Positions 1 through 64,000 of a stretch of DNA of 64,000 nucleotides are shown in pieces; position 1 is the stretch's first letter; the number at the start of each line of letters is the position of its first letter. The notes below the pieces were generated by a model. It saw only the letters and a program-made list of their open reading frames with translations. It searched no databases and had not been told where the DNA came from. Position numbers and translations under genes: made by a program. The stretch is from Levilactobacillus brevis (lineage in GTDB: Bacteria; Bacillota; Bacilli; Lactobacillales; Lactobacillaceae), in contig CP032931.1 of NCBI GenBank assembly GCA_003666485.1, positions 2,232,001 through 2,296,000 of the forward strand, written 5' to 3'.

Positions 1-580
1 AAGCCGAACGCACGCCGCTGGCCACAATCGTGCCAAAACTAGGCCCCGTCGCGCCGTGATCTTGCATCCAGCGTTCCAGCCATTGGGCGGCCTGCCGTTC
101 GGTCATCCCCGGTCGCAACACCTCCAGCAAAGCGAGAACGCCTTCACTGGTCAATGCCGTGGCCCGGCGAATCGCAGCCAGCTCAGCCGGGTCTTTCACC
201 TGCCGCAGCGTGTCGATGACATCCTTGAGTGGGACGATATCCGTCATTAAATGCTCGTCTAGCCACTCAAATTCGGCCAAGGTTAAACTATCTTCAATTC
301 CCAGTACCGTGGCACCAGCAGCCTCTAAGGCATCATCTACGGCTTGTAAGTAGTCGCGGGTAATGGTCTTAGGCACCGTTGGCATCGTGCTAGCCAGTTC
401 TGCTTCATACCGGGCGTCTGTGATAAACACCGCGTCATGTTGCGTGACCAACAAATACCCGTCGCCGGGTTCGACACTGGTTCCCACCAGATAACGTTGA
501 TTACTGGGGGAGGAAACTAAAAAACTATCAATGCTCAGTCCTGCAAATTTGGCCTGCAGGCGTTCGATTCTAGTCGTCAT
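1..580 (-). CDS. M24-family Xaa-Pro peptidase (aminopeptidase P-like), N-terminal part
   Basis: The gene runs off the left edge, so only about 193 N-terminal residues are present. They form the creatinase-like N-terminal domain (SFLVSSPSNQRYLV, DGYLLVTQHDAVFITDARY) and the start of the catalytic pita-bread domain (KDPAELAAIRRATALTSEGV, RPGMTERQAA, GPSFGTIVASG). The metal ligands of the family lie further on and cannot be checked. Such enzymes remove the residue before proline, or split Xaa-Pro dipeptides, in the cytoplasm. ATG at 580 follows an AAGGAGG site with about 10 bases between. It is the last gene seen of the rplU-prp-rpmA cluster but follows a terminator. Aminopeptidase P versus prolidase is undecided. 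Confidence 0.85.
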   Translation of the reverse strand, partial: MTTRIERLQAKFAGLSIDSFLVSSPSNQRYLVGTSVEPGDGYLLVTQHDAVFITDARYEAELASTMPTVPKTITRDYLQAVDDALEAAGATVLGIEDSLTLAEFEWLDEHLMTDIVPLKDVIDTLRQVKDPAELAAIRRATALTSEGVLALLEVLRPGMTERQAAQWLERWMQDHGATGPSFGTIVASGVRSA

Positions 581-609
581 TTAACCTCAGCCTCCTTAAA
601 AATTGGGAG

Positions 610-654
610 AAAAAAGAAGAACTCAAAGCGAATTGGTCTCGCCTCAAGCTCTTC
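610..654 (-). terminator. Rho-independent terminator after rpmA
   Basis: Read on the minus strand, GAAGAGCTTGAGGCGA pairs imperfectly with CGCTTTGAGTTCTTC and is followed by six T. It lies just downstream of the rpmA stop and before the Xaa-Pro peptidase start. Confidence 0.7.
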
Positions 655-678
655 AGTCGTTACGAGGAAAACCTCGTG

Positions 679-978
679 TTATTTAGCTGCTTCTTCTGCA
701 ACTGGGTATACGGATACTTGACGCTTGTCACGGCCAAGACGTTCGAATTTAACGACGCCAGCAGCCTTAGCAAACAACGTATCGTCACCACCGCGGCCTA
801 CGTTCAAGCCTGGGTAGATGTGCGTCCCACGTTGGCGGTAAAGGATAGAACCAGTGGTAACCGTCGAACCATCAGCAGCCTTCGTCCCAAGACGACGACC
901 AGCAGAGTCACGACCGTTAGCAGTGGACCCACCACCTTTATGGTGAGAGAAGAATTGTAAGTTCATGTTCATCAGCAT
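679..978 (-). CDS. rpmA: 50S ribosomal protein L27 with cleavable N-terminal extension
   Basis: L27 of the large ribosomal subunit; its N-terminus reaches toward the peptidyl-transferase centre. The 99-residue product starts [11 protein letters not shown] and then runs [20 protein letters not shown], the L27 signature. The [11 protein letters not shown] segment is the Bacillota-type extension that the protease Prp removes before assembly. Prp is encoded just upstream (998-1336), which supports this. ATG at 978 has GGAGGTG six bases away; a longer in-frame reading to 1050 runs into prp and lacks this site. The residue before the expected cut is Ser; Ala is the residue I know best there. Co-transcribed with rplU and prp under the L21 leader. 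Confidence 0.97.
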
Positions 979-997
979 AAGTTTCACCTCCGCAATT

Positions 998-1336
998 TTA
1001 ATCTTTGATTTCAACGAATTCAACAAAATCCGCGTAATTTGTGGCGACATCTCTTAACCCATCCGCAAAACTCTGGAGGAGTGTTTGTCCCTTCAATTCG
1101 GTCGATGCTTCCAGCTTTGGTGGTAGGTGAACTTCCAGAAAGCCACCCGCCTGATCACGATTTTCGACTGACACCGGAATCTCAGCGACCCGCTGTAAGC
1201 CGTTAACTGTCGTAATCGCAAGCACCGAAACCGCAGCGCAAACAATGTCTTGACCATACTCACCTGAGTCAGCGTGGCCAGTGATTTGAAATGAGTTGAT
1301 TCGGTTCGCTCCATAATGGACCGTCGCATGAATCAT
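998..1336 (-). CDS. prp: Ribosomal-processing cysteine protease Prp
   Basis: Small cytoplasmic cysteine protease (112 residues) that cuts the N-terminal extension off L27. The catalytic pair of the family is visible: His21 in [10 protein letters not shown] and Cys33 in [10 protein letters not shown]. It sits between rplU and rpmA, the order seen across Bacillota (ysxB in Bacillus). Start ATG at 1336 follows an AGAGG site. The stop at 998 is only 20 bases from the rpmA start, so translation is probably coupled and the protease and its substrate are made together. Confidence 0.95.
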
Positions 1337-1363
1337 CGAGATCGCCTCTTTTATTCGTTAGGC

Positions 1364-1672
1364 TTAAGCGTTGATAGCATCAACGACAACCTTAGTGTAT
1401 GGTTGTCGGTGACCCTTCTTCGTGTGTTGGCCCTTCTTGGCCTTGTACTTGAAAGTAACAACCTTCTTTTCCAGACCCTGCTTTTCAACAGTTCCAGTTA
1501 CGGTTGCACCAGCAACAGTTGGCGTCCCAATCTTAGGCGTGTCGCCACCGACAAAGACAACTTGGTCAAAAGTAACCTTTTCACCAGCTTCAACGTTCAA
1601 CTTTTCGACGTAAACAGCTTGGCCTGCTTCGACCTTGTACTGCTTGCCGCCAGTTACGATAATTGCGTACAT
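1364..1672 (-). CDS. rplU: 50S ribosomal protein L21
   Basis: L21 binds 23S rRNA in the large subunit. The 102-residue product has the family start [20 protein letters not shown] and the conserved [22 protein letters not shown] region ending in [14 protein letters not shown] at 1672 has GGAGGT eight bases before it. It is first in rplU-prp-rpmA. A perfect sigma-A promoter at 1796-1824 and a structured leader at 1673-1790 precede it, consistent with autogenous control by L21. Confidence 0.98.
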
Positions 1673-1790
1673 GTATGTGCACCTCCTTCATATAATTAGA
1701 CTTAGACTCGCCGAAAACGAGTGCTCCGCAAGCGGAAAACTTAAAACTCGTCCCGAGCGGTTGCAGCTGTGGAAGTCCACAAATACAACA
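1673..1790 (-). ncRNA. Ribosomal protein L21 leader
   Basis: The roughly 117-nt untranslated leader between the promoter and rplU holds consecutive hairpins on the minus strand: TTGTGGACTTCCACAG, CCGCTTGCGG, and an ACTCGTTTTCGGCGAGT loop flanked by CGGGACGAG. Bacillota rplU genes usually carry an L21 leader thought to be bound by L21. Position and hairpins fit; I did not align it to the published consensus. Confidence 0.6.
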
Positions 1791-1795
1791 TGAAA

Positions 1796-1824
1796 ATTGT
1801 ACTTGATGGGGACCCTCGTGTCAA
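1796..1824 (-). promoter_or_regulatory. Sigma-A promoter of rplU-prp-rpmA
   Basis: Minus strand: TTGACA (1824-1819), 17-base spacer, TACAAT (1801-1796). The -35 hexamer overlaps the last codons of the upstream tetR-type gene, whose stop is at 1821. Confidence 0.85.
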
Positions 1825-2492
1825 GCTTTTTCTGCATTCACGGGAGAATCGATCCCCACCGGCGCGAACCAAGTCGCCAGAGGCGTGGTTTCTGGCGCCA
1901 ACAGCTGACAGAAAGTTCGGGCTAAAAATTCTGGCCGGTACCGCCGATTATCATTTAACCAATGGTGTACCAGCCCGGTAAATGCCGTGGCCAAATATGC
2001 TGCTTGAATATCGACGGGGGGGTCATCCCCCGCCGGTGCCGGTAGTTGCCGACCAAAGGCTAACAGTTCGCGTTCAAAACGTTGTAAGAGCCGCGGCTGA
2101 AATTGGGTGAACTGCGGGTGGAGCAAGACCAACAGAATTTGGTGGTGCTCATCCACATAGCGCAATGCCGGCCCACAGGCAAAGCCCGTAATCGGCTCTC
2201 CCTGTGGGGTCAGCGTCGTGGTCTTCGCGGTTGCAAACCACTCATCAATGACCTGCTGCTCCGTTTGCTCCAAGAAATCCAGCTTGTCCTTGTAATGAAG
2301 GTAGAAGGTCCCCCGGGTGATCTGCGCCTTTTGCGTCAGCTTTTGTACGGAAATCTGCTTCAATGATTGCTGTTGCAACAAGGTGCTCAGCGCCTGGCGC
2401 AGGCGTTCGTTGGTCCGCACGACGCGTGGGTCTTTTTGACTGATAGGTCTCGCTCCTTTCCTGCTAGAAAGGGGCTGTGCCAACGTGTACAC
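1821..2492 (-). CDS. TetR/AcrR-family transcriptional regulator, start uncertain
   Basis: The N-terminal helix-turn-helix is clear: TNERLRQALSTLLQQ, then ISVQKLTQKAQITRGTFYLHYKDKLDFLEQ, typical of TetR. The rest is a variable ligand domain, so the inducer is unknown. The start is unclear. The longest frame begins with GTG at 2492 and has a poor ribosome site. A strong AAAGGAG site lies eight bases before an in-frame ATC at 2444, which would give SQKDPRVVRTNERL, the usual start for lactobacillar relatives. A 15-codon ORF (ATG 2511, stop 2464) ends just before that site. It stands alone and its 3' end overlaps the rplU promoter. Confidence 0.85.
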   Translation of the reverse strand: MYTLAQPLSSRKGARPISQKDPRVVRTNERLRQALSTLLQQQSLKQISVQKLTQKAQITRGTFYLHYKDKLDFLEQTEQQVIDEWFATAKTTTLTPQGEPITGFACGPALRYVDEHHQILLVLLHPQFTQFQPRLLQRFERELLAFGRQLPAPAGDDPPVDIQAAYLATAFTGLVHHWLNDNRRYRPEFLARTFCQLLAPETTPLATWFAPVGIDSPVNAEKA

Positions 2493-2528
2493 AGTCCCTT
2501 AGTTTCACCATTTCTACGCTATATTGCG

Positions 2529-2539
2529 GTAATACTTAC
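2529..2539. promoter_or_regulatory. Candidate TetR operator palindrome
   Basis: GTAATACTTAC is a perfect dyad (GTAA-TAC-TTAC) about 20-40 bases upstream of the regulator gene, where an autoregulatory operator would lie. Palindromy and position are the only support. Confidence 0.35.
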
Positions 2540-2810
2540 ATTGATCATGCCAGTTGCCTGCGGCTGCCAGGGATTCCGCCTGCTGTGGGGGACACTTCCA
2601 GCCTAAGAAACAGGCTTCCAGTTTGCTCGTAAGCCGCGCTAACCCCGCGCGTCTTCCGAGTCACCCCCACCCAGTAACCCGGCAAAAAGCACCGGCTAAC
2701 TGGGTCGACACGGCTGGCTACACCCTGGCCTCCTCCGGCAAAGTAGCGGACACCCCCATCACCGACCGCCATCAGGCAGCCATACTGATTTGTCATAGTC
2801 CGCTACAATG
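2540..2810. other. Intergenic stretch with no convincing gene
   Basis: GC-rich sequence between the TetR gene and repeat copy A. Open frames exist on both strands but have no ribosome sites and no family resemblance. No terminator, tRNA or mobile gene is visible. It could be decayed flank of the adjacent repeat. Confidence 0.5.
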
Positions 2811-2993
2811 TTAGCCGTGAGTGGAGCGAAACTAGGCTCAGCCGGGGAATTTAGCAGCGTCCCTGGCTGGTAAATTGGTGACTTTGAAACGCGGTCTTTG
2901 CGGTTCAAAGCAAGCCACGAGACCGCCCTTTGGCTCGGGGCGTCCTCCCCCAGCGTTCCAGCCTAGCTTTCGCGCAACGGTAAGGCGACCAGC
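2811..2993 (-). repeat. Structured dispersed repeat, family 1, copy A
   Basis: Copy in reverse orientation, so its presumed sense strand is minus, the same as the upstream dUTPase operon whose 3' end it follows. Closing stem: GCGAAACTAGGCT (2825-2837) against AGCCTAGCTTTCGC (2961-2974). The stem sequence differs from other copies but still pairs. The invariant loop appears as GACCGCCCTTTGGC, and the terminus is AAGGCGACCAGC. It is one of the more diverged copies. Confidence 0.8.
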
Positions 2994-3022
2994 CCTAGCA
3001 GCCGCAGACACTGAGTTGACGC

Positions 3023-3565
3023 CTAGTAATTGTGAGCTTGGCGGTCCAGGTTGACTTTGCGCTTGGCTTCGTAGGCCGCTTGGATTTGATCTTGGCTGAA
3101 GCCGAAGTCGACAAAGCCCCACTTCAGAAATAACCGCCAGGCATGGCGGAAATCTTCTTGCCGGTGAGCAAAGTGGCTGTTGAACAGCATTCGTTTTAAG
3201 ATCAGATACTGCTGGTCCAAGTCCTTGGCCGGCCGACTGTTAGCCAACGTGGTCAGGTCTTCTTCCGTCAACATGATCAGGTGCGTCCAGGTCTTCTTAG
3301 CCGATACCAGGAAAAAGAAATCCATGGCGTCCGTGTACTCCGTTAATAAGGTCTCTGCCGGTGTCTGACCAGCATCCGCCTTCCCGCGGTGCGTCTTCCA
3401 AACTTTGAACCACTCCGAGGTGTTGGCCACCTCAGCGAGTTCGACGTCCAAGGCCACGTAGGCATTTTCAATCTGCGACTTGCGAGACATCTCAATATCA
3501 CGGTCTCGCGTGATCTGCTCGTCCAGTGCGATTGATTGTTGAACTAACTTTGCTAACTCTAACAC
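3023..3565 (-). CDS. dUTP diphosphatase, dimeric all-alpha type (dUTPase_2-like)
   Basis: Expected to split dUTP to dUMP and pyrophosphate, keeping uracil out of DNA. The all-alpha NTP pyrophosphohydrolase metal site is recognisable: E42 and E45 in ALDVELAEVAN, and E76 and D79 in LLTEYTDAMDFF; FKVW follows the first helix as in the dUTPase_2 family. It has 180 residues. GTG at 3565 has GGAGGG six bases before it. It is last of three closely spaced genes (5389 to 3023) and may be co-transcribed with two proteins of unknown role. A related MazG-like substrate cannot be excluded. Confidence 0.75.
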   Translation of the reverse strand: MLELAKLVQQSIALDEQITRDRDIEMSRKSQIENAYVALDVELAEVANTSEWFKVWKTHRGKADAGQTPAETLLTEYTDAMDFFFLVSAKKTWTHLIMLTEEDLTTLANSRPAKDLDQQYLILKRMLFNSHFAHRQEDFRHAWRLFLKWGFVDFGFSQDQIQAAYEAKRKVNLDRQAHNY

Positions 3566-3576
3566 GTACTTCCCTC

Positions 3577-4518
3577 CTAGCCAAAAATCAGGGGATCTGA
3601 CTTGATCTCAAGGTCCGTTAAGTTTTCTAAGTACCAGTCACGCATGAAGGGATACTTCAGTAAGACGTCGAACCAAGAAACCTTTTGGTCGTCATCGTGG
3701 ACCGTTAAGACCCACTCTGGTTGCCCTTCCAATTGGTTGTTGAAGATATCGACCACGACGCCACGGTCCAAAGCGATTTCCGCCCCATTGCCGTTGACAC
3801 CGTTGGTCAGCATGTAATCTTCTTTGGCCGCCATCACAAATAGGCGGTCAACCACACCAGCTGGTAAATCTGCGGCCCGAACGGCGTAATTCTGCCGGTT
3901 AGCGGCGTCCAGCAAGTTGAAGTCCACGGAGTAACCGTAATCTTCTTTTAAGTAGCGGGCAAAGTCCACTAAGATCTGAACGGACGTCTTGACCGTTTCG
4001 GCCGGCACCGTATCGTGGAGGTCGATGATAAAGAGTTGCGTCAACGCGTGACTGTTGAAACGGAACATTTTACGTTCCAGATTCAGGTAGAACAGGGATT
4101 GCCCCGTTGCCCGTTCGCGGTAGTAGACGCCGCCGTTTTCGGACGTCTCAACGCGGAAGTTAAAGGTCCCCCGGTCACCCAGCGGTGTTAGCTGTTGGGT
4201 CAGTTCTTCGCGGTGATCCCGTGATTGTAAGATGACGTTCTTACCCTGGTCGTGTAGCTCCAGCATGCGTGACATAAACAGCAGGTAGTAATCGGCATTG
4301 CTGTACTGGTGCGGAAAAGTCACGTAATCGGAATCGAGCTTAAAGTCTGCCAATTCCGTCGCGGCAGTGACCAATTCGTCCGGGTCCGTGGTCTTGATCA
4401 GCTGGTCCATCAGCTTGGTGAACCGCAGTCCCGTTTCCAGGCCATCTTTAATAGCGTCGTTATAGTTCAATAACCGACCGCTAGTCGTCAAAGTCGAGGG
4501 GTCATTTTCATTAATCAT
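3577..4518 (-). CDS. Conserved protein of unknown function, middle gene of the dUTPase operon
   Basis: Not recognised. The 313-residue product starts MINENDPSTLTTSGRLLNYN and is acidic and soluble-looking, with no signal peptide or membrane helix. Aromatic, charged segments such as FPHQYSNADYYLLFMSRMLEL and DRGVVVDIFNNQLEGQPEWVLTVHDDDQKVSWFD suggest a folded alpha/beta protein. ATG at 4518 overlaps the end of the preceding gene by eight bases and uses its GAGGTGG as ribosome site; a longer frame to 4539 is less likely. The overlap implies coupled translation, and the two products are probably partners. Confidence 0.85.
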   Translation of the reverse strand: MINENDPSTLTTSGRLLNYNDAIKDGLETGLRFTKLMDQLIKTTDPDELVTAATELADFKLDSDYVTFPHQYSNADYYLLFMSRMLELHDQGKNVILQSRDHREELTQQLTPLGDRGTFNFRVETSENGGVYYRERATGQSLFYLNLERKMFRFNSHALTQLFIIDLHDTVPAETVKTSVQILVDFARYLKEDYGYSVDFNLLDAANRQNYAVRAADLPAGVVDRLFVMAAKEDYMLTNGVNGNGAEIALDRGVVVDIFNNQLEGQPEWVLTVHDDDQKVSWFDVLLKYPFMRDWYLENLTDLEIKSDPLIFG

Positions 4519-5389
4519 TATCTGCCACCTCGCCCTCACTCTTGCCTACCAAACTGTTTAAGTAGTCCGCATACAGACTCGCATTGTGCGCTTCGAAATG
4601 TTCAAAGTCGTCAAAGGCATCGCGAATACTTTGCTTTTCGTAATTCAAAATCGTGTCTTCTTTCGACAGCACCAAAATCTTGTCATCATTTTCCTTAATG
4701 GTCTTGTGGGCGTTCAAGGCTTGTTCATCCTCGTCCGCCAGTTTGGTCAACTGGTCAATGATGTTTTGCCGTTCGTCTTTGAGCTTACCGGAATCCCAAG
4801 GCATACTGCTCTTGGAACTGTTTTCCTTCAGCTGTTCGCGCAACTCTGCCTTTTGGTTGTCCCGCTTAGTCTGGGCATCGACCAGGCGTTGTAACTGCTC
4901 GCTTTGTCCGGAAATGGATTCGATCTGGGCAGTGTTCAGCCGTTGGCCGTGCGCTTCTAAGGCAAATGAGTCCTTGAGCTTTTGGTATTCCTTTTCGTCG
5001 AACTTAAACTGAACGTTGATCACGTCCAAGTCGCCGAATAAACGCCGGTCCCACCAGTTCCCAAAGTAAATGTGGAACAGTCCCGTGGTGTATTCTTCGT
5101 AGTAGAAGAACGGGTAGATGTGGCCTAAATAGTCAATCAATTTGTCACTTAAATAGTGACTGATTTCTGGGTGAATATTGTCGACCAGCTCGGCCAGATG
5201 ATTGACGGTCCGAGTCGAACGGGTCTTCTTAACTTCTTGGTAGTAACGTACTTGGTCCAACAGTTCATAGACCTTGCGATCGTCGCCGTGCTGAACCGCC
5301 GCCTGTAGTGTGCTTAAGTAATCGAGCTTGTTGGCGATTGCCTGTGTTAAGGTATCGGCGGCACTAGCTTGTTGTTCTTGATTTTCCAT
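4511..5389 (-). CDS. Conserved coiled-coil protein of unknown function, first gene of the dUTPase operon
   Basis: Not recognised. It has 292 residues with no signal peptide or membrane helix. The N-terminal half is an aromatic-rich domain (HYLSDKLIDYLGHIYPFFYYEEYTTGLFHIYFGNWWDRRLFGDLDVINVQF). Residues about 140-265 are rich in K, E, Q and D and predict a coiled coil (SEQLQRLVDAQTKRDNQKAELREQLKE, DERQNIIDQLTKLADEDEQ). ATG at 5389 follows GAGGGAT. It heads the operon; the next gene overlaps its stop by eight bases. The coiled coil suggests an oligomer or scaffold, but that is inference. Confidence 0.85.
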   Translation of the reverse strand: MENQEQQASAADTLTQAIANKLDYLSTLQAAVQHGDDRKVYELLDQVRYYQEVKKTRSTRTVNHLAELVDNIHPEISHYLSDKLIDYLGHIYPFFYYEEYTTGLFHIYFGNWWDRRLFGDLDVINVQFKFDEKEYQKLKDSFALEAHGQRLNTAQIESISGQSEQLQRLVDAQTKRDNQKAELREQLKENSSKSSMPWDSGKLKDERQNIIDQLTKLADEDEQALNAHKTIKENDDKILVLSKEDTILNYEKQSIRDAFDDFEHFEAHNASLYADYLNSLVGKSEGEVADND

Positions 5390-5552
5390 GGATTATCCCT
5401 CATTATTCTGATGTTCCCTAGCGCTTGCCGTGAACATTTGGTTATATCTTCATGTTACCAAAAAATCTGTGAGAAAAAAGCAGTTTGCCTGAAGTTTTAG
5501 GGGAAAAGCAGGAATTTTTCCTTTTCTCCTGATTTTGCTGGCAACATCCTGT

Positions 5553-5750
5553 GTTGCTGGCCGCCTTACCGTTCGGCAACTATGAGACTAGGTCGCTGTG
5601 GGCGGACCGGCCGAGCCAAGGGACGGTCTCGACCTCGCTTTGAGCCAAAAACCACGTCTCAAAGACGCCAGTTTCCTAACCGGTAAAAACCACCGCTAAG
5701 GGAACCCCCACGGCTGAGCTCATAGTTGCCGAACTCTCGGCTACGGTGGT
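5553..5750 (+). repeat. Structured dispersed repeat, family 1, copy B
   Basis: Forward copy. The closing stem TTCGGCAACTATGAG (5572-5586) pairs perfectly over 15 bp with CTCATAGTTGCCGAA (5719-5733). The AACTATG/CATAGTT core differs from the AAATATG core of other copies yet still pairs. Internal hairpins: GGCCGAG...CTCGACC, CGCTTTGAG...CTCAAAGACG, and TTTCCTAACCGG...CCGCTAAGGGAA. Left half of the B-C composite. Confidence 0.9.
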
Positions 5751-5960
5751 GCGTGCCCAACCAACTCGCTGAATTCAGGCGTCACTGACGTTTGAAATCG
5801 TACTCGTTGCAACCTGTCTACTCTCTTCAGGAAAGTCAATTCAGTTGTGAGACACCAATTTGCCTTGGACTAGCCTAGATGTCACGCTGCGAATCAAGCA
5901 TCGTGAAAACTACTTTTAGTTGATGCGGTTACCCGATGACTAAAGTCATGTTTAGGGCTA

Positions 5961-6153
5961 CAACTACCGTAGCCGATAGTTCGCTAGAGATGAGTTCAGC
6001 CGTGGGAGTTTTCTTAGCAGCTTGCTGGTTAGAAAACTGACAATTTGGAGACGCGGGTTGTCGGCTCCAAATTGAGGGGTGAGACCGCACTTTGGCTCAC
6101 CCCGGCGCCCACAGCGTTCCAACTCATCTCTAGCGAACGGCAAGGCGGCCAGC
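5961..6153 (-). repeat. Structured dispersed repeat, family 1, copy C
   Basis: Reverse copy just beyond the glnA terminator, in the same sense as glnA. The closing stem is perfect over 17 bp: TTCGCTAGAGATGAGTT (5980-5996) and AACTCATCTCTAGCGAA (6121-6137). In presumed sense orientation the second hairpin is GGGGTGAG...CTCACCCC (8 of 8) and the third CAATTTGGAG...CTCCAAATTG (10 of 10). This is one of the best preserved copies. Confidence 0.92.
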
Positions 6154-6195
6154 ACCACACCACACTCGCCCGTTAACTACAAATTAGCTGTTTGC

Positions 6196-6237
6196 TAAAA
6201 AGAGAGCCAGGACCAGTAGGCCTCAGCTCTCTTTCAA
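6196..6237 (-). terminator. Terminator after glnA, possibly bidirectional
   Basis: AAAGAGAGC and GCTCTCTTT flank an 18-base loop that itself pairs partly (AGGCCTACTGGTCCT). A short T run follows on the minus strand. Confidence 0.75.
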
Positions 6238-6269
6238 ATTTTAAGTTAGTCGCCCAACCAGCTCCTGGA

Positions 6270-7610
6270 TTAGTACAGTTCCAGGTATTGATCCCGTTCC
6301 CATTCAGATACTTGGGTCCGGTAAGAATTGTATTCCAAATTCTTGGCTTCAATAAAGCTTTGATACAAGTGATTGCCCATGGCACCGCGCATCACGTCGT
6401 CAGCCGCCAAGTCCTTCAACGCGTTGTGCAGCGTATCTGGCAGGTTGGTGATGTGGTTTTCTTGCCGTTCTTCGGCATCCATGCGGTAAATGTTGCGGTC
6501 AATGGCTTCACGTGGCGCCAATTTGTTCCGCAAGCCATCCAAGCCGGCTTCCAGTACCGCCGCAATGGCCAGGTATGGGTTAGCTGCTGGGTCAACACTC
6601 CGCAGTTCCAACCGGGTGGACAGTCCACGAGAGTTAGGCACCCGGATCAATGGTGACCGGTTAGAACCGGACCAAGCCACGTAAACGGGGGCTTCATACC
6701 CTGGAACCAGCCGCTTGTAACTGTTTACGATTGGGTTGCAGATAGCCGTGAAGCTGCGTGCATGCTTTAACAGGCCGCCCAGGAAGTGGAACGCGTCTTC
6801 AGACAATTCCATTTCACCGTTCTTGTCGAAGAAGGCATTGCCTTGATCATGGAACAAGGACATGTTCAAATGCATCCCGGAACCGTTGATACCAACCAGT
6901 GGCTTTGGCATAAACGTTGCGTACAAGCCGTATTTACGCGCAATGGTCTTCACAACCAGCTTGAACGTTTGGATGTTATCCGCCGCAGCTAAGGCGTCGG
7001 CATACTTAAAGTCGATTTCATGTTGGCCTGGCGCAACTTCATGGTGTGCTGCTTCGACATCAAAGCCCATTTCTTCCAGCGTCAAGACGATTTCACGCCG
7101 GCAGTTTTCACCCAAGTCCATGGGTGCCATGTCAAAGTAGCTCCCCTTGTCGTTGAGTTCCGTGGTTGGCTTGCCGTTTTCATCCATCTTGAACAGGAAG
7201 AATTCAGGTTCTGGCCCAATGTTAAAGTCCGTGAAGCCGGCCTTGCGCATGTCGCCTAAGACACGAATCAAGTTGTTCCGTGGGTCGCCTTCAAATGGCT
7301 TACCATCAGTCGTGTAGACTTCACAAATGACGCGGGCAATCTTGCCCCGTTCCGTACTCCACGGGAAGATCATCCAGGTGGAGAGGTCGGGGTACAGGTA
7401 CATGTCACTTTCTTCGATCCGAACGAAGCCATCGATTGAGGAGCCGTCAAACATTAATTTGTTATCGAGCAACTTGCCGAGTTGGCTGATGGGTACTTCC
7501 ACGTTCTTAATGGTCCCAAATAAATCAGTGAACATTAGCCGCAAGAACTTAACATTCTCGTCCTTGGCCATCTGACGAATCTCATCCTTGGAATATTCCG
7601 GTTTTGCCAT
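6270..7610 (-). CDS. glnA: Glutamine synthetase, type I
   Basis: Makes glutamine from glutamate, ammonia and ATP; dodecameric cytoplasmic enzyme. All signature blocks are present over 446 residues: [68 protein letters not shown] and [16 protein letters not shown]. The length and lack of a beta-type insertion fit the GSI-alpha class, which is not adenylylated but feedback-inhibited and acts with GlnR. ATG at 7610 has AGGGAG eight bases before it. It follows glnR by about 40 bases in the standard glnRA operon, controlled by the GlnR box at 8097-8113. Confidence 0.98.
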
Positions 7611-7651
7611 GAAAATCGCTCCCTGCTATTTTTTAAAATCCAATACCTGTC

Positions 7652-8035
7652 TTAAAGGGGTCGATGCATCCCCGGTGTGGGGCGACCCAACCCGCCTTGA
7701 CGAATAAATTCATCCTGCAAGATCCGCCGGACGTCTTCATCCGTTAAAGGACGGTGCTGCGCCGCGGCCTTCGCCTGGGCTGCCTGCTGTTGCTGATCAT
7801 AGATGGCTTTGATGCCCGCCACATTGACCCCGTCAGCCAGATAATCCTTGATCTCCAAGAGCCGGTCGACATCATTTAACGAATACATCCGCCGGTTCCC
7901 TTCGTTGCGTTCGGGAAAGACCAACTGCTGAGCCTCATAGTAGCGAATCTGGCGCGCCGTTAGGCTGGTGAGCTTCATGACCGTTCCGATCGGTAAAACC
8001 GCTAGTGAACGGCGTAATTCTTTTTCCTTCATCAC
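7652..8035 (-). CDS. glnR: MerR-family nitrogen repressor GlnR
   Basis: Dimeric DNA-binding repressor of nitrogen genes, activated by feedback-inhibited glutamine synthetase. The MerR helix-turn-helix is at residues 14-60 (IGTVMKLTSLTARQIRYYEAQQLVFPERNEGNRRMYSLNDVDRLLEIK, read in parts), with GlnR-type RQIRYYE. A helical linker (DQQQQAAQAKAAAQ) and a C-terminal tail ending GLGRPTPGMHRPL follow; this tail contacts glutamine synthetase in the family. GTG at 8035 or the adjoining ATG at 8032 may be the start, both behind AAGGGGG. Autoregulation is supported by the operator upstream. Confidence 0.96.
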   Translation of the reverse strand: MMKEKELRRSLAVLPIGTVMKLTSLTARQIRYYEAQQLVFPERNEGNRRMYSLNDVDRLLEIKDYLADGVNVAGIKAIYDQQQQAAQAKAAAQHRPLTDEDVRRILQDEFIRQGGLGRPTPGMHRPL

Positions 8036-8061
8036 TACTGGCCCCCTTCAACTATGATGCT

Positions 8062-8089
8062 ATCATACCACCTTGAAAGCGGTAGTCAA
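8062..8089 (-). promoter_or_regulatory. Promoter of glnRA
   Basis: Minus strand: TTGACT (8089-8084), 16-base spacer, TATGAT (8067-8062). It lies just downstream of the GlnR box. Confidence 0.8.
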
Positions 8090-8096
8090 GCATTCA

Positions 8097-8113
8097 TGTC
8101 AGATAATCTAACA
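8097..8113. promoter_or_regulatory. GlnR operator
   Basis: TGTCAGATAATCTAACA fits TGTNAN7TNACA, the GlnR/TnrA consensus, at every defined position. It ends eight bases upstream of the glnR -35 hexamer. Confidence 0.88.
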
Positions 8114-8141
8114 TCGGCGTCAAACATTAACAATTCTTTAA

Positions 8142-9071
8142 TTAATTGTGAGAACTAAGTCCCGACCACGCGGCTACCTGTGCCTGAATCTGCGTGTACG
8201 TTTCCGGGTGTTGCACCAGGTCATACCAAGTTGCCGTCGTCTGGTTACGAAACCAGGTCAGCTGACGTTTGGCATAGTGGCGGGAGTCTTGCTTGACCTG
8301 GGCCACGGCGGCCGGGTACTGATCTGGCTGGTCGATCACCGGCAAGAGTTCCCGGTAACCGATCCCCGTCGCGGCCGGAAGCTGTGTGCCCCCCTGTTGT
8401 GCCAACCAACGGACCTCGTCGAGTAAGCCCGCATCAACCATTTGGTCTACCCGTTGGTTGATCCGCTGGTACAGTAATTGCCGATCGGTATTCAATGCCA
8501 GGTAGAGCTCGTCGTATTGAGGACCCCCATTGTCTTGATGAGAAAATAAGTGTCCCGTCACCTGAATGACCTCTAGGGCCCGGACAGTCCGGCGTACGTT
8601 GGTCGGGGGAATCTTCCCTGCCGCCACCGGATCTAGATGCTGGAGCCGCTCCCAGAGGGCTTGGGGCCCCTGTGTGTGGGCTTCTGCGCGTAGCTGTTCG
8701 CGAATCGCCGGGTCGCCGGGAGCCGCCGCGCCTAATTTTAGCCCGTCGAAAAGTGCCTGCAGGTAAAAGCCCGTTCCCCCGGCGATGATTGGCAAATGCC
8801 CCCGGTCCGTGATCTCTTGAATCAGTCGTTTGGCTGCGGCCACAAACTGGGCGACCGTAAACTGCTGATCGACGTCGCAAATATCAATCAGATGATGGGT
8901 AGCGGCGGCCTGTTCCGCCGGTGTCGCCTTGGCCGTCCCAATGTCGAGATGCCGATAAACTTGCATCGAGTCCCCCGAGATGATCTCGCCGTTGAAGGCC
9001 TGTGCCAACCGAATGGCTAACGCCGTCTTGCCAACCGCAGTTGGGCCGACGACTGCTAAAACTTTCGTCAT
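8142..9071 (-). CDS. miaA: tRNA dimethylallyltransferase
   Basis: Transfers a dimethylallyl group to N6 of A37 in tRNAs reading UNN codons. The ATP-like P-loop GPTAVGKT is at residues 9-16, followed by ISGDSMQVYRHLDIGTAK, HHLIDI, IIAGGTGFYLQAL and the C-terminal ATGIGYRELLP, all MiaA signatures. ATG at 9071 follows GGGAGG and overlaps the glpQ stop as ATGA; a longer frame to 9161 would run inside glpQ. Its 3' end lies only 29 bases from the GlnR box, so glnR has its own promoter. Length of 309 residues is normal. Confidence 0.96.
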   Translation of the reverse strand: MTKVLAVVGPTAVGKTALAIRLAQAFNGEIISGDSMQVYRHLDIGTAKATPAEQAAATHHLIDICDVDQQFTVAQFVAAAKRLIQEITDRGHLPIIAGGTGFYLQALFDGLKLGAAAPGDPAIREQLRAEAHTQGPQALWERLQHLDPVAAGKIPPTNVRRTVRALEVIQVTGHLFSHQDNGGPQYDELYLALNTDRQLLYQRINQRVDQMVDAGLLDEVRWLAQQGGTQLPAATGIGYRELLPVIDQPDQYPAAVAQVKQDSRHYAKRQLTWFRNQTTATWYDLVQHPETYTQIQAQVAAWSGLSSHN

Positions 9072-9823
9072 AATTCGTTGCCTCCCTGAATTTTCGTGCG
9101 TAACGCCACGGCGCGGGCTGGATAGTCCGTAATCAGTCCAGCAAAATGGTGCCGCAAGCAATATGCCATGTCAGCGGGACTATTGACGGTCCACGGCCGC
9201 AATTGCACGTGGGGCAACCAGAACCGGTGCGCCTTGACCCAGCGAATGTCCGGATGCAAGCCCCCCACCAGATGTTGCCGTTTCATGCGCCGGGCTTGGC
9301 GGCCAGCCGTTTTGAATAATTTTGCGTACTCGGCCTGCGGATACAAGCTACGCAGGGTAATGATCGATTGGGCCCGAAAGCTTGAAAAGACCACGCGGAA
9401 AGGCACCGGTTGCTGGGTGAAGTACGTTGCCAGCGCCTGCTCAATGCCCTCATAGTGGATCTTGTTGGTCTTCAGCTCCAGGTTAAAGACGCCCGTGAAG
9501 TTGTCTTGAATCAGTAGCTGAATCACCTCATCAAGCGTTGGGATCTTTGTTCCAGCAAATTCACTGCCGAAGTGGCTACCCGCGTCTAGCCGTTTTAGCT
9601 CGGCCAGCGTGTGGTCCTGCACCAGTCCCGTGCCGTTCGTGGTTCGGTCGACCTTCTCGTCATGCATGATGACCAGCTGATGGTCCTGTGAAAACTGGAC
9701 ATCCGTTTCGATCCCGTCGGCGCCAGCATCTAAAGCCGCTTGAAACGCCAACAATGTATTTTCCGGGCGCGTCCCCTTGCTGCCCCGGTGGGCAATAATT
9801 TGTGTGGGTTGTCTCTTAAACAC
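9068..9823 (-). CDS. glpQ: Glycerophosphodiester phosphodiesterase
   Basis: Splits glycerophosphodiesters to glycerol-3-phosphate and an alcohol. GDPD catalytic blocks are present: IAHRGSKGTRPENTLLAFQAALDAGAD, ETDVQFSQDHQLVIMHDEKVDRTTNGTG, and NLELKTNK. There is no signal peptide, so the enzyme is cytoplasmic (the ugpQ-like type). GTG at 9823 follows AAAGGAATG. It heads the glpQ-miaA pair and overlaps miaA by four bases. The exact substrate is unknown. Confidence 0.93.
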   Translation of the reverse strand: MFKRQPTQIIAHRGSKGTRPENTLLAFQAALDAGADGIETDVQFSQDHQLVIMHDEKVDRTTNGTGLVQDHTLAELKRLDAGSHFGSEFAGTKIPTLDEVIQLLIQDNFTGVFNLELKTNKIHYEGIEQALATYFTQQPVPFRVVFSSFRAQSIITLRSLYPQAEYAKLFKTAGRQARRMKRQHLVGGLHPDIRWVKAHRFWLPHVQLRPWTVNSPADMAYCLRHHFAGLITDYPARAVALRTKIQGGNEL

Positions 9824-10018
9824 GAATCCCCATTCCTTTCACGTTCAGACTTCTGTAGTAAGGGTACCACAACGGGCGCCCAACCGCCTGAAATCTGTGA
9901 GAAAATATTTCCGGTCGGAATCGCCGGTAATCAGGTAAATCGCTAGCAATTTCCGGATAAAACAAGCATAATGGAAGCGGATAACTTAAAATCTTATACA
10001 TGATGGGAGTCGAATACG

Positions 10019-10195
10019 ATGAAGCACTTTACGAAAGGTTTCTTATTTGGCGTTGTCGCTACTGCTAGCGCCGTTGCTGGTGCCGTCTTTTCTTTCAAGA
10101 AAAAGGTCGTCCAACCAATCGAAGACCAAGAAGCGCGGTTTGAAGAAAACCGGAAGCGGGCTAACCGCAAGAGCCACGCCGCCCACCACGGTTAA
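10019..10195 (+). CDS. DUF3042-family small membrane-associated protein
   Basis: A 58-residue protein starting MKHFTKGFLFGVVATASAV, with one glycine/alanine-rich membrane helix (about residues 7-25). A basic segment FKKKVVQPIED and a charged tail (EENRKRANRKSHAAHHG) follow. This is the DUF3042 pattern common in lactobacilli; the function is unknown. ATG at 10019 follows GGGAG nine bases away, and a terminator follows at once, so it is a single-gene unit. Orientation is opposite to its neighbours. Confidence 0.85.
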   Translation: MKHFTKGFLFGVVATASAVAGAVFSFKKKVVQPIEDQEARFEENRKRANRKSHAAHHG

Positions 10196-10213
10196 ATCAC
10201 CTCTGACTAACCC

Positions 10214-10249
10214 TAGCGACCAGGACATAATTGTCCCGGCCGCTTTTTT
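10214..10249 (+). terminator. Terminator of the DUF3042 gene
   Basis: GCGACCAGGACA, loop TAAT, TGTCCCGGCCGC, then six T. The stem is imperfect in its lower part. Confidence 0.8.
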
Positions 10250-10354
10250 GTCTTAAATTTCACCACTAAAGGTTGACGCGCGGAAATAGCCAGATTTATA
10301 GTGACTCCAGGGTTTACAAGGACAAAATTAGTCTTTGAATGTCATGTGATCTGT

Positions 10355-10540
10355 ACTGGCCGCCTTACCGTTCGCCAAATTTGGACCGTGACGCTGTGGG
10401 AAGGACCGGTCGAAGCCAAAGAGCGGTCTTCAACCTCGCTTCGAGCCGAAAAACACATCTCGAAGACGCCAGTTTCCAAGCAGGTCACTTGAAAACTCCC
10501 ACGGCTGAGTCCAAATTTAGCTCACTCACGGCTACGTGGC
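10355..10540 (+). repeat. Structured dispersed repeat, family 1, copy D
   Basis: Forward copy in the gap after the DUF3042 gene. Closing stem TTCGCCAAATTTGGAC (10371-10386) pairs with GTCCAAATTTAGCTCA (10509-10524), with mismatches at the outer end. The second hairpin is GGTCGAAG...CTTCAACC and the third CGCTTCGAG...CTCGAAGACG. Both differ from other copies but still pair. The invariant loop GCCAAAGAGCGGTC is kept. No facing partner is visible. Confidence 0.85.
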
Positions 10541-10857
10541 AGATAAACCACTAATGTAGCTGAACGTTGTCATTTCGGCGATGTTCCCGCTAATCCTATG
10601 GGTGAGCACCGACGTAATCGTCATCTCCGACGATTGGTGTGAACTAATTTAGCATTTATAATCCTTATCAGCTGGATATCATCAGATGTTTCAGCCTACA
10701 CCATACAAGCTGGCGCGTTCTTGGCTACAGAGAAGATTACTTCGGCAACCAATTTAGTCCTCAATGTCGCCGTTAGATATGATCTGACAGGACGCACCCA
10801 TTCCCAGAGTAGATTGGCTGGACGTTTTGTGCGAATCACAGTTCACAATGTTTCTCC
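10541..10857. other. Intergenic stretch with no gene seen
   Basis: Between repeat D and the rhodanese terminator there is no open frame with a ribosome site and no recognisable RNA. The expected inverted end (AAGGCGGCCAGC-like) of a facing repeat partner is not found. Confidence 0.5.
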
Positions 10858-10901
10858 AAAAAAAATAGAGCCTGGGCAGCTTGTCCCAGACTCATTTTTT
10901 C
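10858..10901 (-). terminator. Terminator of the gluP-yqgQ-glcK-rhodanese genes
   Basis: Minus strand: GAGTCTGGGACA, loop AGC, TGCCCAGGCTC, then a run of T interrupted by an A. It lies immediately after the stop at 10905. Confidence 0.8.
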
Positions 10902-10904
10902 AAC

Positions 10905-11315
10905 TTAATTGGACTTCTTCGTCTTGCCTTGCCAACGGGCGTAACCCGTTTTCAAGATCGAGATATCCTCGTAGCCTTCCTTGCCCAAGACCAATGCTGC
11001 CCGTGTGCTGAGGGCCTTACCTTGGTCGTACAGGTAAACCGGTAAGTCAGACCGGATACCTGTGTGGTAAGTCTTAAACGTGGAATACGGGATGTTACGG
11101 GCGCCTAAGATGTGGCCCGCGTCAAAGTCTTTCTTTTCACGCAAGTCAATGACCTGTGCCTTACGCATGCCCTCTTGGAAAGTCTCCTCATCGATGACGG
11201 TAGAAACCTGGTTCCGCCGGATCACGGTGATGAGTTGCCAAGCAGCCCACGCGATAATCAAGACTAGCAAAATGATGGTGTAGACCGTCATTCCTGAAAT
11301 TGCTGCAATTACCAA
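10905..11315 (-). CDS. Membrane-anchored rhodanese-like protein lacking the catalytic cysteine
   Basis: A 136-residue protein with an N-terminal membrane helix (about 9-28: MTVYTIILLVLIIAWAAWQL) and a cytoplasmic rhodanese domain (VIDLREKKDFDAGHILGARNIPYSTF). In active rhodaneses the loop after the central strand starts with Cys. Here it reads VYLYDQGKALST, so Asp stands where Cys is expected and sulfur transfer by the usual mechanism is unlikely. It resembles Bacillus YqhL and, as there, is near glcK. TTG at 11315 follows AAGGAC; an internal ATG (residue 9) is the alternative. Probably a binding or regulatory domain. Confidence 0.88.
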   Translation of the reverse strand: MVIAAISGMTVYTIILLVLIIAWAAWQLITVIRRNQVSTVIDEETFQEGMRKAQVIDLREKKDFDAGHILGARNIPYSTFKTYHTGIRSDLPVYLYDQGKALSTRAALVLGKEGYEDISILKTGYARWQGKTKKSN

Positions 11316-11344
11316 ACTAAATCGTCCTTCCTAAACCACAAGTT

Positions 11345-12316
11345 CTAGTTACTCTTTTGGAAACGCAAAGCTAATGAAGCGGCACCAATGACCCCGGCAT
11401 CGTTCCCTAATTGGGCTAAGCGTAACTTAGTTGAGTCACGAACGGCTGGGAAGGCATTTTCTTGGAAATACCGCGTCGTTGGTTGTAATAACGTGTTACC
11501 GGCGTTGGATACCCCACCACCAATGATGATGTTGGCTGGGTTCAAGATGTTGGCCACGTTGGCTAAAGCTAAGCCCAGGTAGAAGGTCACCCGATCGACC
11601 ACTTGGTTGGCCAAGATGTCGCCGTTGTCAGCCAGGTAGAAGACCATCTTGGAGGTCACGCTTTCCTGATTGTCTTCCATTTCCTTCAAACGAGACGTGC
11701 CCATGAAGTCCTTGGCCATATCGTTGGCAACGTGGACGACCCCGGTAGCGGAAGCGTATTGTTCCAAGCAACCGCGTTTGCCACAAGTACATAAGTAGCC
11801 GTTGGGCTGTACCGTGACGTGGCCTAACTCACCAGCACCACCATTGATACCGTGGAGCAGGTGGCCACCAGCAATCACACCGCCACCAACACCGGTACCT
11901 AACGTCACGAAGACGACATCGCTGTCTTTTTCGCCGGCACCCTTCCAGTATTCACCTAAGGAAGCCACGTTGGCATCGTTGTCTAGGATAAATTGGAGAC
12001 CCAAGCCTGCTTGAATCTGGTCACGCACTTGTTGGCGCTTCTTCCAGTTCAAGTTGAAGGCCCCAATGACCGTGCCGTTTTCAATATCGACAGAACCGGG
12101 TGTCCCCATCCCAATGCCTAAAAAGTCATCTTTACTAAATTCTGAATTTGTAATATGTTGACTGATTGAATCAATGATATTCGGCACAATGTGGCTACCT
12201 TCGTCGGTAATATCCGTTGGAATGCTCCACTTCGTCAGAATATCCCCTGCCAGTGAGAGAAAAGCCATTTTCGTGGTCGTCCCACCTAAATCGATTCCAA
12301 TTAAATTCCGTGCCAT
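11345..12316 (-). CDS. glcK: Glucokinase, ROK family
   Basis: Phosphorylates glucose with ATP, feeding glucose not imported by the PTS into glycolysis. The ROK signatures are complete: phosphate loop IGIDLGGTTTKMAF at the N-terminus, GMGTPGSVD, DNDANVASLGEYWKGAG, GTGVGGGVI and the zinc motif GHVTVQPNGYLCTCGKRGCLEQYAS (read in parts). ATG at 12316 follows GGAGGT at ten bases and lies four bases after the yqgQ stop. A longer frame to 12334 overlaps yqgQ and is less likely. 323 residues is normal. The yqgQ-glcK link is conserved in Bacillota. Confidence 0.96.
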   Translation of the reverse strand: MARNLIGIDLGGTTTKMAFLSLAGDILTKWSIPTDITDEGSHIVPNIIDSISQHITNSEFSKDDFLGIGMGTPGSVDIENGTVIGAFNLNWKKRQQVRDQIQAGLGLQFILDNDANVASLGEYWKGAGEKDSDVVFVTLGTGVGGGVIAGGHLLHGINGGAGELGHVTVQPNGYLCTCGKRGCLEQYASATGVVHVANDMAKDFMGTSRLKEMEDNQESVTSKMVFYLADNGDILANQVVDRVTFYLGLALANVANILNPANIIIGGGVSNAGNTLLQPTTRYFQENAFPAVRDSTKLRLAQLGNDAGVIGAASLALRFQKSN

Positions 12317-12320
12317 AACG

Positions 12321-12551
12321 CTAAATACCTCCAATGGATTGGTGATTATTTTTTGCTCGTTGTTCCTCTAACCGGTGCTCATGTGTCAACACGATTTTGG
12401 CCTGGGCAAACGTCGAATCGTCCACGACCCGTGCTTGTCGGAGGTGGTCCAATTCTAGTGCCATGACCTCGATGTCAAATAGGCGTCTGCCAATGTACAC
12501 ATAAATACCAAACTTTTTAAGTAGCTGCTGAACATCATATAACGTTTTCAT
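12321..12551 (-). CDS. yqgQ: YqgQ family protein (DUF910)
   Basis: A 76-residue protein starting MKTLYDVQQLLKKFGIYVYI, followed by GRRLFDIEVMALELDHLR, the YqgQ family pattern. Its role is unknown; it nearly always precedes glcK. A helical tail ends in EHRLEEQRAKNNHQ. ATG at 12551 follows GGAGG at ten bases; a longer frame to 12578 adds MQFHGGCGT, unlike relatives. The stop is inside the glcK ribosome site region, so the two are co-translated. Confidence 0.92.
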   Translation of the reverse strand: MKTLYDVQQLLKKFGIYVYIGRRLFDIEVMALELDHLRQARVVDDSTFAQAKIVLTHEHRLEEQRAKNNHQSIGGI

Positions 12552-12593
12552 TGTGCCACAACCTCCATGAAATTGCACGAGACTTTTCGTTGT

Positions 12594-13274
12594 TTACTGT
12601 GCCATTCCGTGCAAATACAACCAGACCAATCCACCAATTAGGACAATGGTCGCTACCACTCTTTTAATTGGGCTAACTTTACCAATTCGTGGAACACCGA
12701 CTGTATACGCTACCAGAAATCCGGTCGCTAAGCCGCCTAAATGCCCCGCTAAATCAATACCGGGTGTAAACAGATCAAAGGCGATGTTCATCACGACGAA
12801 GGCTAAAAAGGTGCGTGCCAATTGGCGAATCACCGGATTTTGCCAGAAGGATTCCCCCAACATCAAGAAGGCCCCAAATAGGCCAAAGATCGCGGTGCTG
12901 GCTCCGGCAGATAGACTGTCCGAGAAACAAAATGACGCGATGTTCCCACCGACCCCGGCCACCAAGAACATGGCTAGGAACCGGGTGTGCCCAAAGGCCG
13001 CTTCAATCTGCATCCCCACGAAGTACAGGGTCACCATGTTCATCAGAATATGCGTGAACCCAATGTGTAGGAACATCGGCGTGAACAGGCGCCACCATTC
13101 GCCTTGCTGAATCAGCGGATTGAGCTTGGCCCCAAAGGTAATCAACACATTCACGCTGGTGCTACCGCCGGCTAACGTCATGGCCAAGAAGACCAACACC
13201 ATGATCACGATGAGCCCGACCGTCATAAAGGGGGTCTGGTCCAGTCGCCGTATCCGGTATTTAAAATTTGTCAC
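12594..13274 (-). CDS. gluP: Rhomboid-family intramembrane serine protease
   Basis: Membrane protease that cuts substrates within or next to the bilayer. Six or seven hydrophobic segments are visible. The catalytic Ser is in GASTAIFGLFGAFL and the catalytic His in IDLAGHLGGLATGFL. The L1-loop region WWRLFTPMFLHIGFTHILMNM is also typical. The motif reads GAST where GASG is usual, a mild change that keeps the serine. Unlike Bacillus GluP there is no long N-terminal extension or TPR domain, so this is the short form. GTG at 13274 follows AAAGGAAG. It lies between yqgN and yqgQ as in Bacillus. Confidence 0.94.
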   Translation of the reverse strand: MTNFKYRIRRLDQTPFMTVGLIVIMVLVFLAMTLAGGSTSVNVLITFGAKLNPLIQQGEWWRLFTPMFLHIGFTHILMNMVTLYFVGMQIEAAFGHTRFLAMFLVAGVGGNIASFCFSDSLSAGASTAIFGLFGAFLMLGESFWQNPVIRQLARTFLAFVVMNIAFDLFTPGIDLAGHLGGLATGFLVAYTVGVPRIGKVSPIKRVVATIVLIGGLVWLYLHGMAQ

Positions 13275-13289
13275 CGCAAGGCTTCCTTT

Positions 13290-13844
13290 CTATTCGGTGG
13301 GTGCCATCAATACGGCATCCAGTAAGACATCAAATGGGTCAACTGGCCAGTTCGGTTCTGGCGCCTGCTGTGCTGGCAGTGCCAAGGCAACCTTAAAGCC
13401 AGTCGTCTGGGGTAAATAACGGTCGTAATAGCCACCGCCAAAACCGAGTCGTTGCCGCGTGGTCGCAAAGACCAACCCGGGCACGACGATCAAATCAAAC
13501 GCGTTTGGTTCGATAATGGCACCATTGACTGGTTCCTGCAAGCCAAACGAACTGGTCGAAAAAGTCGTCTGCTCATCTACCACGTGAAAAGCCATCTGGC
13601 GGTGTGGCAAAGTGGCCGGCACCGCGATGATTTTGCCCTCGGCATGGGCCTGATCAATGATTGGCTGCGTCGCTAATTCAAAGCCCCCACTGATGGTCGT
13701 CGCTACACGCTGAGCGGACTGCCAGGCTGGTAAGGCAAAGAGTTGTCGGTACAGGTCTGCCGATGCGCGTTGTCGTAACGCTGCGGGCATTGCATTTAGT
13801 GCCTGAATGGTTTGCTGCCGAATTGCTGCTTTCGTTGGCATCAT
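13290..13844 (-). CDS. 5-formyltetrahydrofolate cyclo-ligase
   Basis: Converts 5-formyl-THF with ATP to 5,10-methenyl-THF, salvaging a folate storage form. The family's basic N-terminus (TKAAIRQQTIQALNAMP), the central VVPGLVFATTRQRLGFGGGYYDRYLPQT block with the ATP/Mg site and the tail VDPFDVLLDAVLMAPT are all present over 184 residues. Start is one of two adjoining ATGs. Equivalent to yqgN of Bacillus, in the same rpmG-yqgN-gluP-yqgQ-glcK order. It is separated from rpmG by a terminator, so it may be transcribed by read-through or from its own promoter. Confidence 0.95.
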   Translation of the reverse strand: MMPTKAAIRQQTIQALNAMPAALRQRASADLYRQLFALPAWQSAQRVATTISGGFELATQPIIDQAHAEGKIIAVPATLPHRQMAFHVVDEQTTFSTSSFGLQEPVNGAIIEPNAFDLIVVPGLVFATTRQRLGFGGGYYDRYLPQTTGFKVALALPAQQAPEPNWPVDPFDVLLDAVLMAPTE

Positions 13845-13870
13845 TTACCCCCTCGGTCGATTTTCTCAAT

Positions 13871-13901
13871 AAAAAAAGGTGCGGACTCTCGCCCGTACCT
13901 T
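13871..13901 (-). terminator. Terminator of rpmG
   Basis: Minus strand: AAGGTACGG, loop, CCGCACCTT, then seven T. It begins at the rpmG stop codon. Confidence 0.85.
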
Positions 13902-14049
13902 ACTTAGTTTCACGATGCAAAGTTACTTTCCGTTCGCGCGGGCAGTACTTCTTAAATTCAACCCGGTCCGGGTTATTACGCCGGTTCTTGCTGGATAAGT
14001 AGTTGCGTTCGTGGCATTCCGTACATTCTAAAGTGATGTGTACACGCAT
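13900..14049 (-). CDS. rpmG: 50S ribosomal protein L33
   Basis: Small large-subunit protein (49 residues), [22 protein letters not shown], then [27 protein letters not shown]. The first zinc-type pair CTEC is kept, but only one Cys (KYC) of the second pair remains, since the usual partner three residues on is Glu. Zinc binding may therefore be weak or absent. ATG at 14049 follows GGGAGG at nine bases. It is a single gene with its own terminator, followed by yqgN as in Bacillus. Confidence 0.96.
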
Positions 14050-14207
14050 TGTGGGTAACCTCCCAACTTGTTTAGAATTACAGGCTAGAGCCCTTAACTC
14101 GTAATATATTACCATTAATCCGCCGCAATTACCAGAGATATTGCCAAATATGTTAAGGAAAAATACTTAACAGCTGATTTCCGCCGGTAAAATCGGTGGT
14201 TTCTGAC

Positions 14208-14377
14208 GCCGCCTACCGTTCGCCAAATATGAGACTGGAACGCTGTGGCGGACGGCCGAGCCACAGGGCGGTCTCGGGCCTCACCTTGGAGCCGGTTTTC
14301 TAAGCGCCGTAGCCCCTGCCGCTAAGAAAACTCCCACAGCTGAACTCATCTCTAGCGAACTATCGGCTACCGTAGTG
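14208..14377 (+). repeat. Structured dispersed repeat, family 1, copy E
   Basis: Forward copy, shortened to about 170 bp: the third hairpin and the start of the fourth are merged by a deletion. Left arm TTCGCCAAATATGAG and right arm CTCATCTCTAGCGAA match different sequence subtypes and pair only partly. It looks like a decayed or recombined copy. Confidence 0.8.
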
Positions 14378-14490
14378 TTTGGCAGAACGACTCATTTGAC
14401 CAGCTATCAGCTGTCAATTAACACCAGTCATCCTAGTGATTGGCTAAATCGTGTGCCGACACCAACAACCTAGTTGCGGAAAAACGCCAA

Positions 14491-14676
14491 TTTAGCCGGA
14501 AGCTCACCAAATATGAGATCAGCCGTGGGATTCCCTTAGCGGCGGTGTTGGCCGGTTAGGGAATGGCGTTTTTGAGACGTGACTTTCGGCTCAAAACGAG
14601 GGGCAAGACCGCCCTTTGGCTTGCCCCGCCGCCCACAGCGTTCCAGTCTCATATTTGGTGAGCTGGAGGCGGCCAG
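14491..14676 (-). repeat. Structured dispersed repeat, family 1, copy F
   Basis: Reverse copy following the PBP gene, in its sense. The closing stem is perfect over 18 bp: AGCTCACCAAATATGAGA (14501-14518) and TCTCATATTTGGTGAGCT (14647-14664). The outer part, CTCACC/GGTGAG, replaces the usual TTCGCC/GGCGAA by paired changes. Sense-strand hairpins: GGGGCAAG...CTTGCCCC, CGTTTTGAG...CTCAAAAACG and ATTCCCTA...TAAGGGAAT, each perfect or nearly so. Confidence 0.92.
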
Positions 14677-14701
14677 TTTCATCCCAAATTATAGAGCCAA
14701 T

Positions 14702-14746
14702 GAAAATAGCCGTCGCAACCCAGACGCGGTCACAACGACTATTTTT
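14702..14746 (-). terminator. Terminator of the PBP gene
   Basis: Minus strand: AAAATAGTCGTTGTGACC and GTTGCGACGGCTATTTTC around a GCGTCTGG loop. It lies directly after the stop at 14755. Confidence 0.65.
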
Positions 14747-14754
14747 ACCCATGA

Positions 14755-16866
14755 TTATCCGTTGGTGTTCTGAGCAGCTCCAGACTTCGTTGCCTTCGTC
14801 GGGTTCGTCAACGTTGAGGTCGATTGAACCGAACTCCAGTAAGCGGAGTAGATCTGTTTCGCCAGCTTCATGTTGTTGTCTTCGGCACTGGTGCCCAAGT
14901 TTGGCATCGCTAAGGCCACAACCACTTGTGGATCGTTAGACGGTGCATAAGAGGCCAGACTCAAGGTGACCGTTTCATTCCCCTTGTAGTAGGTTTGCGC
15001 GGTCCCGGTCTTGGCGGAGATTCCTGGCGAGATGGAAGCCAGTTCAGCCCCCGTCTTGTAGGTGTTGGTCCCGTGAACCACGTCGTAGAGCCCTTCAGTA
15101 ACCAATTTCTTTTCTGCCGCCGTCATATCGATGCGGTTCAAGATCTTTGGTGTGACCGTTGACTTCACGGCACCTAACGTTCCATCTGACTTGGTCCCAC
15201 GAATAGACTCAACCACGTGTGGCGCGATCCGCGTCCCGCCGTTGGCAATCGTGGACATGTATTGGGCAACCTGCAAGACCGTGTAGGCATCGTAGTTCCC
15301 AAAGGACAAGTCCAAGGCATTCCCAATGTGGGCCTTACTGCTGGACCCTTTCAACCCGGTACTTTCACCTGGTAAATCAATCCCGGTCTCGACTCCCAAC
15401 CCAAATTGGTTGAAGTAGCCCCGTTCCTTGGCGAAAATACTGGTGCCCATGGTCAAGGCGGCACCGGAAACGTAGTTGAACTTGGCTTCCTTCATGGCCA
15501 ACTGCATCATGTACGAGTTAGAAGAAACTTCCAACGCGGTCGAGGCATTGACGGCCATGTCGGCACCACCGTTGGCGTTAAACCAAGAAGCCTTCTTGAC
15601 CCCACCAACCGTGATAGGTTTATCAGTCAAGGTGTTGTTCGTTGGCGTAATCACGCCATCCATCAACGCCCCAGAGACCATGGCCCCTTTGACGACAGAC
15701 CCCATAACGATGTCACTGTTCATGGCACCTAAGGCGTTCGTGGTGATCTTACCCGTTGATGGGTTCCGGTCGACCCCGGCCATTCCAATGATGCCCCCAG
15801 TTTGTGGGTTCATCACGACAGCATAGGTCCCAGTCGAGACGCCACCCGCACCGGATTCGGCGGAGTGCACCAGGGACTGTAGCTTCTTTTGGAACGTGGA
15901 GTTGATGGTCAGCTGGAGGTTGTCCCCCTTAGAGCCACCGTACTTCTTGACTTCCTTGGTCACCGTAGTCCCAGAAACCTCGACCTGCTTTTCGGCCTTG
16001 GTTCCCCGGAGAACAGATTCGTATTCCTGTTCCAGGTAAGACTGACCGACACTGTCATTTCGTGAGTAACCCTGTGACAAGAGTTCATTGACCCTGTCGC
16101 TTGGTAGCCCAGTCTTTTCGGATGAGACCGTCCCAATAATCGACTTGATCGATGACCCGTTTGGATAGTTCCGTGACCAACTCGTCCCGACTTGAACCCC
16201 GGGCATTTCGGATAAATGCTCACCGATTTCAGCGATTTCCTTGCTGGAGACCCCAGAATCCTTGATATAGGTGGTCGATAACGAGTAGGCTCCGCTCATC
16301 TTGGCGAAAATTTCTGCCGCGTTCTGTTGCGTCTTGGTCAGCTTGAACGAGGAGTCATTTTCCAAATAAGACAGCGCCTTGTTGTAGAGCTGCGTCGTTG
16401 ACATACCCTTGGTCCCGGACAGTTTGCTTTCCACTGCTTTTAACCGATCCGTATCCGTCAAGTAGTAGTCGATCGACTGCCGCGGGGTCAGTGAACTGGT
16501 TGAGACAGTTAAGTATTTACCAAGCTTATTCGCGATATCATACATGCTGGAAGACAGCACACTGACGCCCTTGGTGTAGGTGATGGCTTGGTGCGCTTTG
16601 TTGCCGACCAGGACCTTACCGTTGGAATCGTAGACCATCCCCCGTTGCACGTTGGTGGTCTCAATCGTGGTATCAGTCGAATTGACCTCGGCTTTGAATT
16701 GCGACCCATAAATTACCTGCAAATACGCCAACTGACCAATCAGCGCCGCAAATAACAGGGCAACAATAATGAAAAGAAAATTCAACCGAAACGGAATCTG
16801 TGACTTAATGGGACCGCCACTGGACCGCTGATTTCGGTTGCTAACGCGATTATAAAAATTCTTCAC
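14755..16866 (-). CDS. Class B penicillin-binding protein (PBP2/PBP2b type transpeptidase)
   Basis: D,D-transpeptidase that cross-links peptidoglycan, anchored in the membrane with its catalytic domain outside. One membrane helix lies at about 28-52 (LNFLFIIVALLFAALIGQLA). A PBP dimer domain starts near 74 (QRGMVYDSNGKVLV), and the transpeptidase domain carries S390-VV-K393 (MGSVVKG), S448-S-N450 (EVSSNSYM) and K619-T-G621 (SAKTGTAQT). All active-site motifs are intact. There is no glycosyltransferase domain and no PASTA domain, so it fits the elongation (PBP2b) rather than the division (PBP2x) type; the exact role is inferred. GTG at 16866 follows AAGGAG at eight bases. 703 residues is normal. 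Confidence 0.95.
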   Translation of the reverse strand: MKNFYNRVSNRNQRSSGGPIKSQIPFRLNFLFIIVALLFAALIGQLAYLQVIYGSQFKAEVNSTDTTIETTNVQRGMVYDSNGKVLVGNKAHQAITYTKGVSVLSSSMYDIANKLGKYLTVSTSSLTPRQSIDYYLTDTDRLKAVESKLSGTKGMSTTQLYNKALSYLENDSSFKLTKTQQNAAEIFAKMSGAYSLSTTYIKDSGVSSKEIAEIGEHLSEMPGVQVGTSWSRNYPNGSSIKSIIGTVSSEKTGLPSDRVNELLSQGYSRNDSVGQSYLEQEYESVLRGTKAEKQVEVSGTTVTKEVKKYGGSKGDNLQLTINSTFQKKLQSLVHSAESGAGGVSTGTYAVVMNPQTGGIIGMAGVDRNPSTGKITTNALGAMNSDIVMGSVVKGAMVSGALMDGVITPTNNTLTDKPITVGGVKKASWFNANGGADMAVNASTALEVSSNSYMMQLAMKEAKFNYVSGAALTMGTSIFAKERGYFNQFGLGVETGIDLPGESTGLKGSSSKAHIGNALDLSFGNYDAYTVLQVAQYMSTIANGGTRIAPHVVESIRGTKSDGTLGAVKSTVTPKILNRIDMTAAEKKLVTEGLYDVVHGTNTYKTGAELASISPGISAKTGTAQTYYKGNETVTLSLASYAPSNDPQVVVALAMPNLGTSAEDNNMKLAKQIYSAYWSSVQSTSTLTNPTKATKSGAAQNTNG

Positions 16867-16889
16867 AATCTCTGCTCCTTGTTGTACAG

Positions 16890-17678
16890 CTACTATTTTA
16901 CCAAATTTCGTTGCCGGTCACTATCCCGCTTCCGAAATTTAAACAATCTATGCTATTCTAGAGACCGGAATAGAATGACGCTCACTTGGTATTCTAGCAT
17001 ACTGTGATTCGACTCCAAACGGCCTGCTCCCCATTTTACCAAAAATAAATAAAATATGGGGCTTTTCGCCTGAATTCCCGTCAGTTCCGCCAGTGAATTA
17101 CCGGGAAGCTGGATTTCACCAGGTACATTGTGGTTATTGTCCGCCTTACCGTTCGCTAGATATGAGTCGGAACGCTGTGGGCGGACGGGCCGAGCCAAAG
17201 CCCGGTATCGGCCCTCAGCTTAGAGCCGATAGACCACGTCTCCAAGCTGCCAGTTTTCTTAGCAGCAAAGAACACTACTAAGAAAACTCCCACGGCTGAA
17301 CTCATATCTAGCGAACTCTCGGCTACGGTAGTGAATGTCCCTAAAGTTTGCCCGTAGTTCAGTTGGCAATTCCTGTCAATATCTTGCCAGAACGGTCAGA
17401 CGTGTCACAAGCTCAGTTTAACTGGCGAAATTTACCAAATGAGCTGAATTCAGCGGCTCATCAGAGCTTGCGTGAGTTTCTCGACCGTGGTACGCGCAAC
17501 ACCTGTAAGGCGGACAGCATCAGCAAAGTTAGTTGAGTTCTGAATTATCTTTAAAAATATTTCATGGACCCACCGTCACGACCACAATATAGTATGATGG
17601 TAGGTGGCCGTTGAACATCGGCGCGGCCGCAAGTAATCAGACATTCCTAAAATCGCTTTAAACTTTGGAAAGATTGAG
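16890..17678. other. Divergent intergenic region holding repeat G and a solo repeat end
   Basis: No gene is seen. It separates the minus-strand PBP gene from the plus-strand YfhO gene and must hold both promoters. Repeat G occupies 17138-17333. About 170 bases further, GTAAGGCGGACAGC (17505-17518) mirrors the left end TTGTCCGCCTTAC (17137-17149), so the composite seems to have kept its right terminus but lost the right-hand hairpins. Confidence 0.6.
17138..17333 (+). repeat. Structured dispersed repeat, family 1, copy G
   Basis: Forward copy upstream of the YfhO gene, in its sense. The closing stem TTCGCTAGATATGAG (17152-17166) pairs perfectly with CTCATATCTAGCGAA (17301-17315). Second hairpin GGGCCGA...TCGGCCC, third CAGCTTAGAG...CTCCAAGCTG (one mismatch), fourth AGTTTTCTTAG...CTAAGAAAACT. 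Confidence 0.92.
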
Positions 17679-20321
17679 GTGGCTTCCTTGCAAAAAAAGA
17701 AACAGCGTTGGGCCCTCACCCGGCGACAGTTAACCTTATTTGGGGCATTTTTAACGCCCTTTCTACTCATGACGATCTACTTTATCTACCGGCAAATGGC
17801 GCCCTTTGGCACGAACAGCCTGTTGACGGTGGATCTGGGACAGCAGTACATTGACTTCTTCGCGTACCTGCGTCGGGCTATTTTACACGACCCCAGCAGC
17901 ATCGTCTATTCCTTTGCGAATGGCCTCGGCGGCGAAATGCTGGGGACCTGGGCCTACTACCTGTTGAGTCCGCTCAATTGGCTGTTACTGCTCTGCCCCG
18001 GCGCCAGCCTCACGACCGGTATCTTCTTACTGACCGTCATCAAGTACGGCTTAGCGGGCCTGGCCTTCGCGTGGTTGCTGGACAAGACAACTAGTCAAAC
18101 CGGACTCCAAGCCGTAACGTTTGCGACGGCCTACGCTTTGATGGGCTGGTCGATCGCCAATCAACTGAATATCATGTGGCTGGACGCGGCATACCTTCTA
18201 CCCCTGATTTTCTACGGCCTGTACCTACTGATGCACACGAGCAAGTGGCGGACCTACGTGGTCTGGTTGACACTAATGCTCATCGTCAACTACTACATGG
18301 CCTACATGATCTGCCTCTTCATGATCTTAGCCTTCATTTGGCTAGCCGTTGACCAATTCACCAACTGGCGTCATTTCTGGGGACAGACTGCCAAGTTCGC
18401 GGCGACCTCCGCTGTCAGTGGCCTATTAGCGGCCGGCGTGCTCCTGCCAACGTGGTGGTCCTTGGCGCAAAGCAAGGCCCAGTACACGGTCACCACATTT
18501 AAATGGAAATTCGAATTCTTCCCACCCAAGATGATTGCCAAATTTTTCATGGGCGCCTTCAACTTTGACCAAATGCCGGATGGGACCGCTAATCTGTTCA
18601 TCGGAGCTATCGCCCTCCTAGGGAGCCTGTTTTTCTTCAGCGACCACCGCATCCGCTTACGGAGCCGCATCACCGCGGGCCTCATTACCGGCTTCTTGGC
18701 TCTGTCCTTGTGCGTCCAACCGTTGGACCTTCTGTGGCACGCCGGCCAATTCCCCGTCTGGTACCCCTACCGGTTCTCCTTCGTCGTCAGCTTCTGGCTG
18801 ATCTGGTTGGCCGCGCAAACGCTGACCGAAGACTTTGAGCCCGGGTGGCTGGCCATCGCCGTCGTGACGGTCATCATTGCCGTGGGGGCCGCCTACGTGG
18901 CGCTCAACCTCAAATCATTTAAATTTTTACAACTCAATCTCGTCTTACTGGGCATCTTCTTCGTCGTCTTAGCGCTCGGCCTAACGACCCTACCCATCAA
19001 GCACCACTGGATCTACCCGCTGGCCTTTTTCGTAATTGGTGTCACGGAGATCTCCGCCAACGCCTTCGTCTCGTTAAATAACATTAGCTACGTCTCTCAG
19101 AGCGAGTACGGCAACTACACCAATGAGCTTCAGCGACTGGTCAACCGCGTGCAAAAGCGCGATGACGGCGCCTACCGGATCGGTAAGACCTTCTTGCGGA
19201 CCAAGGGCGATGCCTTTCAAACAGGATACGCCGGTGGCGGCGTCTTCTCCTCAGTTCTTCCCAAGGCTACCCCGGCATTTTACGGCCACATTGGGAGCCC
19301 GGATGGCGACGGCTTCGTTGAATACAGTAACGGGACGCTGGTTACCGATTCCTTATTGAATATGAAATACTACTTCCAGCAAAAACAATTATCTGGGGCG
19401 CTGAGTGGCACTAGCATGTTGCCCGCGTCCACGAACAAGGCCGACTTAGCCAGCTACCGTGCGATTGGCCAAGACCAGTGGGCCACCACCTACCAGAACC
19501 AATACGCTCTACCAATGGGCTACGCGGCTAGTTCTAAGATTCTCACGCTCAAGAACAAGACCGCCGATCCGGCCCAATATCAGGCCAACTGGTTAGCGGC
19601 ACTGACGGGCAAAACAACGAACCAGAAGCTTTACACGGCCAAGAACTTTGACCAGGTCACGTTCCAAAACATTGCGCAGCAGACCAAGATCACCGGGGCG
19701 GTCCTACAACGTAAGAACCTCCTGAAGCCCGCCAAGATCACGCTGACCTTCACGCCCACGACGAATGACGCTTACTACTTGACCTTTGGCTCAACGGTCA
19801 ATCCCGACAATGCCACCTTTATTTTAAATGGCAAGGCGCTCGACCAGTACAAGACCTACCGCAACACCATCATGGTCAGCGCGGCCGACCGCGCCAAGGG
19901 CAAGCAACAGAAGCTAATGATTCAGTTGAAGAAGGGCTCGTTGTGGCTAGAAAACTTCACCCTTTACCAGCTGAACACCGCCAAGTTCCAACAAGCCGTT
20001 GCGCAACTCAAGCAGCAGCCTTGGCACCTGACCAAGCACAGCAGTCGCTACTTCAGCGGTACCATCACGAGCCAACGCGCCAATCAGGTGCTCAACACCT
20101 CGATTCCGTATTCAACCGGGTGGCACGCCACCGTCAATGGCAAGGCCGTCAAGACCTACAAGACTGTGGGCATGTTCACAGCCCTCAAGTTGCCTAAGGG
20201 CCAGAGTACCGTGACCCTGGCTTACTGGCCACCCCTACTCAATGTTGGCCTGCTGATCAGCGGTCTGACACTCATCGGCTTGACCGGTGGCTGGTGGCTC
20301 GTTCATCGCCGCCGTTCCTAA
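17679..20321 (+). CDS. YfhO-family multi-spanning membrane protein
   Basis: An 880-residue membrane protein with about a dozen N-terminal helices (roughly residues 20-470). The family signature DLGQQYIDFFAYLRR lies in the first extracytoplasmic loop, and NQLNIMWLDAAYLLPLIFYGLY further on. A large extracytoplasmic domain follows (about 480-850: NISYVSQSEYGNYTNELQRLV, GYAGGGVFSS), then one last helix. YfhO-like proteins have a glycosyltransferase-type membrane fold and are tied to glycosylation of wall or lipoteichoic polymers; the substrate is unknown here. The start is GTG at 17679 or, better placed after GAGGTGG, TTG at 17688. It is a single gene with a strong terminator. Confidence 0.9.
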   Translation: MASLQKKKQRWALTRRQLTLFGAFLTPFLLMTIYFIYRQMAPFGTNSLLTVDLGQQYIDFFAYLRRAILHDPSSIVYSFANGLGGEMLGTWAYYLLSPLNWLLLLCPGASLTTGIFLLTVIKYGLAGLAFAWLLDKTTSQTGLQAVTFATAYALMGWSIANQLNIMWLDAAYLLPLIFYGLYLLMHTSKWRTYVVWLTLMLIVNYYMAYMICLFMILAFIWLAVDQFTNWRHFWGQTAKFAATSAVSGLLAAGVLLPTWWSLAQSKAQYTVTTFKWKFEFFPPKMIAKFFMGAFNFDQMPDGTANLFIGAIALLGSLFFFSDHRIRLRSRITAGLITGFLALSLCVQPLDLLWHAGQFPVWYPYRFSFVVSFWLIWLAAQTLTEDFEPGWLAIAVVTVIIAVGAAYVALNLKSFKFLQLNLVLLGIFFVVLALGLTTLPIKHHWIYPLAFFVIGVTEISANAFVSLNNISYVSQSEYGNYTNELQRLVNRVQKRDDGAYRIGKTFLRTKGDAFQTGYAGGGVFSSVLPKATPAFYGHIGSPDGDGFVEYSNGTLVTDSLLNMKYYFQQKQLSGALSGTSMLPASTNKADLASYRAIGQDQWATTYQNQYALPMGYAASSKILTLKNKTADPAQYQANWLAALTGKTTNQKLYTAKNFDQVTFQNIAQQTKITGAVLQRKNLLKPAKITLTFTPTTNDAYYLTFGSTVNPDNATFILNGKALDQYKTYRNTIMVSAADRAKGKQQKLMIQLKKGSLWLENFTLYQLNTAKFQQAVAQLKQQPWHLTKHSSRYFSGTITSQRANQVLNTSIPYSTGWHATVNGKAVKTYKTVGMFTALKLPKGQSTVTLAYWPPLLNVGLLISGLTLIGLTGGWWLVHRRRS

Positions 20322-20334
20322 CCGACATCCCTGA

Positions 20335-20374
20335 ACCACCGCAACCTCATCAGCTGAGGTTGCGGTGGTTTTTT
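20335..20374 (+). terminator. Strong terminator of the YfhO gene
   Basis: CCACCGCAACCTCA and TGAGGTTGCGGTGG form a 14-bp perfect stem around TCAGC, followed by six T. Confidence 0.95.
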
Positions 20375-20743
20375 ACTGTTCCCGCTGTTGGTCGCCTGCC
20401 ATTCGCTAAATATGGACTGGCATGCAAAAGTGGATGCGTTTCTCATTTCTGACTGGGCTGACGGCGTTGATGAATTCAGGTAGCCCTACGCATGAGCCTG
20501 AATGGCCGTGATCCTGGGGCGGGTCCTTGATGACCGCAATCGTAGCCGAGAGTTCGCCAAATATGGGTTCAGCCGTGGGAGTTTCCTTAGCGGCACAGTT
20601 CATGCCGATTAGGAAACTGGCGTCTTTGAGACGTGGTTCCCGGCTCAAAGGCGAGGCGTCGAGACCGACCTTTGGCTCGACCCGTCCGCCCACAGCGACA
20701 CGACCCATATTTGGCGAACGGTAGGCGGACAGCAACCACAACA
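20375..20743. other. Gene-free interval holding repeat H and a left-end stub
   Basis: No gene. The left end GCTGTTGGTCGCCTGCCATTCGCTAAATATGG (20384-20415, quoted here in two overlapping views: GCTGTTGGTCGCCTGCC and ATTCGCTAAATATGG) is a family-1 terminus cut off after its first arm. Repeat H, reverse, starts about 120 bases later. Together they look like a composite of about 350 bp that lost its left hairpins. Confidence 0.65.
20537..20733 (-). repeat. Structured dispersed repeat, family 1, copy H
   Basis: Reverse copy lying 3' of the HesB-like gene, in its sense. The closing stem is perfect over 16 bp: TTCGCCAAATATGGGT (20553-20568) and ACCCATATTTGGCGAA (20703-20718). The inner ATGGGT/ACCCAT differs from ATGAG/CTCAT elsewhere and still pairs. 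Sense hairpins: GTCGAG...CTCGAC, CCTTTGAG...CTCAAAGACG, and AGTTTCCTAATCGGC...GCCGCTAAGGAAACT. Confidence 0.92.
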
Positions 20744-20744
20744 G

Positions 20745-20776
20745 AAAAAAACCACCAGCCCAAAAGGGTCAGTGGT
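20745..20776 (-). terminator. Terminator of the HesB-like gene
   Basis: Minus strand: CCACTGACCC, loop TTTT, GGGCTGGTGG, then a run of T. One mismatch in the stem. Confidence 0.85.
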
Positions 20777-20788
20777 TGGCGGTAAACG

Positions 20789-21097
20789 TTATTTATCCAG
20801 TTCACCGTTGTCGTCATAAATATAAACAGGGCCATCAGTCTTGGCATCGTAATCAATCGTTAGGTCGTAGCCCACGAAGAACCATTGGTCGCCCTCTGTG
20901 ATGTAGTACGTCACGTCATCTTTCTTTTCCGCTACGATGGGGTGACGGGGATGGTCGTCTGGCGTCATGCCCAATGAGAATCCTTCATGCACAGGCGTCT
21001 TGCCGTAAACCTTGCCAAAGAAACGGACACCGTGACCAGCCATACCCATGCCTTCACGGAACCATTTACTTGCTGCATCAGTAACATTAATTTTCAT
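20789..21097 (-). CDS. HesB/IscA-like protein without cysteines
   Basis: A 102-residue protein of the HesB/YneR-like fold (MKINVTDAASKWFREGMGM, VRFFGKVYGKTPVHEGFSLGM, YDLTIDYDA). True A-type carriers bind Fe-S clusters through three Cys; this sequence has no Cys at all, so it cannot act as a classical scaffold. Such Cys-free members are common in lactobacilli and their role is unknown. ATG at 21097 follows GAGGAG. It stands alone, with its own terminator before repeat H. Confidence 0.85.
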   Translation of the reverse strand: MKINVTDAASKWFREGMGMAGHGVRFFGKVYGKTPVHEGFSLGMTPDDHPRHPIVAEKKDDVTYYITEGDQWFFVGYDLTIDYDAKTDGPVYIYDDNGELDK

Positions 21098-21242
21098 TTG
21101 TAAGACTCCTCTTTGACAGTCTGTGAATCCGTTTTCATAACCATTTATACCACGCCAAGTAGGGTCTTGGCAAGTATCATTTCACTAACTACATGATACA
21201 CAATTAAATTGTCAGCCGCAATTCAATTGCTCAAAAGTAAGT

Positions 21243-21275
21243 AAAAGGGCGCCCTGACCGCAGTCAGTGCACCCT
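21243..21275 (-). terminator. Terminator of greA
   Basis: Minus strand: GGGTGCACTGAC, loop TGCG, GTCAGGGCGCCC, then TTTT. A weaker hairpin, CGTTAAC...GTTAACG (21281-21302), lies between it and the greA stop. Confidence 0.85.
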
Positions 21276-21317
21276 CGCTTCGTTAACATTTCACCGTTAA
21301 CGGGTTCATATTTTTTC

Positions 21318-21794
21318 TTAGTCGACCGCTAAAATCTTGACGGTCATGTCGCCACCTGGTGTATCAAAAGTAACCTCTTCACCATTGCGATGACCTAACA
21401 GGCCCTTGGCAATTGGTGAATCGTTGGAAATCTTCCCAGACATTGGGTCAGCTTCTGCGGCCCCCACGATCGTGTATTCTTCGGGTTCTTCGTCTGGCAA
21501 TTCCTTGAACGTGACCTTCTTACCCACGGTGATCTCATCCTTGTCAGAGCCATCGTTGTCGATGATCTGTGCGTATTGCAGCATCCGTTCAACGGTGCTG
21601 ATCCGCGTTTCTAACATACTTTGTTCATCCTTGGCTGATTCGTATTCCGAGTTTTCAGAAAGGTCCCCGTAAGAACGGGCAATCTTGATCCGGTCGATAA
21701 CCTTAGGCCGTTGAACCATCTTTAAATCTTCCAGTTCGGCTTCGAGCTTCTCCTTACCTTCTTCAGTCATTGGATACATTTTGTCTTGTGCCAC
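21318..21794 (-). CDS. greA: Transcription elongation factor GreA
   Basis: Rescues backtracked RNA polymerase by stimulating transcript cleavage. The N-terminal coiled coil has the tip residues D-E in [16 protein letters not shown], and the C-terminal FKBP-like domain reads [35 protein letters not shown] (parts of the GreA signature). GTG at 21794 gives 158 residues with GGGG eight bases before it. A GTG at 21803 is directly abutted to that site, too close to use. An inverted repeat lies just upstream (21825-21840). A hairpin-plus-T site separates it from udk. Confidence 0.96.
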
Positions 21795-21824
21795 ATTGGC
21801 CACCCCTTTAGCGTATTTTTATGA

Positions 21825-21840
21825 TTGTGGAATGCCACAA
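21825..21840. promoter_or_regulatory. Inverted repeat upstream of greA
   Basis: TTGTGGAATGCCACAA is a perfect 6-bp dyad with a 4-base centre, 30 bases before the greA start. It may be an operator or a leader hairpin; no regulator is suggested by the sequence. Confidence 0.35.
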
Positions 21841-21858
21841 CTTAAATTTAATTTGATA

Positions 21859-21887
21859 GAAAAGGCTAGCCGTTTACCAGCTAACCT
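21859..21887 (-). terminator. Hairpin and T run between udk and greA
   Basis: Minus strand: GGTTAGC, nine-base loop, GCTAGCC, TTTTC. It could be a partial terminator setting the greA level. Confidence 0.65.
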
Positions 21888-21895
21888 GTCCTATT

Positions 21896-22579
21896 CTATA
21901 TGGTTGTATCTGGATTGTCAAAAACTTGGTCATTGCCACTAGCTTCGAGAATCGCCCGAATCTTGGTTACCAGGAGGTCAATGGCGACTTGGTTCTCGCC
22001 ACCTTCTGGTACGATCAGGTCAGCGTAACGCTTCGTTGGTTCAACGAATTGGTGGTAGGTCGGCTTGACCGTGGCCAAATACTGTTGGATCACGGATTCT
22101 AACGACCGGCCCCGTTCGTTCATATCCCGCTGGATACGGCGAATGATGCGGATATCATCATCCGTATCAACGAAGACCTTGATATCCATCAAGTCCCGCA
22201 ACCGTTCATCATCCAAAATTAAGATACCTTCCAAAATGATGACGTCCCGTGGTTCCTGGTGAATCGTTTCCTTGCTTCGCGTGGACAACGTGTAGTCGTA
22301 GACGGGTTTTTCAATCGGTTCGTATTTCAACAACTGCTTCAGTTGTGAAATCAACAAGTCGGTGTCAAAGGCCAGTGGGTGGTCGTAGTTCACGGCAGCC
22401 CGTTCCTCCATCGTCATGTCGTCTTGGTTATTGTAATACGAATCTTGTTGCAAGATCATGATTGAGTGGCCAATCAATTGATTAAAGATTGCCCGACTAA
22501 CGGTCGTTTTCCCGCTACCGGAACCCCCGGTAACCCCAATGATAATCGGTCGCTTTTTGTTTGCCAACACTGTCGCCAT
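21896..22579 (-). CDS. udk: Uridine kinase
   Basis: Phosphorylates uridine and cytidine for pyrimidine salvage. The P-loop [12 protein letters not shown] is at residues 15-26, followed by [41 protein letters not shown] and [20 protein letters not shown]: a complete Udk signature in 227 residues. ATG at 22579 is directly next to AAAGG; a GTG at 22570 is better spaced and would shorten the N-terminus by three residues. It follows mltG by three bases, an mltG-udk-greA order seen in relatives. Confidence 0.96.
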
Positions 22580-22582
22580 CCT

Positions 22583-23716
22583 TTATTTATTATCGCTAGC
22601 TAATGAACTGGTTTTTTCTTGATGCTGTTCGTAAGTCTGTGAGAAGTAGACCTTCCCTGTCTTGGTGTTCGCAATGAAGTAGTAGTACCCCTTGCTGCGG
22701 TCCTTCGGGTGGAGAACCGAATGGATCGAAGAGGTGCTAGGATTGGCAAACGGTCCTGGACCATATCCGGTGTGGATATACAGGTTATACGGCGACTTGA
22801 CCTTCAGATCTTTGTAGGTCAGCGTCGACTTGGTAGTCTTTAAGGCATATTGCACGGCAATATCGGATTGTAAGGCCATCCCCGCCTTGATGCGGTTCAA
22901 GAAGACGCCAGCAATCTTATCCCGGTCGCTTTGCGTCACACCTTCCCGCTCAACCAAGGAAGCCAGCGTCAGCGTCTCTTGGACCGTCAACTTTTGCTTC
23001 TTGATGGTGGCGTAACTGCCCTGCAAGTTCTGATCCATTTTAGCCACCATTTCGGTGATTAATTGTTTCAGGGTCATCTTCTTGCCGGCTTGATACGTCG
23101 CGGGGGCTAAATACCCTTCCAACCGGTACCGTACGTTTTTAGCTTGTTTGGCGGAACGCAACAACTTCGGATACTTGGCGGCCAATTGATTGAAGAAGGC
23201 CTTATCCGTAATCAAGTTCATGAATTCCTTTTTAGTGAAGTCCGTTTGGATCGGGATTTCCGCAGCCAATTGGTCGATGGTTTCCCCTTCACGCACTAAC
23301 ACCTTGCCCGCTGTACTCTGGATGGGTTCTGCCGAGCCACCCTTTTGTAGTTGCCGGGCAATTTGTTTCAACGTCATGGACGGCTTCAACTGGTAATAAC
23401 CGGCCTGGAAGTTTGTGAACTTATTTGATTTAACGTAGTAGTTAAACACCATGCCGCTCTTAACCACTTTTTTGTCCTGGAGAATTTCCCCAATCTTATT
23501 GGAGGTCGCCCCCATCGGAACGTGAACCTGAACCACGTCGTCATCGCTAGAATCTAGCGGCTGCAGCGCCGTTTGAAAATAGTGATAGCCGAAAAAGCCA
23601 ATAATCACGGCTAAGACCACCAGCAAGCTGACCACACCAATCATGATGCGGCGGCCAAACGACCGTTTCTTCCCCGACTCTTGCCGCGACGGGGTAGGAT
23701 TTGTGCCATTATCCAA
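22583..23716 (-). CDS. mltG: Endolytic murein transglycosylase MltG (YceG-like)
   Basis: Cuts nascent glycan strands at the membrane. A basic cytoplasmic N-terminus (RQESGKKRSFGRR) leads to one membrane helix (about 24-46: IMIGVVSLLVVLAVIIGFFGYHYF). A LysM-like segment follows, then the YceG domain with the catalytic Glu in LASLVEREGVTQSDRDKIAGVFLNRI and the typical YNLYIHTGYGPGPFANPS. The length of 377 is usual. The start is TTG at 23716 with GGAGG seven bases before it. First gene of mltG-udk-greA. Confidence 0.96.
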   Translation of the reverse strand: MDNGTNPTPSRQESGKKRSFGRRIMIGVVSLLVVLAVIIGFFGYHYFQTALQPLDSSDDDVVQVHVPMGATSNKIGEILQDKKVVKSGMVFNYYVKSNKFTNFQAGYYQLKPSMTLKQIARQLQKGGSAEPIQSTAGKVLVREGETIDQLAAEIPIQTDFTKKEFMNLITDKAFFNQLAAKYPKLLRSAKQAKNVRYRLEGYLAPATYQAGKKMTLKQLITEMVAKMDQNLQGSYATIKKQKLTVQETLTLASLVEREGVTQSDRDKIAGVFLNRIKAGMALQSDIAVQYALKTTKSTLTYKDLKVKSPYNLYIHTGYGPGPFANPSTSSIHSVLHPKDRSKGYYYFIANTKTGKVYFSQTYEQHQEKTSSLASDNK

Positions 23717-23815
23717 CTTATTTCCTCCGTTCTAATGCCATAGTCTTCTCTATTATACAGAAATTCCCGGCGAGCGGAAACCTGAAATGGGGATTTGGGA
23801 AAAATGTAATAAATA

Positions 23816-23986
23816 GAGTGTGGCGAAGGGCGCTTAGCTGGCGAGCATTAACGTCGCTAAGTGAATAACCCCGGGCTTGGGTTGTTCACTTAGCGGGGTT
23901 AAGCGCAACCAGCTGCCCGGTAGCCACACGTTTCCAAGGCCGCATGTTTCCGGACATACCGATTGAAAACTACCGGAACGCCCTAA
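23816..23986 (+). repeat. Structured repeat, family 2, full copy with downstream unit
   Basis: Nested dyads: GTGTGGC (23819) with GCCACAC (23923); CTTAGCTGG with CCAGCTG; CGCTAAGTGAA...AACCC with GGGTTGTTCACTTAGCG. The shared blocks TTAGCTGGCGAGCATTAA and TTAAGCGCAACCAGCTGCC also occur in the copy at 38269-38377. A downstream part ends ACCGGAACGCCCTAA. The last 121 bases (23866-23986) recur at 24137-24257. Strand is arbitrary. Confidence 0.8.
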
Positions 23987-24010
23987 GCCAATGCCAAGTG
24001 ACCCAACTAT

Positions 24011-24116
24011 CTCCGGACAGTAGTGCTTAGCCTTGCTAAGCGCAGGGACCTGGCTTGCGCCGCACGTTTCAGAGGCCGCCAGTTTCCGGACATGACGGGT
24101 AGGCGCCCGCCCTAAA
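24011..24116 (+). repeat. Diverged family-2 unit between the two clear ones
   Basis: GTGCTTAGCCTTGCTAAGCGC is a hairpin, followed by CGCACGTTTCAGAGGCCGCC, AGTTTCCGGACAT and CCGCCCTAA, which match the end of the flanking units. It looks like an older, degenerate unit in a three-unit tandem. Confidence 0.55.
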
Positions 24117-24136
24117 CCAAGATAAATCCAACCAAC

Positions 24137-24257
24137 TAACCCCGGGCTTGGGTTGTTCACTTAGCGGGGTTAAGCGCAACCAGCTGCCCGGTAGCCACAC
24201 GTTTCCAAGGCCGCATATTTCCAGACATATCGGCTGAAAACTACCGGAACGCCCTAA
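24137..24257 (+). repeat. Family 2 unit, second 121-bp copy
   Basis: Direct repeat of 23866-23986 at a distance of 271 bases, with about five differences confined to the GCATATTTCCAGACATATCGG segment. It lacks the 5' arms (TTAGCTGGCGAGCATTAA) of the full copy, so the outer hairpins cannot form here. Confidence 0.85.
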
Positions 24258-24295
24258 TAAAAAACACGTCACTCTCCTTGGAAAGTAAACGTGCT
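24258..24295 (-). terminator. Terminator of pheST
   Basis: Minus strand: CACGTTTACTTTCC and GGAGAGTGACGTG, then six T. Confidence 0.8.
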
Positions 24296-24311
24296 CTCTT
24301 TGTTTAGTCGC

Positions 24312-26720
24312 TTAACGAATCTCGGCACCGAGGTCGTCTTGCAGCCGCTTCTCAACCTTTTCAAAGGCTTGGGTCACGGCGTCATCGACCAGCGTTTCGT
24401 GCTTGTCTTGGTACGTCAACGTGTAGGCCAAGGACTTCTTGCCCTTTGGTACCTTCACGCCATCATAGACGTCAAACAGCTTGACGGATTGTAAGAACGC
24501 GCCGCCACGCTTTTCAATCAAAGCAACGATCTGTTCGTTCGTGATGTCGTCATCAACCAGCATGGCCACGTCACGCGTGATGGCTGGGTAACGGGAGATC
24601 AGGTCGTATTGGTTCTCCTGCTTAGGCATATCGATAATCGCCTGCAGGTTCAGTTCGAAGACATAGGTTGCCCCAATCTTGAATTGCTTAGCGATCGTTG
24701 GGTGAATTTGCCCCATGAACCCGATGCGGTGGCCGTGAACTAAGATGTCAGCGGTCCGCCCTGGGTGCATTTCCGGCATGTCGTGGTTCGCCACGTAGGT
24801 GACATCCCCATTGACGGCCATATCCTTCAGGTAAGCCGCCACGATTCCCTTAACTTGGTAGAAATCGACTGGTTGGGCTGGCAGGTCCCAAGCCGTTGGT
24901 AACAGCGTCCCGGTAATGGCCCCTGCAATGTGTTCCTGTTCGCTCGGCCGGTCAACGCCGTCCTCACGGTAGAAGACCCGTCCTTGTTCGTACAGGGCCA
25001 CATCCTTGACCTTGCGCGCACTGTTGTAAGCAATGTCGTCCAGCAAGCCCGTGATGACGTTCATCCGCAAGACGGCGTGGTCGACGCTCATTGGCCAAGC
25101 CAATTTCGTCGTTTCACTGGCCTGCATCGTGAACATCTTGGCCTTATCTTCGGTCGTCAGCGCGTAGGAAATGGCTTGGTTCAAGCCCAGGCCTTCCAGT
25201 GAGTGCCGTGTTGCCCGCATTAATTTTTGCGCGCTCGTCAATTCACCCATGGTCATGCGACCCGTTGGTAAGGTAGCTGGCAATTCATCGTAACCGTAGA
25301 TCCGGGCGATTTCTTCCAGCAAATCCGCAGGGATATGAATGTCATTACGGCGAACTGGTACCGTAACGGTCAGCGTGTCGCCAGCAGCCGTCACGTCACA
25401 CCCCAACGTGGTCAGAATATGCGTCACTTGGTCTTGCGACAGCGTCGTCCCTAAGACGGCATTGATGTGGGTCATCGTGATGTCGATCACAGCTGGTGCA
25501 GGCACGTTATCCGTAGCTACGACCGTGCCAGCTTGAACCTCACCACTAGCCAGGTTTGTCATCATCTCTGCGGCGGCGTCTAAGGCCTCTTGCACGCCGG
25601 CTTGGTTCACGCCCCGTTCGAAGCGTTGGGAAGCATCCGTGTGCAAATTGTGGCGTTGCGCGGCCTTTCGGATGTGGTCGTGTTCAAAGACAGCGGCTTC
25701 GATAGCGACAGTTACGGTTCCGTCAGCGATGGCCGTGTCTAAGCCACCCATGACGCCGGCTAAAGCGATTGGCTTTTGGTCGTCGGCAATCACGATGTCG
25801 TGGTCGTCTAAGTCGTGTTCACCCTCGTCCAGGGTCGTTAACTTTTCACCGGTTTTAGCAGTCCGGACGTAAACATCTTGGCCGCTAAATTTATCGTAGT
25901 CGAACGCATGAAGGGGTTGGCCATACTTCAACATGATGTAGTTGGTGATGTCCACCACGTTGTTGATTGGCCGGTAACCGGCGTTCCACAAGCGAATTTG
26001 GAGCCACATTGGACTAGGTGCCAACTTGACCTGCTTGACCAAACGCATCCGGTATTGCGGTGCCAGTTCAGCATCGGCATGGACCGTCAATTGATCCGCA
26101 ATAGCCGCGCCCGTTTCTTGAACGGCTGGTTGGTCGAATTTAACGGGCAGGTCGTAAATGGCTGATAAGTCATGTAACGTCCCGTACAGGCTCAACATGT
26201 CCCCCCGGTTCGGCGTTACGTCCAAGTCGATCAGACTGTCGTTCATGCCCAGGTAATCGTAAACGGCGTCGCCAGGCGTGGCGTCGGCGGGCATCACGTA
26301 AATACCGTCTGCGTACTTCTTAGGCACGACGTCTTCTGGGAAGCCAATTTCTTGTAAGGCACAGATCATCCCGGCAGAAGGCACGCCGCGCATCTTAGAC
26401 TTCTTGATCTTCACGTTGTCCGCGATCCGCGACCCTGGTAAGGCAACGATCACCTTTTGGTCCTTGGCGATGTTCGGTGCCCCACACACGATTTGTAAGG
26501 GGTCGTCCTCACCGACGTCCACTTGGCAGATGTGCAAGTGATCGGAGTCCGGGTGAGCCTCCACAGACAAGACGTGGCCGACCACGATCTTCTTTAAGCC
26601 GTCACTCGGCTTGATCACATCATCGACTTCGACGGAAGTCCGTTCGATCTTTTCCGCCAAATCAGCTGGTTTGACGTTTAAATCTAAATATTCTTTAATC
26701 CAATTGTATGAAATCTTCAT
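24312..26720 (-). CDS. pheT: Phenylalanine-tRNA ligase beta subunit
   Basis: Beta chain of the alpha2-beta2 enzyme charging tRNA-Phe. Over 802 residues the domains follow in order: N-terminal tRNA-binding (EMAP-like) domain (VGHVLSVEAHPDSDHLHICQVDVG), B3/B4 editing domain, B5 (DITMTHINAVLGTTLSQDQV), the class II-like core (RRNDIHIPADLLEEIARIYGYDELP) and the C-terminal anticodon-binding domain (YPAITRDVAMLVDDDITNEQI, LFDVYDGVKVPKGKKSLAYTL). ATG at 26720. It follows pheS by nine bases and shares its T-box. Confidence 0.98.
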   Translation of the reverse strand: MKISYNWIKEYLDLNVKPADLAEKIERTSVEVDDVIKPSDGLKKIVVGHVLSVEAHPDSDHLHICQVDVGEDDPLQIVCGAPNIAKDQKVIVALPGSRIADNVKIKKSKMRGVPSAGMICALQEIGFPEDVVPKKYADGIYVMPADATPGDAVYDYLGMNDSLIDLDVTPNRGDMLSLYGTLHDLSAIYDLPVKFDQPAVQETGAAIADQLTVHADAELAPQYRMRLVKQVKLAPSPMWLQIRLWNAGYRPINNVVDITNYIMLKYGQPLHAFDYDKFSGQDVYVRTAKTGEKLTTLDEGEHDLDDHDIVIADDQKPIALAGVMGGLDTAIADGTVTVAIEAAVFEHDHIRKAAQRHNLHTDASQRFERGVNQAGVQEALDAAAEMMTNLASGEVQAGTVVATDNVPAPAVIDITMTHINAVLGTTLSQDQVTHILTTLGCDVTAAGDTLTVTVPVRRNDIHIPADLLEEIARIYGYDELPATLPTGRMTMGELTSAQKLMRATRHSLEGLGLNQAISYALTTEDKAKMFTMQASETTKLAWPMSVDHAVLRMNVITGLLDDIAYNSARKVKDVALYEQGRVFYREDGVDRPSEQEHIAGAITGTLLPTAWDLPAQPVDFYQVKGIVAAYLKDMAVNGDVTYVANHDMPEMHPGRTADILVHGHRIGFMGQIHPTIAKQFKIGATYVFELNLQAIIDMPKQENQYDLISRYPAITRDVAMLVDDDITNEQIVALIEKRGGAFLQSVKLFDVYDGVKVPKGKKSLAYTLTYQDKHETLVDDAVTQAFEKVEKRLQDDLGAEIR

Positions 26721-26729
26721 GGTTGGCGG

Positions 26730-27776
26730 TTATCCTTTCTTCGTGAATTGCTTGAGGAAGCGAACATCATTTAAGTAGAAGTTCCGGATGTCATCGACGC
26801 CGTACTTCAACATGGCGAACCGGTCAGGACCGACTCCAAAGGCAAAGCCGCCGTAAACATCGGGATCCACGCCCGCCATCTTCAAGACGTTCGGGTGGAC
26901 CATGCCGGCACCGAGGACTTCGATCCAGCCAGTGTTCTTGCAGACCTTGCAGCCCTTACCGCCACAGTTGAAGCAGGTAATGTCGGCTTCCACGGATGGT
27001 TCCGTGAATGGGAAGTAGCTGGGCCGCAACCGTACGTCAAATTTATCGCCGAACAGTTCGTGCGCCAAGACCTGCAGGGTCCCCTTCAAGTCGGCCATGG
27101 TGATGTGCTTGTCGATGACCAACCCTTCCACCTGATGGAATTGGTGGGAGTGGGTCGGGTCATCCGTGTCTCGCCGGTAAACCACGCCGGGGGAGATCAT
27201 CTTGAGCGGGCCTTGACTGAAGTCATGCTTTTCCAGCGTCCGGGCCTGCATCGGTGAGGTCTGCGTCCGCATCAAGATTTCCTTGGTGATGTAGAAGGTA
27301 TCTTGCATATCACGGGCGGGGTGGTTCTTAGGTAAGTTCATCATTTCAAAGTTGTACTTGTCTTCTTCAACTTCGGGGCCGCTCAGGACTTGGTAGCCCA
27401 TCCCCAAGAACAGGTCTTCAATTTGGTCGATGATCTGTTGGATCACGTGTGGTTCACCCTTGGCCACCGGCGTCCCAGGCAGCGTCACGTCAATGGCTTC
27501 GTTGGCCAGTTTGGCGTTCAAGACGGCATTTTCCAATTCCTCACGGCGCTTGGCTAAGGCTGCAGTCAAGTCATCGCGAATCTCGTTGGCAAACGCACCC
27601 ACCTTGGGCCGTTCTTCAGCGTCTAAATCCCGCATCCCCCGTAAGACCTCGGTGATGGGACCCTTTTTCCCTAACAATGACACCCGAACTTGGTTGACGT
27701 CCTTGAGGTCAGCAGATTTTTTGATTTCCGCCAGACCGCGGTCGTGCAGTTCGGTTAATTTATCTTTTAAAGACAT
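26730..27776 (-). CDS. pheS: Phenylalanine-tRNA ligase alpha subunit
   Basis: Catalytic chain of phenylalanyl-tRNA synthetase: an N-terminal coiled coil ([20 protein letters not shown]), then class II motifs. Visible marks are [31 protein letters not shown] (in parts), [35 protein letters not shown] and [22 protein letters not shown] zinc-like [17 protein letters not shown] segment is included, as in many Bacillota PheS. 348 residues. ATG at 27776 follows GGAGG at seven bases. Controlled by the T-box upstream. Confidence 0.98.
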
Positions 27777-27814
27777 ACGTCATCCTCCATTTTCTATTTT
27801 GACAATACTTGGGC

Positions 27815-28073
27815 AAACAAAAAAGCCCCGCCCCATAACTAGGGACGAAGCTTCGCGGTACCACCCTGATTCAGCTAAAAGTCGAGACTTCTAGCCACAC
27901 TCAGAAATGATAACGGTCATTCACCGGAAAATCATTCATCGCTTTCACGAATCCCGACTACAACTCAAGAACTGAATTCACCCAGTAATTTGAAGTTTGC
28001 TTCCAGTCTAGGCAAACTCTTCCTGACAAATTGCACCGGCTACTGCTTTTCTATCATCGTTTTTAACTATTAC
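27815..28073 (-). ncRNA. T-box leader of pheST (Phe-specific)
   Basis: Transcription-attenuation leader sensing uncharged tRNA. The minus strand shows a stem I AG bulge (AGGAAGAG), the specifier region GGTGAATTCAGT with a Phe codon TTC, and the T-box antiterminator core AGGGTGGTACCGCG (27867-27854). The terminator comes last (GTCCCTAGTTATGGGGC-type stem with six T, 27815-27854). Specificity rests on the TTC codon and the downstream pheS gene. Confidence 0.92.
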
Positions 28074-28079
28074 TTTCAT

Positions 28080-28108
28080 AGCCTAGCGGATTTTTCAACC
28101 CCTGTCAA
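28080..28108 (-). promoter_or_regulatory. Promoter of the pheST T-box transcript
   Basis: TTGACA (28108-28103), 17-base spacer, TAGGCT (28085-28080) on the minus strand. It begins directly after the stop of the upstream HxlR gene. Confidence 0.75.
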
Positions 28109-28477
28109 CTACTTCTGGTTGACTTCGGTAGGACAATACCACTTATCCGACCACGCGTGGACGGCGGCCATAATGTCTTTGAATTCTTGACCCTTTTCCG
28201 TTAATTCGTATTCAATCAACGCATTGTCGGGGAACGTCCGGCGTACGATCACGCCGTTTAATTCCAGTTCCTTCAGCCGTTCGACCAACACCCGATCACT
28301 ACACCGGGGGATGTTGCGGGCTAAATCACGGAACCGCTGTGGTCCCTCCTGTAAGAGTACATCAATAATTAAGCCATTCCACTTCTTGCCCAGAAACGAA
28401 AAAGTCTGTTCGAATCGGGGGCAAAGTTCAAAATCCACCGTTGATTCATCTTGGGCCTTTGGTGACATCATTTGCAA
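28109..28477 (-). CDS. HxlR-family transcriptional regulator
   Basis: Winged helix regulator (122 residues): CPRFEQTFSFLGKKWNGLIIDVLLQEGPQRF, then RDLARNIPRCSDRVLVERLKELELNGVIVRRTFPD (read in parts) and LIEYELTEKGQEF, all HxlR hallmarks. It has three Cys, including one just before helix 1 (LCP), the place where redox-sensing members such as YodB carry theirs; redox sensing is possible but unproven. TTG at 28477 has GGAGG eight bases before it, while ATGs two and three codons later are worse placed. The target is unknown. Confidence 0.92.
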   Translation of the reverse strand: MQMMSPKAQDESTVDFELCPRFEQTFSFLGKKWNGLIIDVLLQEGPQRFRDLARNIPRCSDRVLVERLKELELNGVIVRRTFPDNALIEYELTEKGQEFKDIMAAVHAWSDKWYCPTEVNQK

Positions 28478-28509
28478 TTTTCTTGCCTCCCATCCATGTT
28501 TCGCTGAAA

Positions 28510-29007
28510 CTAGGCGTTAGGCGTTACTTTGTTCATGAGGGCTTCGACTCGCTTACGGGCAGGTCCACAGAACTCATGGACCGCTTTATAATCATCGACC
28601 AGAGAAACAATTGCACTTTCCCGGTATTTCGGCATAGCGAGCGTTGCGCCCCACATGTGCTTCAAGATAATATCCTTTTCCATCGGGCTGAGATCAGTCA
28701 GCTTTTCGGCGTTCCGCAAAGCGACCCGTGGATGGATAAACGCGTGCGAACCCAAATTGAACTTCGTCGTCCGCCAATCATAATAAAACAAATCATGTAA
28801 TAACCCACCCCGCGCAGTGGCCCGGGTATTCAAACCAAGTTTCTTCGCAATCAAATAACTGTTGTAGGACACTGAAATGCAGTGTGTTAATCGGTCAGAA
28901 TGATGGTGCTGGGTATAATTCGCCAGGCGTTGGACCGGCTCCTTGGCCAACAAATCAGAAACTAAAGCAAGGTACTCGGGGTCATCACGCCAAGTAAGTT
29001 TGGTCAT
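28510..29007 (-). CDS. HD-domain phosphohydrolase
   Basis: A 165-residue HD-family protein. The metal motif is complete: H in HHHSDRLTHCISVSYNSYLIA, HD in GGLLHDLFYYDW, and a later D in VSLVDDYKAV. This group of small cytosolic HD proteins acts on nucleotides or related phosphates; the substrate is unknown. ATG at 29007 follows AAGGAAG at six bases; a frame from 29025 would read through that site. It is followed by the hxlR-like gene about 30 bases on, probably co-transcribed. Confidence 0.88.
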   Translation of the reverse strand: MTKLTWRDDPEYLALVSDLLAKEPVQRLANYTQHHHSDRLTHCISVSYNSYLIAKKLGLNTRATARGGLLHDLFYYDWRTTKFNLGSHAFIHPRVALRNAEKLTDLSPMEKDIILKHMWGATLAMPKYRESAIVSLVDDYKAVHEFCGPARKRVEALMNKVTPNA

Positions 29008-29039
29008 AGAATGCTTCCTTTTCATTTATAGAATTATGA

Positions 29040-29528
29040 TGTTCAGTCATCTTATCCTTATATGATACTTGCTTTTGGCCAAAATGCAACCATCTTGCTT
29101 GATTTTTCAGCGGGTTTACCATTTCTTTAGCTTTCGTCGCTCTCACTGGCCACCTACCGTCTGCCAAATATGGGTCGTGTCGCTGTGGGCGGACCGGACC
29201 GAGCCTGAAAAGCGGTCTCGGCCTCGCTTTGAGCCGATGACCCGCGTCTCAAAGACGCCAGTTTCCTAAACGGCATGAGTCGCGCCGCTAAAGGAAACTC
29301 CCACGGCTGAACCCATATTTGGCAGACTCTCGGCTACAGTGATTATTGCCAGCATCGCTCGGCTCAGGCCTTGGTGCTAGCTAAATGTTAACCCACCGAA
29401 GGAATCCAGTAGTGTCGACACAATTATTCGGTGCCCTGGGTCAAGTGATTAGGCGACGTAACTCGTGAGCTTCGGATCAGCATCAGAATAGACAAGGTTC
29501 TTGAAATACTATCGGTTCAGATTTAACT
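29040..29528. other. Gene-free interval with repeat I
   Basis: No gene is seen between the HD-protein start and the end of the methylase gene. Repeat I fills 29146-29342. The remaining 180 bases show no partner repeat and no clear terminator. Confidence 0.55.
29146..29342 (+). repeat. Structured dispersed repeat, family 1, copy I
   Basis: Forward copy, antisense to both flanking genes. The closing stem is perfect over 17 bp: GTCTGCCAAATATGGGT (29159-29175) and ACCCATATTTGGCAGAC (29311-29327). The outer GTCTGCC/GGCAGAC replaces TTCGCC/GGCGAA by paired changes. Further hairpins: GGACCGAG...CTCGGCC, CGCTTTGAG...CTCAAAGACG, and AGTTTCCT...AGGAAACT. Confidence 0.92.
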
Positions 29529-29531
29529 GCT

Positions 29532-30302
29532 CTAGCTCACCAACCGGAACATCACGACCCCCGCCGCGACCGCCACGTTCAATGATTCGGCTTGCCCCTT
29601 GATGGGGATGTAGAGGTTGCGCGTGGTCATCTGCTGCAGGTCTGGCGCCATACCGTTGCCCTCGTTGCCCATGACGATGGCGCCCGCCGTCAGTGCCGGC
29701 ACATCGCGGTAACTCTTGGCGTTGCGGTCCAGATTGGTGCCGTAGACCGGTAATTGTCGCGCCGTAAAGGCACTGATCCAGTCGTGAAGGTCCGCTTCAA
29801 CCAGTTGGATATGAAATTGACTCCCCTGCATCGAGCGCAAGACCTTGGGCAAGAACCGACTTGCGGTCCCTTTCCCAAAGACGACCCCGGTCAAACCAGC
29901 CGCATCGGCCGTCCGCACCATGGTGCCAATGTTACCCGGGTCTTGAACGTAATCCAAGAACAGCCACACACCACTAGCCGTTTGCGGATCGCCCACAGTA
30001 TCCTTGGGTAGCGGTACCGTGGCAAAAATCCCCTGAGGTGTTCCGGTATCCCCAATGGTTTGGGCGATACTGTCGGTCAGCTCATAGGTCACCACCCCTG
30101 CCGGCAATTCGCTGGCGTGGTCGGCCAATTGGTCCGCCGTGCCCATGATGGCCGTCAATGCGTGTTGGGCCTTAATGGCTTCTTGCACCAAATGCCATCC
30201 TTCTAATAGGTAAGTTTGGGTGGCCTTACGCCCCTTCTTGGTGGTCAATGCCCGCCACTGCTTGACTTTTTTGTTTTGTCCCGACGTAATTTTTTCTGTC
30301 AC
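29532..30302 (-). CDS. TrmH/SpoU-family RNA 2'-O-methyltransferase
   Basis: SAM-dependent RNA methylase with the trefoil-knot fold. The N-terminal substrate-binding segment (TSGQNKKVKQWRALTTKKGRK, YLLEGWHLVQEAI) precedes the SPOUT motifs: LFLDYVQDPGNIGTMVRTADAAGL, IVMGNEGNGM and IPIKGQAESLNVAVAAGVVMF. It is close to YsgA of Bacillus, which also lies beside pheS; the RNA target is not settled by sequence. GTG at 30302 follows GGGAG at ten bases. It is divergent from acyP. Confidence 0.93.
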   Translation of the reverse strand: MTEKITSGQNKKVKQWRALTTKKGRKATQTYLLEGWHLVQEAIKAQHALTAIMGTADQLADHASELPAGVVTYELTDSIAQTIGDTGTPQGIFATVPLPKDTVGDPQTASGVWLFLDYVQDPGNIGTMVRTADAAGLTGVVFGKGTASRFLPKVLRSMQGSQFHIQLVEADLHDWISAFTARQLPVYGTNLDRNAKSYRDVPALTAGAIVMGNEGNGMAPDLQQMTTRNLYIPIKGQAESLNVAVAAGVVMFRLVS

Positions 30303-30413
30303 GGTGAATTTGCTCCCATCTGAATTCTTTTCCTAATTCTACCATATCCCTAGGCAGCACCGGCGACTCGCGGTATGATTAAGGTGAATTTTTTTGCGAA
30401 AGGAGGCCTGGAG

Positions 30414-30686
30414 ATGCAGACCCAAAAGATTCTGGTCAGCGGTCAGGTTCAAGGCGTGGGGTTTCGCTGGTCGGCCAGACAGCTCGCTCAACAACTAGGG
30501 GTAACGGGCACGGTCCAAAATCTGCCCACCGGTCAAGTCGCCATCGTGGCCAGTGCATCGGCCAAAGTCCTCAGCGACTTCACCCACCAACTTCAGCGCG
30601 GTTTGGCCCCCTGGATTCAGGTCACGGATCTCGCGATTACCGACTTACCCACGCGACGATTCAATGAGTTTCGCATTATTATTTGA
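30414..30686 (+). CDS. acyP: Acylphosphatase
   Basis: Hydrolyses carboxyl-phosphate bonds. The 90-residue protein has the active loop [22 protein letters not shown] with the phosphate-binding Arg, and the Asn of [14 protein letters not shown] at 30414 has AAAGGAGG before it; the frame upstream to 30375 has no such site. Divergent from the TrmH-family gene, about 110 bases before yidC. Confidence 0.94.
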
Positions 30687-30789
30687 AAAAGCCCGCTAAA
30701 TCAAGTAAGATGTTTGATGTTAACGGCGATTTTGCCGCTGGGGGCGTCTACGCTCTACACGTTTAATTAAAAGGGGTTCAAAATAGAAT

Positions 30790-31704
30790 ATGAAAATCTC
30801 CAAGAAATTTTCGGTTACCGCGGCCCTCGCGGCACTGGCACTGGTCCTCAGTGGCTGTGTCCAGACCAAAAACGGTAAACCCTACGGCTTCGTCTACGAT
30901 TACCTAGCCGTACCCGGGCAACACGTGATGGATTGGCTCGCCCACATCTTTGGTGGCAGTTACGGTTGGGCCATCATCGTTTTGACCGTGATCGTGCGGA
31001 TGGTCTTATTGCCAGTCATGGTCAAGCAAATGCGTAACGCCACGGTCCAACAGGAAAAGATCTCCATGATCCGCCCACAAATGACCGCGTTACAAAAGCA
31101 ACAAAAGGCAGCGACGACCCAAGAGGAACAACAAGCCGCTAGCCAAGCCATGATGGCGCTCTACCGTAACAATGGTATCAGCATGACCGGTGGCATTGGG
31201 TGCTTGCCATTATTGATTCAAATGCCGATCTTCGCTGCATTATACGCTGCGATTCGCTATTCACCTGAACTCTCCAAGGCGGTCTTCATGAATATTCCGT
31301 TGGGGAAAGCCAGTTGGATTTTGGCGCTGCTGTCCTTCCTGTCCTACCTGTTACAGGGATACTTGTCTCTGCTGGGGATGCCGGAAGAACAAAAGAAGCA
31401 AATGCGCTTCACCCTGTTGCTCTCACCCGTGATGATTCTGTTCTTCACGATGAGTTCACCAGCCGGATTAGGGTTGTACTTCTTCGTCGGTGGGCTGTTT
31501 GCCTGCCTGCAAACGTTGATCATTAACTTCTACCGGCCACGGATTCGCCGTGAGATCCAAGAAAAAATGAAGGATCAACCCGCTCCCGCTGCACCTGTCG
31601 TCCCGAAAAAGGTCGCGACGCCTGCTGCTAAGCAAGCTACGGCCAAGAAGGCCAGTCAGAAGAATCGAAACCGGAATGCAGGTAAGCAACAACATCATAA
31701 ATAA
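30790..31704 (+). CDS. yidC: Membrane protein insertase YidC/OxaA lipoprotein
   Basis: Inserts proteins into the membrane, alone or with Sec. A lipoprotein signal ends LVLSGC, so Cys is lipidated. Five membrane segments follow, with the conserved GGSYGWAIIVLTVIVRMVLLPVMVKQ (carrying the hydrophilic-groove Arg) and GGIGCLPLLIQMPIFAALYAAIR. A basic tail rich in Lys and Ala (about residues 260-304) probably contacts the ribosome, as in the OxaA2 type. ATG at 30790 follows AAGGGG at a rather long distance. The following terminator is clear. Confidence 0.96.
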   Translation: MKISKKFSVTAALAALALVLSGCVQTKNGKPYGFVYDYLAVPGQHVMDWLAHIFGGSYGWAIIVLTVIVRMVLLPVMVKQMRNATVQQEKISMIRPQMTALQKQQKAATTQEEQQAASQAMMALYRNNGISMTGGIGCLPLLIQMPIFAALYAAIRYSPELSKAVFMNIPLGKASWILALLSFLSYLLQGYLSLLGMPEEQKKQMRFTLLLSPVMILFFTMSSPAGLGLYFFVGGLFACLQTLIINFYRPRIRREIQEKMKDQPAPAAPVVPKKVATPAAKQATAKKASQKNRNRNAGKQQHHK

Positions 31705-31710
31705 TCATAG

Positions 31711-31750
31711 AAAAAACCTCCTCCCTGTTGAAATGGGTTGAGGTTTTTTT
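31711..31750 (+). terminator. Terminator of yidC
   Basis: AAAAAACCTC ... GAGGTTTTTTT with a CCTGTTGAAATGGG inner pairing, then seven T. Confidence 0.85.
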
Positions 31751-31918
31751 GTACTTAGATTTAGTTGTTATACCCAATTTCCAATTGGCCGGACTTCTTG
31801 TCAAGTTTCCGGCAACCTAAGCCACTGTCCGGTCGTGCCGTCAAGCCCGTCATTTGCTATAGGCAAAATGCTTTAAATCAACAATTCACTTCGTCTGACG
31901 TAACACATCACTCGTCGC

Positions 31919-32323
31919 TTAATCAGTCATCAAGCTTTGGCGTACATTGTGAGGAACTGCCGCCCGTTCGACCTTTTCCCACGTTTCGACGTTTTGACCC
32001 TTGGCAGTGATCTTCAAGAACTTGTTGGGCTTCAATCGCCATTGCGCGTCAAAGGTCAGCGTGCGGGCCTCTCCCTCGGCGTTGTATGTCAGCAGTTGGT
32101 AAACGTACTCGTCCTCACCCCCACCGCCGATGTAGTGCCGCACTGGCTTGGCATTAGTAGACGCATAAACGTCCGTCGTTTTGACTAACGGGTTGACATT
32201 GTCCGCGGCCATGGCCCATTCGCTGTGCTGATTCTTGGTCACGCCGGGTAAAATGACGGCACCGACCACACCAATAACTGCTAGACCGCCAATGACGGCA
32301 ATTAACTTCCGTAAAATCTTCAT
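31919..32323 (-). CDS. YxeA-family secreted or membrane-anchored protein (DUF1093)
   Basis: A 134-residue protein with an N-terminal helix (residues 4-25: LRKLIAVIGGLAVIGVVGAVIL) and a small beta-rich outer domain (YVYQLLTYNAEGEARTLTFDAQWRLKPNKFLKI, read in parts), the YxeA pattern. Function is unknown. ATG at 32323 follows a GGGGGATATACAATC stretch. No operon partner is apparent: a terminator follows the ArlS-like gene upstream. Confidence 0.85.
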   Translation of the reverse strand: MKILRKLIAVIGGLAVIGVVGAVILPGVTKNQHSEWAMAADNVNPLVKTTDVYASTNAKPVRHYIGGGGEDEYVYQLLTYNAEGEARTLTFDAQWRLKPNKFLKITAKGQNVETWEKVERAAVPHNVRQSLMTD

Positions 32324-32534
32324 GATTGTATATCCCCCTATGTTGGTTAGTTACTCATGTAATTAACTAGTTACCATAGCATACTGAAATTTCTGCGAGG
32401 TGTCAATGCCTATCGTTTAAGATTTTCCAAAGTAACAGATGTGAGCTACCCGCTGGTCATGTCTGGCCAAGTTACTTGACTGCATCCAGCCTTTTGGCGT
32501 ACCAGAAGGCCATTTTTCCAAAATTTAAGGATAA

Positions 32535-32563
32535 CAAAAAGCCTGAGAAATTTCTCCCAGGCT
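32535..32563 (-). terminator. Terminator of the arlRS-like operon
   Basis: Minus strand: AGCCTGGGAGAAATTTCTCAGGC then TTTTTG. Nearly perfect stem. Confidence 0.85.
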
Positions 32564-32581
32564 CTACTTCGTGCATTGTAT

Positions 32582-34246
32582 TTATTTTGTTGCATCATCA
32601 TCTGTTGACCGAGTCTCTGACGAGTCCGCCAGCAACTCTGACTGAATGCCCGGAACGTCATTGGCCGCTTGGGCCTGTTCTTTCTTTTCCGTCAGGATCT
32701 GCGCATCCTTGTCCGATAAGATCGGCAAGGAAATCCGGAAGACTGAGCCTTGGCCCAGGGCACTTTCAATGGTGATACGTCCGTGGTAAGCCTCAATCAG
32801 CCGCTTGGCGATGGCTAACCCAAGGCCGTTGCCCCCTTTGGTCCGGGAGCGGGCCTTGTCCACCCGGTAGAAACGGTTAAAGACACGGTCACGGTTCTCC
32901 TGCGAGATCCCCTCACCGAAGTCTTGGACCGCCACTTCTAAGCTGCGAGAATCGCTCTCATAGCTCATGTGGACTTCCTTACGCGTCTGCGAATACTTGA
33001 CGGCATTATCCATCAGAATGATCAGGATCTGTTCCAAATGATTCCGATAGATCTGTGCCTGTACCGGTCGCTGAACATCATCGTCTAAGATAAAGACATA
33101 GTCCGGATGAATCATCTTGAAGTTATCAAACACCTGCTCGACGACTTCACTCACGTCCGAGACCTCATTGGGGTAATTGACCTCAATTTGTTCGGCGCGT
33201 TGTAGGTCCAACATTTCTTGGACCAGACTCTTCATCCGCTTGGTTTCTTGCAGCGATGCCTTGATCGACTCGTTCAGCACCTCAGGGTCGTCTTTTCCCC
33301 AACGGTCCAGCATCTCCATGTGCCCTTGAATAATGGCCACCGGTGTCCGCAACTCATGGGAGACATCTTCCACGAATTGCTGTTGCTGGTCCATGTAACG
33401 TTGGGTCGTGTCCAACATGTCGTTGAAAAGATTCCCCAGGTCACTCAGCTCATCTTGATGGTGCATCTCTGGTACCCGCCGATCCGTTTGGGGATCCTCG
33501 CGCATGGCGTGAATCGTCTCTCGGATGGCTTCAACCGGCCGCAACAGGAAGGTCGCGAGGCTATAACTCAAGACGGCCGCCGCGAGCACTGCCATCATCC
33601 CTAACACCAGATCGATCTGGAGCAATTTCACCTGGGTCGCCCGGTAGTCCCGTAAATTATCCGTGACCTGGACGTACCCTAACAGATGATTGCCTTGCTT
33701 GGCGCGAATTGGCGTGATACCAACCAGATTCTTGTGCCCTTTGATCTTCTGCGTAGAAATGCGAAGTTGCTTAGACTTCTGAAACTGTAGCGGACTTTCC
33801 CGTGTCGCAAATAACGGCTGGCCGTTTTGGTCATAGACCGTCACCGTTTGGCTATCACGTGCTAAACTGGTCAGCACGGCGTTGTTGTACGGCCCAGTTG
33901 GCTTCTTGGCTTCTGACAACACGGTCCGAGGCCGCAACAGTTGATTAACCTGTGCGCCCGTCAGCGGTTGCTTTTGGGTGTTCAGTTTCTCAACGACCAC
34001 GTTCAAGGTATCCGACACGTGGGTCTTCTCCTGGCGCATCAAGACCGTCATGAAGCTATTGAAGATCAACAACACGATGACCGCGAAGATAACCAGCACG
34101 CCAAAGGCCGTCGATAAGGCCCATTCCCACTTCAATGAGAACCGGAACCCGGGCTTCTTGACTTGGTCATCAACCGCCGCAGCCGCTACCGGTGCTTCGG
34201 GAACAGCCGGCTTTTCTGGAACTCTTGGTTCTTCTGGCGATTTCAC
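32582..34246 (-). CDS. arlS: Sensor histidine kinase, ArlS-like
   Basis: Membrane sensor kinase paired with the regulator encoded upstream. Domains: a Pro/Ala-rich cytoplasmic tail (1-32), a membrane helix about 43-70, an extracytoplasmic sensor to about 208, a second helix 210-232, HAMP about 232-290, the phosphorylated H297 in FVEDVSHELRTP, an N box (ILMDNAVKYS), G1 (DFGEGI) and G2 (GNGLGLAIAK). GTG at 34246 overlaps the regulator stop as GTGA. The architecture matches ArlS/LisK; the signal is unknown. The long Pro-rich head (PEEPRVPEKPAVPEAPV) is unusual compared with ArlS. Confidence 0.9.
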   Translation of the reverse strand: MKSPEEPRVPEKPAVPEAPVAAAAVDDQVKKPGFRFSLKWEWALSTAFGVLVIFAVIVLLIFNSFMTVLMRQEKTHVSDTLNVVVEKLNTQKQPLTGAQVNQLLRPRTVLSEAKKPTGPYNNAVLTSLARDSQTVTVYDQNGQPLFATRESPLQFQKSKQLRISTQKIKGHKNLVGITPIRAKQGNHLLGYVQVTDNLRDYRATQVKLLQIDLVLGMMAVLAAAVLSYSLATFLLRPVEAIRETIHAMREDPQTDRRVPEMHHQDELSDLGNLFNDMLDTTQRYMDQQQQFVEDVSHELRTPVAIIQGHMEMLDRWGKDDPEVLNESIKASLQETKRMKSLVQEMLDLQRAEQIEVNYPNEVSDVSEVVEQVFDNFKMIHPDYVFILDDDVQRPVQAQIYRNHLEQILIILMDNAVKYSQTRKEVHMSYESDSRSLEVAVQDFGEGISQENRDRVFNRFYRVDKARSRTKGGNGLGLAIAKRLIEAYHGRITIESALGQGSVFRISLPILSDKDAQILTEKKEQAQAANDVPGIQSELLADSSETRSTDDDATK

Positions 34247-34929
34247 GAACGCATCACGTACCCTGTCCCCCGAACCGTCTGGATGTAGCTCTTCTGGCCG
34301 GCGACATCAATTTTGTTACGTAGATAACGGACATACACATCGACCACGTTCGTCTCAACTTCAGACTCGTAGCCCCAGACCTTGGTTAAGAGGACATCCC
34401 GGGCCAAGACCACGTTGATGTTTTCCATCAATGCCAGGAGTAATTCATATTCCCGCTTGGTCAGATTGATGACCTCATCGCCACGCCGGACGATCCGATT
34501 TTCCTTTTCAATCGTCAGGTCCTTGAACTTTACGGTCGTTTGCTTCGTGTTCTTCTGTTCGCCTTCCAAGTGGATCCGCCGTAACAGCGCCCGCACCCGA
34601 GCCAACAGCTCTTCAATCGCAAATGGCTTGACGATGTAATCGTCGGCCCCGTGATCCAAACCAGATACTCGGTCGATCACGGAGTCACGCGCCGTCATCA
34701 TAATGATGGGGGTGCTCTTGACTTCGCGGACCCGCCGCGCAACTTCGATACCGTTCAATTCCGGCAACATTAAGTCCAATAAGATCACATCAAAGTCTTG
34801 CGACAAAGCTGCTTCCAGCCCGGTCCGACCATTGAATTGGACATTCGTCTCATAGCCCTCATGCTTTAATTCCAATTCCACAAAGCGGGCGAGATTTTTT
34901 TCATCTTCAATAATTAAAATTCGACTCAT
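34243..34929 (-). CDS. arlR: OmpR-family response regulator, ArlR-like
   Basis: Two-component regulator: a receiver domain with the acidic pair after ILIIED, phosphorylated D52 (VILLDLMLP), T in MMTARD and K in YIVKPF, then a winged helix DNA-binding domain (LTKREYELLLALMENINVVLARDVLLTKVWG in parts; VETNVVDVYVRYLRNKID; YIQTVRGTGYVMR). The block YESEVETNVVDVYVRYLRNK is near-identical to ArlR/LisR. ATG at 34929 follows GGAG at ten bases. First gene of the arlRS pair; targets are unknown here. Confidence 0.93.
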   Translation of the reverse strand: MSRILIIEDEKNLARFVELELKHEGYETNVQFNGRTGLEAALSQDFDVILLDLMLPELNGIEVARRVREVKSTPIIMMTARDSVIDRVSGLDHGADDYIVKPFAIEELLARVRALLRRIHLEGEQKNTKQTTVKFKDLTIEKENRIVRRGDEVINLTKREYELLLALMENINVVLARDVLLTKVWGYESEVETNVVDVYVRYLRNKIDVAGQKSYIQTVRGTGYVMRS

Positions 34930-35263
34930 TACACTTTAACTCCTCTGGCTAATTCGCGGCAGCCCCTCTAGTCAAACCCACACCAGGAGTGGCCGTCCGA
35001 TATTCATTTCAACATTTAATTTTATCATATTTTCTCATAATTGTATGCAAAACGACGTGGCTTCCCACATTTAGTTTAATCTTAACCTTCTAAACCTGGA
35101 AAAAATCCTTCACTTGTAAAAGTCAACCGGTTGCATTCGATAGTTAATTTTGCTTATGAAAGCGATTATGTTGTTTGCTTCACATTGTTAAACAGCTTAC
35201 ACTACCAGTAAACAAGCGTCATATTACCGATAGTTGTCTGTCTTGGAAAAATCTTAATAATTT
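34930..35263. other. Divergent intergenic region between arlR and adhP
   Basis: AT-rich, no gene. It carries the arlR promoter (not clearly resolved) and the adhP control region. A weak match to a CcpA cre site, ATGAAAGCGATTATG (35156-35170), has two departures from the consensus and is only a suggestion. Confidence 0.5.
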
Positions 35264-35281
35264 TTGTGCAAAATTTCACTT
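35264..35281. promoter_or_regulatory. Rex operator upstream of adhP
   Basis: TTGTGCAAAATTTCACTT against TTGTGAANNNNTTCACAA: 11 of 14 defined bases match, including both TTGTG and TTCAC half-sites. It touches the -35 hexamer, so Rex bound at low NADH would block the promoter. Confidence 0.7.
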
Positions 35282-35307
35282 GAAACTGACAACTTTTGCA
35301 GTATACT
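35280..35307 (+). promoter_or_regulatory. Promoter of adhP
   Basis: TTGAAA (35280-35285), 16-base spacer, TATACT (35302-35307), about 36 bases before the start codon. Confidence 0.8.
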
Positions 35308-35343
35308 GGGTCTTGTAGATAAAAAGAAAGAGGGATTGTTTTC

Positions 35344-36360
35344 ATGAAAGCAGCAGTTATTCGCGATTCAGTTGATGGTTACGTAGATATCAAGGATGTT
35401 ACCCTTCGCCCAATTACCCACGGTGAAGCCTTAGTTAAGATGGAATATTGTGGTCTCTGTCACACCGACTTACACGTGGCTGCCGGTGACTTCGGCAAGC
35501 AACCTGGCCGGATCATTGGTCATGAAGGTGTCGGTAAGGTTATCCAAGTTGCTGACGACGTTAAGAACTTAAAGATCGGCGACCGCGTTTCTATCGCTTG
35601 GTTCTTTAAGGGCTGTGGCCACTGTGAATACTGCTTGACCGGTCGTGAAACACTTTGCCGTAACGTTAAGAACTCTGGGTTCACGGTTGATGGTGCGATG
35701 GCTGAAGAATGCATCGTTGACGCCAACTACGCCGTTAAGGTGCCAGAAGGTTTGGATCCCGTTGAAGCAACCTCTTTGACCTGTGCCGGTGTGACCATGT
35801 ACAAGGCCTTGAAGGTCGGCGAAACGAAGCCTGGCCAATGGGTCGAAGTTGTTGGTGCCGGTGGTTTAGGTAACCTGGCTATCCAATACGCCCACAATGT
35901 CTTCGGTGCGCACGTCGTTGCCGTTGATGGGAATCCAGACAAGTTAGCTGCTGCTAAGGCTAACGGTGCTGAAGTGCTGATCAACCGGCATGACGGTGAC
36001 GTTGCTGAACAGATTCAAGAAAAGGTCGGCGGCGTGGACAACGCCCAAGTCACTGCCGTTAACAAGGATGCCTTCACCCAATCCGTTAACGCTTTGAAGC
36101 CAGATGGCAAGTTGGTTGCCGTGGCCTTACCACAAGGCGACATGGAATTAAACATTGCTAAGACGGTGCTGGACGGCATCTCCGTTCGCGGTTCCTTAGT
36201 TGGGACGCGCCAAGACTTAGCCGAAACTTTCCAATTCGGTGCTGAAGGCAAGGTTCACCCAATCGTTCAAACCCGTCGTCTGGACGAAGTTAACGATATC
36301 ATTGATGAAATGAAGAACAACCAAATCGTCGGCCGGATGGTCGTTGATTTTACTAAATAA
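35344..36360 (+). CDS. adhP: Zinc-dependent alcohol dehydrogenase, AdhP type
   Basis: Reduces acetaldehyde or other aldehydes to alcohols with NADH, regenerating NAD+ in fermentation. The catalytic zinc ligands are C39 ([10 protein letters not shown]), H60 (GHEGVGKV) and C147 ([11 protein letters not shown]). Structural zinc is held by C91, C94, C97 and C105 ([16 protein letters not shown]). The nucleotide fold is [13 protein letters not shown] with an acidic residue after ([10 protein letters not shown]), so NAD is preferred. 338 residues. Codon use is strongly biased to frequent codons, pointing to high expression. Start ATG at 35344 follows AGAGGG. Control by Rex is suggested by the operator. 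Confidence 0.96.
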
Positions 36361-36385
36361 GCTGACGCTGTTCTAGCGTTGTGCG

Positions 36386-36433
36386 AAAGAGGTTCCTGGT
36401 ACCGACACCTGTCGGACGGGAGCCTCTTTTTTG
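36386..36433 (+). terminator. Terminator of adhP
   Basis: AAAGAGGTTCC and GGGAGCCTCTTTTTT frame an inner hairpin CCGACACCTGTCGG. Confidence 0.85.
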
Positions 36434-36523
36434 TCACGACCTAATGCATTGTCACCGCTAGACTTGGTGTTTCCGCCAAGTTACGCTGAATCGGGAGCGC
36501 GTACCTCCACCGCAGCTTGACGG

Positions 36524-37162
36524 TCACGCATGTCCTGGCCCATATAACAGCCGTAACGCCGCTAAATCCGCTGGTGATAACCATTCTTGCTCGTGGTCCC
36601 TGGCGGTCATCACCGACGTTTTAGCGCTACTGTGCGCCAACCCTACCGCGTGACCGATCTCATGAATCGCCACGGACAGACGTGGTCGCAGTTCTGGGTG
36701 GGCCAAGTTCACGCCGGCTCGTGCCTGATTGACCGTCCCCTGACCGGTATGAATCACGTGCGGACCACCCTTCCCCAACTCGGTAAAGTCAGCGCGCTGA
36801 GAATCGGCATCCCGGTAAGTGAAGAAGGTTAAGCTATTTTGACCCATCTGTGCGGTGCCCGGCCGCAATTGGACCACCCCGGTACGATTAAACACCATTA
36901 CGGCTTCCTCGAACAGCCCCCGAAACTCGGCGGCCTCAGCACTGGCAAAGTGATAGTAATAAACTGGTCGTAGCGGATGGGCTAGCGCAATGGGTTCCAG
37001 TGGCGTTTGCCCGTGGGGACTCGTAACGTGTGTCGCCAACTGGTTAACCACGCCATCCTGACGCAAAGTCATGGCAACCAAAGCGCTCCCGCTAAACCAC
37101 AGACTGGCAAATAAAACGACCATCCCGCCTAACCACCAGTAAGTTCTTTTCAAAGCCACCAT
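36524..37162 (-). CDS. Matrixin-like zinc metalloprotease, membrane-anchored or secreted (first of two)
   Basis: A 212-residue protein with an N-terminal signal/anchor helix (about 9-31) and an M10-type catalytic domain. The zinc motif is HEIGHAVGLAHSS with three His and the catalytic Glu, followed by the Met-turn SVMTARD. The LGKGGPHVIHT and QARAGVNLAHPE segments recur in its neighbour at 37282-37938, so the two are paralogs arisen by duplication. ATG at 37162 follows AAAGGG. No propeptide cysteine switch is seen. Substrates are unknown: surface proteins or peptides outside the cell. Confidence 0.85.
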   Translation of the reverse strand: MVALKRTYWWLGGMVVLFASLWFSGSALVAMTLRQDGVVNQLATHVTSPHGQTPLEPIALAHPLRPVYYYHFASAEAAEFRGLFEEAVMVFNRTGVVQLRPGTAQMGQNSLTFFTYRDADSQRADFTELGKGGPHVIHTGQGTVNQARAGVNLAHPELRPRLSVAIHEIGHAVGLAHSSAKTSVMTARDHEQEWLSPADLAALRLLYGPGHA

Positions 37163-37281
37163 CCTCTCTCACCCTTTCTAGAAAACAGTGTAGCGGATTT
37201 TTGCAAGGATGACGACTAATCTGCAAAAGATTGGTCACATTTCACCGGATTCGCAACGAAATGTGCGTTTCCTGTTAAATC

Positions 37282-37938
37282 TTATTCGTAGAGCGTGTGC
37301 AACGCCTTGAGGTCGCCGGCAGATAACGCTGACTTTCCCTGATCGATCGGATACATCACGGAACGTCGACTCGAACTGTGGTCTAATCCCAGGGCGTGCC
37401 CAACCTCATGCAGGGCCACCGACAACTTCACTCCTTGCGGATACTGGAGATTGACGCCTGCACGGGCGTGGTTAGCCGTATACCCTTGAAAGCCACTGAC
37501 TTCCTCGATTTCGGGGCCACCCTTTCCCAGTTCCAGGTAGTCGGACTTGTCTGCCGGCATCACCTTATGATAACCAAAGATCGTCATGCCATTTTGCCGG
37601 TCAGTCGCATCTCCTGCGACCAAATTAACGATCCCCGTATCATTGTAGATGGCGATGGCGGCACCAAAGGTCTGGACTGCCTTGTCGGGCAGATTGCCCG
37701 CAAAGCGGTAATAATAGGTCTTCTTGAGCGTTTGTGGTTCGACGATAGACTCAATCGGGGTCATCACGGATTTCTCCTGACGCCCCATCAATGGCAATTG
37801 GACCGTTAGCTGATTCGTAGCCTGTACGGCCATTGTCTGCGACATTGCAACTATTTTAGGCAGGGACCCTTGTAGATTCGGTAGTAAGAACAATCCACCG
37901 ATGATGACCACTAACAAGAGGCCCAATCGTTTGCGCAT
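37282..37938 (-). CDS. Matrixin-like zinc metalloprotease, membrane-anchored or secreted (second of two)
   Basis: 218 residues: a signal/anchor helix (5-20, LGLLLVVIIGGLFLLP), then an M10-like domain with HEVGHALGLDHSS and the Met-turn SVMYPID. YLELGKGGPEIEEV and NHARAGVNLQYPQ match the paralog downstream. ATG at 37938 follows GGAGC. The tail ends at the domain (ALHTLYE), so there is no extra binding module. Lies upstream of its paralog with 119 bases between; both may be one transcript. Substrate unknown. Confidence 0.85.
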   Translation of the reverse strand: MRKRLGLLLVVIIGGLFLLPNLQGSLPKIVAMSQTMAVQATNQLTVQLPLMGRQEKSVMTPIESIVEPQTLKKTYYYRFAGNLPDKAVQTFGAAIAIYNDTGIVNLVAGDATDRQNGMTIFGYHKVMPADKSDYLELGKGGPEIEEVSGFQGYTANHARAGVNLQYPQGVKLSVALHEVGHALGLDHSSSRRSVMYPIDQGKSALSAGDLKALHTLYE

Positions 37939-37939
37939 G

Positions 37940-38206
37940 CTCCTAAACTCCCATCCAAAATGATTACTGCTAGTCTACCGGTTATTCACAAGCCTGACCA
38001 CAAGATTCGGTAATTTTGGTGGGAATCCAAGACTTTCTTAAACTATTAGCGGGAATAAATTAATTCTCTAATTATCCTATCATCTTAAAATCCTGTTATA
38101 AACGAATTTATATTTGATTCGGTATGTTTTTTCTCATAATCTAATTTTTAGGATGCAGTCACCAAACTTTGTGCAATTTTACAAATAAACGCGAATTTTC
38201 TCCAGT
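37940..38206. other. AT-rich intergenic stretch, no gene
   Basis: Promoter-like AT-rich sequence upstream of the protease pair. No open frame, RNA or repeat is recognised. Confidence 0.5.
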
Positions 38207-38240
38207 AAAAAAGGGCTGGGACAAAAGTCTCAGGCCCTTT
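38207..38240 (-). terminator. Terminator after the small membrane peptide gene and family-2 repeat
   Basis: Minus strand: AAAGGGCCTGAGACTTTTGTCCCAGCCC then six T. Near-perfect stem of about 12 bp. Confidence 0.8.
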
Positions 38241-38268
38241 GTGTCTCCGAATATCTAGTGTTGAAACC

Positions 38269-38377
38269 TGGGCCAAAAGGCAGCTGGTTCCGCTTAAAAC
38301 TGATAAGCAAACAATCCAAATCCAGGATTATTCGCTTATCAGCCTTAATGCTCGCCAGCTAACCACCTTTTGGCCCA
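38269..38377 (-). repeat. Structured repeat, family 2, distant copy
   Basis: Outer arms GGGCCAAAAGG and CCTTTTGGCCC pair perfectly (11 bp). Inside, on the minus strand, TTAGCTGGCGAGCATTAA and TTAAGCGGAACCAGCTGCC are shared with the copy at 23816. The central hairpin GCTGATAAGC...GCTTATCAG has a different sequence from CGCTAAGTGAA...TTCACTTAGCG there, but both pair. It follows the small peptide gene on its sense strand. Confidence 0.8.
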
Positions 38378-38388
38378 CTCTCGAACCT

Positions 38389-38547
38389 TTATTCAAATCC
38401 ATTTTGCTTAACCACCAACGCAGGAACCCGGTCGTCCAGGTCCGTGTGGGTGGCACGCGCCGTAACCGTGTGATACAGCGTGACACCATCGATCAGCAGT
38501 GCCAGGCAGATAATGACGAGCAAAAAATCGCGACTTAAAATCTTCAT
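38389..38547 (-). CDS. Small single-span membrane peptide, hypothetical
   Basis: A 52-codon frame starting MKILSRDFLLVIICLALLID, with one hydrophobic helix (about 8-28) and a polar tail (HTDLDDRVPALVVKQNGFE). ATG at 38547 follows GAAGGGAT at four to six bases. Not recognised. It is supported by the ribosome site, the helix and a terminator after the intervening repeat. A partly random open frame cannot be excluded. Confidence 0.5.
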   Translation of the reverse strand: MKILSRDFLLVIICLALLIDGVTLYHTVTARATHTDLDDRVPALVVKQNGFE

Positions 38548-38630
38548 GATTATCCCTTCGATCACCATGAAGTATACTGCAGTCAGCCCCCCAGTGCGGC
38601 GTTGACCAACAAGTAGGTTAGGTCAACAAC

Positions 38631-39443
38631 TCACGCTAGGATTTGGTCATTGATGGCGCGTAAGACCCCATCTTGCTGGTTATCATAGGCAGTGACGCCG
38701 GTTGCGATAGCCTGAATCGTCGGTGCGGCATTGCGCATCGCCAACCCCTGACCGGCATAGGCCAGCAACGCAGCGTCGTTATCGCCGTCGCCAAAGGCCA
38801 TGATCTCATCGGCGGACAGCGAAAACCGTTGTGCCAGCCATTTGACCGCCGGCAACTTGCCGACGCTAGCAGCCACCACGTCAATGACGCCATAGCCACT
38901 GTCATGCGCGTGCAGGCGCCCATCAAAGTAAGTGTTCAACTGGTCGGTCAAGGCAGCCGCTTGGTCCGGCAGCGTTGAAATGCTAATTTTCTTGATCTTG
39001 TCCGTCACCGTCCGCAAATCAGCGACCTGTTGCAGGTTATCGTAATAGGCATTGGCGGCATCTAAGAGCGGTTGCGGCGCCCCCAACTCCGTGTATGAGG
39101 CCTTGGCCCCGGTCATGATCACGTAGGCCTGACGCAAGAAGTCCTGCTGCCGGTCGACCGTGACGAACTGGGTCACGTCGTCATCACGCAGACTGCCATC
39201 AAAAATCAACTGGTCTTGCTGGTAAATGGACGCGCCATTTTCCGCAACCAAAATCATATTATCCGTCAAATCTGCCGCAAATAAGTCCCGCAGATGACCA
39301 TACTCATTGCCAGAGGCCAACACCAACGGAATCTGGCGTGCCTGTAGCTGCCGTAACACCTGCCGAAAGAGCGGCCGGTTATAGCTTTGGTCATCGTGTA
39401 GCAGCGTGCCGTTCAAATCCGTTGCAATCAATTTAATCGTCAC
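38631..39443 (-). CDS. Cof-type HAD-IIB hydrolase with Asn in motif I
   Basis: HAD-superfamily phosphatase of the Cof/YidA type, 270 residues, likely acting on sugar or nucleotide phosphates. Motif I reads DLNGTLL: the nucleophile Asp is kept but the second Asp, the general acid/base, is Asn. Motif II is VLASGNEYGHL and motif IV AFGDGDNDAALLAYAGQGLAMRNA. GTG at 39443 follows AAGGGGTGA; a longer frame to 39497 is not favoured. Substrate unknown, and the Asn may lower activity. Confidence 0.88.
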   Translation of the reverse strand: MTIKLIATDLNGTLLHDDQSYNRPLFRQVLRQLQARQIPLVLASGNEYGHLRDLFAADLTDNMILVAENGASIYQQDQLIFDGSLRDDDVTQFVTVDRQQDFLRQAYVIMTGAKASYTELGAPQPLLDAANAYYDNLQQVADLRTVTDKIKKISISTLPDQAAALTDQLNTYFDGRLHAHDSGYGVIDVVAASVGKLPAVKWLAQRFSLSADEIMAFGDGDNDAALLAYAGQGLAMRNAAPTIQAIATGVTAYDNQQDGVLRAINDQILA

Positions 39444-39502
39444 AATGTCACCCCTTCTGTTCTGTGTGCGTTCATTATACGTGAAAATGCACGCCAAGCG
39501 TC

Positions 39503-39540
39503 AAAAAAACTCCCAGAAGCCGCGGACTTCATGGGAGTTT
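39503..39540 (-). terminator. Terminator of yceD-rpmF
   Basis: Minus strand: AAACTCCCATGAAGTCCGCG and GCTTCTGGGAGTTTTTTT. The stem is strong. Confidence 0.85.
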
Positions 39541-39557
39541 CATTTGACTAATTAAAA

Positions 39558-39746
39558 TTAGTTGTTTGCGTTCTTAACCGCAACGACCTGACGGCCATCG
39601 TAGAAACCACAACTTGGGCAAACCATGTGTGCCTTACGCAACTCACCACAGTTAGGGCAAGGAGTTAAGTTCAGGGAAGCCAACTTGATGTGACCCCGAC
39701 GCATACGCTTTTTCGTCTTAGACGTTTTCCGTGCTGGTACAGCCAA
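39558..39746 (-). CDS. rpmF: 50S ribosomal protein L32
   Basis: 62 residues, starting with TTG: (M)AVPARKTSKTKKRMRRGHIK, then a zinc ribbon CPNCGELRKAHMVCPSCGFYDG with all four Cys. TTG at 39746 has GGAGGTG six bases before it; nothing upstream in frame is a better start. It follows yceD (39813-40364), the conserved yceD-rpmF pair. Confidence 0.97.
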   Translation of the reverse strand: MAVPARKTSKTKKRMRRGHIKLASLNLTPCPNCGELRKAHMVCPSCGFYDGRQVVAVKNANN

Positions 39747-39812
39747 AGAAAACACCTCCTTTAAATAAATTATATCCACTAGTGAAAAAATTTTTAAGGC
39801 TTACAAAGGCGA

Positions 39813-40364
39813 TTATTGATCATCCTGATCAGGGAAGAAATCTTTTAACTTTGCAAGACGTGGATCAACTGATTGATTTTCCTTCTCCACCTTTTCCAGG
39901 TCAGCCTCGCTAACGACTTCCCAGTCATTACCGGTCGGCATCTTTTCACCCTGTTCTTCGGCTTTTGAAAGAATGTGCATCGGAATTTGTAAAATAATGT
40001 TATCCCCGACAGCCTTATCGAAATCGATCTGGTCATCCTTGACCACCATCACAACGTCGGTCTTTTCAAACCGTTGCGTTGCGGCAGGGTCAGATACATA
40101 AAATTCCGTCATTTTGAAATCTACGGGTAAGTCCACCGGTGCTAATGACCGACTAGACGGGACCGTTAAGTCCGCCGTTACCTGTGCATCAACGACAACG
40201 TCACCATCCACCACGGAAACCATTCCCTGGGCATGGACGGGGCTTAAATCCAAGACGTCATCGCCGTAGCGTTCCATCAAGTCCGCCTTCAAATTCAACG
40301 TTTCGTCGAATGAAAGTGGCTCATTTCGGTAATTCTTGCGGAGCTCGGTCAACGACCATTTCAT
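39813..40364 (-). CDS. yceD: YceD family protein (DUF177), 23S rRNA accumulation
   Basis: A 183-residue acidic cytoplasmic protein, MKWSLTELRKNYRNEPLSFDE, with the family block GDNIILQIPMHILSKAEEQG near residue 125. YceD proteins precede rpmF in nearly all bacteria and are needed for normal 23S rRNA levels in some; the molecular act is unknown. ATG at 40364 follows GGAGGGATTGCG. First gene of yceD-rpmF. Confidence 0.92.
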   Translation of the reverse strand: MKWSLTELRKNYRNEPLSFDETLNLKADLMERYGDDVLDLSPVHAQGMVSVVDGDVVVDAQVTADLTVPSSRSLAPVDLPVDFKMTEFYVSDPAATQRFEKTDVVMVVKDDQIDFDKAVGDNIILQIPMHILSKAEEQGEKMPTGNDWEVVSEADLEKVEKENQSVDPRLAKLKDFFPDQDDQ

Positions 40365-40437
40365 CGCAATCCCTCCAATGCAACGTGATAAATTATACCT
40401 GTCAAAAAATGTGATGTCAAGGTAATTTCCTTGATAG

Positions 40438-41586
40438 TCATTCAGAATCGTCTTTTTTTACCGGAATCCGGCCATAATCTTGGTCGATTCCCGTCAAAAG
40501 CGTGCGTAACGCGCCAGCGCGGTCGTCTAATTCGCCGGGACCCTTTTGCCAATCCCGGTCGGCGCGACTGACTAACGGCAACGGCACCTGCTTCTTGATT
40601 TGGTGCAAATACGCTTGGCCGGCTGCCGAATACCCCAGCACGCGCAAGTACTGCGGCTGGACCAGCATCTCTGCTGGCTTGGCCTGAAGTAACATGTAGG
40701 CGGCCTGTCGTTGCAAGCGCGTGTAGGTGTAGCGTTTGGTCTTCACCTCGTGCATGAATGCCGCAAAGGTCGCGTTGGGCAACGCTGCATGTTTTAGCCG
40801 GTACTCGACACCTTCTGTAATCTGGTACAGTTGCCGCAAGTCCGCCACATCCCCGCTAACCAGCTGGTAACGTAGCCAGGGCCAAAAGTCCGACCAACTG
40901 GTCAACTGTGCGCCCTGCAATAAGGCCAGGGTGCTGGCCGGGACCACTGCCGCCACGCTGGTCCAGTCACCCGCTAAGGCCGCTGAACGAATTGCTGTCG
41001 CGCTGGCAAAGGCCGTTTGTACCGCAATCGTGGTGTCGTTGTGCTGACTGCCCCGCCGTGCCAATGGCAACAACGTCAACGGGTTGCCGGCGCGCTGATT
41101 GGCCAAGGCGTAAAAGAAGCCCAGAATGTCATTGGCCGCGTTCAACGTAATGCCCGTTTGCTCGCGTAGGTAGCCCTGAAAGAGCGACGCATACGTCTGG
41201 TCAAAGCGTTTGAAGGTGGCTGGATTCGTGGGTAAATGCGCCATTAAGCGCTGATAGTCCATGTCCGGGTGTTCGGTCCCAAATGCTAGCCAACGGCACT
41301 GTAGGGCTGCTAAGAGCATCACACCACCTGCTGCGAACAAATGCGCCGGTTGTAAGGCGCTGGCCGTCGGAAGTTCCACGACCAGATCAACCCCGCCGGC
41401 CAGGGCAGCCGCTGTGCGTTGCCATTTGTCCATCAACGCCGGTTCCCCACGCTGGACCCAATTGCCACTCATGGCGGCGACGACCACATCGGCCCCCGTC
41501 TGCGCACGGGCCTGAGCAATCTGATAGGCGTGGCCATTATGAAACGGATTGTATTCCGCAATAATCCCGACTGCCTGTAACGTCAT
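40438..41586 (-). CDS. tmcAL: tRNA(Met) cytidine acetate ligase
   Basis: Acetylates C34 of elongator tRNA-Met using acetate and ATP (YlbM family). The nucleotidyltransferase motif is in GIIAEYNPFHNGHAYQI (HxGH-type), followed by VVVAAMSGNWVQRGEPALMDKWQRT and VVELPTASALQPAHLFA, all typical. ATG at 41586 follows GGAGG at six bases and is one base after the preceding stop; the frame to 41652 overlaps the methylase gene. 382 residues is normal. It is last in the yqeG-yqeH-yhbY-nadD-yqeK-rsfS-methylase-tmcAL operon. Confidence 0.95.
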   Translation of the reverse strand: MTLQAVGIIAEYNPFHNGHAYQIAQARAQTGADVVVAAMSGNWVQRGEPALMDKWQRTAAALAGGVDLVVELPTASALQPAHLFAAGGVMLLAALQCRWLAFGTEHPDMDYQRLMAHLPTNPATFKRFDQTYASLFQGYLREQTGITLNAANDILGFFYALANQRAGNPLTLLPLARRGSQHNDTTIAVQTAFASATAIRSAALAGDWTSVAAVVPASTLALLQGAQLTSWSDFWPWLRYQLVSGDVADLRQLYQITEGVEYRLKHAALPNATFAAFMHEVKTKRYTYTRLQRQAAYMLLQAKPAEMLVQPQYLRVLGYSAAGQAYLHQIKKQVPLPLVSRADRDWQKGPGELDDRAGALRTLLTGIDQDYGRIPVKKDDSE

Positions 41587-41587
41587 G

Positions 41588-42331
41588 TTAAGCCTCCCGT
41601 GTAACCTCGAAGAACCACCGGGTCGTGTCTGGGGCAACGTCGTGTTCCCCAAAGTCGGCGCTGACCCGCTTGACGGTCAACCCAGCGGCAGCGAGTGCCC
41701 GTTGGTAATCCGCCAGTGGATACGTCCGCTCATGATGCAACTCGGTCACCTTGCGATACTCACCGGTCTCTTCATTTTCCGTGAAAAAGGTCAGGTCGTG
41801 TTCGGCGGCGTGTTCCTCGTCTTCGATGCCATAACTGGTCCAGACGAACGCCCGGGTCTCATCCACGTAATTGTACATGTAACCGGGGTAAACGTCATCC
41901 GTTTGGTGTGGCGTGATGACGTCAAACAAGAACTGCCCGCCCACGGCCAAATGATCATGGACCTGGGTGAAGGCTTGCGTCACTGCGTCCAAGTCAGTCA
42001 GATAACAAAATGAGTCGGCAAAACAAGTTACCGTTTGGTATTCGCCAATGGCACTGAGGTCCAGCATGTTGCCCGCCATCAATGGCATCGTCACGTCGGC
42101 TTCCTCGGCGTGCTTGGCGGCTAACGCCAGCATCTCTTCACTGAGATCCAAGCCGCTGACCTGATAGCCGTGTTGGGCCAACAAGACGCCTAAGCGGCCA
42201 CTCCCACACGCCAGGTCGAGCAACTCGCCACTGGTAGGCGCCACCCGTTTAGCGACAAAATCCAGCCACTGGTCGTACATGGCTGGATCAAAAAGTTCGT
42301 CGTAAAGCTCTGCAAAGGATTGATAGATCAT
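41588..42331 (-). CDS. Class I SAM-dependent methyltransferase
   Basis: 247 residues, MIYQSFAELYDELFDPAMYDQW, with the SAM-binding motif LLDLACGSGRLGVLL, the acidic post-motif GLDLSEEMLALA and DVITPHQTDDVY. This position (between rsfS and tmcAL; yqeM in Bacillus) is conserved, but the substrate is unknown. ATG at 42331 overlaps the rsfS stop as ATGA, so translation is coupled. Confidence 0.93.
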   Translation of the reverse strand: MIYQSFAELYDELFDPAMYDQWLDFVAKRVAPTSGELLDLACGSGRLGVLLAQHGYQVSGLDLSEEMLALAAKHAEEADVTMPLMAGNMLDLSAIGEYQTVTCFADSFCYLTDLDAVTQAFTQVHDHLAVGGQFLFDVITPHQTDDVYPGYMYNYVDETRAFVWTSYGIEDEEHAAEHDLTFFTENEETGEYRKVTELHHERTYPLADYQRALAAAGLTVKRVSADFGEHDVAPDTTRWFFEVTREA

Positions 42332-42684
42332 GCTTCGACCCATTGGCCCAGATCAACCTCTGGGGCGTCTGACCAGAGCTTTTCTAAGTTGTAATGGCTG
42401 CGTTGGTCCTTTTGGAAGACGTGCACGACCACGTCACCCAAGTCGATCAGAATCCACTCAGCACTGTTCTTCCCTTCAACGTCGCGAATCGTCACGTCGT
42501 TCACGTTCATTTGGTCAACGATCTCATCGGCGATGGCTTGGACTTGACGGTTGGAATTGGCTTCCATGATCAAGAAGTAGTCGGCCATTAAGCTGACCTT
42601 GGTCATGTCTAAGGCGACCATTCCCTCTGCACGCTTGTTTTCCGCAGCCTTAACTGCGATTTCTAAAATTGCTTTGCTTTCCAT
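42328..42684 (-). CDS. rsfS: Ribosomal silencing factor RsfS
   Basis: Binds L14 and stops 30S and 50S joining under starvation. 118 residues: KAVKAAENKRAEGMVALDMTKVSLMADYFLIMEANSNRQVQAIADEI (read in parts), then WILIDLGDVVVHVFQKDQRSHYNLEKLWSDA, the complete RsfS pattern. ATG at 42684 follows GAGGAGA. Overlaps the methylase start. Between yqeK and the methylase, as in Bacillus (yqeL). Confidence 0.96.
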   Translation of the reverse strand: MESKAILEIAVKAAENKRAEGMVALDMTKVSLMADYFLIMEANSNRQVQAIADEIVDQMNVNDVTIRDVEGKNSAEWILIDLGDVVVHVFQKDQRSHYNLEKLWSDAPEVDLGQWVEA

Positions 42685-42695
42685 ATTTTCTCCTC

Positions 42696-43301
42696 TCAAA
42701 CAGTCGGATATTGGGGCACCCACGCATTGTAGGTGTCGATGGACTTGGGGTAGACCGGCTTGCCGTTATCTACCAGGTACGCGAGCGTATGCTTGGCTTG
42801 AAACGCCACACTCTTTGCCAGGTCCGTTTTCGCCAATCGGCGGGCCTCATCGACCCCGGGAAAGTCCCGTTGTGGTTCGATGTAGTCGGCCATGTAAACG
42901 ATTTGTTCTAACGGTGACATGTAGACCGCCCCCGTCGTATGGTGCCGGACAGCATTCAAGATGTCTTCATCATAAATGCCCAGCTCATGCTTGATCAGCT
43001 CGGCACCGACGACCCCGTGCCAAATCGCATTGCCGTAATCCAGCAAGATGGGGTCCAAGTGATATTGCTTAATGGCCGCAATGAAGTCTGCGTCCGGGCG
43101 CTGCTTGGCGTAGTCATGGACCAGACCCGCAATGCTGGCCTTTTCCAGATTCACGTCATTGCGCTTGGCCAAGTCGATGGCCGTTTGTTCCACCCGTTGC
43201 ACGTGTTTAAAGCGCTTGGGCTTCAGCTGTTGACTGATTTTTGCTAACAGTTCAGCCCGAGTGCCCGCAAAGATATTTTCAGTATAGGTTAGTTCAGTCA
43301 C
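42696..43301 (-). CDS. yqeK: YqeK, HD-domain diadenosine tetraphosphatase
   Basis: Symmetrical Ap4A hydrolase of the YqeK family. 201 residues with the HD-type metal ligands: H in FKHVQRVEQTAI, HD in IAGLVHDYAKQ, H in AIWHGVVGA, HH in AVRHHTTGA and D in YMADYIEPQR. GTG at 43301 overlaps the nadD stop by eight bases (GTGACTGA); a frame to 43475 inside nadD is unlikely. The ribosome site GGAG is rather far, so coupling with nadD is probable. Confidence 0.95.
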   Translation of the reverse strand: MTELTYTENIFAGTRAELLAKISQQLKPKRFKHVQRVEQTAIDLAKRNDVNLEKASIAGLVHDYAKQRPDADFIAAIKQYHLDPILLDYGNAIWHGVVGAELIKHELGIYDEDILNAVRHHTTGAVYMSPLEQIVYMADYIEPQRDFPGVDEARRLAKTDLAKSVAFQAKHTLAYLVDNGKPVYPKSIDTYNAWVPQYPTV

Positions 43302-43926
43302 GATATAATAGATGCTCCTTAATATAGAGATCGACCATGGTCGGCACCAAGTAGCGCACAGATTGGCCGCGGCGCACTTGGTCTCTGACCATCGTTGAGC
43401 TAATACCGATCTGAGGCACGTCGACCCACAAGACGGGGTACGGCGACTCGCGATTAAATCCTTGGCGACAGACACCCACGAACTGGACTAATTTGACCAG
43501 TTCGTCGATGCGGTACCACTTTGGCAAATAAGCAACCATGTCGCCGCCGATGATGAAATAGTACTGGTTCTCCGGATGGGCCTGCGTCAGTTGCAACATG
43601 GTGTCATAGCTATAGCTACGGCCGCCGCGTGCCACTTCCGTTAGCTCCAAGTCAAACCGCGGATTGTCCTTGATAGCTGCCTTGACCATCGCCACCCGGT
43701 CCTTGGCAGAAATCGTCAATTTCCGGTCCACGTGCGGTGGCTCGGCATCCGGCATGAATAGTACTTTGTCCAGTCCCAACTGGGTCGCAACCTGATCAGC
43801 AATGACCAAGTGCCCCAAGTGTGGCGGATTGAACGTCCCACCCAAAATACCGATGCGCCGCTTCTTAGCGGTCGCCGCTAACTGCGTCGCCACCTGCGTA
43901 CTCGTTCGTTCTAGGATCTTCACCAC
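43294..43926 (-). CDS. nadD: Nicotinate-nucleotide adenylyltransferase
   Basis: Makes deamido-NAD from nicotinate mononucleotide and ATP. The nucleotidyltransferase core IGILGGTFNPPHLGHLVIADQV has the HxGH-like HLGH, and the tail ISSTMVRDQVRRGQSVRYLVP carries ISSTxxR. 210 residues, with an N-terminal extension of about 23 residues before the fold. GTG at 43926 follows GGGAGG at ten bases. Overlaps yqeK. Together with pnuC (58530) it serves NAD supply. Confidence 0.96.
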   Translation of the reverse strand: MVKILERTSTQVATQLAATAKKRRIGILGGTFNPPHLGHLVIADQVATQLGLDKVLFMPDAEPPHVDRKLTISAKDRVAMVKAAIKDNPRFDLELTEVARGGRSYSYDTMLQLTQAHPENQYYFIIGGDMVAYLPKWYRIDELVKLVQFVGVCRQGFNRESPYPVLWVDVPQIGISSTMVRDQVRRGQSVRYLVPTMVDLYIKEHLLYRD

Positions 43927-43941
43927 GACTGCCAGACCTCC

Positions 43942-44250
43942 CTACATGTTTTCCACGATTGGTGAAATCTTTTGGTTTTCTGCTTCAGTTGCGACTCTGT
44001 ACAAGACCAATACCCGGCCGATGGTTTGCACCACCTGAATGTCCGTGTTGTCTTCGATGAAGGCTTTGGTCTCGTCAACGGAGACGTCAGCGCTTTGTTG
44101 CAGATTGATTTTGATTAATTCGCGATACTCCAAGGCACCGGTCAGTTGTTCCAACCAGGCTTGGGTCAGCCCATTTTTACCCACGGAAAAGAGTGGGCGC
44201 ATGGCATGGGCGTGGGCCCGTAAATAACGTTTTTGTTTTCCTCGTAGCAA
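43942..44250 (-). CDS. yhbY: YhbY-family RNA-binding protein
   Basis: A 102-residue CRM-domain protein, MLRGKQKRYLRAHAHAM, then LFSVGKNGLTQAWLEQL, with the GxxG-type loop GKNG, and IGRVLVLYR. It binds rRNA and aids large-subunit assembly. TTG at 44250 has GGAGG eight bases before it. In the order yqeH-yhbY-nadD of Bacillota. Confidence 0.95.
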   Translation of the reverse strand: MLRGKQKRYLRAHAHAMRPLFSVGKNGLTQAWLEQLTGALEYRELIKINLQQSADVSVDETKAFIEDNTDIQVVQTIGRVLVLYRVATEAENQKISPIVENM

Positions 44251-44268
44251 GTTGTTGTCCTCCAGTTT

Positions 44269-45411
44269 TTAAATCATTGCGCGGCGAATCAAGACGCCGA
44301 CACCCGCGGGTGCCCAGCCAGTAACGTTAACACCAGCTGGAACGGTAATCCAGCCTAAGCCTTCAAAGACCAGGTCACTCTTGACCGTCGTCTTGAATTC
44401 ATGGGCCACAAGCGGTGGAAAATCATCCTTGGTATCCGCGTGTGGTGGCGTTAACAGCTGACCCAGCTGCCGTTCATAAAAGTCATCGGCATTCTCCAGC
44501 TTGGTGCGGTGAATGTATAAGTTGTTCTCAAAGTAAGCCGTGAACCCGTTCTTGGGGCCCTTGGTGTAGTCAAACCGCGCGATACCGCCCAAAAACAACG
44601 TCTGTTGGTCGTTGAGCTGGTAGTTCTTCGGCTTGATTGGCTTTTGTGGCGTCACGATCTTCAGGTCTTTGCCATCCAAATAGTGCGCCATCTGTTGGTT
44701 TTGAATGATACCTGGGGTGTCGACCAAGACGTGATCGTCATCCAATGGCAATTCAATCTTATCCAACGTGGTGCCCGGGAACCGCGACGTTGTAATCAAG
44801 TCTTGGACCCCCGTATTTTGCCGAATCACTTGGTTGATCAACGTAGACTTGCCGACGTTGGTCACCCCGACCACGTACACGTCACGGTCGCCACGATACT
44901 TGTCGATCAGTTGTAACAGGCCGTCCACGGATTGATTGGTCTTGGCACTCAGCAGCGTCACGTCGATGGGCCGTAACCCCTCTTCGTTGGCTCGCTGACG
45001 TAGCCAGTCCCGTAATTTACTCCGCTTCAATGAGCGTGGCAACAAGTCTTCCTTGTTCCCCACGAGCAAGACGGGGTTGTCGCCGACAAAGCGGTGGAGC
45101 CCCGGAATCACACTACCGTTAAAGTCAAAGATGTCCACAACGTACACGATCAAGGCGTTGGCGTCTTGAATCTGCGTCAACAACCGTAAGAAATCATCAT
45201 CGGTCAAGCCGACGGGCACGATTTCATTGTAGTGCCGTAGCCGGAAACACCGTTGGCAATAGACTTCTTCCTTTTCAATTCCCTTGTCGAGCGCTGATTG
45301 CGGCGTATAGCCTGGTGCCGTCTTGTCCGTTGTTTGAACCACCGCGCCACAACCAATGCAGTGCAAGGGTTCACCATCAATTACTACCGGTTCAATGTGT
45401 TTTTCGTTCAT
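44269..45411 (-). CDS. yqeH: Ribosome biogenesis GTPase YqeH
   Basis: Circularly permuted GTPase needed for 30S assembly. The N-terminal zinc finger is CIGCGAVVQT and CQRCFRLRHYNE. The G motifs come in permuted order: G4 VGNKEDLLP, G5 SAKTNQ, then G1 VGVTNVGKSTLINQ and G3 LVDTPGIIQNQ. 380 residues is usual. ATG at 45411 follows AGGAGG at six bases and lies inside the end of yqeG (20-base overlap). Confidence 0.97.
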   Translation of the reverse strand: MNEKHIEPVVIDGEPLHCIGCGAVVQTTDKTAPGYTPQSALDKGIEKEEVYCQRCFRLRHYNEIVPVGLTDDDFLRLLTQIQDANALIVYVVDIFDFNGSVIPGLHRFVGDNPVLLVGNKEDLLPRSLKRSKLRDWLRQRANEEGLRPIDVTLLSAKTNQSVDGLLQLIDKYRGDRDVYVVGVTNVGKSTLINQVIRQNTGVQDLITTSRFPGTTLDKIELPLDDDHVLVDTPGIIQNQQMAHYLDGKDLKIVTPQKPIKPKNYQLNDQQTLFLGGIARFDYTKGPKNGFTAYFENNLYIHRTKLENADDFYERQLGQLLTPPHADTKDDFPPLVAHEFKTTVKSDLVFEGLGWITVPAGVNVTGWAPAGVGVLIRRAMI

Positions 45412-45934
45412 TAAGATCCTCCTGCCAAGTTAATTCAGGATAGTTGTGCCGCAAGCGCCACATGACTACCTTTTCCAATAACCGATTGCCCTTCGTGATC
45501 CAGGCATCCGAGCTTAAAATAGGTTTGACCAAGACGCTGCGAACGCCGCTGTGGTGCGCGGCCCAAACGTCCGTTAACAGTTGATCACCCACCATGACGA
45601 CTTCGTCGCGGCGCAAGTGCCAACGACGTAAGGCCCGATTCAATCCCCAAGATAGTGGTTTGAGTGCCCGGTGAATGTAGGGAAGGTTAAACGGTGCCAC
45701 TGCCCGGTCAACGCGGGCCCGGCTGTTGTTGGACACCACGATCACCTGAATCCCCGCTAGCTCTAACAAGTTGAGCCAGTGGTGCAGTTCCGGTGTCCCA
45801 TCCGGGTTGTTCCACGCAATCAGCGTATTATCCAGGTCGGTCATGACCGCCTTGATCCCGTTGGCCCGCAAATCTGTTGGCGTCAAATCGTATATGTTCG
45901 TAACCATCCACGTGGGTTTGAATCCAGAAACCAT
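45392..45934 (-). CDS. yqeG: YqeG-family HAD-IIIA phosphatase
   Basis: 180 residues, MVSGFKPTWMVTNIYDLTP, with HAD motif I MTDLDNTLIAWNNPD, motif II VIVVSNN and motif IV DEVVMVGDQLLTDVWAAHHSG. Family members may be phosphatidylglycerophosphate phosphatases; function here is inferred. ATG at 45934 follows a GGGGGG stretch at about 12 bases; an upstream frame to 46057 has no site. Start of the large operon. Confidence 0.93.
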   Translation of the reverse strand: MVSGFKPTWMVTNIYDLTPTDLRANGIKAVMTDLDNTLIAWNNPDGTPELHHWLNLLELAGIQVIVVSNNSRARVDRAVAPFNLPYIHRALKPLSWGLNRALRRWHLRRDEVVMVGDQLLTDVWAAHHSGVRSVLVKPILSSDAWITKGNRLLEKVVMWRLRHNYPELTWQEDLNERKTH

Positions 45935-46086
45935 GCGGGTGACTGCCCCCCTTCGTTCGTTTGCCAGTATTGGCATGTCTAGCTTTTTATTATACGCAAT
46001 TTTTGCGAATTTTACCACCATCAGCCGTCGAGAATCCCAACTGATTTCTGACGACATGACTATAAAATTTGCGATATCAAATTCGT

Positions 46087-46121
46087 AATAAAAAAGACCC
46101 CGCCGCAGCGAAGTCTTTTCG
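46087..46121 (-). terminator. Terminator of infC-rpmI-rplT
   Basis: Minus strand: AAAGACTTCGC, loop TGC, GGCGGGGTC, then six T. Confidence 0.85.
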
Positions 46122-46132
46122 AATTGACTGAA

Positions 46133-46492
46133 TTAAGCAGCCAAAGCTTCCTTAGCTTGGTCAGCTAAGGCCTTGAATGCAGCAGCGTCGTTCACTGCTA
46201 AGTCAGCTAACATCTTCCGGTTAACATCGATGTTGGCTAACTTCAAACCGTGCATCAACTTGCTGTAGCTCAGACCATTGATCCGGGCTGCGGCGTTGAT
46301 CCGGGCAATCCAAAGCTTCCGGAAGTTACGCTTAGTGGCTTTCCGGTCACGGAAGGCGTATTGACGGCCCTTCATGACTTGGTCCTTGGCAACCTTAAAT
46401 AAACGGTGCTTTGAACCACGGTAACCCTTAGCTAACTTTAAAACCTTCTTGCGACGTGCGCGTGTAACAGTACCGCCTTTAACTCGTGGCAT
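46133..46492 (-). CDS. rplT: 50S ribosomal protein L20
   Basis: 119 residues: [58 protein letters not shown], the complete L20 pattern. It binds 23S rRNA early in assembly and in Bacillota represses the infC operon by binding the leader. ATG at 46492. Last gene of the operon. Confidence 0.98.
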
Positions 46493-46562
46493 AATCTTTT
46501 CCTCCTAAATCAATTCAAACATTATGTCGACATTTCGTCGACCCGAAAAATTTCCGACTAGC

Positions 46563-46757
46563 TTACTTTTGTAATAAAGAACGGTAAGTCTTAATAGTCG
46601 TTTCGTTCATCATCCGGGTACCACGAAGGTTCCGGCGTTGCTTCTTGGTCTTACCGTGGAAACGGTGAGACGTGTATGCGTTGGCACTCTTGATACCGCC
46701 CTTGGCAGTTACTTTGAAACGCTTAGCTGCGGCGCGGTTAGTCTTCATCTTTGGCAT
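46563..46757 (-). CDS. rpmI: 50S ribosomal protein L35
   Basis: 64 residues, MPKMKTNRAAAKRFKVTAKG, GIKSANAYTSHRFHGKTKKQ, RRNLRGTRMM. Standard L35. Middle gene of infC-rpmI-rplT. Confidence 0.98.
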   Translation of the reverse strand: MPKMKTNRAAAKRFKVTAKGGIKSANAYTSHRFHGKTKKQRRNLRGTRMMNETTIKTYRSLLQK

Positions 46758-46807
46758 AATACGAAATTTCCTCCTTAAATCGGCAGCTAAAGCTACCCAA
46801 TCAATTC

Positions 46808-47332
46808 TTACTTAGTCTCCGCGATAGGCGCGAGCATCAAGAACATGCTCCGACCGTCCATCTTAGGCCGTTGTTCAACCGTGGCAACATCAGAAGTTTC
46901 CTGAGCCATCCGGTTGAGCACCTCGCGACCAATGTCTTTATGCGTAATCGCCCGACCCTTAAACCGGATTGAGACCCGAACTTTTTCACCCTTGGCCAAG
47001 AACTTCTTAGCGTTCTTCAGCTTGGTGTTAAAGTCGTTGGTATCAATGGTAGGACTGAGCCGTACTTCTTTGACACTGACCACTTTTTGCTTTTTCCGTG
47101 CTTCGCGTTGCTTCTTTTGCAACTCAAAGCGGTATTTCCCGTAGTCCATGATGCGGGCTACTGGTGGCTTAGCTTTCGGTGCAACCAAAACTAAATCGAG
47201 GTTTGCGTCTTCAGCGATCTGTAAAGCTTCACGCTTGGACTTAATACCCAATTGTTCACCGTCGCCGGCAATCAATCGAACTTCGCGTGCGCGAATCCCC
47301 TCGTTGACAATCGTGTCGTTTGCTATGGTAAT
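46808..47332 (-). CDS. infC: Translation initiation factor IF-3 with non-canonical start codon
   Basis: IF-3 keeps 30S apart from 50S and checks start codons. The product carries the N domain ([42 protein letters not shown]) and the C domain ([30 protein letters not shown]). No ATG, GTG or TTG fits: GGAGGTGG is followed by ATT ACC ATA GCA AAC GAC. ATT at 47332 leaves three bases to GGAGG and ATA at 47326 leaves nine. AUU is the classical infC start and allows autoregulation; AUA is also possible. Coordinates use ATT. Confidence 0.95.
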
Positions 47333-47515
47333 CCACCTCCAAAATAATCTCGAGAACTGCAGAAATCTCACTCATAAAAAAATGCGGGAACCTTTGATCA
47401 AACATCAAACAGCTCCCGCATGAAATCCAATCCAAAGATTGAACTAACGTGCCTATCTAGCCCGGCAGCGTTAGCCACAGGGCGAGAAGCGGAAGCCTCT
47501 GCTTAATTTCTCAAC
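47333..47515 (-). ncRNA. L20/infC-operon leader
   Basis: The roughly 180-base leader before infC contains several pairing segments and ends with an attenuator terminator (47376-47421). Bacillota infC leaders are bound by L20 to promote premature termination. The genes, the position and the late terminator fit that model. Consensus alignment was not done. Confidence 0.75.
47376..47421 (-). terminator. Attenuator in the infC leader
   Basis: Minus strand: ATGCGGGAGCTGTTTGATG and TTTGATCAAAGGTTCCCGCAT, followed by seven T. Confidence 0.85.
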
Positions 47516-47521
47516 TTAACC

Positions 47522-47550
47522 ATCATACCAGCTAGGCCAGAACATGTCAA
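47522..47550 (-). promoter_or_regulatory. Promoter of the infC operon
   Basis: TTGACA (47550-47545), 17-base spacer, TATGAT (47527-47522) on the minus strand. Confidence 0.9.
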
Positions 47551-47594
47551 CAGTGTTTCGTGATTAAACTGTTTTATTAGGGCAAACTTGGTTG

Positions 47595-47785
47595 TGCTGG
47601 CCGCCTCGCCGTTCGCCAAATATGAGTTGGAACGCGGTGGGCGCCGGGACGAGCCAAAAAGCGGTCTCGGCCCTCAACTTGGAGCCGACGACCCACGTCT
47701 CCAAGTTGTCAGTTTTCTAACCGGCAAAAACCACCGCTAAGAAAACTCCCACGGCTGAACTCATATTTGGCGAACTATCGGCTAC
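47595..47785 (+). repeat. Structured dispersed repeat, family 1, copy J
   Basis: Forward copy between the infC promoter and the thrS terminator, antisense to both. The closing stem is perfect over 17 bp: TTCGCCAAATATGAGTT (47612-47628) and AACTCATATTTGGCGAA (47758-47774). Third hairpin CAACTTGGAG...CTCCAAGTTG (10 of 10), fourth AGTTTTCTAACCGG...CCGCTAAGAAAACT. It is the most regular copy and a good reference. Confidence 0.93.
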
Positions 47786-47946
47786 ATCTAGTAAACATCA
47801 TCATTAGCGCAACCATTGATGTGGCACAGCCTCTCGGAAATCAGTAATACAGGTGCATAGCCAACTGACAAACCTAAACGATTTGGGCTATTCATTCTGT
47901 GATTCAGTCCTCCGAGCCAAAAGACTACCCTTTTCTGGCCAAAAGT

Positions 47947-48000
47947 CTTTGAGACAACAAAGGGGCCGGGAATTTACCCCGACCACCTTTGTCTCAAAAC
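47947..48000 (-). terminator. Large hairpin downstream of thrS
   Basis: Minus strand: TTTTGAGACAAAGGTGGTCGG and CCGGCCCCTTTGTTGTCTCAAA around GGTAAATTC. The stem is long, but there is only a short T run (GACTTTTGG) after it. Confidence 0.65.
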
Positions 48001-48039
48001 TCTTCTATTCTCTGGTTACTCGCCAGGATCTCTGAAGTC

Positions 48040-49980
48040 TTAGTTTTCGCGACTGTAAGAAGCAATGTCGGCTAAGATTTCCTTGACGAAGGCGTCACTG
48101 CTCATGGATTGGCTGTCGTCTTCCCCGTACTTCCGGACAGAGACAGTCCCATTTGCCATTTCGTCTTCCCCAACGACCAACGTGTATGGAATCTTGTGGG
48201 TTTGGGCATCCCGAATCAAGTAGCCCATCTTTTCGCCACGCTTGTCAACGTTGACCCGCACGTCAGCAGCCTTTAATTCAGCGGCTAACTTGTCAGCGTA
48301 AGCACCATGCTTTTCTTCAGAAACAGGAATGATGGTGACTTGCTTAGGTGCCAACCAAGTTGGGAAGGCGCCCTTGTAGATTTCAGTCAGGTAAGCGGTG
48401 AAGCGTTCCATCGTTGAAACCAAGCCACGGTGAATCATGACTGGACGGTGTTCTTCGCCATCAGCACCGATGTAGTGCAGGTCGAAGCGTTCTGGCAACA
48501 TGAAGTCCAATTGAATCGTGGATAACGTTTCTTCGTTCCCAAGGGCCGTCTTGGTTTGGACGTCCAACTTAGGACCGTAGAAAGCAGCTTCCCCTTCAGC
48601 TTCAACGTAAGGCAAGCCCAGGTCATCCATGGCACCCTTCAACATCTTTTGGGCGTTGTTCCACATTTCATCATCGTCAAAGTACTTTTCCGTGTTCTTA
48701 GGATCACGGTAGCTCAGACGGAACGTGTAGTCCTTGATATCAAAGTCTTTGTAAACCTTGACCATCAAGTCCAAAATACTCTTGAATTCATCTTGAATTT
48801 GTTCTGGGGCAACGAAGGTGTGACCATCGTTCAAGGTCATTTCCCGAACCCGTTGCAGACCACTCAGGGCACCAGACTTTTCGTAACGGTGCATCATCCC
48901 AAGTTCAGCGATCCGTAATGGCAATTCACGGTAAGAACGGATGTGGTGGTTGTAAATTTGAATGTGGCTTGGGCAGTTCATTGGCCGCAATTCAAGCTGT
49001 TCGCCATCCCCCATGTCCATTGGTGGGAACATGTCTTCACGGTAGTGGGCCCAGTGACCGGATTGCTTGTACAGATCCAGGTTGGCCAGCACTGGCGTGT
49101 AAACGTGTTGGTAGCCGTTAGCGACTTCCTTGTCGATGATGTAACGTTCAATGGTCCGCCGAATCGTGGCCCCATTTGGCATCCAGTAAGGCAAGCCAGC
49201 GCCGACCTTAGGATCAACGAAGAACAAGTCTAATTGGTTCCCGATAACCCGGTGGTCACGTTCGCGGGCTTCTTGGCGCTTAGCTAAGTCGGCGTCTAAG
49301 TCAGCTTGCTTGTAGAAGGCCGTCCCGTAAATCCGTTGGAGCATTGGGTTGGAGGACTTGCCTTGCCAGTAGGCACCGGCAACGGACAGCAACTTGAACT
49401 TCTTCACGTCACCCGTGTTCGCTAATTGGGCACCGTCACTGAGGACTTGGTAGTCGCCAATCTTCAAGAAGGAAACGGCATCCCCATCCACAGCGTTGAT
49501 CAACTCCGTGCTGTAAGGATCATCCTTGACCAAGGCCAATGCATCGGCCTTAGGCAAGCTGGTCCGTTCGATAGCTAATTTATCACTGACTAATTTTTCA
49601 ACGATCACGCTCAGGGCGTCCAGTTCATCAACGCTGACTTGTTGGTCGTCCTTGTCGGTATCCACGAAGAACCCGTCTTCATCGGCACTCACTTCACCCA
49701 AACGGATAGCTGGGAATTGCTTCTTCAAGGCGATCCGCAGTAAAGCAGCGGTCGTGTTCCGCAGAACGCTCAAGCCTTCAGCGCTATCCTTAGTGACGAT
49801 TTCGATGGCCCCATTGCCAGCCAATGGCGTTAAGTAGTCGACCAACTTGCCGTCTAACTTAGCGGCCACAGCCTTTTTAGCCAAGCTGATTGAAATCGAC
49901 TTGGCCACGTCAGCGGGCGTCGTACCTGCTGGGAAGTCCTTAGACTTGCCATCAGGGAATTGAATTGAAATATCTGCCAT
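48040..49980 (-). CDS. thrS: Threonine-tRNA ligase
   Basis: 646 residues: a TGS domain ([25 protein letters not shown]), the editing domain, and a class II core with the zinc-binding [11 protein letters not shown], the [32 protein letters not shown] block, and [13 protein letters not shown]-terminal anticodon domain follows ([23 protein letters not shown]). ATG at 49980 follows GGGAG. Controlled by the T-box upstream. A frame to 50013 would add residues not seen in relatives. Confidence 0.98.
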
Positions 49981-50019
49981 AATGATGATCTCCCTTATTG
50001 AAATTTGGGCCAACTACGC

Positions 50020-50268
50020 AAAAAGTCCCCAGTACCTAATAAGGCACTGGGGACGTCAATAACGTGGTTCCACCCGATATTTTTCACGAGACTGGTCCCG
50101 TGAACTCTAGTCGTTGATAACGGGACGGACCGGCCGAAAATTTCCTCTCGACAGCTGATAGAAAGTGGTAATGCTTACGGTCGCTAAGCTGGCTTCCAAG
50201 CTAGGCCAGCTCTTCCTGTGAACGATCTCGTAACCATCATGTCTTTCGTCATAGCTCTTTTGGTTTCA
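50020..50268 (-). ncRNA. T-box leader of thrS (Thr-specific)
   Basis: Minus strand: stem I with an AG-bulge motif (AGGAAGAGC), a specifier region containing ACC (GCATTACCACTT), the T-box core CGGGTGGAACCACG (50076-50063) and the terminator TCCCCAGTGCC...GGTACTGGGGA with five T (50020-50054). The Thr assignment rests on the following gene and the ACC codon. Confidence 0.92.
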
Positions 50269-50274
50269 CAGACT

Positions 50275-50303
50275 ATTAAACACTCACACGCAGCAGATGT
50301 CAA
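50275..50303 (-). promoter_or_regulatory. Promoter of the thrS T-box transcript
   Basis: TTGACA (50303-50298), 17-base spacer, TTTAAT (50280-50275) on the minus strand. Confidence 0.8.
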
Positions 50304-50337
50304 GGCATGCGTCGACTTTTTTCTGAAGGCGGTTATT

Positions 50338-51264
50338 CTACTGTGGCCGGCGGTTGGCCCCGATCATGGTGATCTCACGGGCCAAGAAGCGAATCCGTTG
50401 CATCAATCGCTGGGCTTTCAATGGTTCGTCGTCCCCCCGCGTTGAGATGCGTAAATGTTCCTTTTCCAGTTGTGCCATGGAGAAGTTCGAACTGAAAAAT
50501 GTGGGCAGTTCTTCTTGCATCCGGTACTCCAAAATGACCCCTAGCACATCGTCACGCACCCACGCAGACATGGCGTCAGCGCCGATGTCATCGATCATGA
50601 GCACGGGTGACTTCTTCAAGGCATCCAGCTTCTCCGCCACCCCATTTTGGGCAATGGCGTTCTTCATTTCCACGGCAAAGCTCGGGAAGTGAACTAACGT
50701 GGTGGAGAACCCGTCTGCGGCAAGTTGATTGGCAACGGCAGCCAGCAAATAGGTCTTGCCAACGCCAAAGCTCCCGGCCAAATACAACGCCTGGTGCCGG
50801 CGTTTAGGACTGGCTTCATAGGCGTCCACAAAATCCAACGCGGCCATCAGCGCCTCGGCACGGTCCGGGTCCTGATCAAAGTTCTTCAGGTTGGCCTCAC
50901 GAATGCTCTTGGGCATGGCAATCGACTTCACCCGTTGGCGGAGCTGTTGCTGGGCTTGCTTTTCTTGTGTTTCCTTCGTTGGTACGTAGGCCACGTCGAT
51001 CAAATGATTGGAGACGATCAGTTGCGGCTCATAGCCTGTCGCAAAGGTCGTGCCCCCCTTGGCCAACTTCTCGCGTTCACTGACGAACTCATACAATTTC
51101 GCCGCCGAGCGCGTCAAGACGTCTTCGGCCAGGTCGTCACGATGTTCCTGATAAAAGGCCGTTACCATGGGGTCATCGTACACTTTGGCCATCAACTGGC
51201 GGTAATTGTCGTTCAAATGCCGTTGATTCATCAACTGTTGCATGGTCTTACTTAAATCTTCCAT
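50338..51264 (-). CDS. dnaI: Primosomal protein DnaI (helicase loader)
   Basis: AAA+ ATPase that loads the replicative helicase. An N-terminal helicase-binding region (about 1-130, with KLYEFVSEREKL) precedes the AAA+ core: Walker A GSFGVGKTYLLAA, Walker B VLMIDDIGADAMSAW, sensor 1 PTFFSSNFS and the arginine-rich tail (LMQRIRFLAREITM). 308 residues. ATG at 51264 follows GGAGG at eight bases, three bases after the dnaB stop. The usual dnaB-dnaI pair. Confidence 0.96.
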   Translation of the reverse strand: MEDLSKTMQQLMNQRHLNDNYRQLMAKVYDDPMVTAFYQEHRDDLAEDVLTRSAAKLYEFVSEREKLAKGGTTFATGYEPQLIVSNHLIDVAYVPTKETQEKQAQQQLRQRVKSIAMPKSIREANLKNFDQDPDRAEALMAALDFVDAYEASPKRRHQALYLAGSFGVGKTYLLAAVANQLAADGFSTTLVHFPSFAVEMKNAIAQNGVAEKLDALKKSPVLMIDDIGADAMSAWVRDDVLGVILEYRMQEELPTFFSSNFSMAQLEKEHLRISTRGDDEPLKAQRLMQRIRFLAREITMIGANRRPQ

Positions 51265-51267
51265 CGG

Positions 51268-52632
51268 TTAATCCTCCTTCCCGTGATTGCTGTGTTCTTG
51301 TAGCTTGGCAATCCGCGCCTGCAATTGTTGTTGCTGCTTATCAGATAGCTTAGCTTGCGTGGCCGCCGGTTTGGCAGTCGGCTTCTTAGCCCAGTCTGGC
51401 AGTGTCTCTTTCACGGTCGTTTGTCGGTTCCGTGAACGACGAGACGGTTGCGGCGCCTGCTGACGTTCACGGATTTTCTTAATGGCCAGCTGCGGCGTGG
51501 TGACCTTGCTTTTGCTCCAGTCGTTGGCAATCGTATCCATCAGATTTTTATTCAACGTCGGCCGATCTTCATCGACTAGCAGATGGTAAATCATCAGGTT
51601 CAAGACCGAATTGGGAAATAACTGGCGACTGACCAGGTCCCGCACGATGCGCTGTTCACCGTCCGTCAAGAAGCCCCCACTCTTTTTCTTGATACCTTGT
51701 AAAAAGAGTGCTGGTGCCGACTTGCTGGCAACGGTAATCAGCGCTTGTTCGGCGGCGTTCAAGTCAGTATCCGCAGTCGCAGGTGCCGTAGCCGTTGGCG
51801 TTTCTACCGGCTGACTGCGGTGCTGCTGCGAAAAGTGTTGAGCAATCACCCGTTTAAACTGTTCTGGGTCGAATTGATTGGTCGCCAAATCAGTTGCTTC
51901 ACCAACGTAGCGGGCCATGGTCACCTCGTCAAGGTTATAGGTAGCGTGCTCCGTCAGCAATAGTTGCCGGTAGCTACGCAACGCCTTGGTGTCGATAAAG
52001 GAGTGCTCCAAGATCTCGCCGAGGAGCTTGAAATCAAAATCCTCTTGGGTCGTGGGCGTTAGCGCCGGGGCGGCGTTCTCACTTGGCAGTTCCTCGCGTG
52101 TCGCCGTAATGGCAGCCGGTAAGCGTTGTAGCTCCTGGCCGTCCACGTGAAACACGTCGAGAAAATTCTTGGTGATGTTCTGTTCTCCCGGCGTCTCGTG
52201 GGGCGTCACGGTATTGACGGCCACCAGAGTCCGGTAAGCCTCCTCACCGACCACGCCCAGTAGCTGCACGCTGAGCAAGTCGTCGCGAAAGAAGGCAACT
52301 GGCGTCAACGGGGCTTGCAGCTCATAAACAAAGCTGGTCAACTCCGCTTCCGTCTTGACCTTCGTCGTCAACAGGCCCGTGGCCTCCAAGCGTAAGCGGG
52401 CCTCGTAGAAATGGGCCAAGTCCATCCCCAGCAGGCCTAACAGGGTGGCGTGACGCTGATACTCCCCGCGATTTGGGAGCCAAAAAAGGGCCGAGTAAAG
52501 CCCCGCGGCACTCGGTCCCACAATCGGCTGGTAAAGCTGGGTCAACGTCTGCCAACTCTGATCGGTCAAGCGGTCCGCTAATCGCACCAAAAAGCCAGTT
52601 CGTGGTTTTAATTGGTGCCAGGAATTCTCCAT
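51268..52632 (-). CDS. dnaB: Replication initiation/membrane attachment protein DnaB
   Basis: Bacillota-type DnaB (not the helicase), which remodels the origin and recruits the helicase-DnaI complex. 454 residues: a winged N-terminal domain (LADRLTDQSWQTLTQLYQPIVGPSAAGLYSALFWL), a DnaB/DnaD C domain (about 280-385: ALITVASKSAPALFLQGIKKKSGGF; VLNLMIYHLLVDEDRP) and a basic tail. ATG at 52632, three bases after the nrdR stop. In the nrdR-dnaB-dnaI order of Bacillota. Confidence 0.95.
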   Translation of the reverse strand: MENSWHQLKPRTGFLVRLADRLTDQSWQTLTQLYQPIVGPSAAGLYSALFWLPNRGEYQRHATLLGLLGMDLAHFYEARLRLEATGLLTTKVKTEAELTSFVYELQAPLTPVAFFRDDLLSVQLLGVVGEEAYRTLVAVNTVTPHETPGEQNITKNFLDVFHVDGQELQRLPAAITATREELPSENAAPALTPTTQEDFDFKLLGEILEHSFIDTKALRSYRQLLLTEHATYNLDEVTMARYVGEATDLATNQFDPEQFKRVIAQHFSQQHRSQPVETPTATAPATADTDLNAAEQALITVASKSAPALFLQGIKKKSGGFLTDGEQRIVRDLVSRQLFPNSVLNLMIYHLLVDEDRPTLNKNLMDTIANDWSKSKVTTPQLAIKKIRERQQAPQPSRRSRNRQTTVKETLPDWAKKPTAKPAATQAKLSDKQQQQLQARIAKLQEHSNHGKED

Positions 52633-52635
52633 GCT

Positions 52636-53142
52636 TTACTTCGCCTCACTTTGTCCCTGATCTGGTGAATCCTTTTTAGCTTTTTCTTTGTCTTTCGCCA
52701 GCATGTCCTTCAACTCGTTGAAGAAGACACCGGTATCTTTGAATTGACGATAAACGCTGGCAAACCGGATGTAGGCGATCTCGTCGACGTCGACCAAGCG
52801 GTTCATCACGTATTCCCCAATCAGCTGACTGGAGATTTCATTGACGCCCAGCGCCCGAATCTTATTTTCAACTTCATCAACGATATTGGTCATGACATCC
52901 ATGCCCACTGGGCGTTTTTCAGCGGAACGGATAATCCCACGCAGGATTTTCTCCCGGTTGAACTCTTCTCTCGTCCCGTTCTTCTTAATCACTAGCAGCG
53001 GCGTAACTTCAACCCGCTCAAACGTCGTGAACCGAAAACCACAGTTCTCGCACTCACGACGGCGGCGAATCACGCGCCCGTCGTCGGTGGGTCGACTATC
53101 AACGACCCGCGATCCATTATGATGACAGTGTGGACACTGCAT
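52636..53142 (-). CDS. nrdR: Transcriptional repressor NrdR
   Basis: Represses ribonucleotide reductase genes when dATP is high. The zinc ribbon [18 protein letters not shown] with [13 protein letters not shown] has four Cys. The ATP-cone domain follows ([28 protein letters not shown]). 168 residues, with a charged C-terminal tail. ATG at 53142 follows GAGGTG and overlaps the coaE stop by one base. Targets lie outside the window. Confidence 0.97.
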
Positions 53143-53771
53143 TATTGTTCACCTCGTTTTAAATGGTTACTGTTGCCAAAGTTATTGGCGTCAAGCCATT
53201 TTACCACTTGTTGGCGCGTTTGGGCAATCGTTCCCCCGTTATCAATGACGACCGTCGCCTGGGCAATCTTTTTGGCCAGTGGCCACTGCCGGTCCATTCT
53301 GGCCTGTGCATCCGCCGCAGAAAGCCCGTCGCGCGCCATTAAGCGTTGCTTTTGGGTTGCCACGTCGGTTGCTACGACCATGACGTGATCGACCAAATGA
53401 ATCAGATACCCGACTTCAAAAAAAGTTGGTGCGTCGATCATGACGACTGGTACCTGCTTTGCTTTTGCCGCCGCTAGTTCCCGCCGAATCTCGGCTTGAA
53501 TCAGCGGCGCCGTGATGGCTTCTAACTTTTTCAACTCAGCCGGTTGGGTGAAGACCCACTGGCCCAATTTTTTGCGGTCCAAACCGTCGTCAGTCACGAA
53601 GTCAGCGCCAAACACCTGGGCAATCTGCTGTAGCCCTGCTGTCTTTGGTGCCACGACTTGACGGGCAATCACGTCAGCGTCAATGACGGGAATTCCCGCC
53701 GCGCGTAACCAGGCGCTCACAGTCGATTTGCCCGTCGCAATGCCGCCGGTCAATCCCCAAGTCTCAGTCAT
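53142..53771 (-). CDS. coaE: Dephospho-CoA kinase
   Basis: Last step of coenzyme A synthesis. P-loop [19 protein letters not shown] at the N-terminus, then [12 protein letters not shown], and [36 protein letters not shown] ends the domain. 209 residues. ATG at 53771 overlaps the mutM stop by eight bases (ATGACTGA). A longer frame to 53792 is unlikely. Confidence 0.96.
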
Positions 53772-54624
53772 CTTGCAAGGCCTCCAATGCATCTAATGGC
53801 ACCGGCTGACACCGCGGACAGTAGTGCGTCCCGCGCTGGGCAACCTTGATCTTAACGATCTCCGTGCCGCACCGCTCACAGGGTTCACCTTCACGGCCAT
53901 AGACGTGCAGGTGATTTTGGAACTGCCCGGCTTCACCAAAGGCCGTCGAAAACGAATGCACCGTGGTCCCGTGTCCCTGAATCGCCAAACCAATTTCGGT
54001 GATGATGCTCTGCCGTAACGTCTCCAGTTGCGCGTCAGTCAATTCATCGACCGGCGTTAACGGATTGATCTTTGACAGCCACAGCACCTCATCGGCATAA
54101 ATGTTGCCCAGTCCGGCAATTTTTGATTGGTCCAACAAGAAGGGTTTGACCACCTTGTGGGACTTGCGGAAAATCTGTTGCATGTACGCCAGCGTCAGAG
54201 TATCTGCCGTGGGTTCCGGCCCCAGCTTTCCCAGCGATGGCAAGACCGTGCCCTCTGTCCCGGTGGGAACCAGTCGCATTCGCCCAAACTTACGGGTGTC
54301 CGTGTAGCGTAGATCCCGGCCATCGGTCAGGTGAAAGACCACGTGGGTGTGCTTGGTAATGGGACTGCCCGTGGGTTGGACGTCGTATTTGCCTTCCATT
54401 CGCAGGTGAGAGACCATGGTCAGCTCGCCACTGAATCGAAATAACAGATACTTGCCCCGCCGGTCGATCCGTTCAATCTGCCGGCCAATCAAGTCCGCCG
54501 TGAAGACCTCAGCCTCCGGCGTAACCATTTTACGGTAGTAGACGTCGACATGGTCGATCGTGGCGCCCTGCACCAGGCGGGTCAACCCCCGGCGAACCGT
54601 TTCAACTTCAGGTAATTCTGGCAT
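53764..54624 (-). CDS. mutM: Formamidopyrimidine-DNA glycosylase
   Basis: Removes 8-oxoguanine and formamidopyrimidine from DNA and nicks the site. Catalytic P2 and E3 follow the initiator Met (MPELPEVETVRRGL); K58/R-type residues and the H2TH region (LLDQSKIAGLGNIYADEVLW) follow. The zinc finger CERCGTEIVKIKVAQRGTHYCPRC is complete. 286 residues. ATG at 54624 follows AAGGAGA. In the polA-mutM-coaE-nrdR-dnaB-dnaI row, a conserved order in Bacillota. Confidence 0.97.
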   Translation of the reverse strand: MPELPEVETVRRGLTRLVQGATIDHVDVYYRKMVTPEAEVFTADLIGRQIERIDRRGKYLLFRFSGELTMVSHLRMEGKYDVQPTGSPITKHTHVVFHLTDGRDLRYTDTRKFGRMRLVPTGTEGTVLPSLGKLGPEPTADTLTLAYMQQIFRKSHKVVKPFLLDQSKIAGLGNIYADEVLWLSKINPLTPVDELTDAQLETLRQSIITEIGLAIQGHGTTVHSFSTAFGEAGQFQNHLHVYGREGEPCERCGTEIVKIKVAQRGTHYCPRCQPVPLDALEALQDD

Positions 54625-54644
54625 CGCTTATCGTCTCCTTGCCG

Positions 54645-57305
54645 CTATTTCGCATCGTACCAGGTTGGCCCGTAATGGCTTTCCACCTTCAACGGAATCT
54701 CCAACTTGACGGCTGAGTCCATCACACTTGGGACCAGCTTGGCCAACGTTTCGATCTCCTCAGCCGGGGCTTCGAAGATCAATTCATCATGGACCTGCAG
54801 TAACATCGTTGCCTGAAGATCCTTGACCGCGTCTTCCATCTGAATCATGGCAATCTTAATAATATCCGCGGCACTCCCTTGAATCGGCGTGTTCATGGCC
54901 GTCCGTTCGGCAAATGACCGCTGGTTGAAGTTACGCGAGTTGATGTCCGGCAAATACCGCCGCCGGTGCGCAATCGTTTCCACGAAGCCTTGTTCCTTGG
55001 CCTGTTGGACCATCCGATCCATGTAGGCCTTGACGCCAGGATACTCTTCAAAGTAAGTGTCGATGAAGGCCTTGGCCTGCTTACGGGTGATGCCAATGTT
55101 TTGCGACAACCCAAAGTCACTGATGCCGTAGACGATTCCGAAGTTGACGGCCTTGGCCTGGCGCCGAATGTTGGGCGTGACCTCTTCGTCCGGCCCCATC
55201 TTAAAGATGCGTCGGGCTGTGGCCGCGTGAATATCTTCGCCCTCACGGAAGGCCTCTTGCATGTTCGCGTCATGACTCATGTGGGCCAGGACCCGCAATT
55301 CGATTTGTGAGTAGTCAGACGAGAAGATTTGCCAACCCGGATGCCGCGGCACAAAAGCCTTACGAATGGCCCGGCCCTCTTCGTTACGCACCGGGATATT
55401 TTGCAAGTTCGGGTCGACCGATGACAACCGCCCAGTCTGCGTCAACGTCTGGAGGTAGCGGGTGTGGACCTTGTGATCATCGGGATGGATGACCTTCAGT
55501 AAGCCCTCCACGTAAGTCGACTGGATCTTAGCAATCTTACGGTATTTCAAGATATTTTCGGCAATGGGAGCTTCCGCCGCGAGCTTTTCTAAGACACCAA
55601 CCGCCGTGGAATAGCCCGTCTTGGTCTTCTTGATGACCGGCAAGCCCATTTTTTCAAATAAAATGTGGCCCAGCTGTTTGGGTGAGCCAATGTTAAATTC
55701 CTCGCCAGCCTCGTTGTAAATGGTCTGTTCAATTTCGGCCAGTTGCTCGGTAAATTTACTTCCCATGGCTTCGAGTTCGCTGGCTTCTACGGTAATCCCC
55801 GCAATTTCCATCCGCGCCAGAACGAACGCCATTGGCAATTCAATATCGCGGTAGAGCTGGGTCTGCTCATTATCGGCCAGCTCCTTGAATAATTGTGGCC
55901 GGAGTTGCTCGATGGCCCGAGCTTTCCGTGCCAAATGGGAGAAGAAATCCACGTCGTCGGCCGGAATCGCTTCCTTGGCCCCTTTGCCATAGACGTCTTC
56001 GTCCGTTGCCACCTGGTGATAACCGTGTTCCATGGCCACGCGCCCCAGGTCATTACTGTTGTCATACGTGTTCAACAGGTACGACACGATCAACAGGTCG
56101 CAGTCAACGCCCGCTAACGTGACGCCTAAGCGATTCAACGCCACGTAGGTCCGCTTGGCGTCAAAGACCTGTTTGGCCACGTCAGCCGACTCTAACAGGT
56201 CCTTCAAGGGCGCCTGCTGTAAGAGGCTGGTATCGCGACTAACCCACCAGTGATCCTCATGGCCGATCACAAAGCCATCAAAGTCGGCCAGATGATAGTT
56301 GTCACCCAGCATTTCCAAGTAAAATTCACAGCCGTCCGTAAAGGCCGGGAGCGTTTGGAGGTTATCTGCCTTCAAGACCGTGAAGTCCACGTCCTTAAGG
56401 CCTGGCGTGGCCGTTGGGGCTTCCCCATCAACGCTCATTTTGCTCAAGAATTGATTAAAGTTCATCCGTTGGTAGAATTCCACCAGCTTCTCTTGGTCAT
56501 CCCCCTGATAGACCAAGTCGTTGACCTGCTTCGTCACCGGCGCATCGCGTAAAATCGTTGCGAGCTTCTTGGACAGTAAGGCCTCGTCATGGTCAGCCAC
56601 CAGGTGTTCCTTGAGCTTCTTGGCGGTAATTTCATCAATGTGGTCGTACAGGTTTTCAATGCTCCCGTACTTGCCGATCAAATCCACGGCCCGCTTGGGA
56701 CCCACGCCCGTGACACCGGGATAGTTATCCGAGTTATCTCCTTGGAGCCCCTTGATATCAATGATCTGTTCGGGCGTGACACCCATCTTTTCTTTGACGT
56801 AGGCCGGTGTGTAATGCTCAATATCCGTGACCCCACGCTTGGAAATGGAAACAGTCGTGTGGTCGTCAGCCAGCTGCGTTAAGTCCCGGTCCCCGGTCAC
56901 GATGGTCGTGGTAAACCCGTTTTTCTCGGCCTGCTTGGCCAAGGTCCCGATAATATCGTCGGCTTCATAGTCGGGCAGCTCATAGGTCTGAATCCCGCGA
57001 GCCGCTAAAAGTTCTTTGACATAGGGAAATTGTTCCGACAACTCGGGTGCGGTCTTGGCCCGGCCACCCTTGTAGTCGTCATACATCTTAGTCCGAAACG
57101 TGGTTTTCCCCGCATCAAAGGCGACCAAGGCGTGCGTGGGCTTCACCTTGTCCAACATGATCTCTAGCATCGTGTTGAAGCCGTAAATGGCGTTCGTATG
57201 CAGCCCTTCGCTGTTGGTAAACTTACCCAACGCCGTGTACAGCGCGAAGAAGGCCTTAAACGTGACACTGTTTCCGTCAATCAATAATAATCGTTTTTCC
57301 GCCAT
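54645..57305 (-). CDS. polA: DNA polymerase I, probably lacking 3'-5' exonuclease
   Basis: 886 residues. The 5'-3' exonuclease domain (1-290) is intact (LLLIDGNSVTFKAFFAL, DYEADDIIGTLA, VTGDRDLTQL, GDNSDNYPGV). The middle domain (about 300-470) keeps the fold but lacks the DxE of active proofreading: the place reads CEFYLEMLGD. The polymerase domain has motif A SSDYSQIELRVLAHMSHD, motif B RRQAKAVNFGIVYG and motif C LLQVHDELIFEAP. This matches other Bacillota Pol I. It fills gaps after excision and removes RNA primers. ATG at 57305 follows AAAGGAG. Confidence 0.97.
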   Translation of the reverse strand: MAEKRLLLIDGNSVTFKAFFALYTALGKFTNSEGLHTNAIYGFNTMLEIMLDKVKPTHALVAFDAGKTTFRTKMYDDYKGGRAKTAPELSEQFPYVKELLAARGIQTYELPDYEADDIIGTLAKQAEKNGFTTTIVTGDRDLTQLADDHTTVSISKRGVTDIEHYTPAYVKEKMGVTPEQIIDIKGLQGDNSDNYPGVTGVGPKRAVDLIGKYGSIENLYDHIDEITAKKLKEHLVADHDEALLSKKLATILRDAPVTKQVNDLVYQGDDQEKLVEFYQRMNFNQFLSKMSVDGEAPTATPGLKDVDFTVLKADNLQTLPAFTDGCEFYLEMLGDNYHLADFDGFVIGHEDHWWVSRDTSLLQQAPLKDLLESADVAKQVFDAKRTYVALNRLGVTLAGVDCDLLIVSYLLNTYDNSNDLGRVAMEHGYHQVATDEDVYGKGAKEAIPADDVDFFSHLARKARAIEQLRPQLFKELADNEQTQLYRDIELPMAFVLARMEIAGITVEASELEAMGSKFTEQLAEIEQTIYNEAGEEFNIGSPKQLGHILFEKMGLPVIKKTKTGYSTAVGVLEKLAAEAPIAENILKYRKIAKIQSTYVEGLLKVIHPDDHKVHTRYLQTLTQTGRLSSVDPNLQNIPVRNEEGRAIRKAFVPRHPGWQIFSSDYSQIELRVLAHMSHDANMQEAFREGEDIHAATARRIFKMGPDEEVTPNIRRQAKAVNFGIVYGISDFGLSQNIGITRKQAKAFIDTYFEEYPGVKAYMDRMVQQAKEQGFVETIAHRRRYLPDINSRNFNQRSFAERTAMNTPIQGSAADIIKIAMIQMEDAVKDLQATMLLQVHDELIFEAPAEEIETLAKLVPSVMDSAVKLEIPLKVESHYGPTWYDAK

Positions 57306-57638
57306 GTTACGCTCCTTTCGAGCTACGGTCTGCCGCGCTCGAGTATTCTACGTCTATTTTACCAAAAAAACAGGTAAACCCGAAAAGAAATCTCTGAAAA
57401 CCATTGGAACACTTGCGCCTCGGTCATATCGTTCCTGTCAGTGCCGACGTTAGCTAGGTATCTCGCCGGCTACTGGGGCTTCCGATGCGCTTGGAAATCT
57501 GGCAAGCCCATCAGTCTCTCTCAAGTCGTCTCACAGTGTCAGCTGAGACAGCTGGCTAACTCCGACAAGTTCCGGAAGTTAGTTGACAAGTTAACGGCTA
57601 CCAAGGGTTAAGCCGATTGCCAGCTTCCCTGTTGACAC
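57306..57638. other. Intergenic stretch with no gene
   Basis: Between polA and the Bax-inhibitor gene. TTTACC...GGTAAA (about 57357-57378) is an inverted repeat with a T-rich centre upstream of polA. Further left, GTTAGCTAGG and GGGTTAAGCCGATTGCCAGC faintly recall family-2 blocks, but the pairing is not kept. No clear function. Confidence 0.45.
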
Positions 57639-57671
57639 AAAAAGCCCGGGCACTTGAGTCCCAGGCTTTCC
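57639..57671 (-). terminator. Terminator of the Bax-inhibitor gene
   Basis: Minus strand: AAGCCTGGGACTCAAGTGCCCGGGCTTTTT. Near-perfect stem. Confidence 0.85.
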
Positions 57672-57682
57672 TTGCGAAACCG

Positions 57683-58387
57683 TTAGTCGTTGTTGCCACC
57701 AAAGATTCCGAAAATTTGTAAGAGTTGTAAGAATAAGTTGACGAAGTCCAGGTACAGTTGCAATGCCCCGTTGACGGCTAACCCAGTCGTGGAGACCTGG
57801 TCACCGTATTGCAGGTACATCTTCTGCATCCGTTGCGTATCCCAGGCCGTCAGTGCCGCAAAGATAATGACTGCGGCGAAGGATAACACTAGTGAAGCCA
57901 ATGGCATCCGCAAGAACATGTTGATGACCATGGCCACGAGCAGACCAATCAAGGCCCCCGTTGCTTGGGTCCCCAGCTTGGTCAAGTCCTTCTTAGTGAA
58001 GGCCCCGATACCAGCCATCGTCACGAAGACGGCAGCACTAGAAACAAAGGCAGCGGCCATCGTATTCACCGAGAAGACCATGGCGTAAGTCGAGATGACC
58101 CCACCAGTAATCACCGCGTAAACAAACAACCCGACTAAAGCGACGGTTGGCCGTTTCATCGATTGTCCGCTAATGACGAACGGTAAAATAAACCAGACGA
58201 TAATGGGTAACCAAAGACCGGCACCGTGTAGGCCCTGGGCTTGACTTGCCATGGGAATCATCAGGTACGCCGTCACTGCAGAGACCAACACGGCCGCAGC
58301 CATCCAGCCAAACATTTTAGTCATAAAGCTGTTGAGGCCGACCTCAGTGTTTACTGTCGTCCGGGGTTGCTGATCATAGTTGTTCAT
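57683..58387 (-). CDS. Bax inhibitor-1/YccA family membrane protein
   Basis: 234 residues with seven membrane helices (about 25-47, 56-75, 82-105, 112-132, 140-160, 165-185, 205-230). Starts MNNYDQQPRTTVNTEVGLNS, then FMTKMFGWMAAAVLVSAVTAY. The late block LTAWDTQRMQKMY matches the pair of acidic residues thought to gate proton or calcium leak in this family. Role in lactobacilli is unknown. ATG at 58387 follows AAGGAGCG. Single gene. Confidence 0.92.
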   Translation of the reverse strand: MNNYDQQPRTTVNTEVGLNSFMTKMFGWMAAAVLVSAVTAYLMIPMASQAQGLHGAGLWLPIIVWFILPFVISGQSMKRPTVALVGLFVYAVITGGVISTYAMVFSVNTMAAAFVSSAAVFVTMAGIGAFTKKDLTKLGTQATGALIGLLVAMVINMFLRMPLASLVLSFAAVIIFAALTAWDTQRMQKMYLQYGDQVSTTGLAVNGALQLYLDFVNLFLQLLQIFGIFGGNND

Positions 58388-58529
58388 TGAAACGCTCCTT
58401 CTTTTTCAAATCATTTCCTGCCTTAGCTATCGCGATTGATAAACCAGCCACAGGGTTATTAGACTATATTTTACCAAATCTAATAGTAAACACAAGTAAT
58501 GTGTTCAGAACTGGAAAAGAAAGGTCACG

Positions 58530-59273
58530 CTATTTAGTCGCTGACTGACCGGCGCCACCCTCGTTGTCGGCTTCACCGCTGGCCCAAACTTTGTTGGCGT
58601 AAACGGCATTGAAGAGTAAGGCAATCTGCAAGGCCACTTGAGACAGGTTGGCCCCTAAGGTACCGACATTAGTAGCACCCGTGAGAATCTGGAAGGTTAA
58701 GATGCCCCAGTACAAGACATTGACCACGTTAACGACGATCCACAGTGACCAGTTTTCCTTGAACTTCATGATGTACAGCAGTTGGGCAATCAAACTCACC
58801 ACAAAGTTGACCGAATCAAAGTACGGTAACTGCCCGTGTAACAGCGACAGAACCAACCAGCCGGCCGCCCAAGCGACAAAAGCCGCCGCAAAGATCCAGT
58901 TACGCGTGGTCTTCTTAAATGATCGGGTCGCTTCATCGTGACCCCACATGTACCAGCCAATGGGTTGTGAAATAACATAAATAATATCCATTGCAAAAGA
59001 CCCATAGGCGTGGCTGATCCAAGCGACGTAGGTCATGGCGACACATTGAATGAAGCCGAAGATAAACGAAATCTTCCGGCCTTTCATCCCGTAGACCAGG
59101 CACAAGACGCCCCCGACACCAGAAACCATCCCAACAATGCTGTCAGGCACAATCACGTAGACCACGACCTGTAGCAAAATCAAGATCGACACGTAAATCA
59201 TTTCAAACTTTTTCCAATTGGTAAATAGCTGGTTGTACCACCAATTATGTTGTGTTCCAACTTCCACTTGCAC
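58530..59273 (-). CDS. pnuC: Nicotinamide riboside transporter PnuC
   Basis: Membrane transporter (247 residues, about seven helices) taking up nicotinamide riboside for NAD synthesis. The family motifs QPIGWYMWGHDE and WSLWIVVNVVNVLYW are present. GTG at 59273 (or GTG at 59267) follows GGGGAG. Its promoter is at 59322-59349; the leader contains GGACGCGACTGGTCC and CCTG...CAGG hairpins, the second just before the ribosome site, so regulation by structure is possible. I do not recognise an NAD riboswitch. Confidence 0.93.
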   Translation of the reverse strand: MQVEVGTQHNWWYNQLFTNWKKFEMIYVSILILLQVVVYVIVPDSIVGMVSGVGGVLCLVYGMKGRKISFIFGFIQCVAMTYVAWISHAYGSFAMDIIYVISQPIGWYMWGHDEATRSFKKTTRNWIFAAAFVAWAAGWLVLSLLHGQLPYFDSVNFVVSLIAQLLYIMKFKENWSLWIVVNVVNVLYWGILTFQILTGATNVGTLGANLSQVALQIALLFNAVYANKVWASGEADNEGGAGQSATK

Positions 59274-59321
59274 TCGCTCCCCTGAAAAAAATTACAGGAC
59301 CAGTCGCGTCCTTAATTTACT

Positions 59322-59349
59322 AGAATACAGGTTCTCAATAAAAGTGCAA
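59322..59349 (-). promoter_or_regulatory. Promoter of pnuC
   Basis: TTGCAC (59349-59344), 16-base spacer, TATTCT (59327-59322) on the minus strand. The first three bases of the -35 hexamer overlap an 18-base remnant of a family-1 repeat end. Confidence 0.7.
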
Positions 59350-59364
59350 CTCATTTCTAGCGAA
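59347..59364 (+). repeat. Solo fragment of a family-1 repeat arm
   Basis: CAACTCATTTCTAGCGAA matches CAACTCATCTCTAGCGAA of copy C (6120-6137) at 17 of 18 bases. No other part of the element is nearby, so it is a relic or a chance match; the length makes chance unlikely in 64 kb. Confidence 0.5.
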
Positions 59365-59372
59365 TGCATTAA

Positions 59373-59389
59373 GTGGGTTAAATGCCCAC
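59373..59389. promoter_or_regulatory. Inverted repeat upstream of the pnuC promoter
   Basis: GTGGGTTAAATGCCCAC: 5-bp dyad with a 7-base centre, about 24 bases upstream of the -35. Possible operator for a NAD-responsive regulator; unproven. Confidence 0.3.
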
Positions 59390-59468
59390 CATAACAGCGA
59401 TTCTAATGGGTGTCATTTTTATAGATAATCCGTTCACCCTATCAGAGGTACAGACCAATTTGCCTAAC

Positions 59469-59510
59469 AAAAAAGGTGCTGACCAGTGAAGAATCACCAA
59501 TCAGCACCCA
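59469..59510 (-). terminator. Terminator of murC
   Basis: Minus strand: GGGTGCTGATTGGTGATTC and CACTGGTCAGCACC, then six T. Confidence 0.9.
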
Positions 59511-59515
59511 TAAAT

Positions 59516-60847
59516 TTAGTTATTTTTCAGTGATAAATGACTTAATAATTCTTCGTAAGACCGTTCGTACTTTTGCACGTCACCGGCACCCATGAAGACA
59601 ACAACGGCGTCATGGAAATCTAATAATGGGGACATGTTATCAACCGTCAAAATGTCGCCACCCTTAGCAATTTTTGCTGCTAAGTCCTTGCTGGAGACTG
59701 CCCCAGAAGTTTCCCGAGCCGAGCTGAAGATGTTGGTCAAGAAGACCCGGTCAGCTAAGTTCAAACTCTTGGCAAAGTCATCCATCAAGGCAATCGTCCG
59801 GCTGAACGTATGTGGCTGGAAGACTGCGATGATTTCCTTATCAGGGTACTTTTGCCGTGCGGCATCCAACGTCGCCTTGATCTCAGATGGATGGTGGGCG
59901 TAGTCGTCAATGATGGTCATATCAGCAACTTTACGTTCCGTGAAACGACGCTTAACACCCTTGAAGTCAGCCAATTCACGCTTGATTTCGTCCATATTGA
60001 CCTTTTCAAAGTAAGAAACGGCAATGACTGCCAGACTGTTCAAGACGTTGTGTTCGCCATACAAATGAATTTCAAAGTTGCCTAAGAATTCATCCCCATG
60101 GTACACGTCGAAGTTAGAGCCCGTCGTAGACCGCTTGATGTTCTTGGCTTGAAAATCATCGCGGTCCTTGGTGCCATAGTAATAGACCGGCACATCAGTC
60201 TTGAGCTTCCGCAACTCAGGGTCGTCCCCCCAAGCGAAGATGCCCTTTTTGACCTGGTTAGCCCAGGTTTCAAAGGCGCTGTAAACATCCTCGATCCCCG
60301 TGTAATAGTCGGGGTGATCGAAGTCAATGTTGGTCATGATGGCGTAGTCTGGCTTCGTGGCCAGGAAGTGACGGCGATATTCATCGGCTTCGTAGACGAA
60401 GAACCGGGCGTTAGGCGTCCCTTTCCCAGTCCCATCACCAATCAGGTAAGACGTTGGTGCGACGCCACTCAATACATGTGACAACAGACCGGTCGTACTG
60501 GTCTTGCCATGGGCACCGGCAACCCCGATGCTCGTGTACCCTTCGATCAGGTGGCCTAGGAATTCATGGTAACGGTAAACGGGCAGACCCATTTCCCGGG
60601 CTTTCTTGATTTCTGGGTGTTCATCCGTAAAGGAGTTCCCCGCAATGACCGTTAAGCCCTCGTGAATATTGGCTTCGTCAAAGGCCATGACGTCGATACC
60701 GGCTTGTTCCAGTCCCCGTTGCGTGAACGTGTACTGGGTGATATCTGAACCTTGAACCTTAAAACCCTTATCGTGCAAAATCAGGGCCAGGGCACTCATC
60801 CCTGATCCTTTAATTCCAACAAAGTGGTAAACCGTTGCGTTATCCAT
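59516..60847 (-). CDS. murC: UDP-N-acetylmuramate-L-alanine ligase
   Basis: Adds L-Ala to UDP-MurNAc, the first step of the wall peptide. The N-terminal nucleotide fold is [19 protein letters not shown], then the ATP loop [38 protein letters not shown] and the C domain [18 protein letters not shown]. 443 residues. ATG at 60847 follows GAGG. It follows the FtsK-type gene as in Bacillus (sftA-murC). Confidence 0.97.
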
Positions 60848-61006
60848 TAAATGATCCTCTTTTCTACTCTTTCGGTCAGGCCACTACTCCCCCAAACCGT
60901 CTGAGTGACTCTTTCTTTATTCTAGCATATCCCCCACCCGCTTAAAAGAAATCACGGGGAGAAAGGCAGTGAGGCCTCCTCAACCTAAGGTGAAAATGGT
61001 GCATCC

Positions 61007-63886
61007 CTAGTTATGAGGTTCCGGCAAGTCCTTGCCCAAATCATCCGGTGTCAAGTAGACTTCCCGGGGCTTGGACCCATGTTGCGGTGACACATAATGG
61101 TGCTGCTCCAGGTCATCGATCAGATTGGCCGCACGGTTGTAGCCAATCGAGAAGACCCGTTGCAATTTCGAGGTCGAGACCGTCTTTTCTTGCGCAATGT
61201 ATTCCAAAACCTTTGGCAACAGCTCATCTTGGTTCTCCTCAGCCGTTTCTCGTTGTAAGAGGCCCTTCGGCGAGAAAGCGTACTGTGGCTTACCCTGCGT
61301 CCGCACGAAGTCAGTGACCCCGTCAACTTCGGACTCGACAAAGGCCCCTTGCAACCGCATTGGCTGACTGGCACCGTTGCCCAGGTACAACATATCCCCA
61401 CGGCCCAGCAAGTTCTCGGCACCGGCCGTATCCAAAATGGTCCGCGAGTCGATCTGACTGGAAACCATGAAGGCGATTCGCGTCGGAATGTTGTTCTTGA
61501 TGGTCCCCGTCACGATGTCGACACTCGGCCGTTGGGTGGCGACTAGCAAATGAATCCCGGCGGCCCGCGCCTTTTGCGTGATCCGCACGATGTAGTCTTG
61601 TACCTCGCTGGCGGCCATCATCATCAGATCTGCTAACTCATCAATGATGATCACGATGTATGGCATCTTCAACCCAGGCTCGTCGTTGGCGTCGGCCCGG
61701 TCGTTGAATTGCTCAATGTTGCGGACCCCAGCAGCGGCCAGCTTTTCGTAGCGTTCGTCCATTTCCGTTACGACCCACTTGAGGGCGGCCGCGGCAGCCT
61801 TGGGATCAGAGATTACCGGTGACAACAGGTGTGGTAAGCCGTCGTACGGTGCCATTTCCACGGCCTTCGGGTCAATCAGTAACAGCTTGACCTGTTGTGG
61901 CGTGGCCTTGTACAGAATCGACAGCAGCAGTGAGTTAATGAACACACTCTTCCCAGAACCCGTGGCACCGGCAATCAACCCATGTGGCATCTTCCGCAAA
62001 TCAGTGACTTGTGGTTGACCAAACAGATCGACCCCTAAGGCCACTGTCAGCGGGGATTCACTCTTCTTGAAGGCAGCCGAATTCAAAATTTCCGACAACA
62101 TGACCGGTCGGGATTTCAAGTTCGGAATTTCGATACCGACCGTCGTCTTGCCCGGAATTGGTGCCTCAATTCGAATATCCTTAGCCGCCAAGGCGAGCTT
62201 CAAGTCGTCGTTCAGGTTCGTGATTTTATTGACTTTGACACCCAGGGCCAAGCTAATCTGGAACTGGGTAACGGTAGGACCGACCGTCCAATCCGTGACG
62301 TGCGCGTCAACGTGAAAGGCACTCAACGTGGCGTCGAGGACTTCGGCTTGGTGTTCGATCCACTCGTCTAACGCCTCTTCATCCGGCACGACTGGCTTAG
62401 GTAACAGTGCGAGATCTGGGAAATGGTAGCCACGGGCTGGCGTCGTTTCGGCCGGTTCGGCTGGTGCCGTTGGCCGGTCAAACAACGCGAGGTTCCGCTG
62501 GTCATTCCCCTCTTCTTGCATGATGTCGCCGAGTGAATGACCCAGGCCACGACTTGGCTTGGCCTTAGGCTTTGGCGTTACCGCTGCACGCGTAGCCGCA
62601 ATTTGCGACGCTGGCGCAGCGCTGGAAGAAGCCGATGCTACGTTCTCCACGGGTGCCGTGGCGCGGTCCAGTAATTGATTGACTTCGGCTGGTCGCTGAC
62701 CGGCGGCGGCTGAAGAAGGCACTGCCGCTGATTCAGGTTTTGATGCTACGGCTTGTTCTGTTGGTTCATCGTTTTCTACCGGTTCACTCGCTTCAGCTGT
62801 TTCAGCTTCTGCGGATGCGTCACTTGATTCAGTGGCTTCGGCTGACGCGGTCGTTTCGCCGGTAGCCGGCGTCTCACTAACCATCGGTGTCGGTTGAATG
62901 ACCACAGTTTCAGCGGGTTGCGCCGACTTGACCGCTGGCGTAACGGGTTCTTCACTGGCCGCTGAATGCGCCGGCACTTGATTATCGACCGGCAAATAAG
63001 CCCCGCTATCCGTCGTCGCAGTGACAGCTGTCGCGGCGGGTTGTGGTTCTGGGTAAAAGACTTCCGTTGGTGCCACAACGTCCTGACTAGCTGGTTTTGC
63101 GGCCACCGGTTCTGCCCCAGCGGGTTTTGGTGTTTCAGTAGTCACCGCGTCGGGAGTCGTTGCCGCAGAATTGGCAGTGGTGTCCGCAACAGGCGCTGCA
63201 GAAGCTGGTTGTTCAGGTGTTGGTTCTGCTTCTTGTGGTTCTGCTTCTTGTGGTTCTGCTTCTTGTGGTTCTGCTTCTTGTGGTTCTGCTTCTTGTGGTT
63301 CTGCTTCTTGGGCTGCGGCGCTTGTTGTCATTTCTGGCGTCTGTGCCGCTACTGCCGGAGTTGCCACCGATTCAGCCGACTGATCTGGCAAAAAGACCTC
63401 TGTGGGCGCCGTGGATTGCGCCGCCAGTGAGTCTTCTGCAGCTAAAGCGGCTTCATCCGCCGCCGTGCCCAGCAAGAGAAAACTGTCATTTGATTTATGT
63501 AGACTTGCCACCAAGCGCTGGTAACGGTGACGAATCACTGACGGTTGCCACACTCGCTGCCGTTGTTTGGGCACAGGGGTGACCGCAAATGGCCGGTAGT
63601 TGGCACTGGCCTCAGCGGCGGCCCGTTCTGGTGTCTTCGCTGCTGAAGCGGGCGCTGATGCCTGAGATTGGTGGCGTTGCGTGTGGTGCAAGACTTCTTG
63701 GGCCGCACTTTGCGCCGCTGATTCGCGTTTTTCTTCTCGTTGTTGTCGCAAACGCAGACGATCGTTACGTTCTTTACGGAGCTTAACCTGTCGTTGTGAC
63801 CGGTCATCCGTGGTATCTTCCATTTGATCAGGGGTCGGTTTTACCGGAAATTTGCGATAAAATGCCGGTCCATCATAGTGCTCCAT
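61007..63886 (-). CDS. sftA: FtsK/SpoIIIE-type DNA translocase, soluble SftA-like
   Basis: ATP-driven DNA pump clearing chromosomes from the septum. No membrane helix is found at the N-terminus, so it is the soluble SftA type rather than FtsK/SpoIIIE. A low-complexity region (about 70-470) rich in Ala, Glu, Pro and Thr holds six tandem QEAEP units. The motor has Walker A GATGSGKSVFINSLL, Walker B VIIIDELADLM and VATQRPSVDIVTGTIKNNIPTR. The C-terminal gamma-type winged domain follows (LLPKVLEYIAQEKTVSTSKLQRVFSIGYNRA). ATG at 63886 (MEHYDGPAFYRKFP) follows GGAGG at nine bases; a frame from 63973 adds 29 basic residues without a good site. Next to murC as in Bacillus. Confidence 0.93.
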   Translation of the reverse strand: MEHYDGPAFYRKFPVKPTPDQMEDTTDDRSQRQVKLRKERNDRLRLRQQREEKRESAAQSAAQEVLHHTQRHQSQASAPASAAKTPERAAAEASANYRPFAVTPVPKQRQRVWQPSVIRHRYQRLVASLHKSNDSFLLLGTAADEAALAAEDSLAAQSTAPTEVFLPDQSAESVATPAVAAQTPEMTTSAAAQEAEPQEAEPQEAEPQEAEPQEAEPQEAEPTPEQPASAAPVADTTANSAATTPDAVTTETPKPAGAEPVAAKPASQDVVAPTEVFYPEPQPAATAVTATTDSGAYLPVDNQVPAHSAASEEPVTPAVKSAQPAETVVIQPTPMVSETPATGETTASAEATESSDASAEAETAEASEPVENDEPTEQAVASKPESAAVPSSAAAGQRPAEVNQLLDRATAPVENVASASSSAAPASQIAATRAAVTPKPKAKPSRGLGHSLGDIMQEEGNDQRNLALFDRPTAPAEPAETTPARGYHFPDLALLPKPVVPDEEALDEWIEHQAEVLDATLSAFHVDAHVTDWTVGPTVTQFQISLALGVKVNKITNLNDDLKLALAAKDIRIEAPIPGKTTVGIEIPNLKSRPVMLSEILNSAAFKKSESPLTVALGVDLFGQPQVTDLRKMPHGLIAGATGSGKSVFINSLLLSILYKATPQQVKLLLIDPKAVEMAPYDGLPHLLSPVISDPKAAAAALKWVVTEMDERYEKLAAAGVRNIEQFNDRADANDEPGLKMPYIVIIIDELADLMMMAASEVQDYIVRITQKARAAGIHLLVATQRPSVDIVTGTIKNNIPTRIAFMVSSQIDSRTILDTAGAENLLGRGDMLYLGNGASQPMRLQGAFVESEVDGVTDFVRTQGKPQYAFSPKGLLQRETAEENQDELLPKVLEYIAQEKTVSTSKLQRVFSIGYNRAANLIDDLEQHHYVSPQHGSKPREVYLTPDDLGKDLPEPHN
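63222..63310 (-). repeat. 15-bp tandem repeat inside sftA
   Basis: Six near-identical copies of GCTTCTTGTGGTTCT encode QEAEP repeats. Identity at DNA level points to recent slippage, so copy number probably varies between strains. Confidence 0.92.
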
Positions 63887-64000
63887 GTGTTTCTTCCTCC
63901 TTGACGAGCGGGCTCGTCGAATTTCACGACTCTTGGGAGGAGACGCCGCCAGCTTGACGGCCACTTCACTCATTCCCTGAATCTCTCTTTTTTATTTATT
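63887..64000. other. Upstream region of sftA at the window edge
   Basis: A hairpin, TTCGACGAGC and GCTCGTCAAGG, lies directly before the ribosome site. The open frame continues to ATG 63973 (MSEVAVKLAASPPKSREIRR), so a longer product is possible. Nothing further can be seen. Confidence 0.4.

Follow-up and report, generated by a model that had tools for sequence, protein, structure and literature searches.

A repeat with a branched, multi-hairpin fold recurs in the 64-kb stretch of a Levilactobacillus genome analyzed here (the window), and its conserved stems raise the question of whether it is an RNA fold or a mobile, cruciform-like DNA that has been kept. The repeat, called S, was recovered ten times out of ten by an HMM and by a covariance model, with a six-to-four split between the strands. 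All ten lie between genes and never inside one, as the initial annotation had stated, and the adjoining genes have unrelated functions. The count of ten holds for the window; the host chromosome carries at least 150 copies, and all copies among the matches listed are chromosomal. A diverged inverted homolog of S, called T, a weak T-like piece and a left-end fragment of S had gone unnoticed (Table 1).

Table 1. S, T and associated features in the window. For S copy 1 and the T next to it, the strand is the RNA-like one, which for S copy 1 is opposite to that of the initial annotation.
Feature	Position	Strand	Basis
T, diverged inverted homolog of S	2536..2746	-	T HMM, 192 bits; strand by G.U test
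S copy 1, partner of the T at 2536	2807..2992	+	HMM, covariance model, G.U strand test
S copy 2, left half of pair	5557..5750	-	HMM, pairing, covariance model
S copy 3, right half of pair with copy 2; ortholog in L. angrenensis	5963..6152	+	HMM, pairing, ortholog comparison
Degraded left TIR (ACTAAAGGTTG) of the copy 4 unit	10264..10280	+	
S copy 4, youngest (type I) subfamily	10356..10539	-	HMM, covariance model
S copy 5, lacking most of hairpin 2	14208..14376	-	HMM
S copy 6, right half of pair with copy 5	14487..14676	+	HMM, pairing, covariance model
S copy 7	17138..17332	-	HMM, covariance model
Inverted S outer edge, probably what is left of the right-hand end of the copy 7 unit	17503..17518		
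S left-end fragment (model positions 2-39), remnant of the copy 8 partner	20389..20425	-	E 0.0044
S copy 8	20537..20732	+	HMM, covariance model
S copy 9	29146..29342	-	HMM, covariance model
S copy 10, infC / thrS intergenic	47597..47787	-	HMM, covariance model
Weak T-like fragment, tentative	57432..57564	-	T HMM, 31 bits

S and T fold alike, into a closing stem, an inner stem and three hairpins, two of which have near-invariant loops. The stems and loops first described, with their paired changes, are present in the copies, and two window copies of S gave folding z-scores of about -6. After filtering, 72 copies of S were retained, 69 of which entered alignment A2 and 22 the covariance model. 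In the 69 host copies, 24 of the 43 predicted pairs have changed on both sides, and one-sided changes are rare. Alignment A4 comprises 84 sequences from several genera and was fitted to the covariance model, so that it is biased towards it; its pairing cells amount to 94.8%, compared with 73.9% after shuffling and 33-45% after sliding. Double changes occur at 39 of 44 pairs, and the covariation score is 0.505 versus 0.146, the former being reached by none of 500 shuffles. The covariation is very strong and exceeds the controls, and a chance origin of the pairing is excluded. The sequence of the two loops is kept across genera. Possible loop-to-flank pseudoknots were inspected by eye, and no claim is made for them.

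At the Rfam cut-offs (release 15), S matches no known family. The sole match in the window is an L21 leader positioned off the S copies. A relaxed search of positions 5400-20800 (E<=5) gave three chance matches, none of them on a copy of S, and S from 17 other loci gave nothing at cut-off.

S makes up one of the two structured ends of a larger unit bounded by terminal inverted repeats (TIRs); the other is an inverted partner, either a second S or T. This layout was found for 15 distinct pairs, in the host sources and in 11 of 17 further loci, with a weak partner in five of these. Young units consist of a TIR, about 93 nt, S, a spacer, T or S', about 60 nt and the second TIR. The youngest units are 360-753 bp long and have CTAAAGGTTGCAAGT as their TIRs, a sequence present at 58 sites versus 10 in the control. 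S or T is located 33-200 nt inward of 29 out of 30 fetched TIRs. The ends are referred to as CTAAAGGTTGCAAG-type and start with CT. In the ten fetched units with both TIRs, an 8 bp target duplication is exact in four, has one mismatch in one, is approximate in one and is unclear in four. A unit in L. angrenensis has a 9 bp duplication, and the matching host site, identified by chaining colinear matches only, carries no insertion. The edges of S itself showed no consistent offset at which target duplications could be placed. Many older copies of S have no recognizable TIRs, and hybrids and fragments of units are common. There is no transposase-sized ORF between paired TIRs. The carrier unit is thus MITE-like and mobile, with TIRs, target duplications, a short length, no transposase gene and a high copy number. 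The possibility first raised that the repeat is mobile holds for this carrier, of which S is one end and not the whole.

IS200/IS605-type elements have neither TIRs nor target duplications, and the presence of both contradicts an element of that type or an omega-RNA element. IS6 family elements have GTTGCAA near their ends, which start with GG, and make 8 bp duplications. The ends of the present unit resemble them in the duplication length and in having GTTGCAA equally far from the end, but they start with CT instead of GG, and the host has no IS6 transposase domain. The host copies of IS256 and ISL3 have ends that differ from those of the element, which speaks against them as mobilizers. The UPF0236 model (ISLre2) gave zero matches, and zero also in the controls, so that it carries no information on ISLre2. 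The searches run found no autonomous partner with matching TIRs, and one query each against plasmids, phages and viral contigs gave no match.

The search of Lactobacillaceae genomes with the covariance model found matches in 81 of 301 genomes and 11 of 40 genera at E<=1e-4, a threshold that includes weak matches; 298 genomes of the class outside the family gave none. Because a genuine S may score on both strands (160 and 46 bits in locus L105), 17 loci were read by sequence: 13 from the 67 matching genomes outside Levilactobacillus (four genera) and four from Levilactobacillus. The loop motifs are visible in these loci, although degenerate in some. Among 77 named PBP2B loci, the model matched only Levilactobacillus and two unplaced Lactobacillus records (L045 and L055), which are nested among Levilactobacillus.

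A simple test addresses whether selection on such hairpins acts at the RNA or the DNA level: G.U and A.C events are counted on each strand and compared with RNase P. The latter served as the control, as the tRNAs in the loci examined were too few, and gave 29:1 on its own strand versus 2:12 on the opposite one. For S the ratio is 42:12 on the reverse strand and 15:30 on the strand listed in the initial annotation, which argues against an RNA on the listed strand; for T it is 40:15 on the RNA-like strand and 13:16 on the other. The counts cluster similar rows at identity cut-offs of our choice. The excess for S is smaller than that of RNase P and weakens to 90:43 across genera; the alignment fitted to the listed-strand model showed no preference (55:66, p 0.36). 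The reverse strand also folds better in 68 of 69 copies of S and in all 31 copies of T. The initial proposal that selection keeps the fold is borne out by the covariation and by the conservation in place described below, but its sense strand is not the RNA-like one. Since S and T are both RNA-like on the reverse strand, the two RNAs would point outward.

These results bear on an explanation at the DNA level, in which a transposase or a DNA-binding protein of the host recognizes S and T, in cruciform or single-stranded form, as subterminal hairpins, and template switching, by copying one arm onto the other, partly keeps the arms complementary. The rarity of one-sided changes fits this explanation, as do hairpin 3, a perfect palindrome present in two opposite versions in host copies L001 and L004, the listed strand without a G.U preference and the failure to find a promoter signal. 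It does not account for the G.U excess and better folding of the reverse strand, nor for the two loop sequences kept across genera. Nor can the excess be put down to a mutation bias between strands, because S lies both ways relative to genes. A purely DNA-level element is consequently considered unlikely, although DNA hairpins may contribute as well.

In type I units, identity is 95% for S, 89% for T, 70% for the spacer, 66% for the left flank and 80% for the right flank, row pairs covering <70% of a segment being excluded. In 17 young copies, paired columns are six times less diverse than unpaired ones. Variation at unpaired positions of these copies disfavors gene conversion as the only cause of the conservation. 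Orthologous copies of S are more conserved than the inner spacer (0.59-0.65), but not more than the gene-side flank (0.71-0.93). Of five ortholog pairs, one reaches just 0.79 and is nearer to a paralog, and two are level with paralogs. Copy 5 has orthologs in L. angrenensis and L. suantsaiihabitans, and just two S edges are present at the copy 9 site in L. angrenensis. The spacer and TIRs drift while the stems of S and T stay, suggesting that selection acts on the copies in place; the data support the conclusion that S is kept by selection where it has inserted. S and T might instead serve transposition only, as in a purely selfish MITE, the copies having no function at their sites and appearing conserved because most arose recently from a small number of active lineages. 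The TIRs, duplications and common hybrids and fragments, the absence of a gene-orientation bias and the Levilactobacillus genomes in which BLAST found no S would all suit such an element. However, S has drifted far less than the TIRs and spacers, which are just as necessary or just as old, and orthologs in different species keep S beside a diverged inner spacer. This possibility is regarded as quite unlikely.

Among 124 copies of S and T, 57 are co-oriented with the adjacent gene and 65 opposed, so that there is no bias. This disfavors a cis-regulatory leader or riboswitch dispersed as a repeat, to which the branched fold, the near-invariant loops and a sub-threshold overlap with the Glutamine-II riboswitch (27.5 bits versus a cut-off of 33, in S of L203 on the listed strand) would otherwise point. 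The unrelated neighboring genes, the TIRs and target duplications, and the lack of Rfam matches at cut-off in the window and in S of the 17 other loci make it very improbable. Promoter-like scores >=9 occur upstream in 15 of 87 cases, in the opposite direction in 16 of 87 and in 13.6% of shuffles, and T-runs follow the 3' end in 8 of 87. Neither signal is enriched, and an independent small RNA gene was rejected on these grounds. An apparent replication-strand skew was also discarded, because all 61 forward but only part of the 66 reverse matches are among those listed.

The REP/BIME palindromes of enterobacteria occur as many structured intergenic copies, often in inverted groups. S and T are similar in these respects, but their branched fold is far longer and they have TIRs and target duplications. 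According to the available part of one description, the bcr1-bcr18 repeats of the Bacillus cereus group are intergenic, bcr1-3 are MITE-like, about half of all copies are transcribed in UTRs or intergenic regions, and bcr10 and bcr18 are predicted RNA elements with conserved secondary structure (PMC3446304). The S/T family shares the intergenic location and the MITE-like and structured character of such members; compared by description, it differs in lineage, in its paired inverted branched fold, in the outward RNA sense and in its presence in several genera (PMC3446304). Correia/NEMIS, ERIC (RU-1), RU-2, CIR and RUP are, in the part of the source available, likewise small mobile sequences, and their transcripts can carry structural motifs for mRNA regulation (PMC2229807). 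They are small, non-autonomous and intergenic (PMC2229807), as are S and T, which differ, by description, in host group, sequence, two-domain unit and family-wide covariation. A search of open papers found no description of the S/T family, which seems to be an extensive class of structured RNAs, absent from Rfam and from the open papers searched.

The reading we favor, and regard as reasonably probable, is that S and its partner, S' or T, are structured domains of a non-autonomous, MITE-like family of the Lactobacillaceae that are selected as RNA and act in cis. The strand test supports an RNA-level selection of the fold, on the reverse of the strand first listed, so that RNA transcribed through the unit from either side would carry one sense copy on leaving it. 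The unit would be moved by a transposase supplied in trans; following insertion, as the identities support, the spacer and TIRs would drift while the stems of S and T are maintained. Within read-through transcripts at operon boundaries the two domains may act in cis, the folded and probably protein-bound element processing, stabilizing or insulating mRNA ends in either direction of transcription.

More tentatively, it is possible that the inverted doubling of a mobile branched RNA module, selected in place, has given at least 150 cis-acting sites that serve as direction-independent RNA punctuation of operon boundaries in the Lactobacillaceae. The family occurs in bacteria used for food, and it is a rare test case of a selfish repeat becoming a maintained RNA element, since each copy of S can be set against the spacer and TIRs that drift in its own unit.

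The ten copies of the repeat, here called S, that the initial annotation had described in the window are real, and they were recovered by HMM and covariance-model searches alike. S is about 190 nt long and has sharp boundaries on both sides, with an outer edge [A/G]CTGGCCGCC and an inner edge CGGCTAC. A BLAST search of the host genome gave 42 S matches, the edge pattern was found there at 127 sites (13 for the reversed control pattern), and a covariance model built from 22 copies recovered at least 150 host copies. Among the matches listed by this model, all were on one of the five contigs, C1.

S is part of a larger paired unit, in which it is followed by a spacer and an inverted partner. The partner is either a second S (15 distinct S...S' pairs in the host set, 34-395 bp apart) or, in many host units, T, a diverged inverted homologue of S. 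The opposite arrangement, in which two S copies face away from each other in the listed orientation, was not found within 1 kb in any of 61 host sources. The same layout with an inverted partner is present at 11 of 17 loci from other genomes, five of these partners scoring weakly (31-42 bits). The complete unit is visible in the youngest subfamily, type I (17 S copies in the set), where homology spans about -91 to +527 relative to the S start and the units are closed by a terminal inverted repeat (TIR), CTAAAGGTTGCAAGT. This TIR occurs at 58 sites versus 10 in the control. S or T starts 33-200 nt inside it in 29 of the 30 TIRs fetched, most commonly at ~60 nt for T and ~93 nt for S, and three units were observed from both TIR ends.

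Ten units carry both TIRs and measure 360-753 bp. The target duplication is an exact 8 bp in four of them, has a single mismatch in one, is approximate in another and is unclear in the remaining four. A compact insertion in L. angrenensis, whose interior is a hybrid of the S left half and the T right half, has a 9 bp duplication, TCAGTTTAA, and the corresponding host site lacks the insertion. Because of the TIRs, the target duplications and this empty host site, the carrier of S is identified as a MITE-like transposon. No TIR can be recognised at many of the older S copies, and hybrids that fuse S with T, tandem copies and remnants keeping only the S edges are common. The host genome has 20 transposase matches of IS256 type and 11 of ISL3 type, and the copies compared have uniform ends that differ from the MITE TIR. 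A sequence beside S in another genus (L218) resembles the right TIR, which would thus be common to different genera.

Locations of the L. angrenensis insertion, the TIR-like sequence and three features of the window
Feature	Location	Description
Compact insertion (L183), 344 bp	G030 (L. angrenensis), contig C34, 13945-14288	TIRs CTGAAGGTTGAAAG
TIR-like sequence (L218)	~1700, another genus	CTTTCAACTTTTAG, directly outside S copy
121 nt repeat, different from S	window 23866-23986 and 24137-24257	lies between mltG and pheT; its two copies share 96% identity, and L. angrenensis has part of it at the same site
Tandem repeat, 15 bp units	window 63206-63319	TGGTTCTGCTTCTTG; within long reverse-strand ORF 61007-63973
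L21 ribosomal protein leader	window 1694-1772	63 bits

Several comparisons support selection on S copies in place. Identity in nine type I units is 95% in S, 89% in T, 70% in the spacer, and 66% and 80% in the left and right flanks. Column diversity is 0.015 at paired versus 0.087 at unpaired positions in the 17 young S copies, and 0.184 versus 0.271 in all 69. The host belongs to Levilactobacillus; on the basis of PBP2B, L. angrenensis at 97% and L. suantsaiihabitans at 96% are its closest named relatives. Five orthologous S pairs of the host and L. angrenensis have identities of 0.91, 0.79, 0.94, 0.87 and 0.88, with inner spacers at 0.59-0.65 and gene-side flanks at 0.71-0.93; compared with the 69 host copies, two are clearly nearer to the ortholog, two are level and one is farther. 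Hairpin 1 of one such pair has a C-G to T-A double change. In three sister species, the S copy that separates yfhO from hesB shows 0.92-0.98 identity (inner 150 nt, 0.69-0.88; outer 150 nt, which are the end of yfhO, 0.88-0.93) and has a T-A to C-G double change.

Matches to the covariance model (E<=1e-4, weak ones included) were found in 81 of 301 Lactobacillaceae genomes and 11 of 40 genera, Levilactobacillus contributing 14 of the 81, versus none of 298 genomes sampled from elsewhere in the class. Three Levilactobacillus genomes (G004, G022 and G034) have no BLAST match, yet are matched by the model. In other genera the stems diverge while the loops stay, with AGCCAAAGNRCGGTCT and AGCCGATAAACCACGTCT in the clearest cases. 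No S copy searched matched Rfam at its cut-offs; one sub-threshold overlap was with the glutamine riboswitch model (S of L203, listed strand). Searches of open-access papers gave no title or abstract that describes the S/T element. Among the papers found, the nearest parallels are the bcr repeats (PMC3446304) and a group of small mobile sequences covered by a review (PMC2229807); passages of PMC2864571 on Lactobacillales motifs contain no repeat like S/T.

Changes on both sides were found at 24 of 43 pairs in the 69 host copies. An alignment of 84 sequences that spans several genera has double changes at 39 of 44 pairs. In this larger alignment, which was fitted to the model and leans towards it, five covariation measures all exceed 500 of 500 shuffles and every slid control. 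Folding z-scores are -5.9 and -6.0 for two S copies on the listed strand, and -6.7 for one of them on the reverse strand.

G.U pairs, unlike A.C pairs, persist in a structured RNA, whereas a DNA palindrome prefers neither. Such events were counted at majority Watson-Crick pairs, using an RNAalifold structure for each strand. The RNase P control (30 genomes of the genus) gave G.U:A.C ratios of 29:1 on the sense and 2:12 on the antisense strand. For S the ratio was 15:30 on the listed and 42:12 on the reverse strand, and the reverse strand was also the better folder in 68 of 69 copies. The listed strand, taken as sense in the initial annotation, is therefore disfavoured as the RNA strand. T was run after S with the expected strand labelled; it gave 40:15 (p 0.001) on that strand versus 13:16 on the other, and the expected strand folds better in 31 of 31 copies. 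Across genera the bias is weaker (90:43 reverse, 36:58 listed), the reverse strand folding better in 66 of 84 sequences, and the alignment that was fitted to the listed-strand model shows none (55:66). Because S is found in either orientation to the genes, a mutation bias between the strands is unlikely to have caused the G.U excess. Copying of arms in DNA may contribute to stem complementarity, because hairpin 3, whose arms in S normally retain a double mismatch, is a perfect palindrome in two host copies (L001 and L004). One of them has the first version of the arm and the other the second, which looks like the result of copying from arm to arm. Selection of the S/T fold as RNA is favoured, but not proven.

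S or T occupies the same operon-boundary intervals in many Levilactobacillus species, a common occupancy that need not reflect the same insertions, and is seldom in within-operon gaps (exceptions are L110 and, weakly, L043). No promoter or terminator enrichment was found at S/T, nor any preference of S direction relative to genes, and single queries of plasmids, phages and viral contigs gave zero matches. Together these three results fit an action in read-through transcripts. S/T would act within such transcripts and, being doubled and outward-facing, would work for either direction of transcription.
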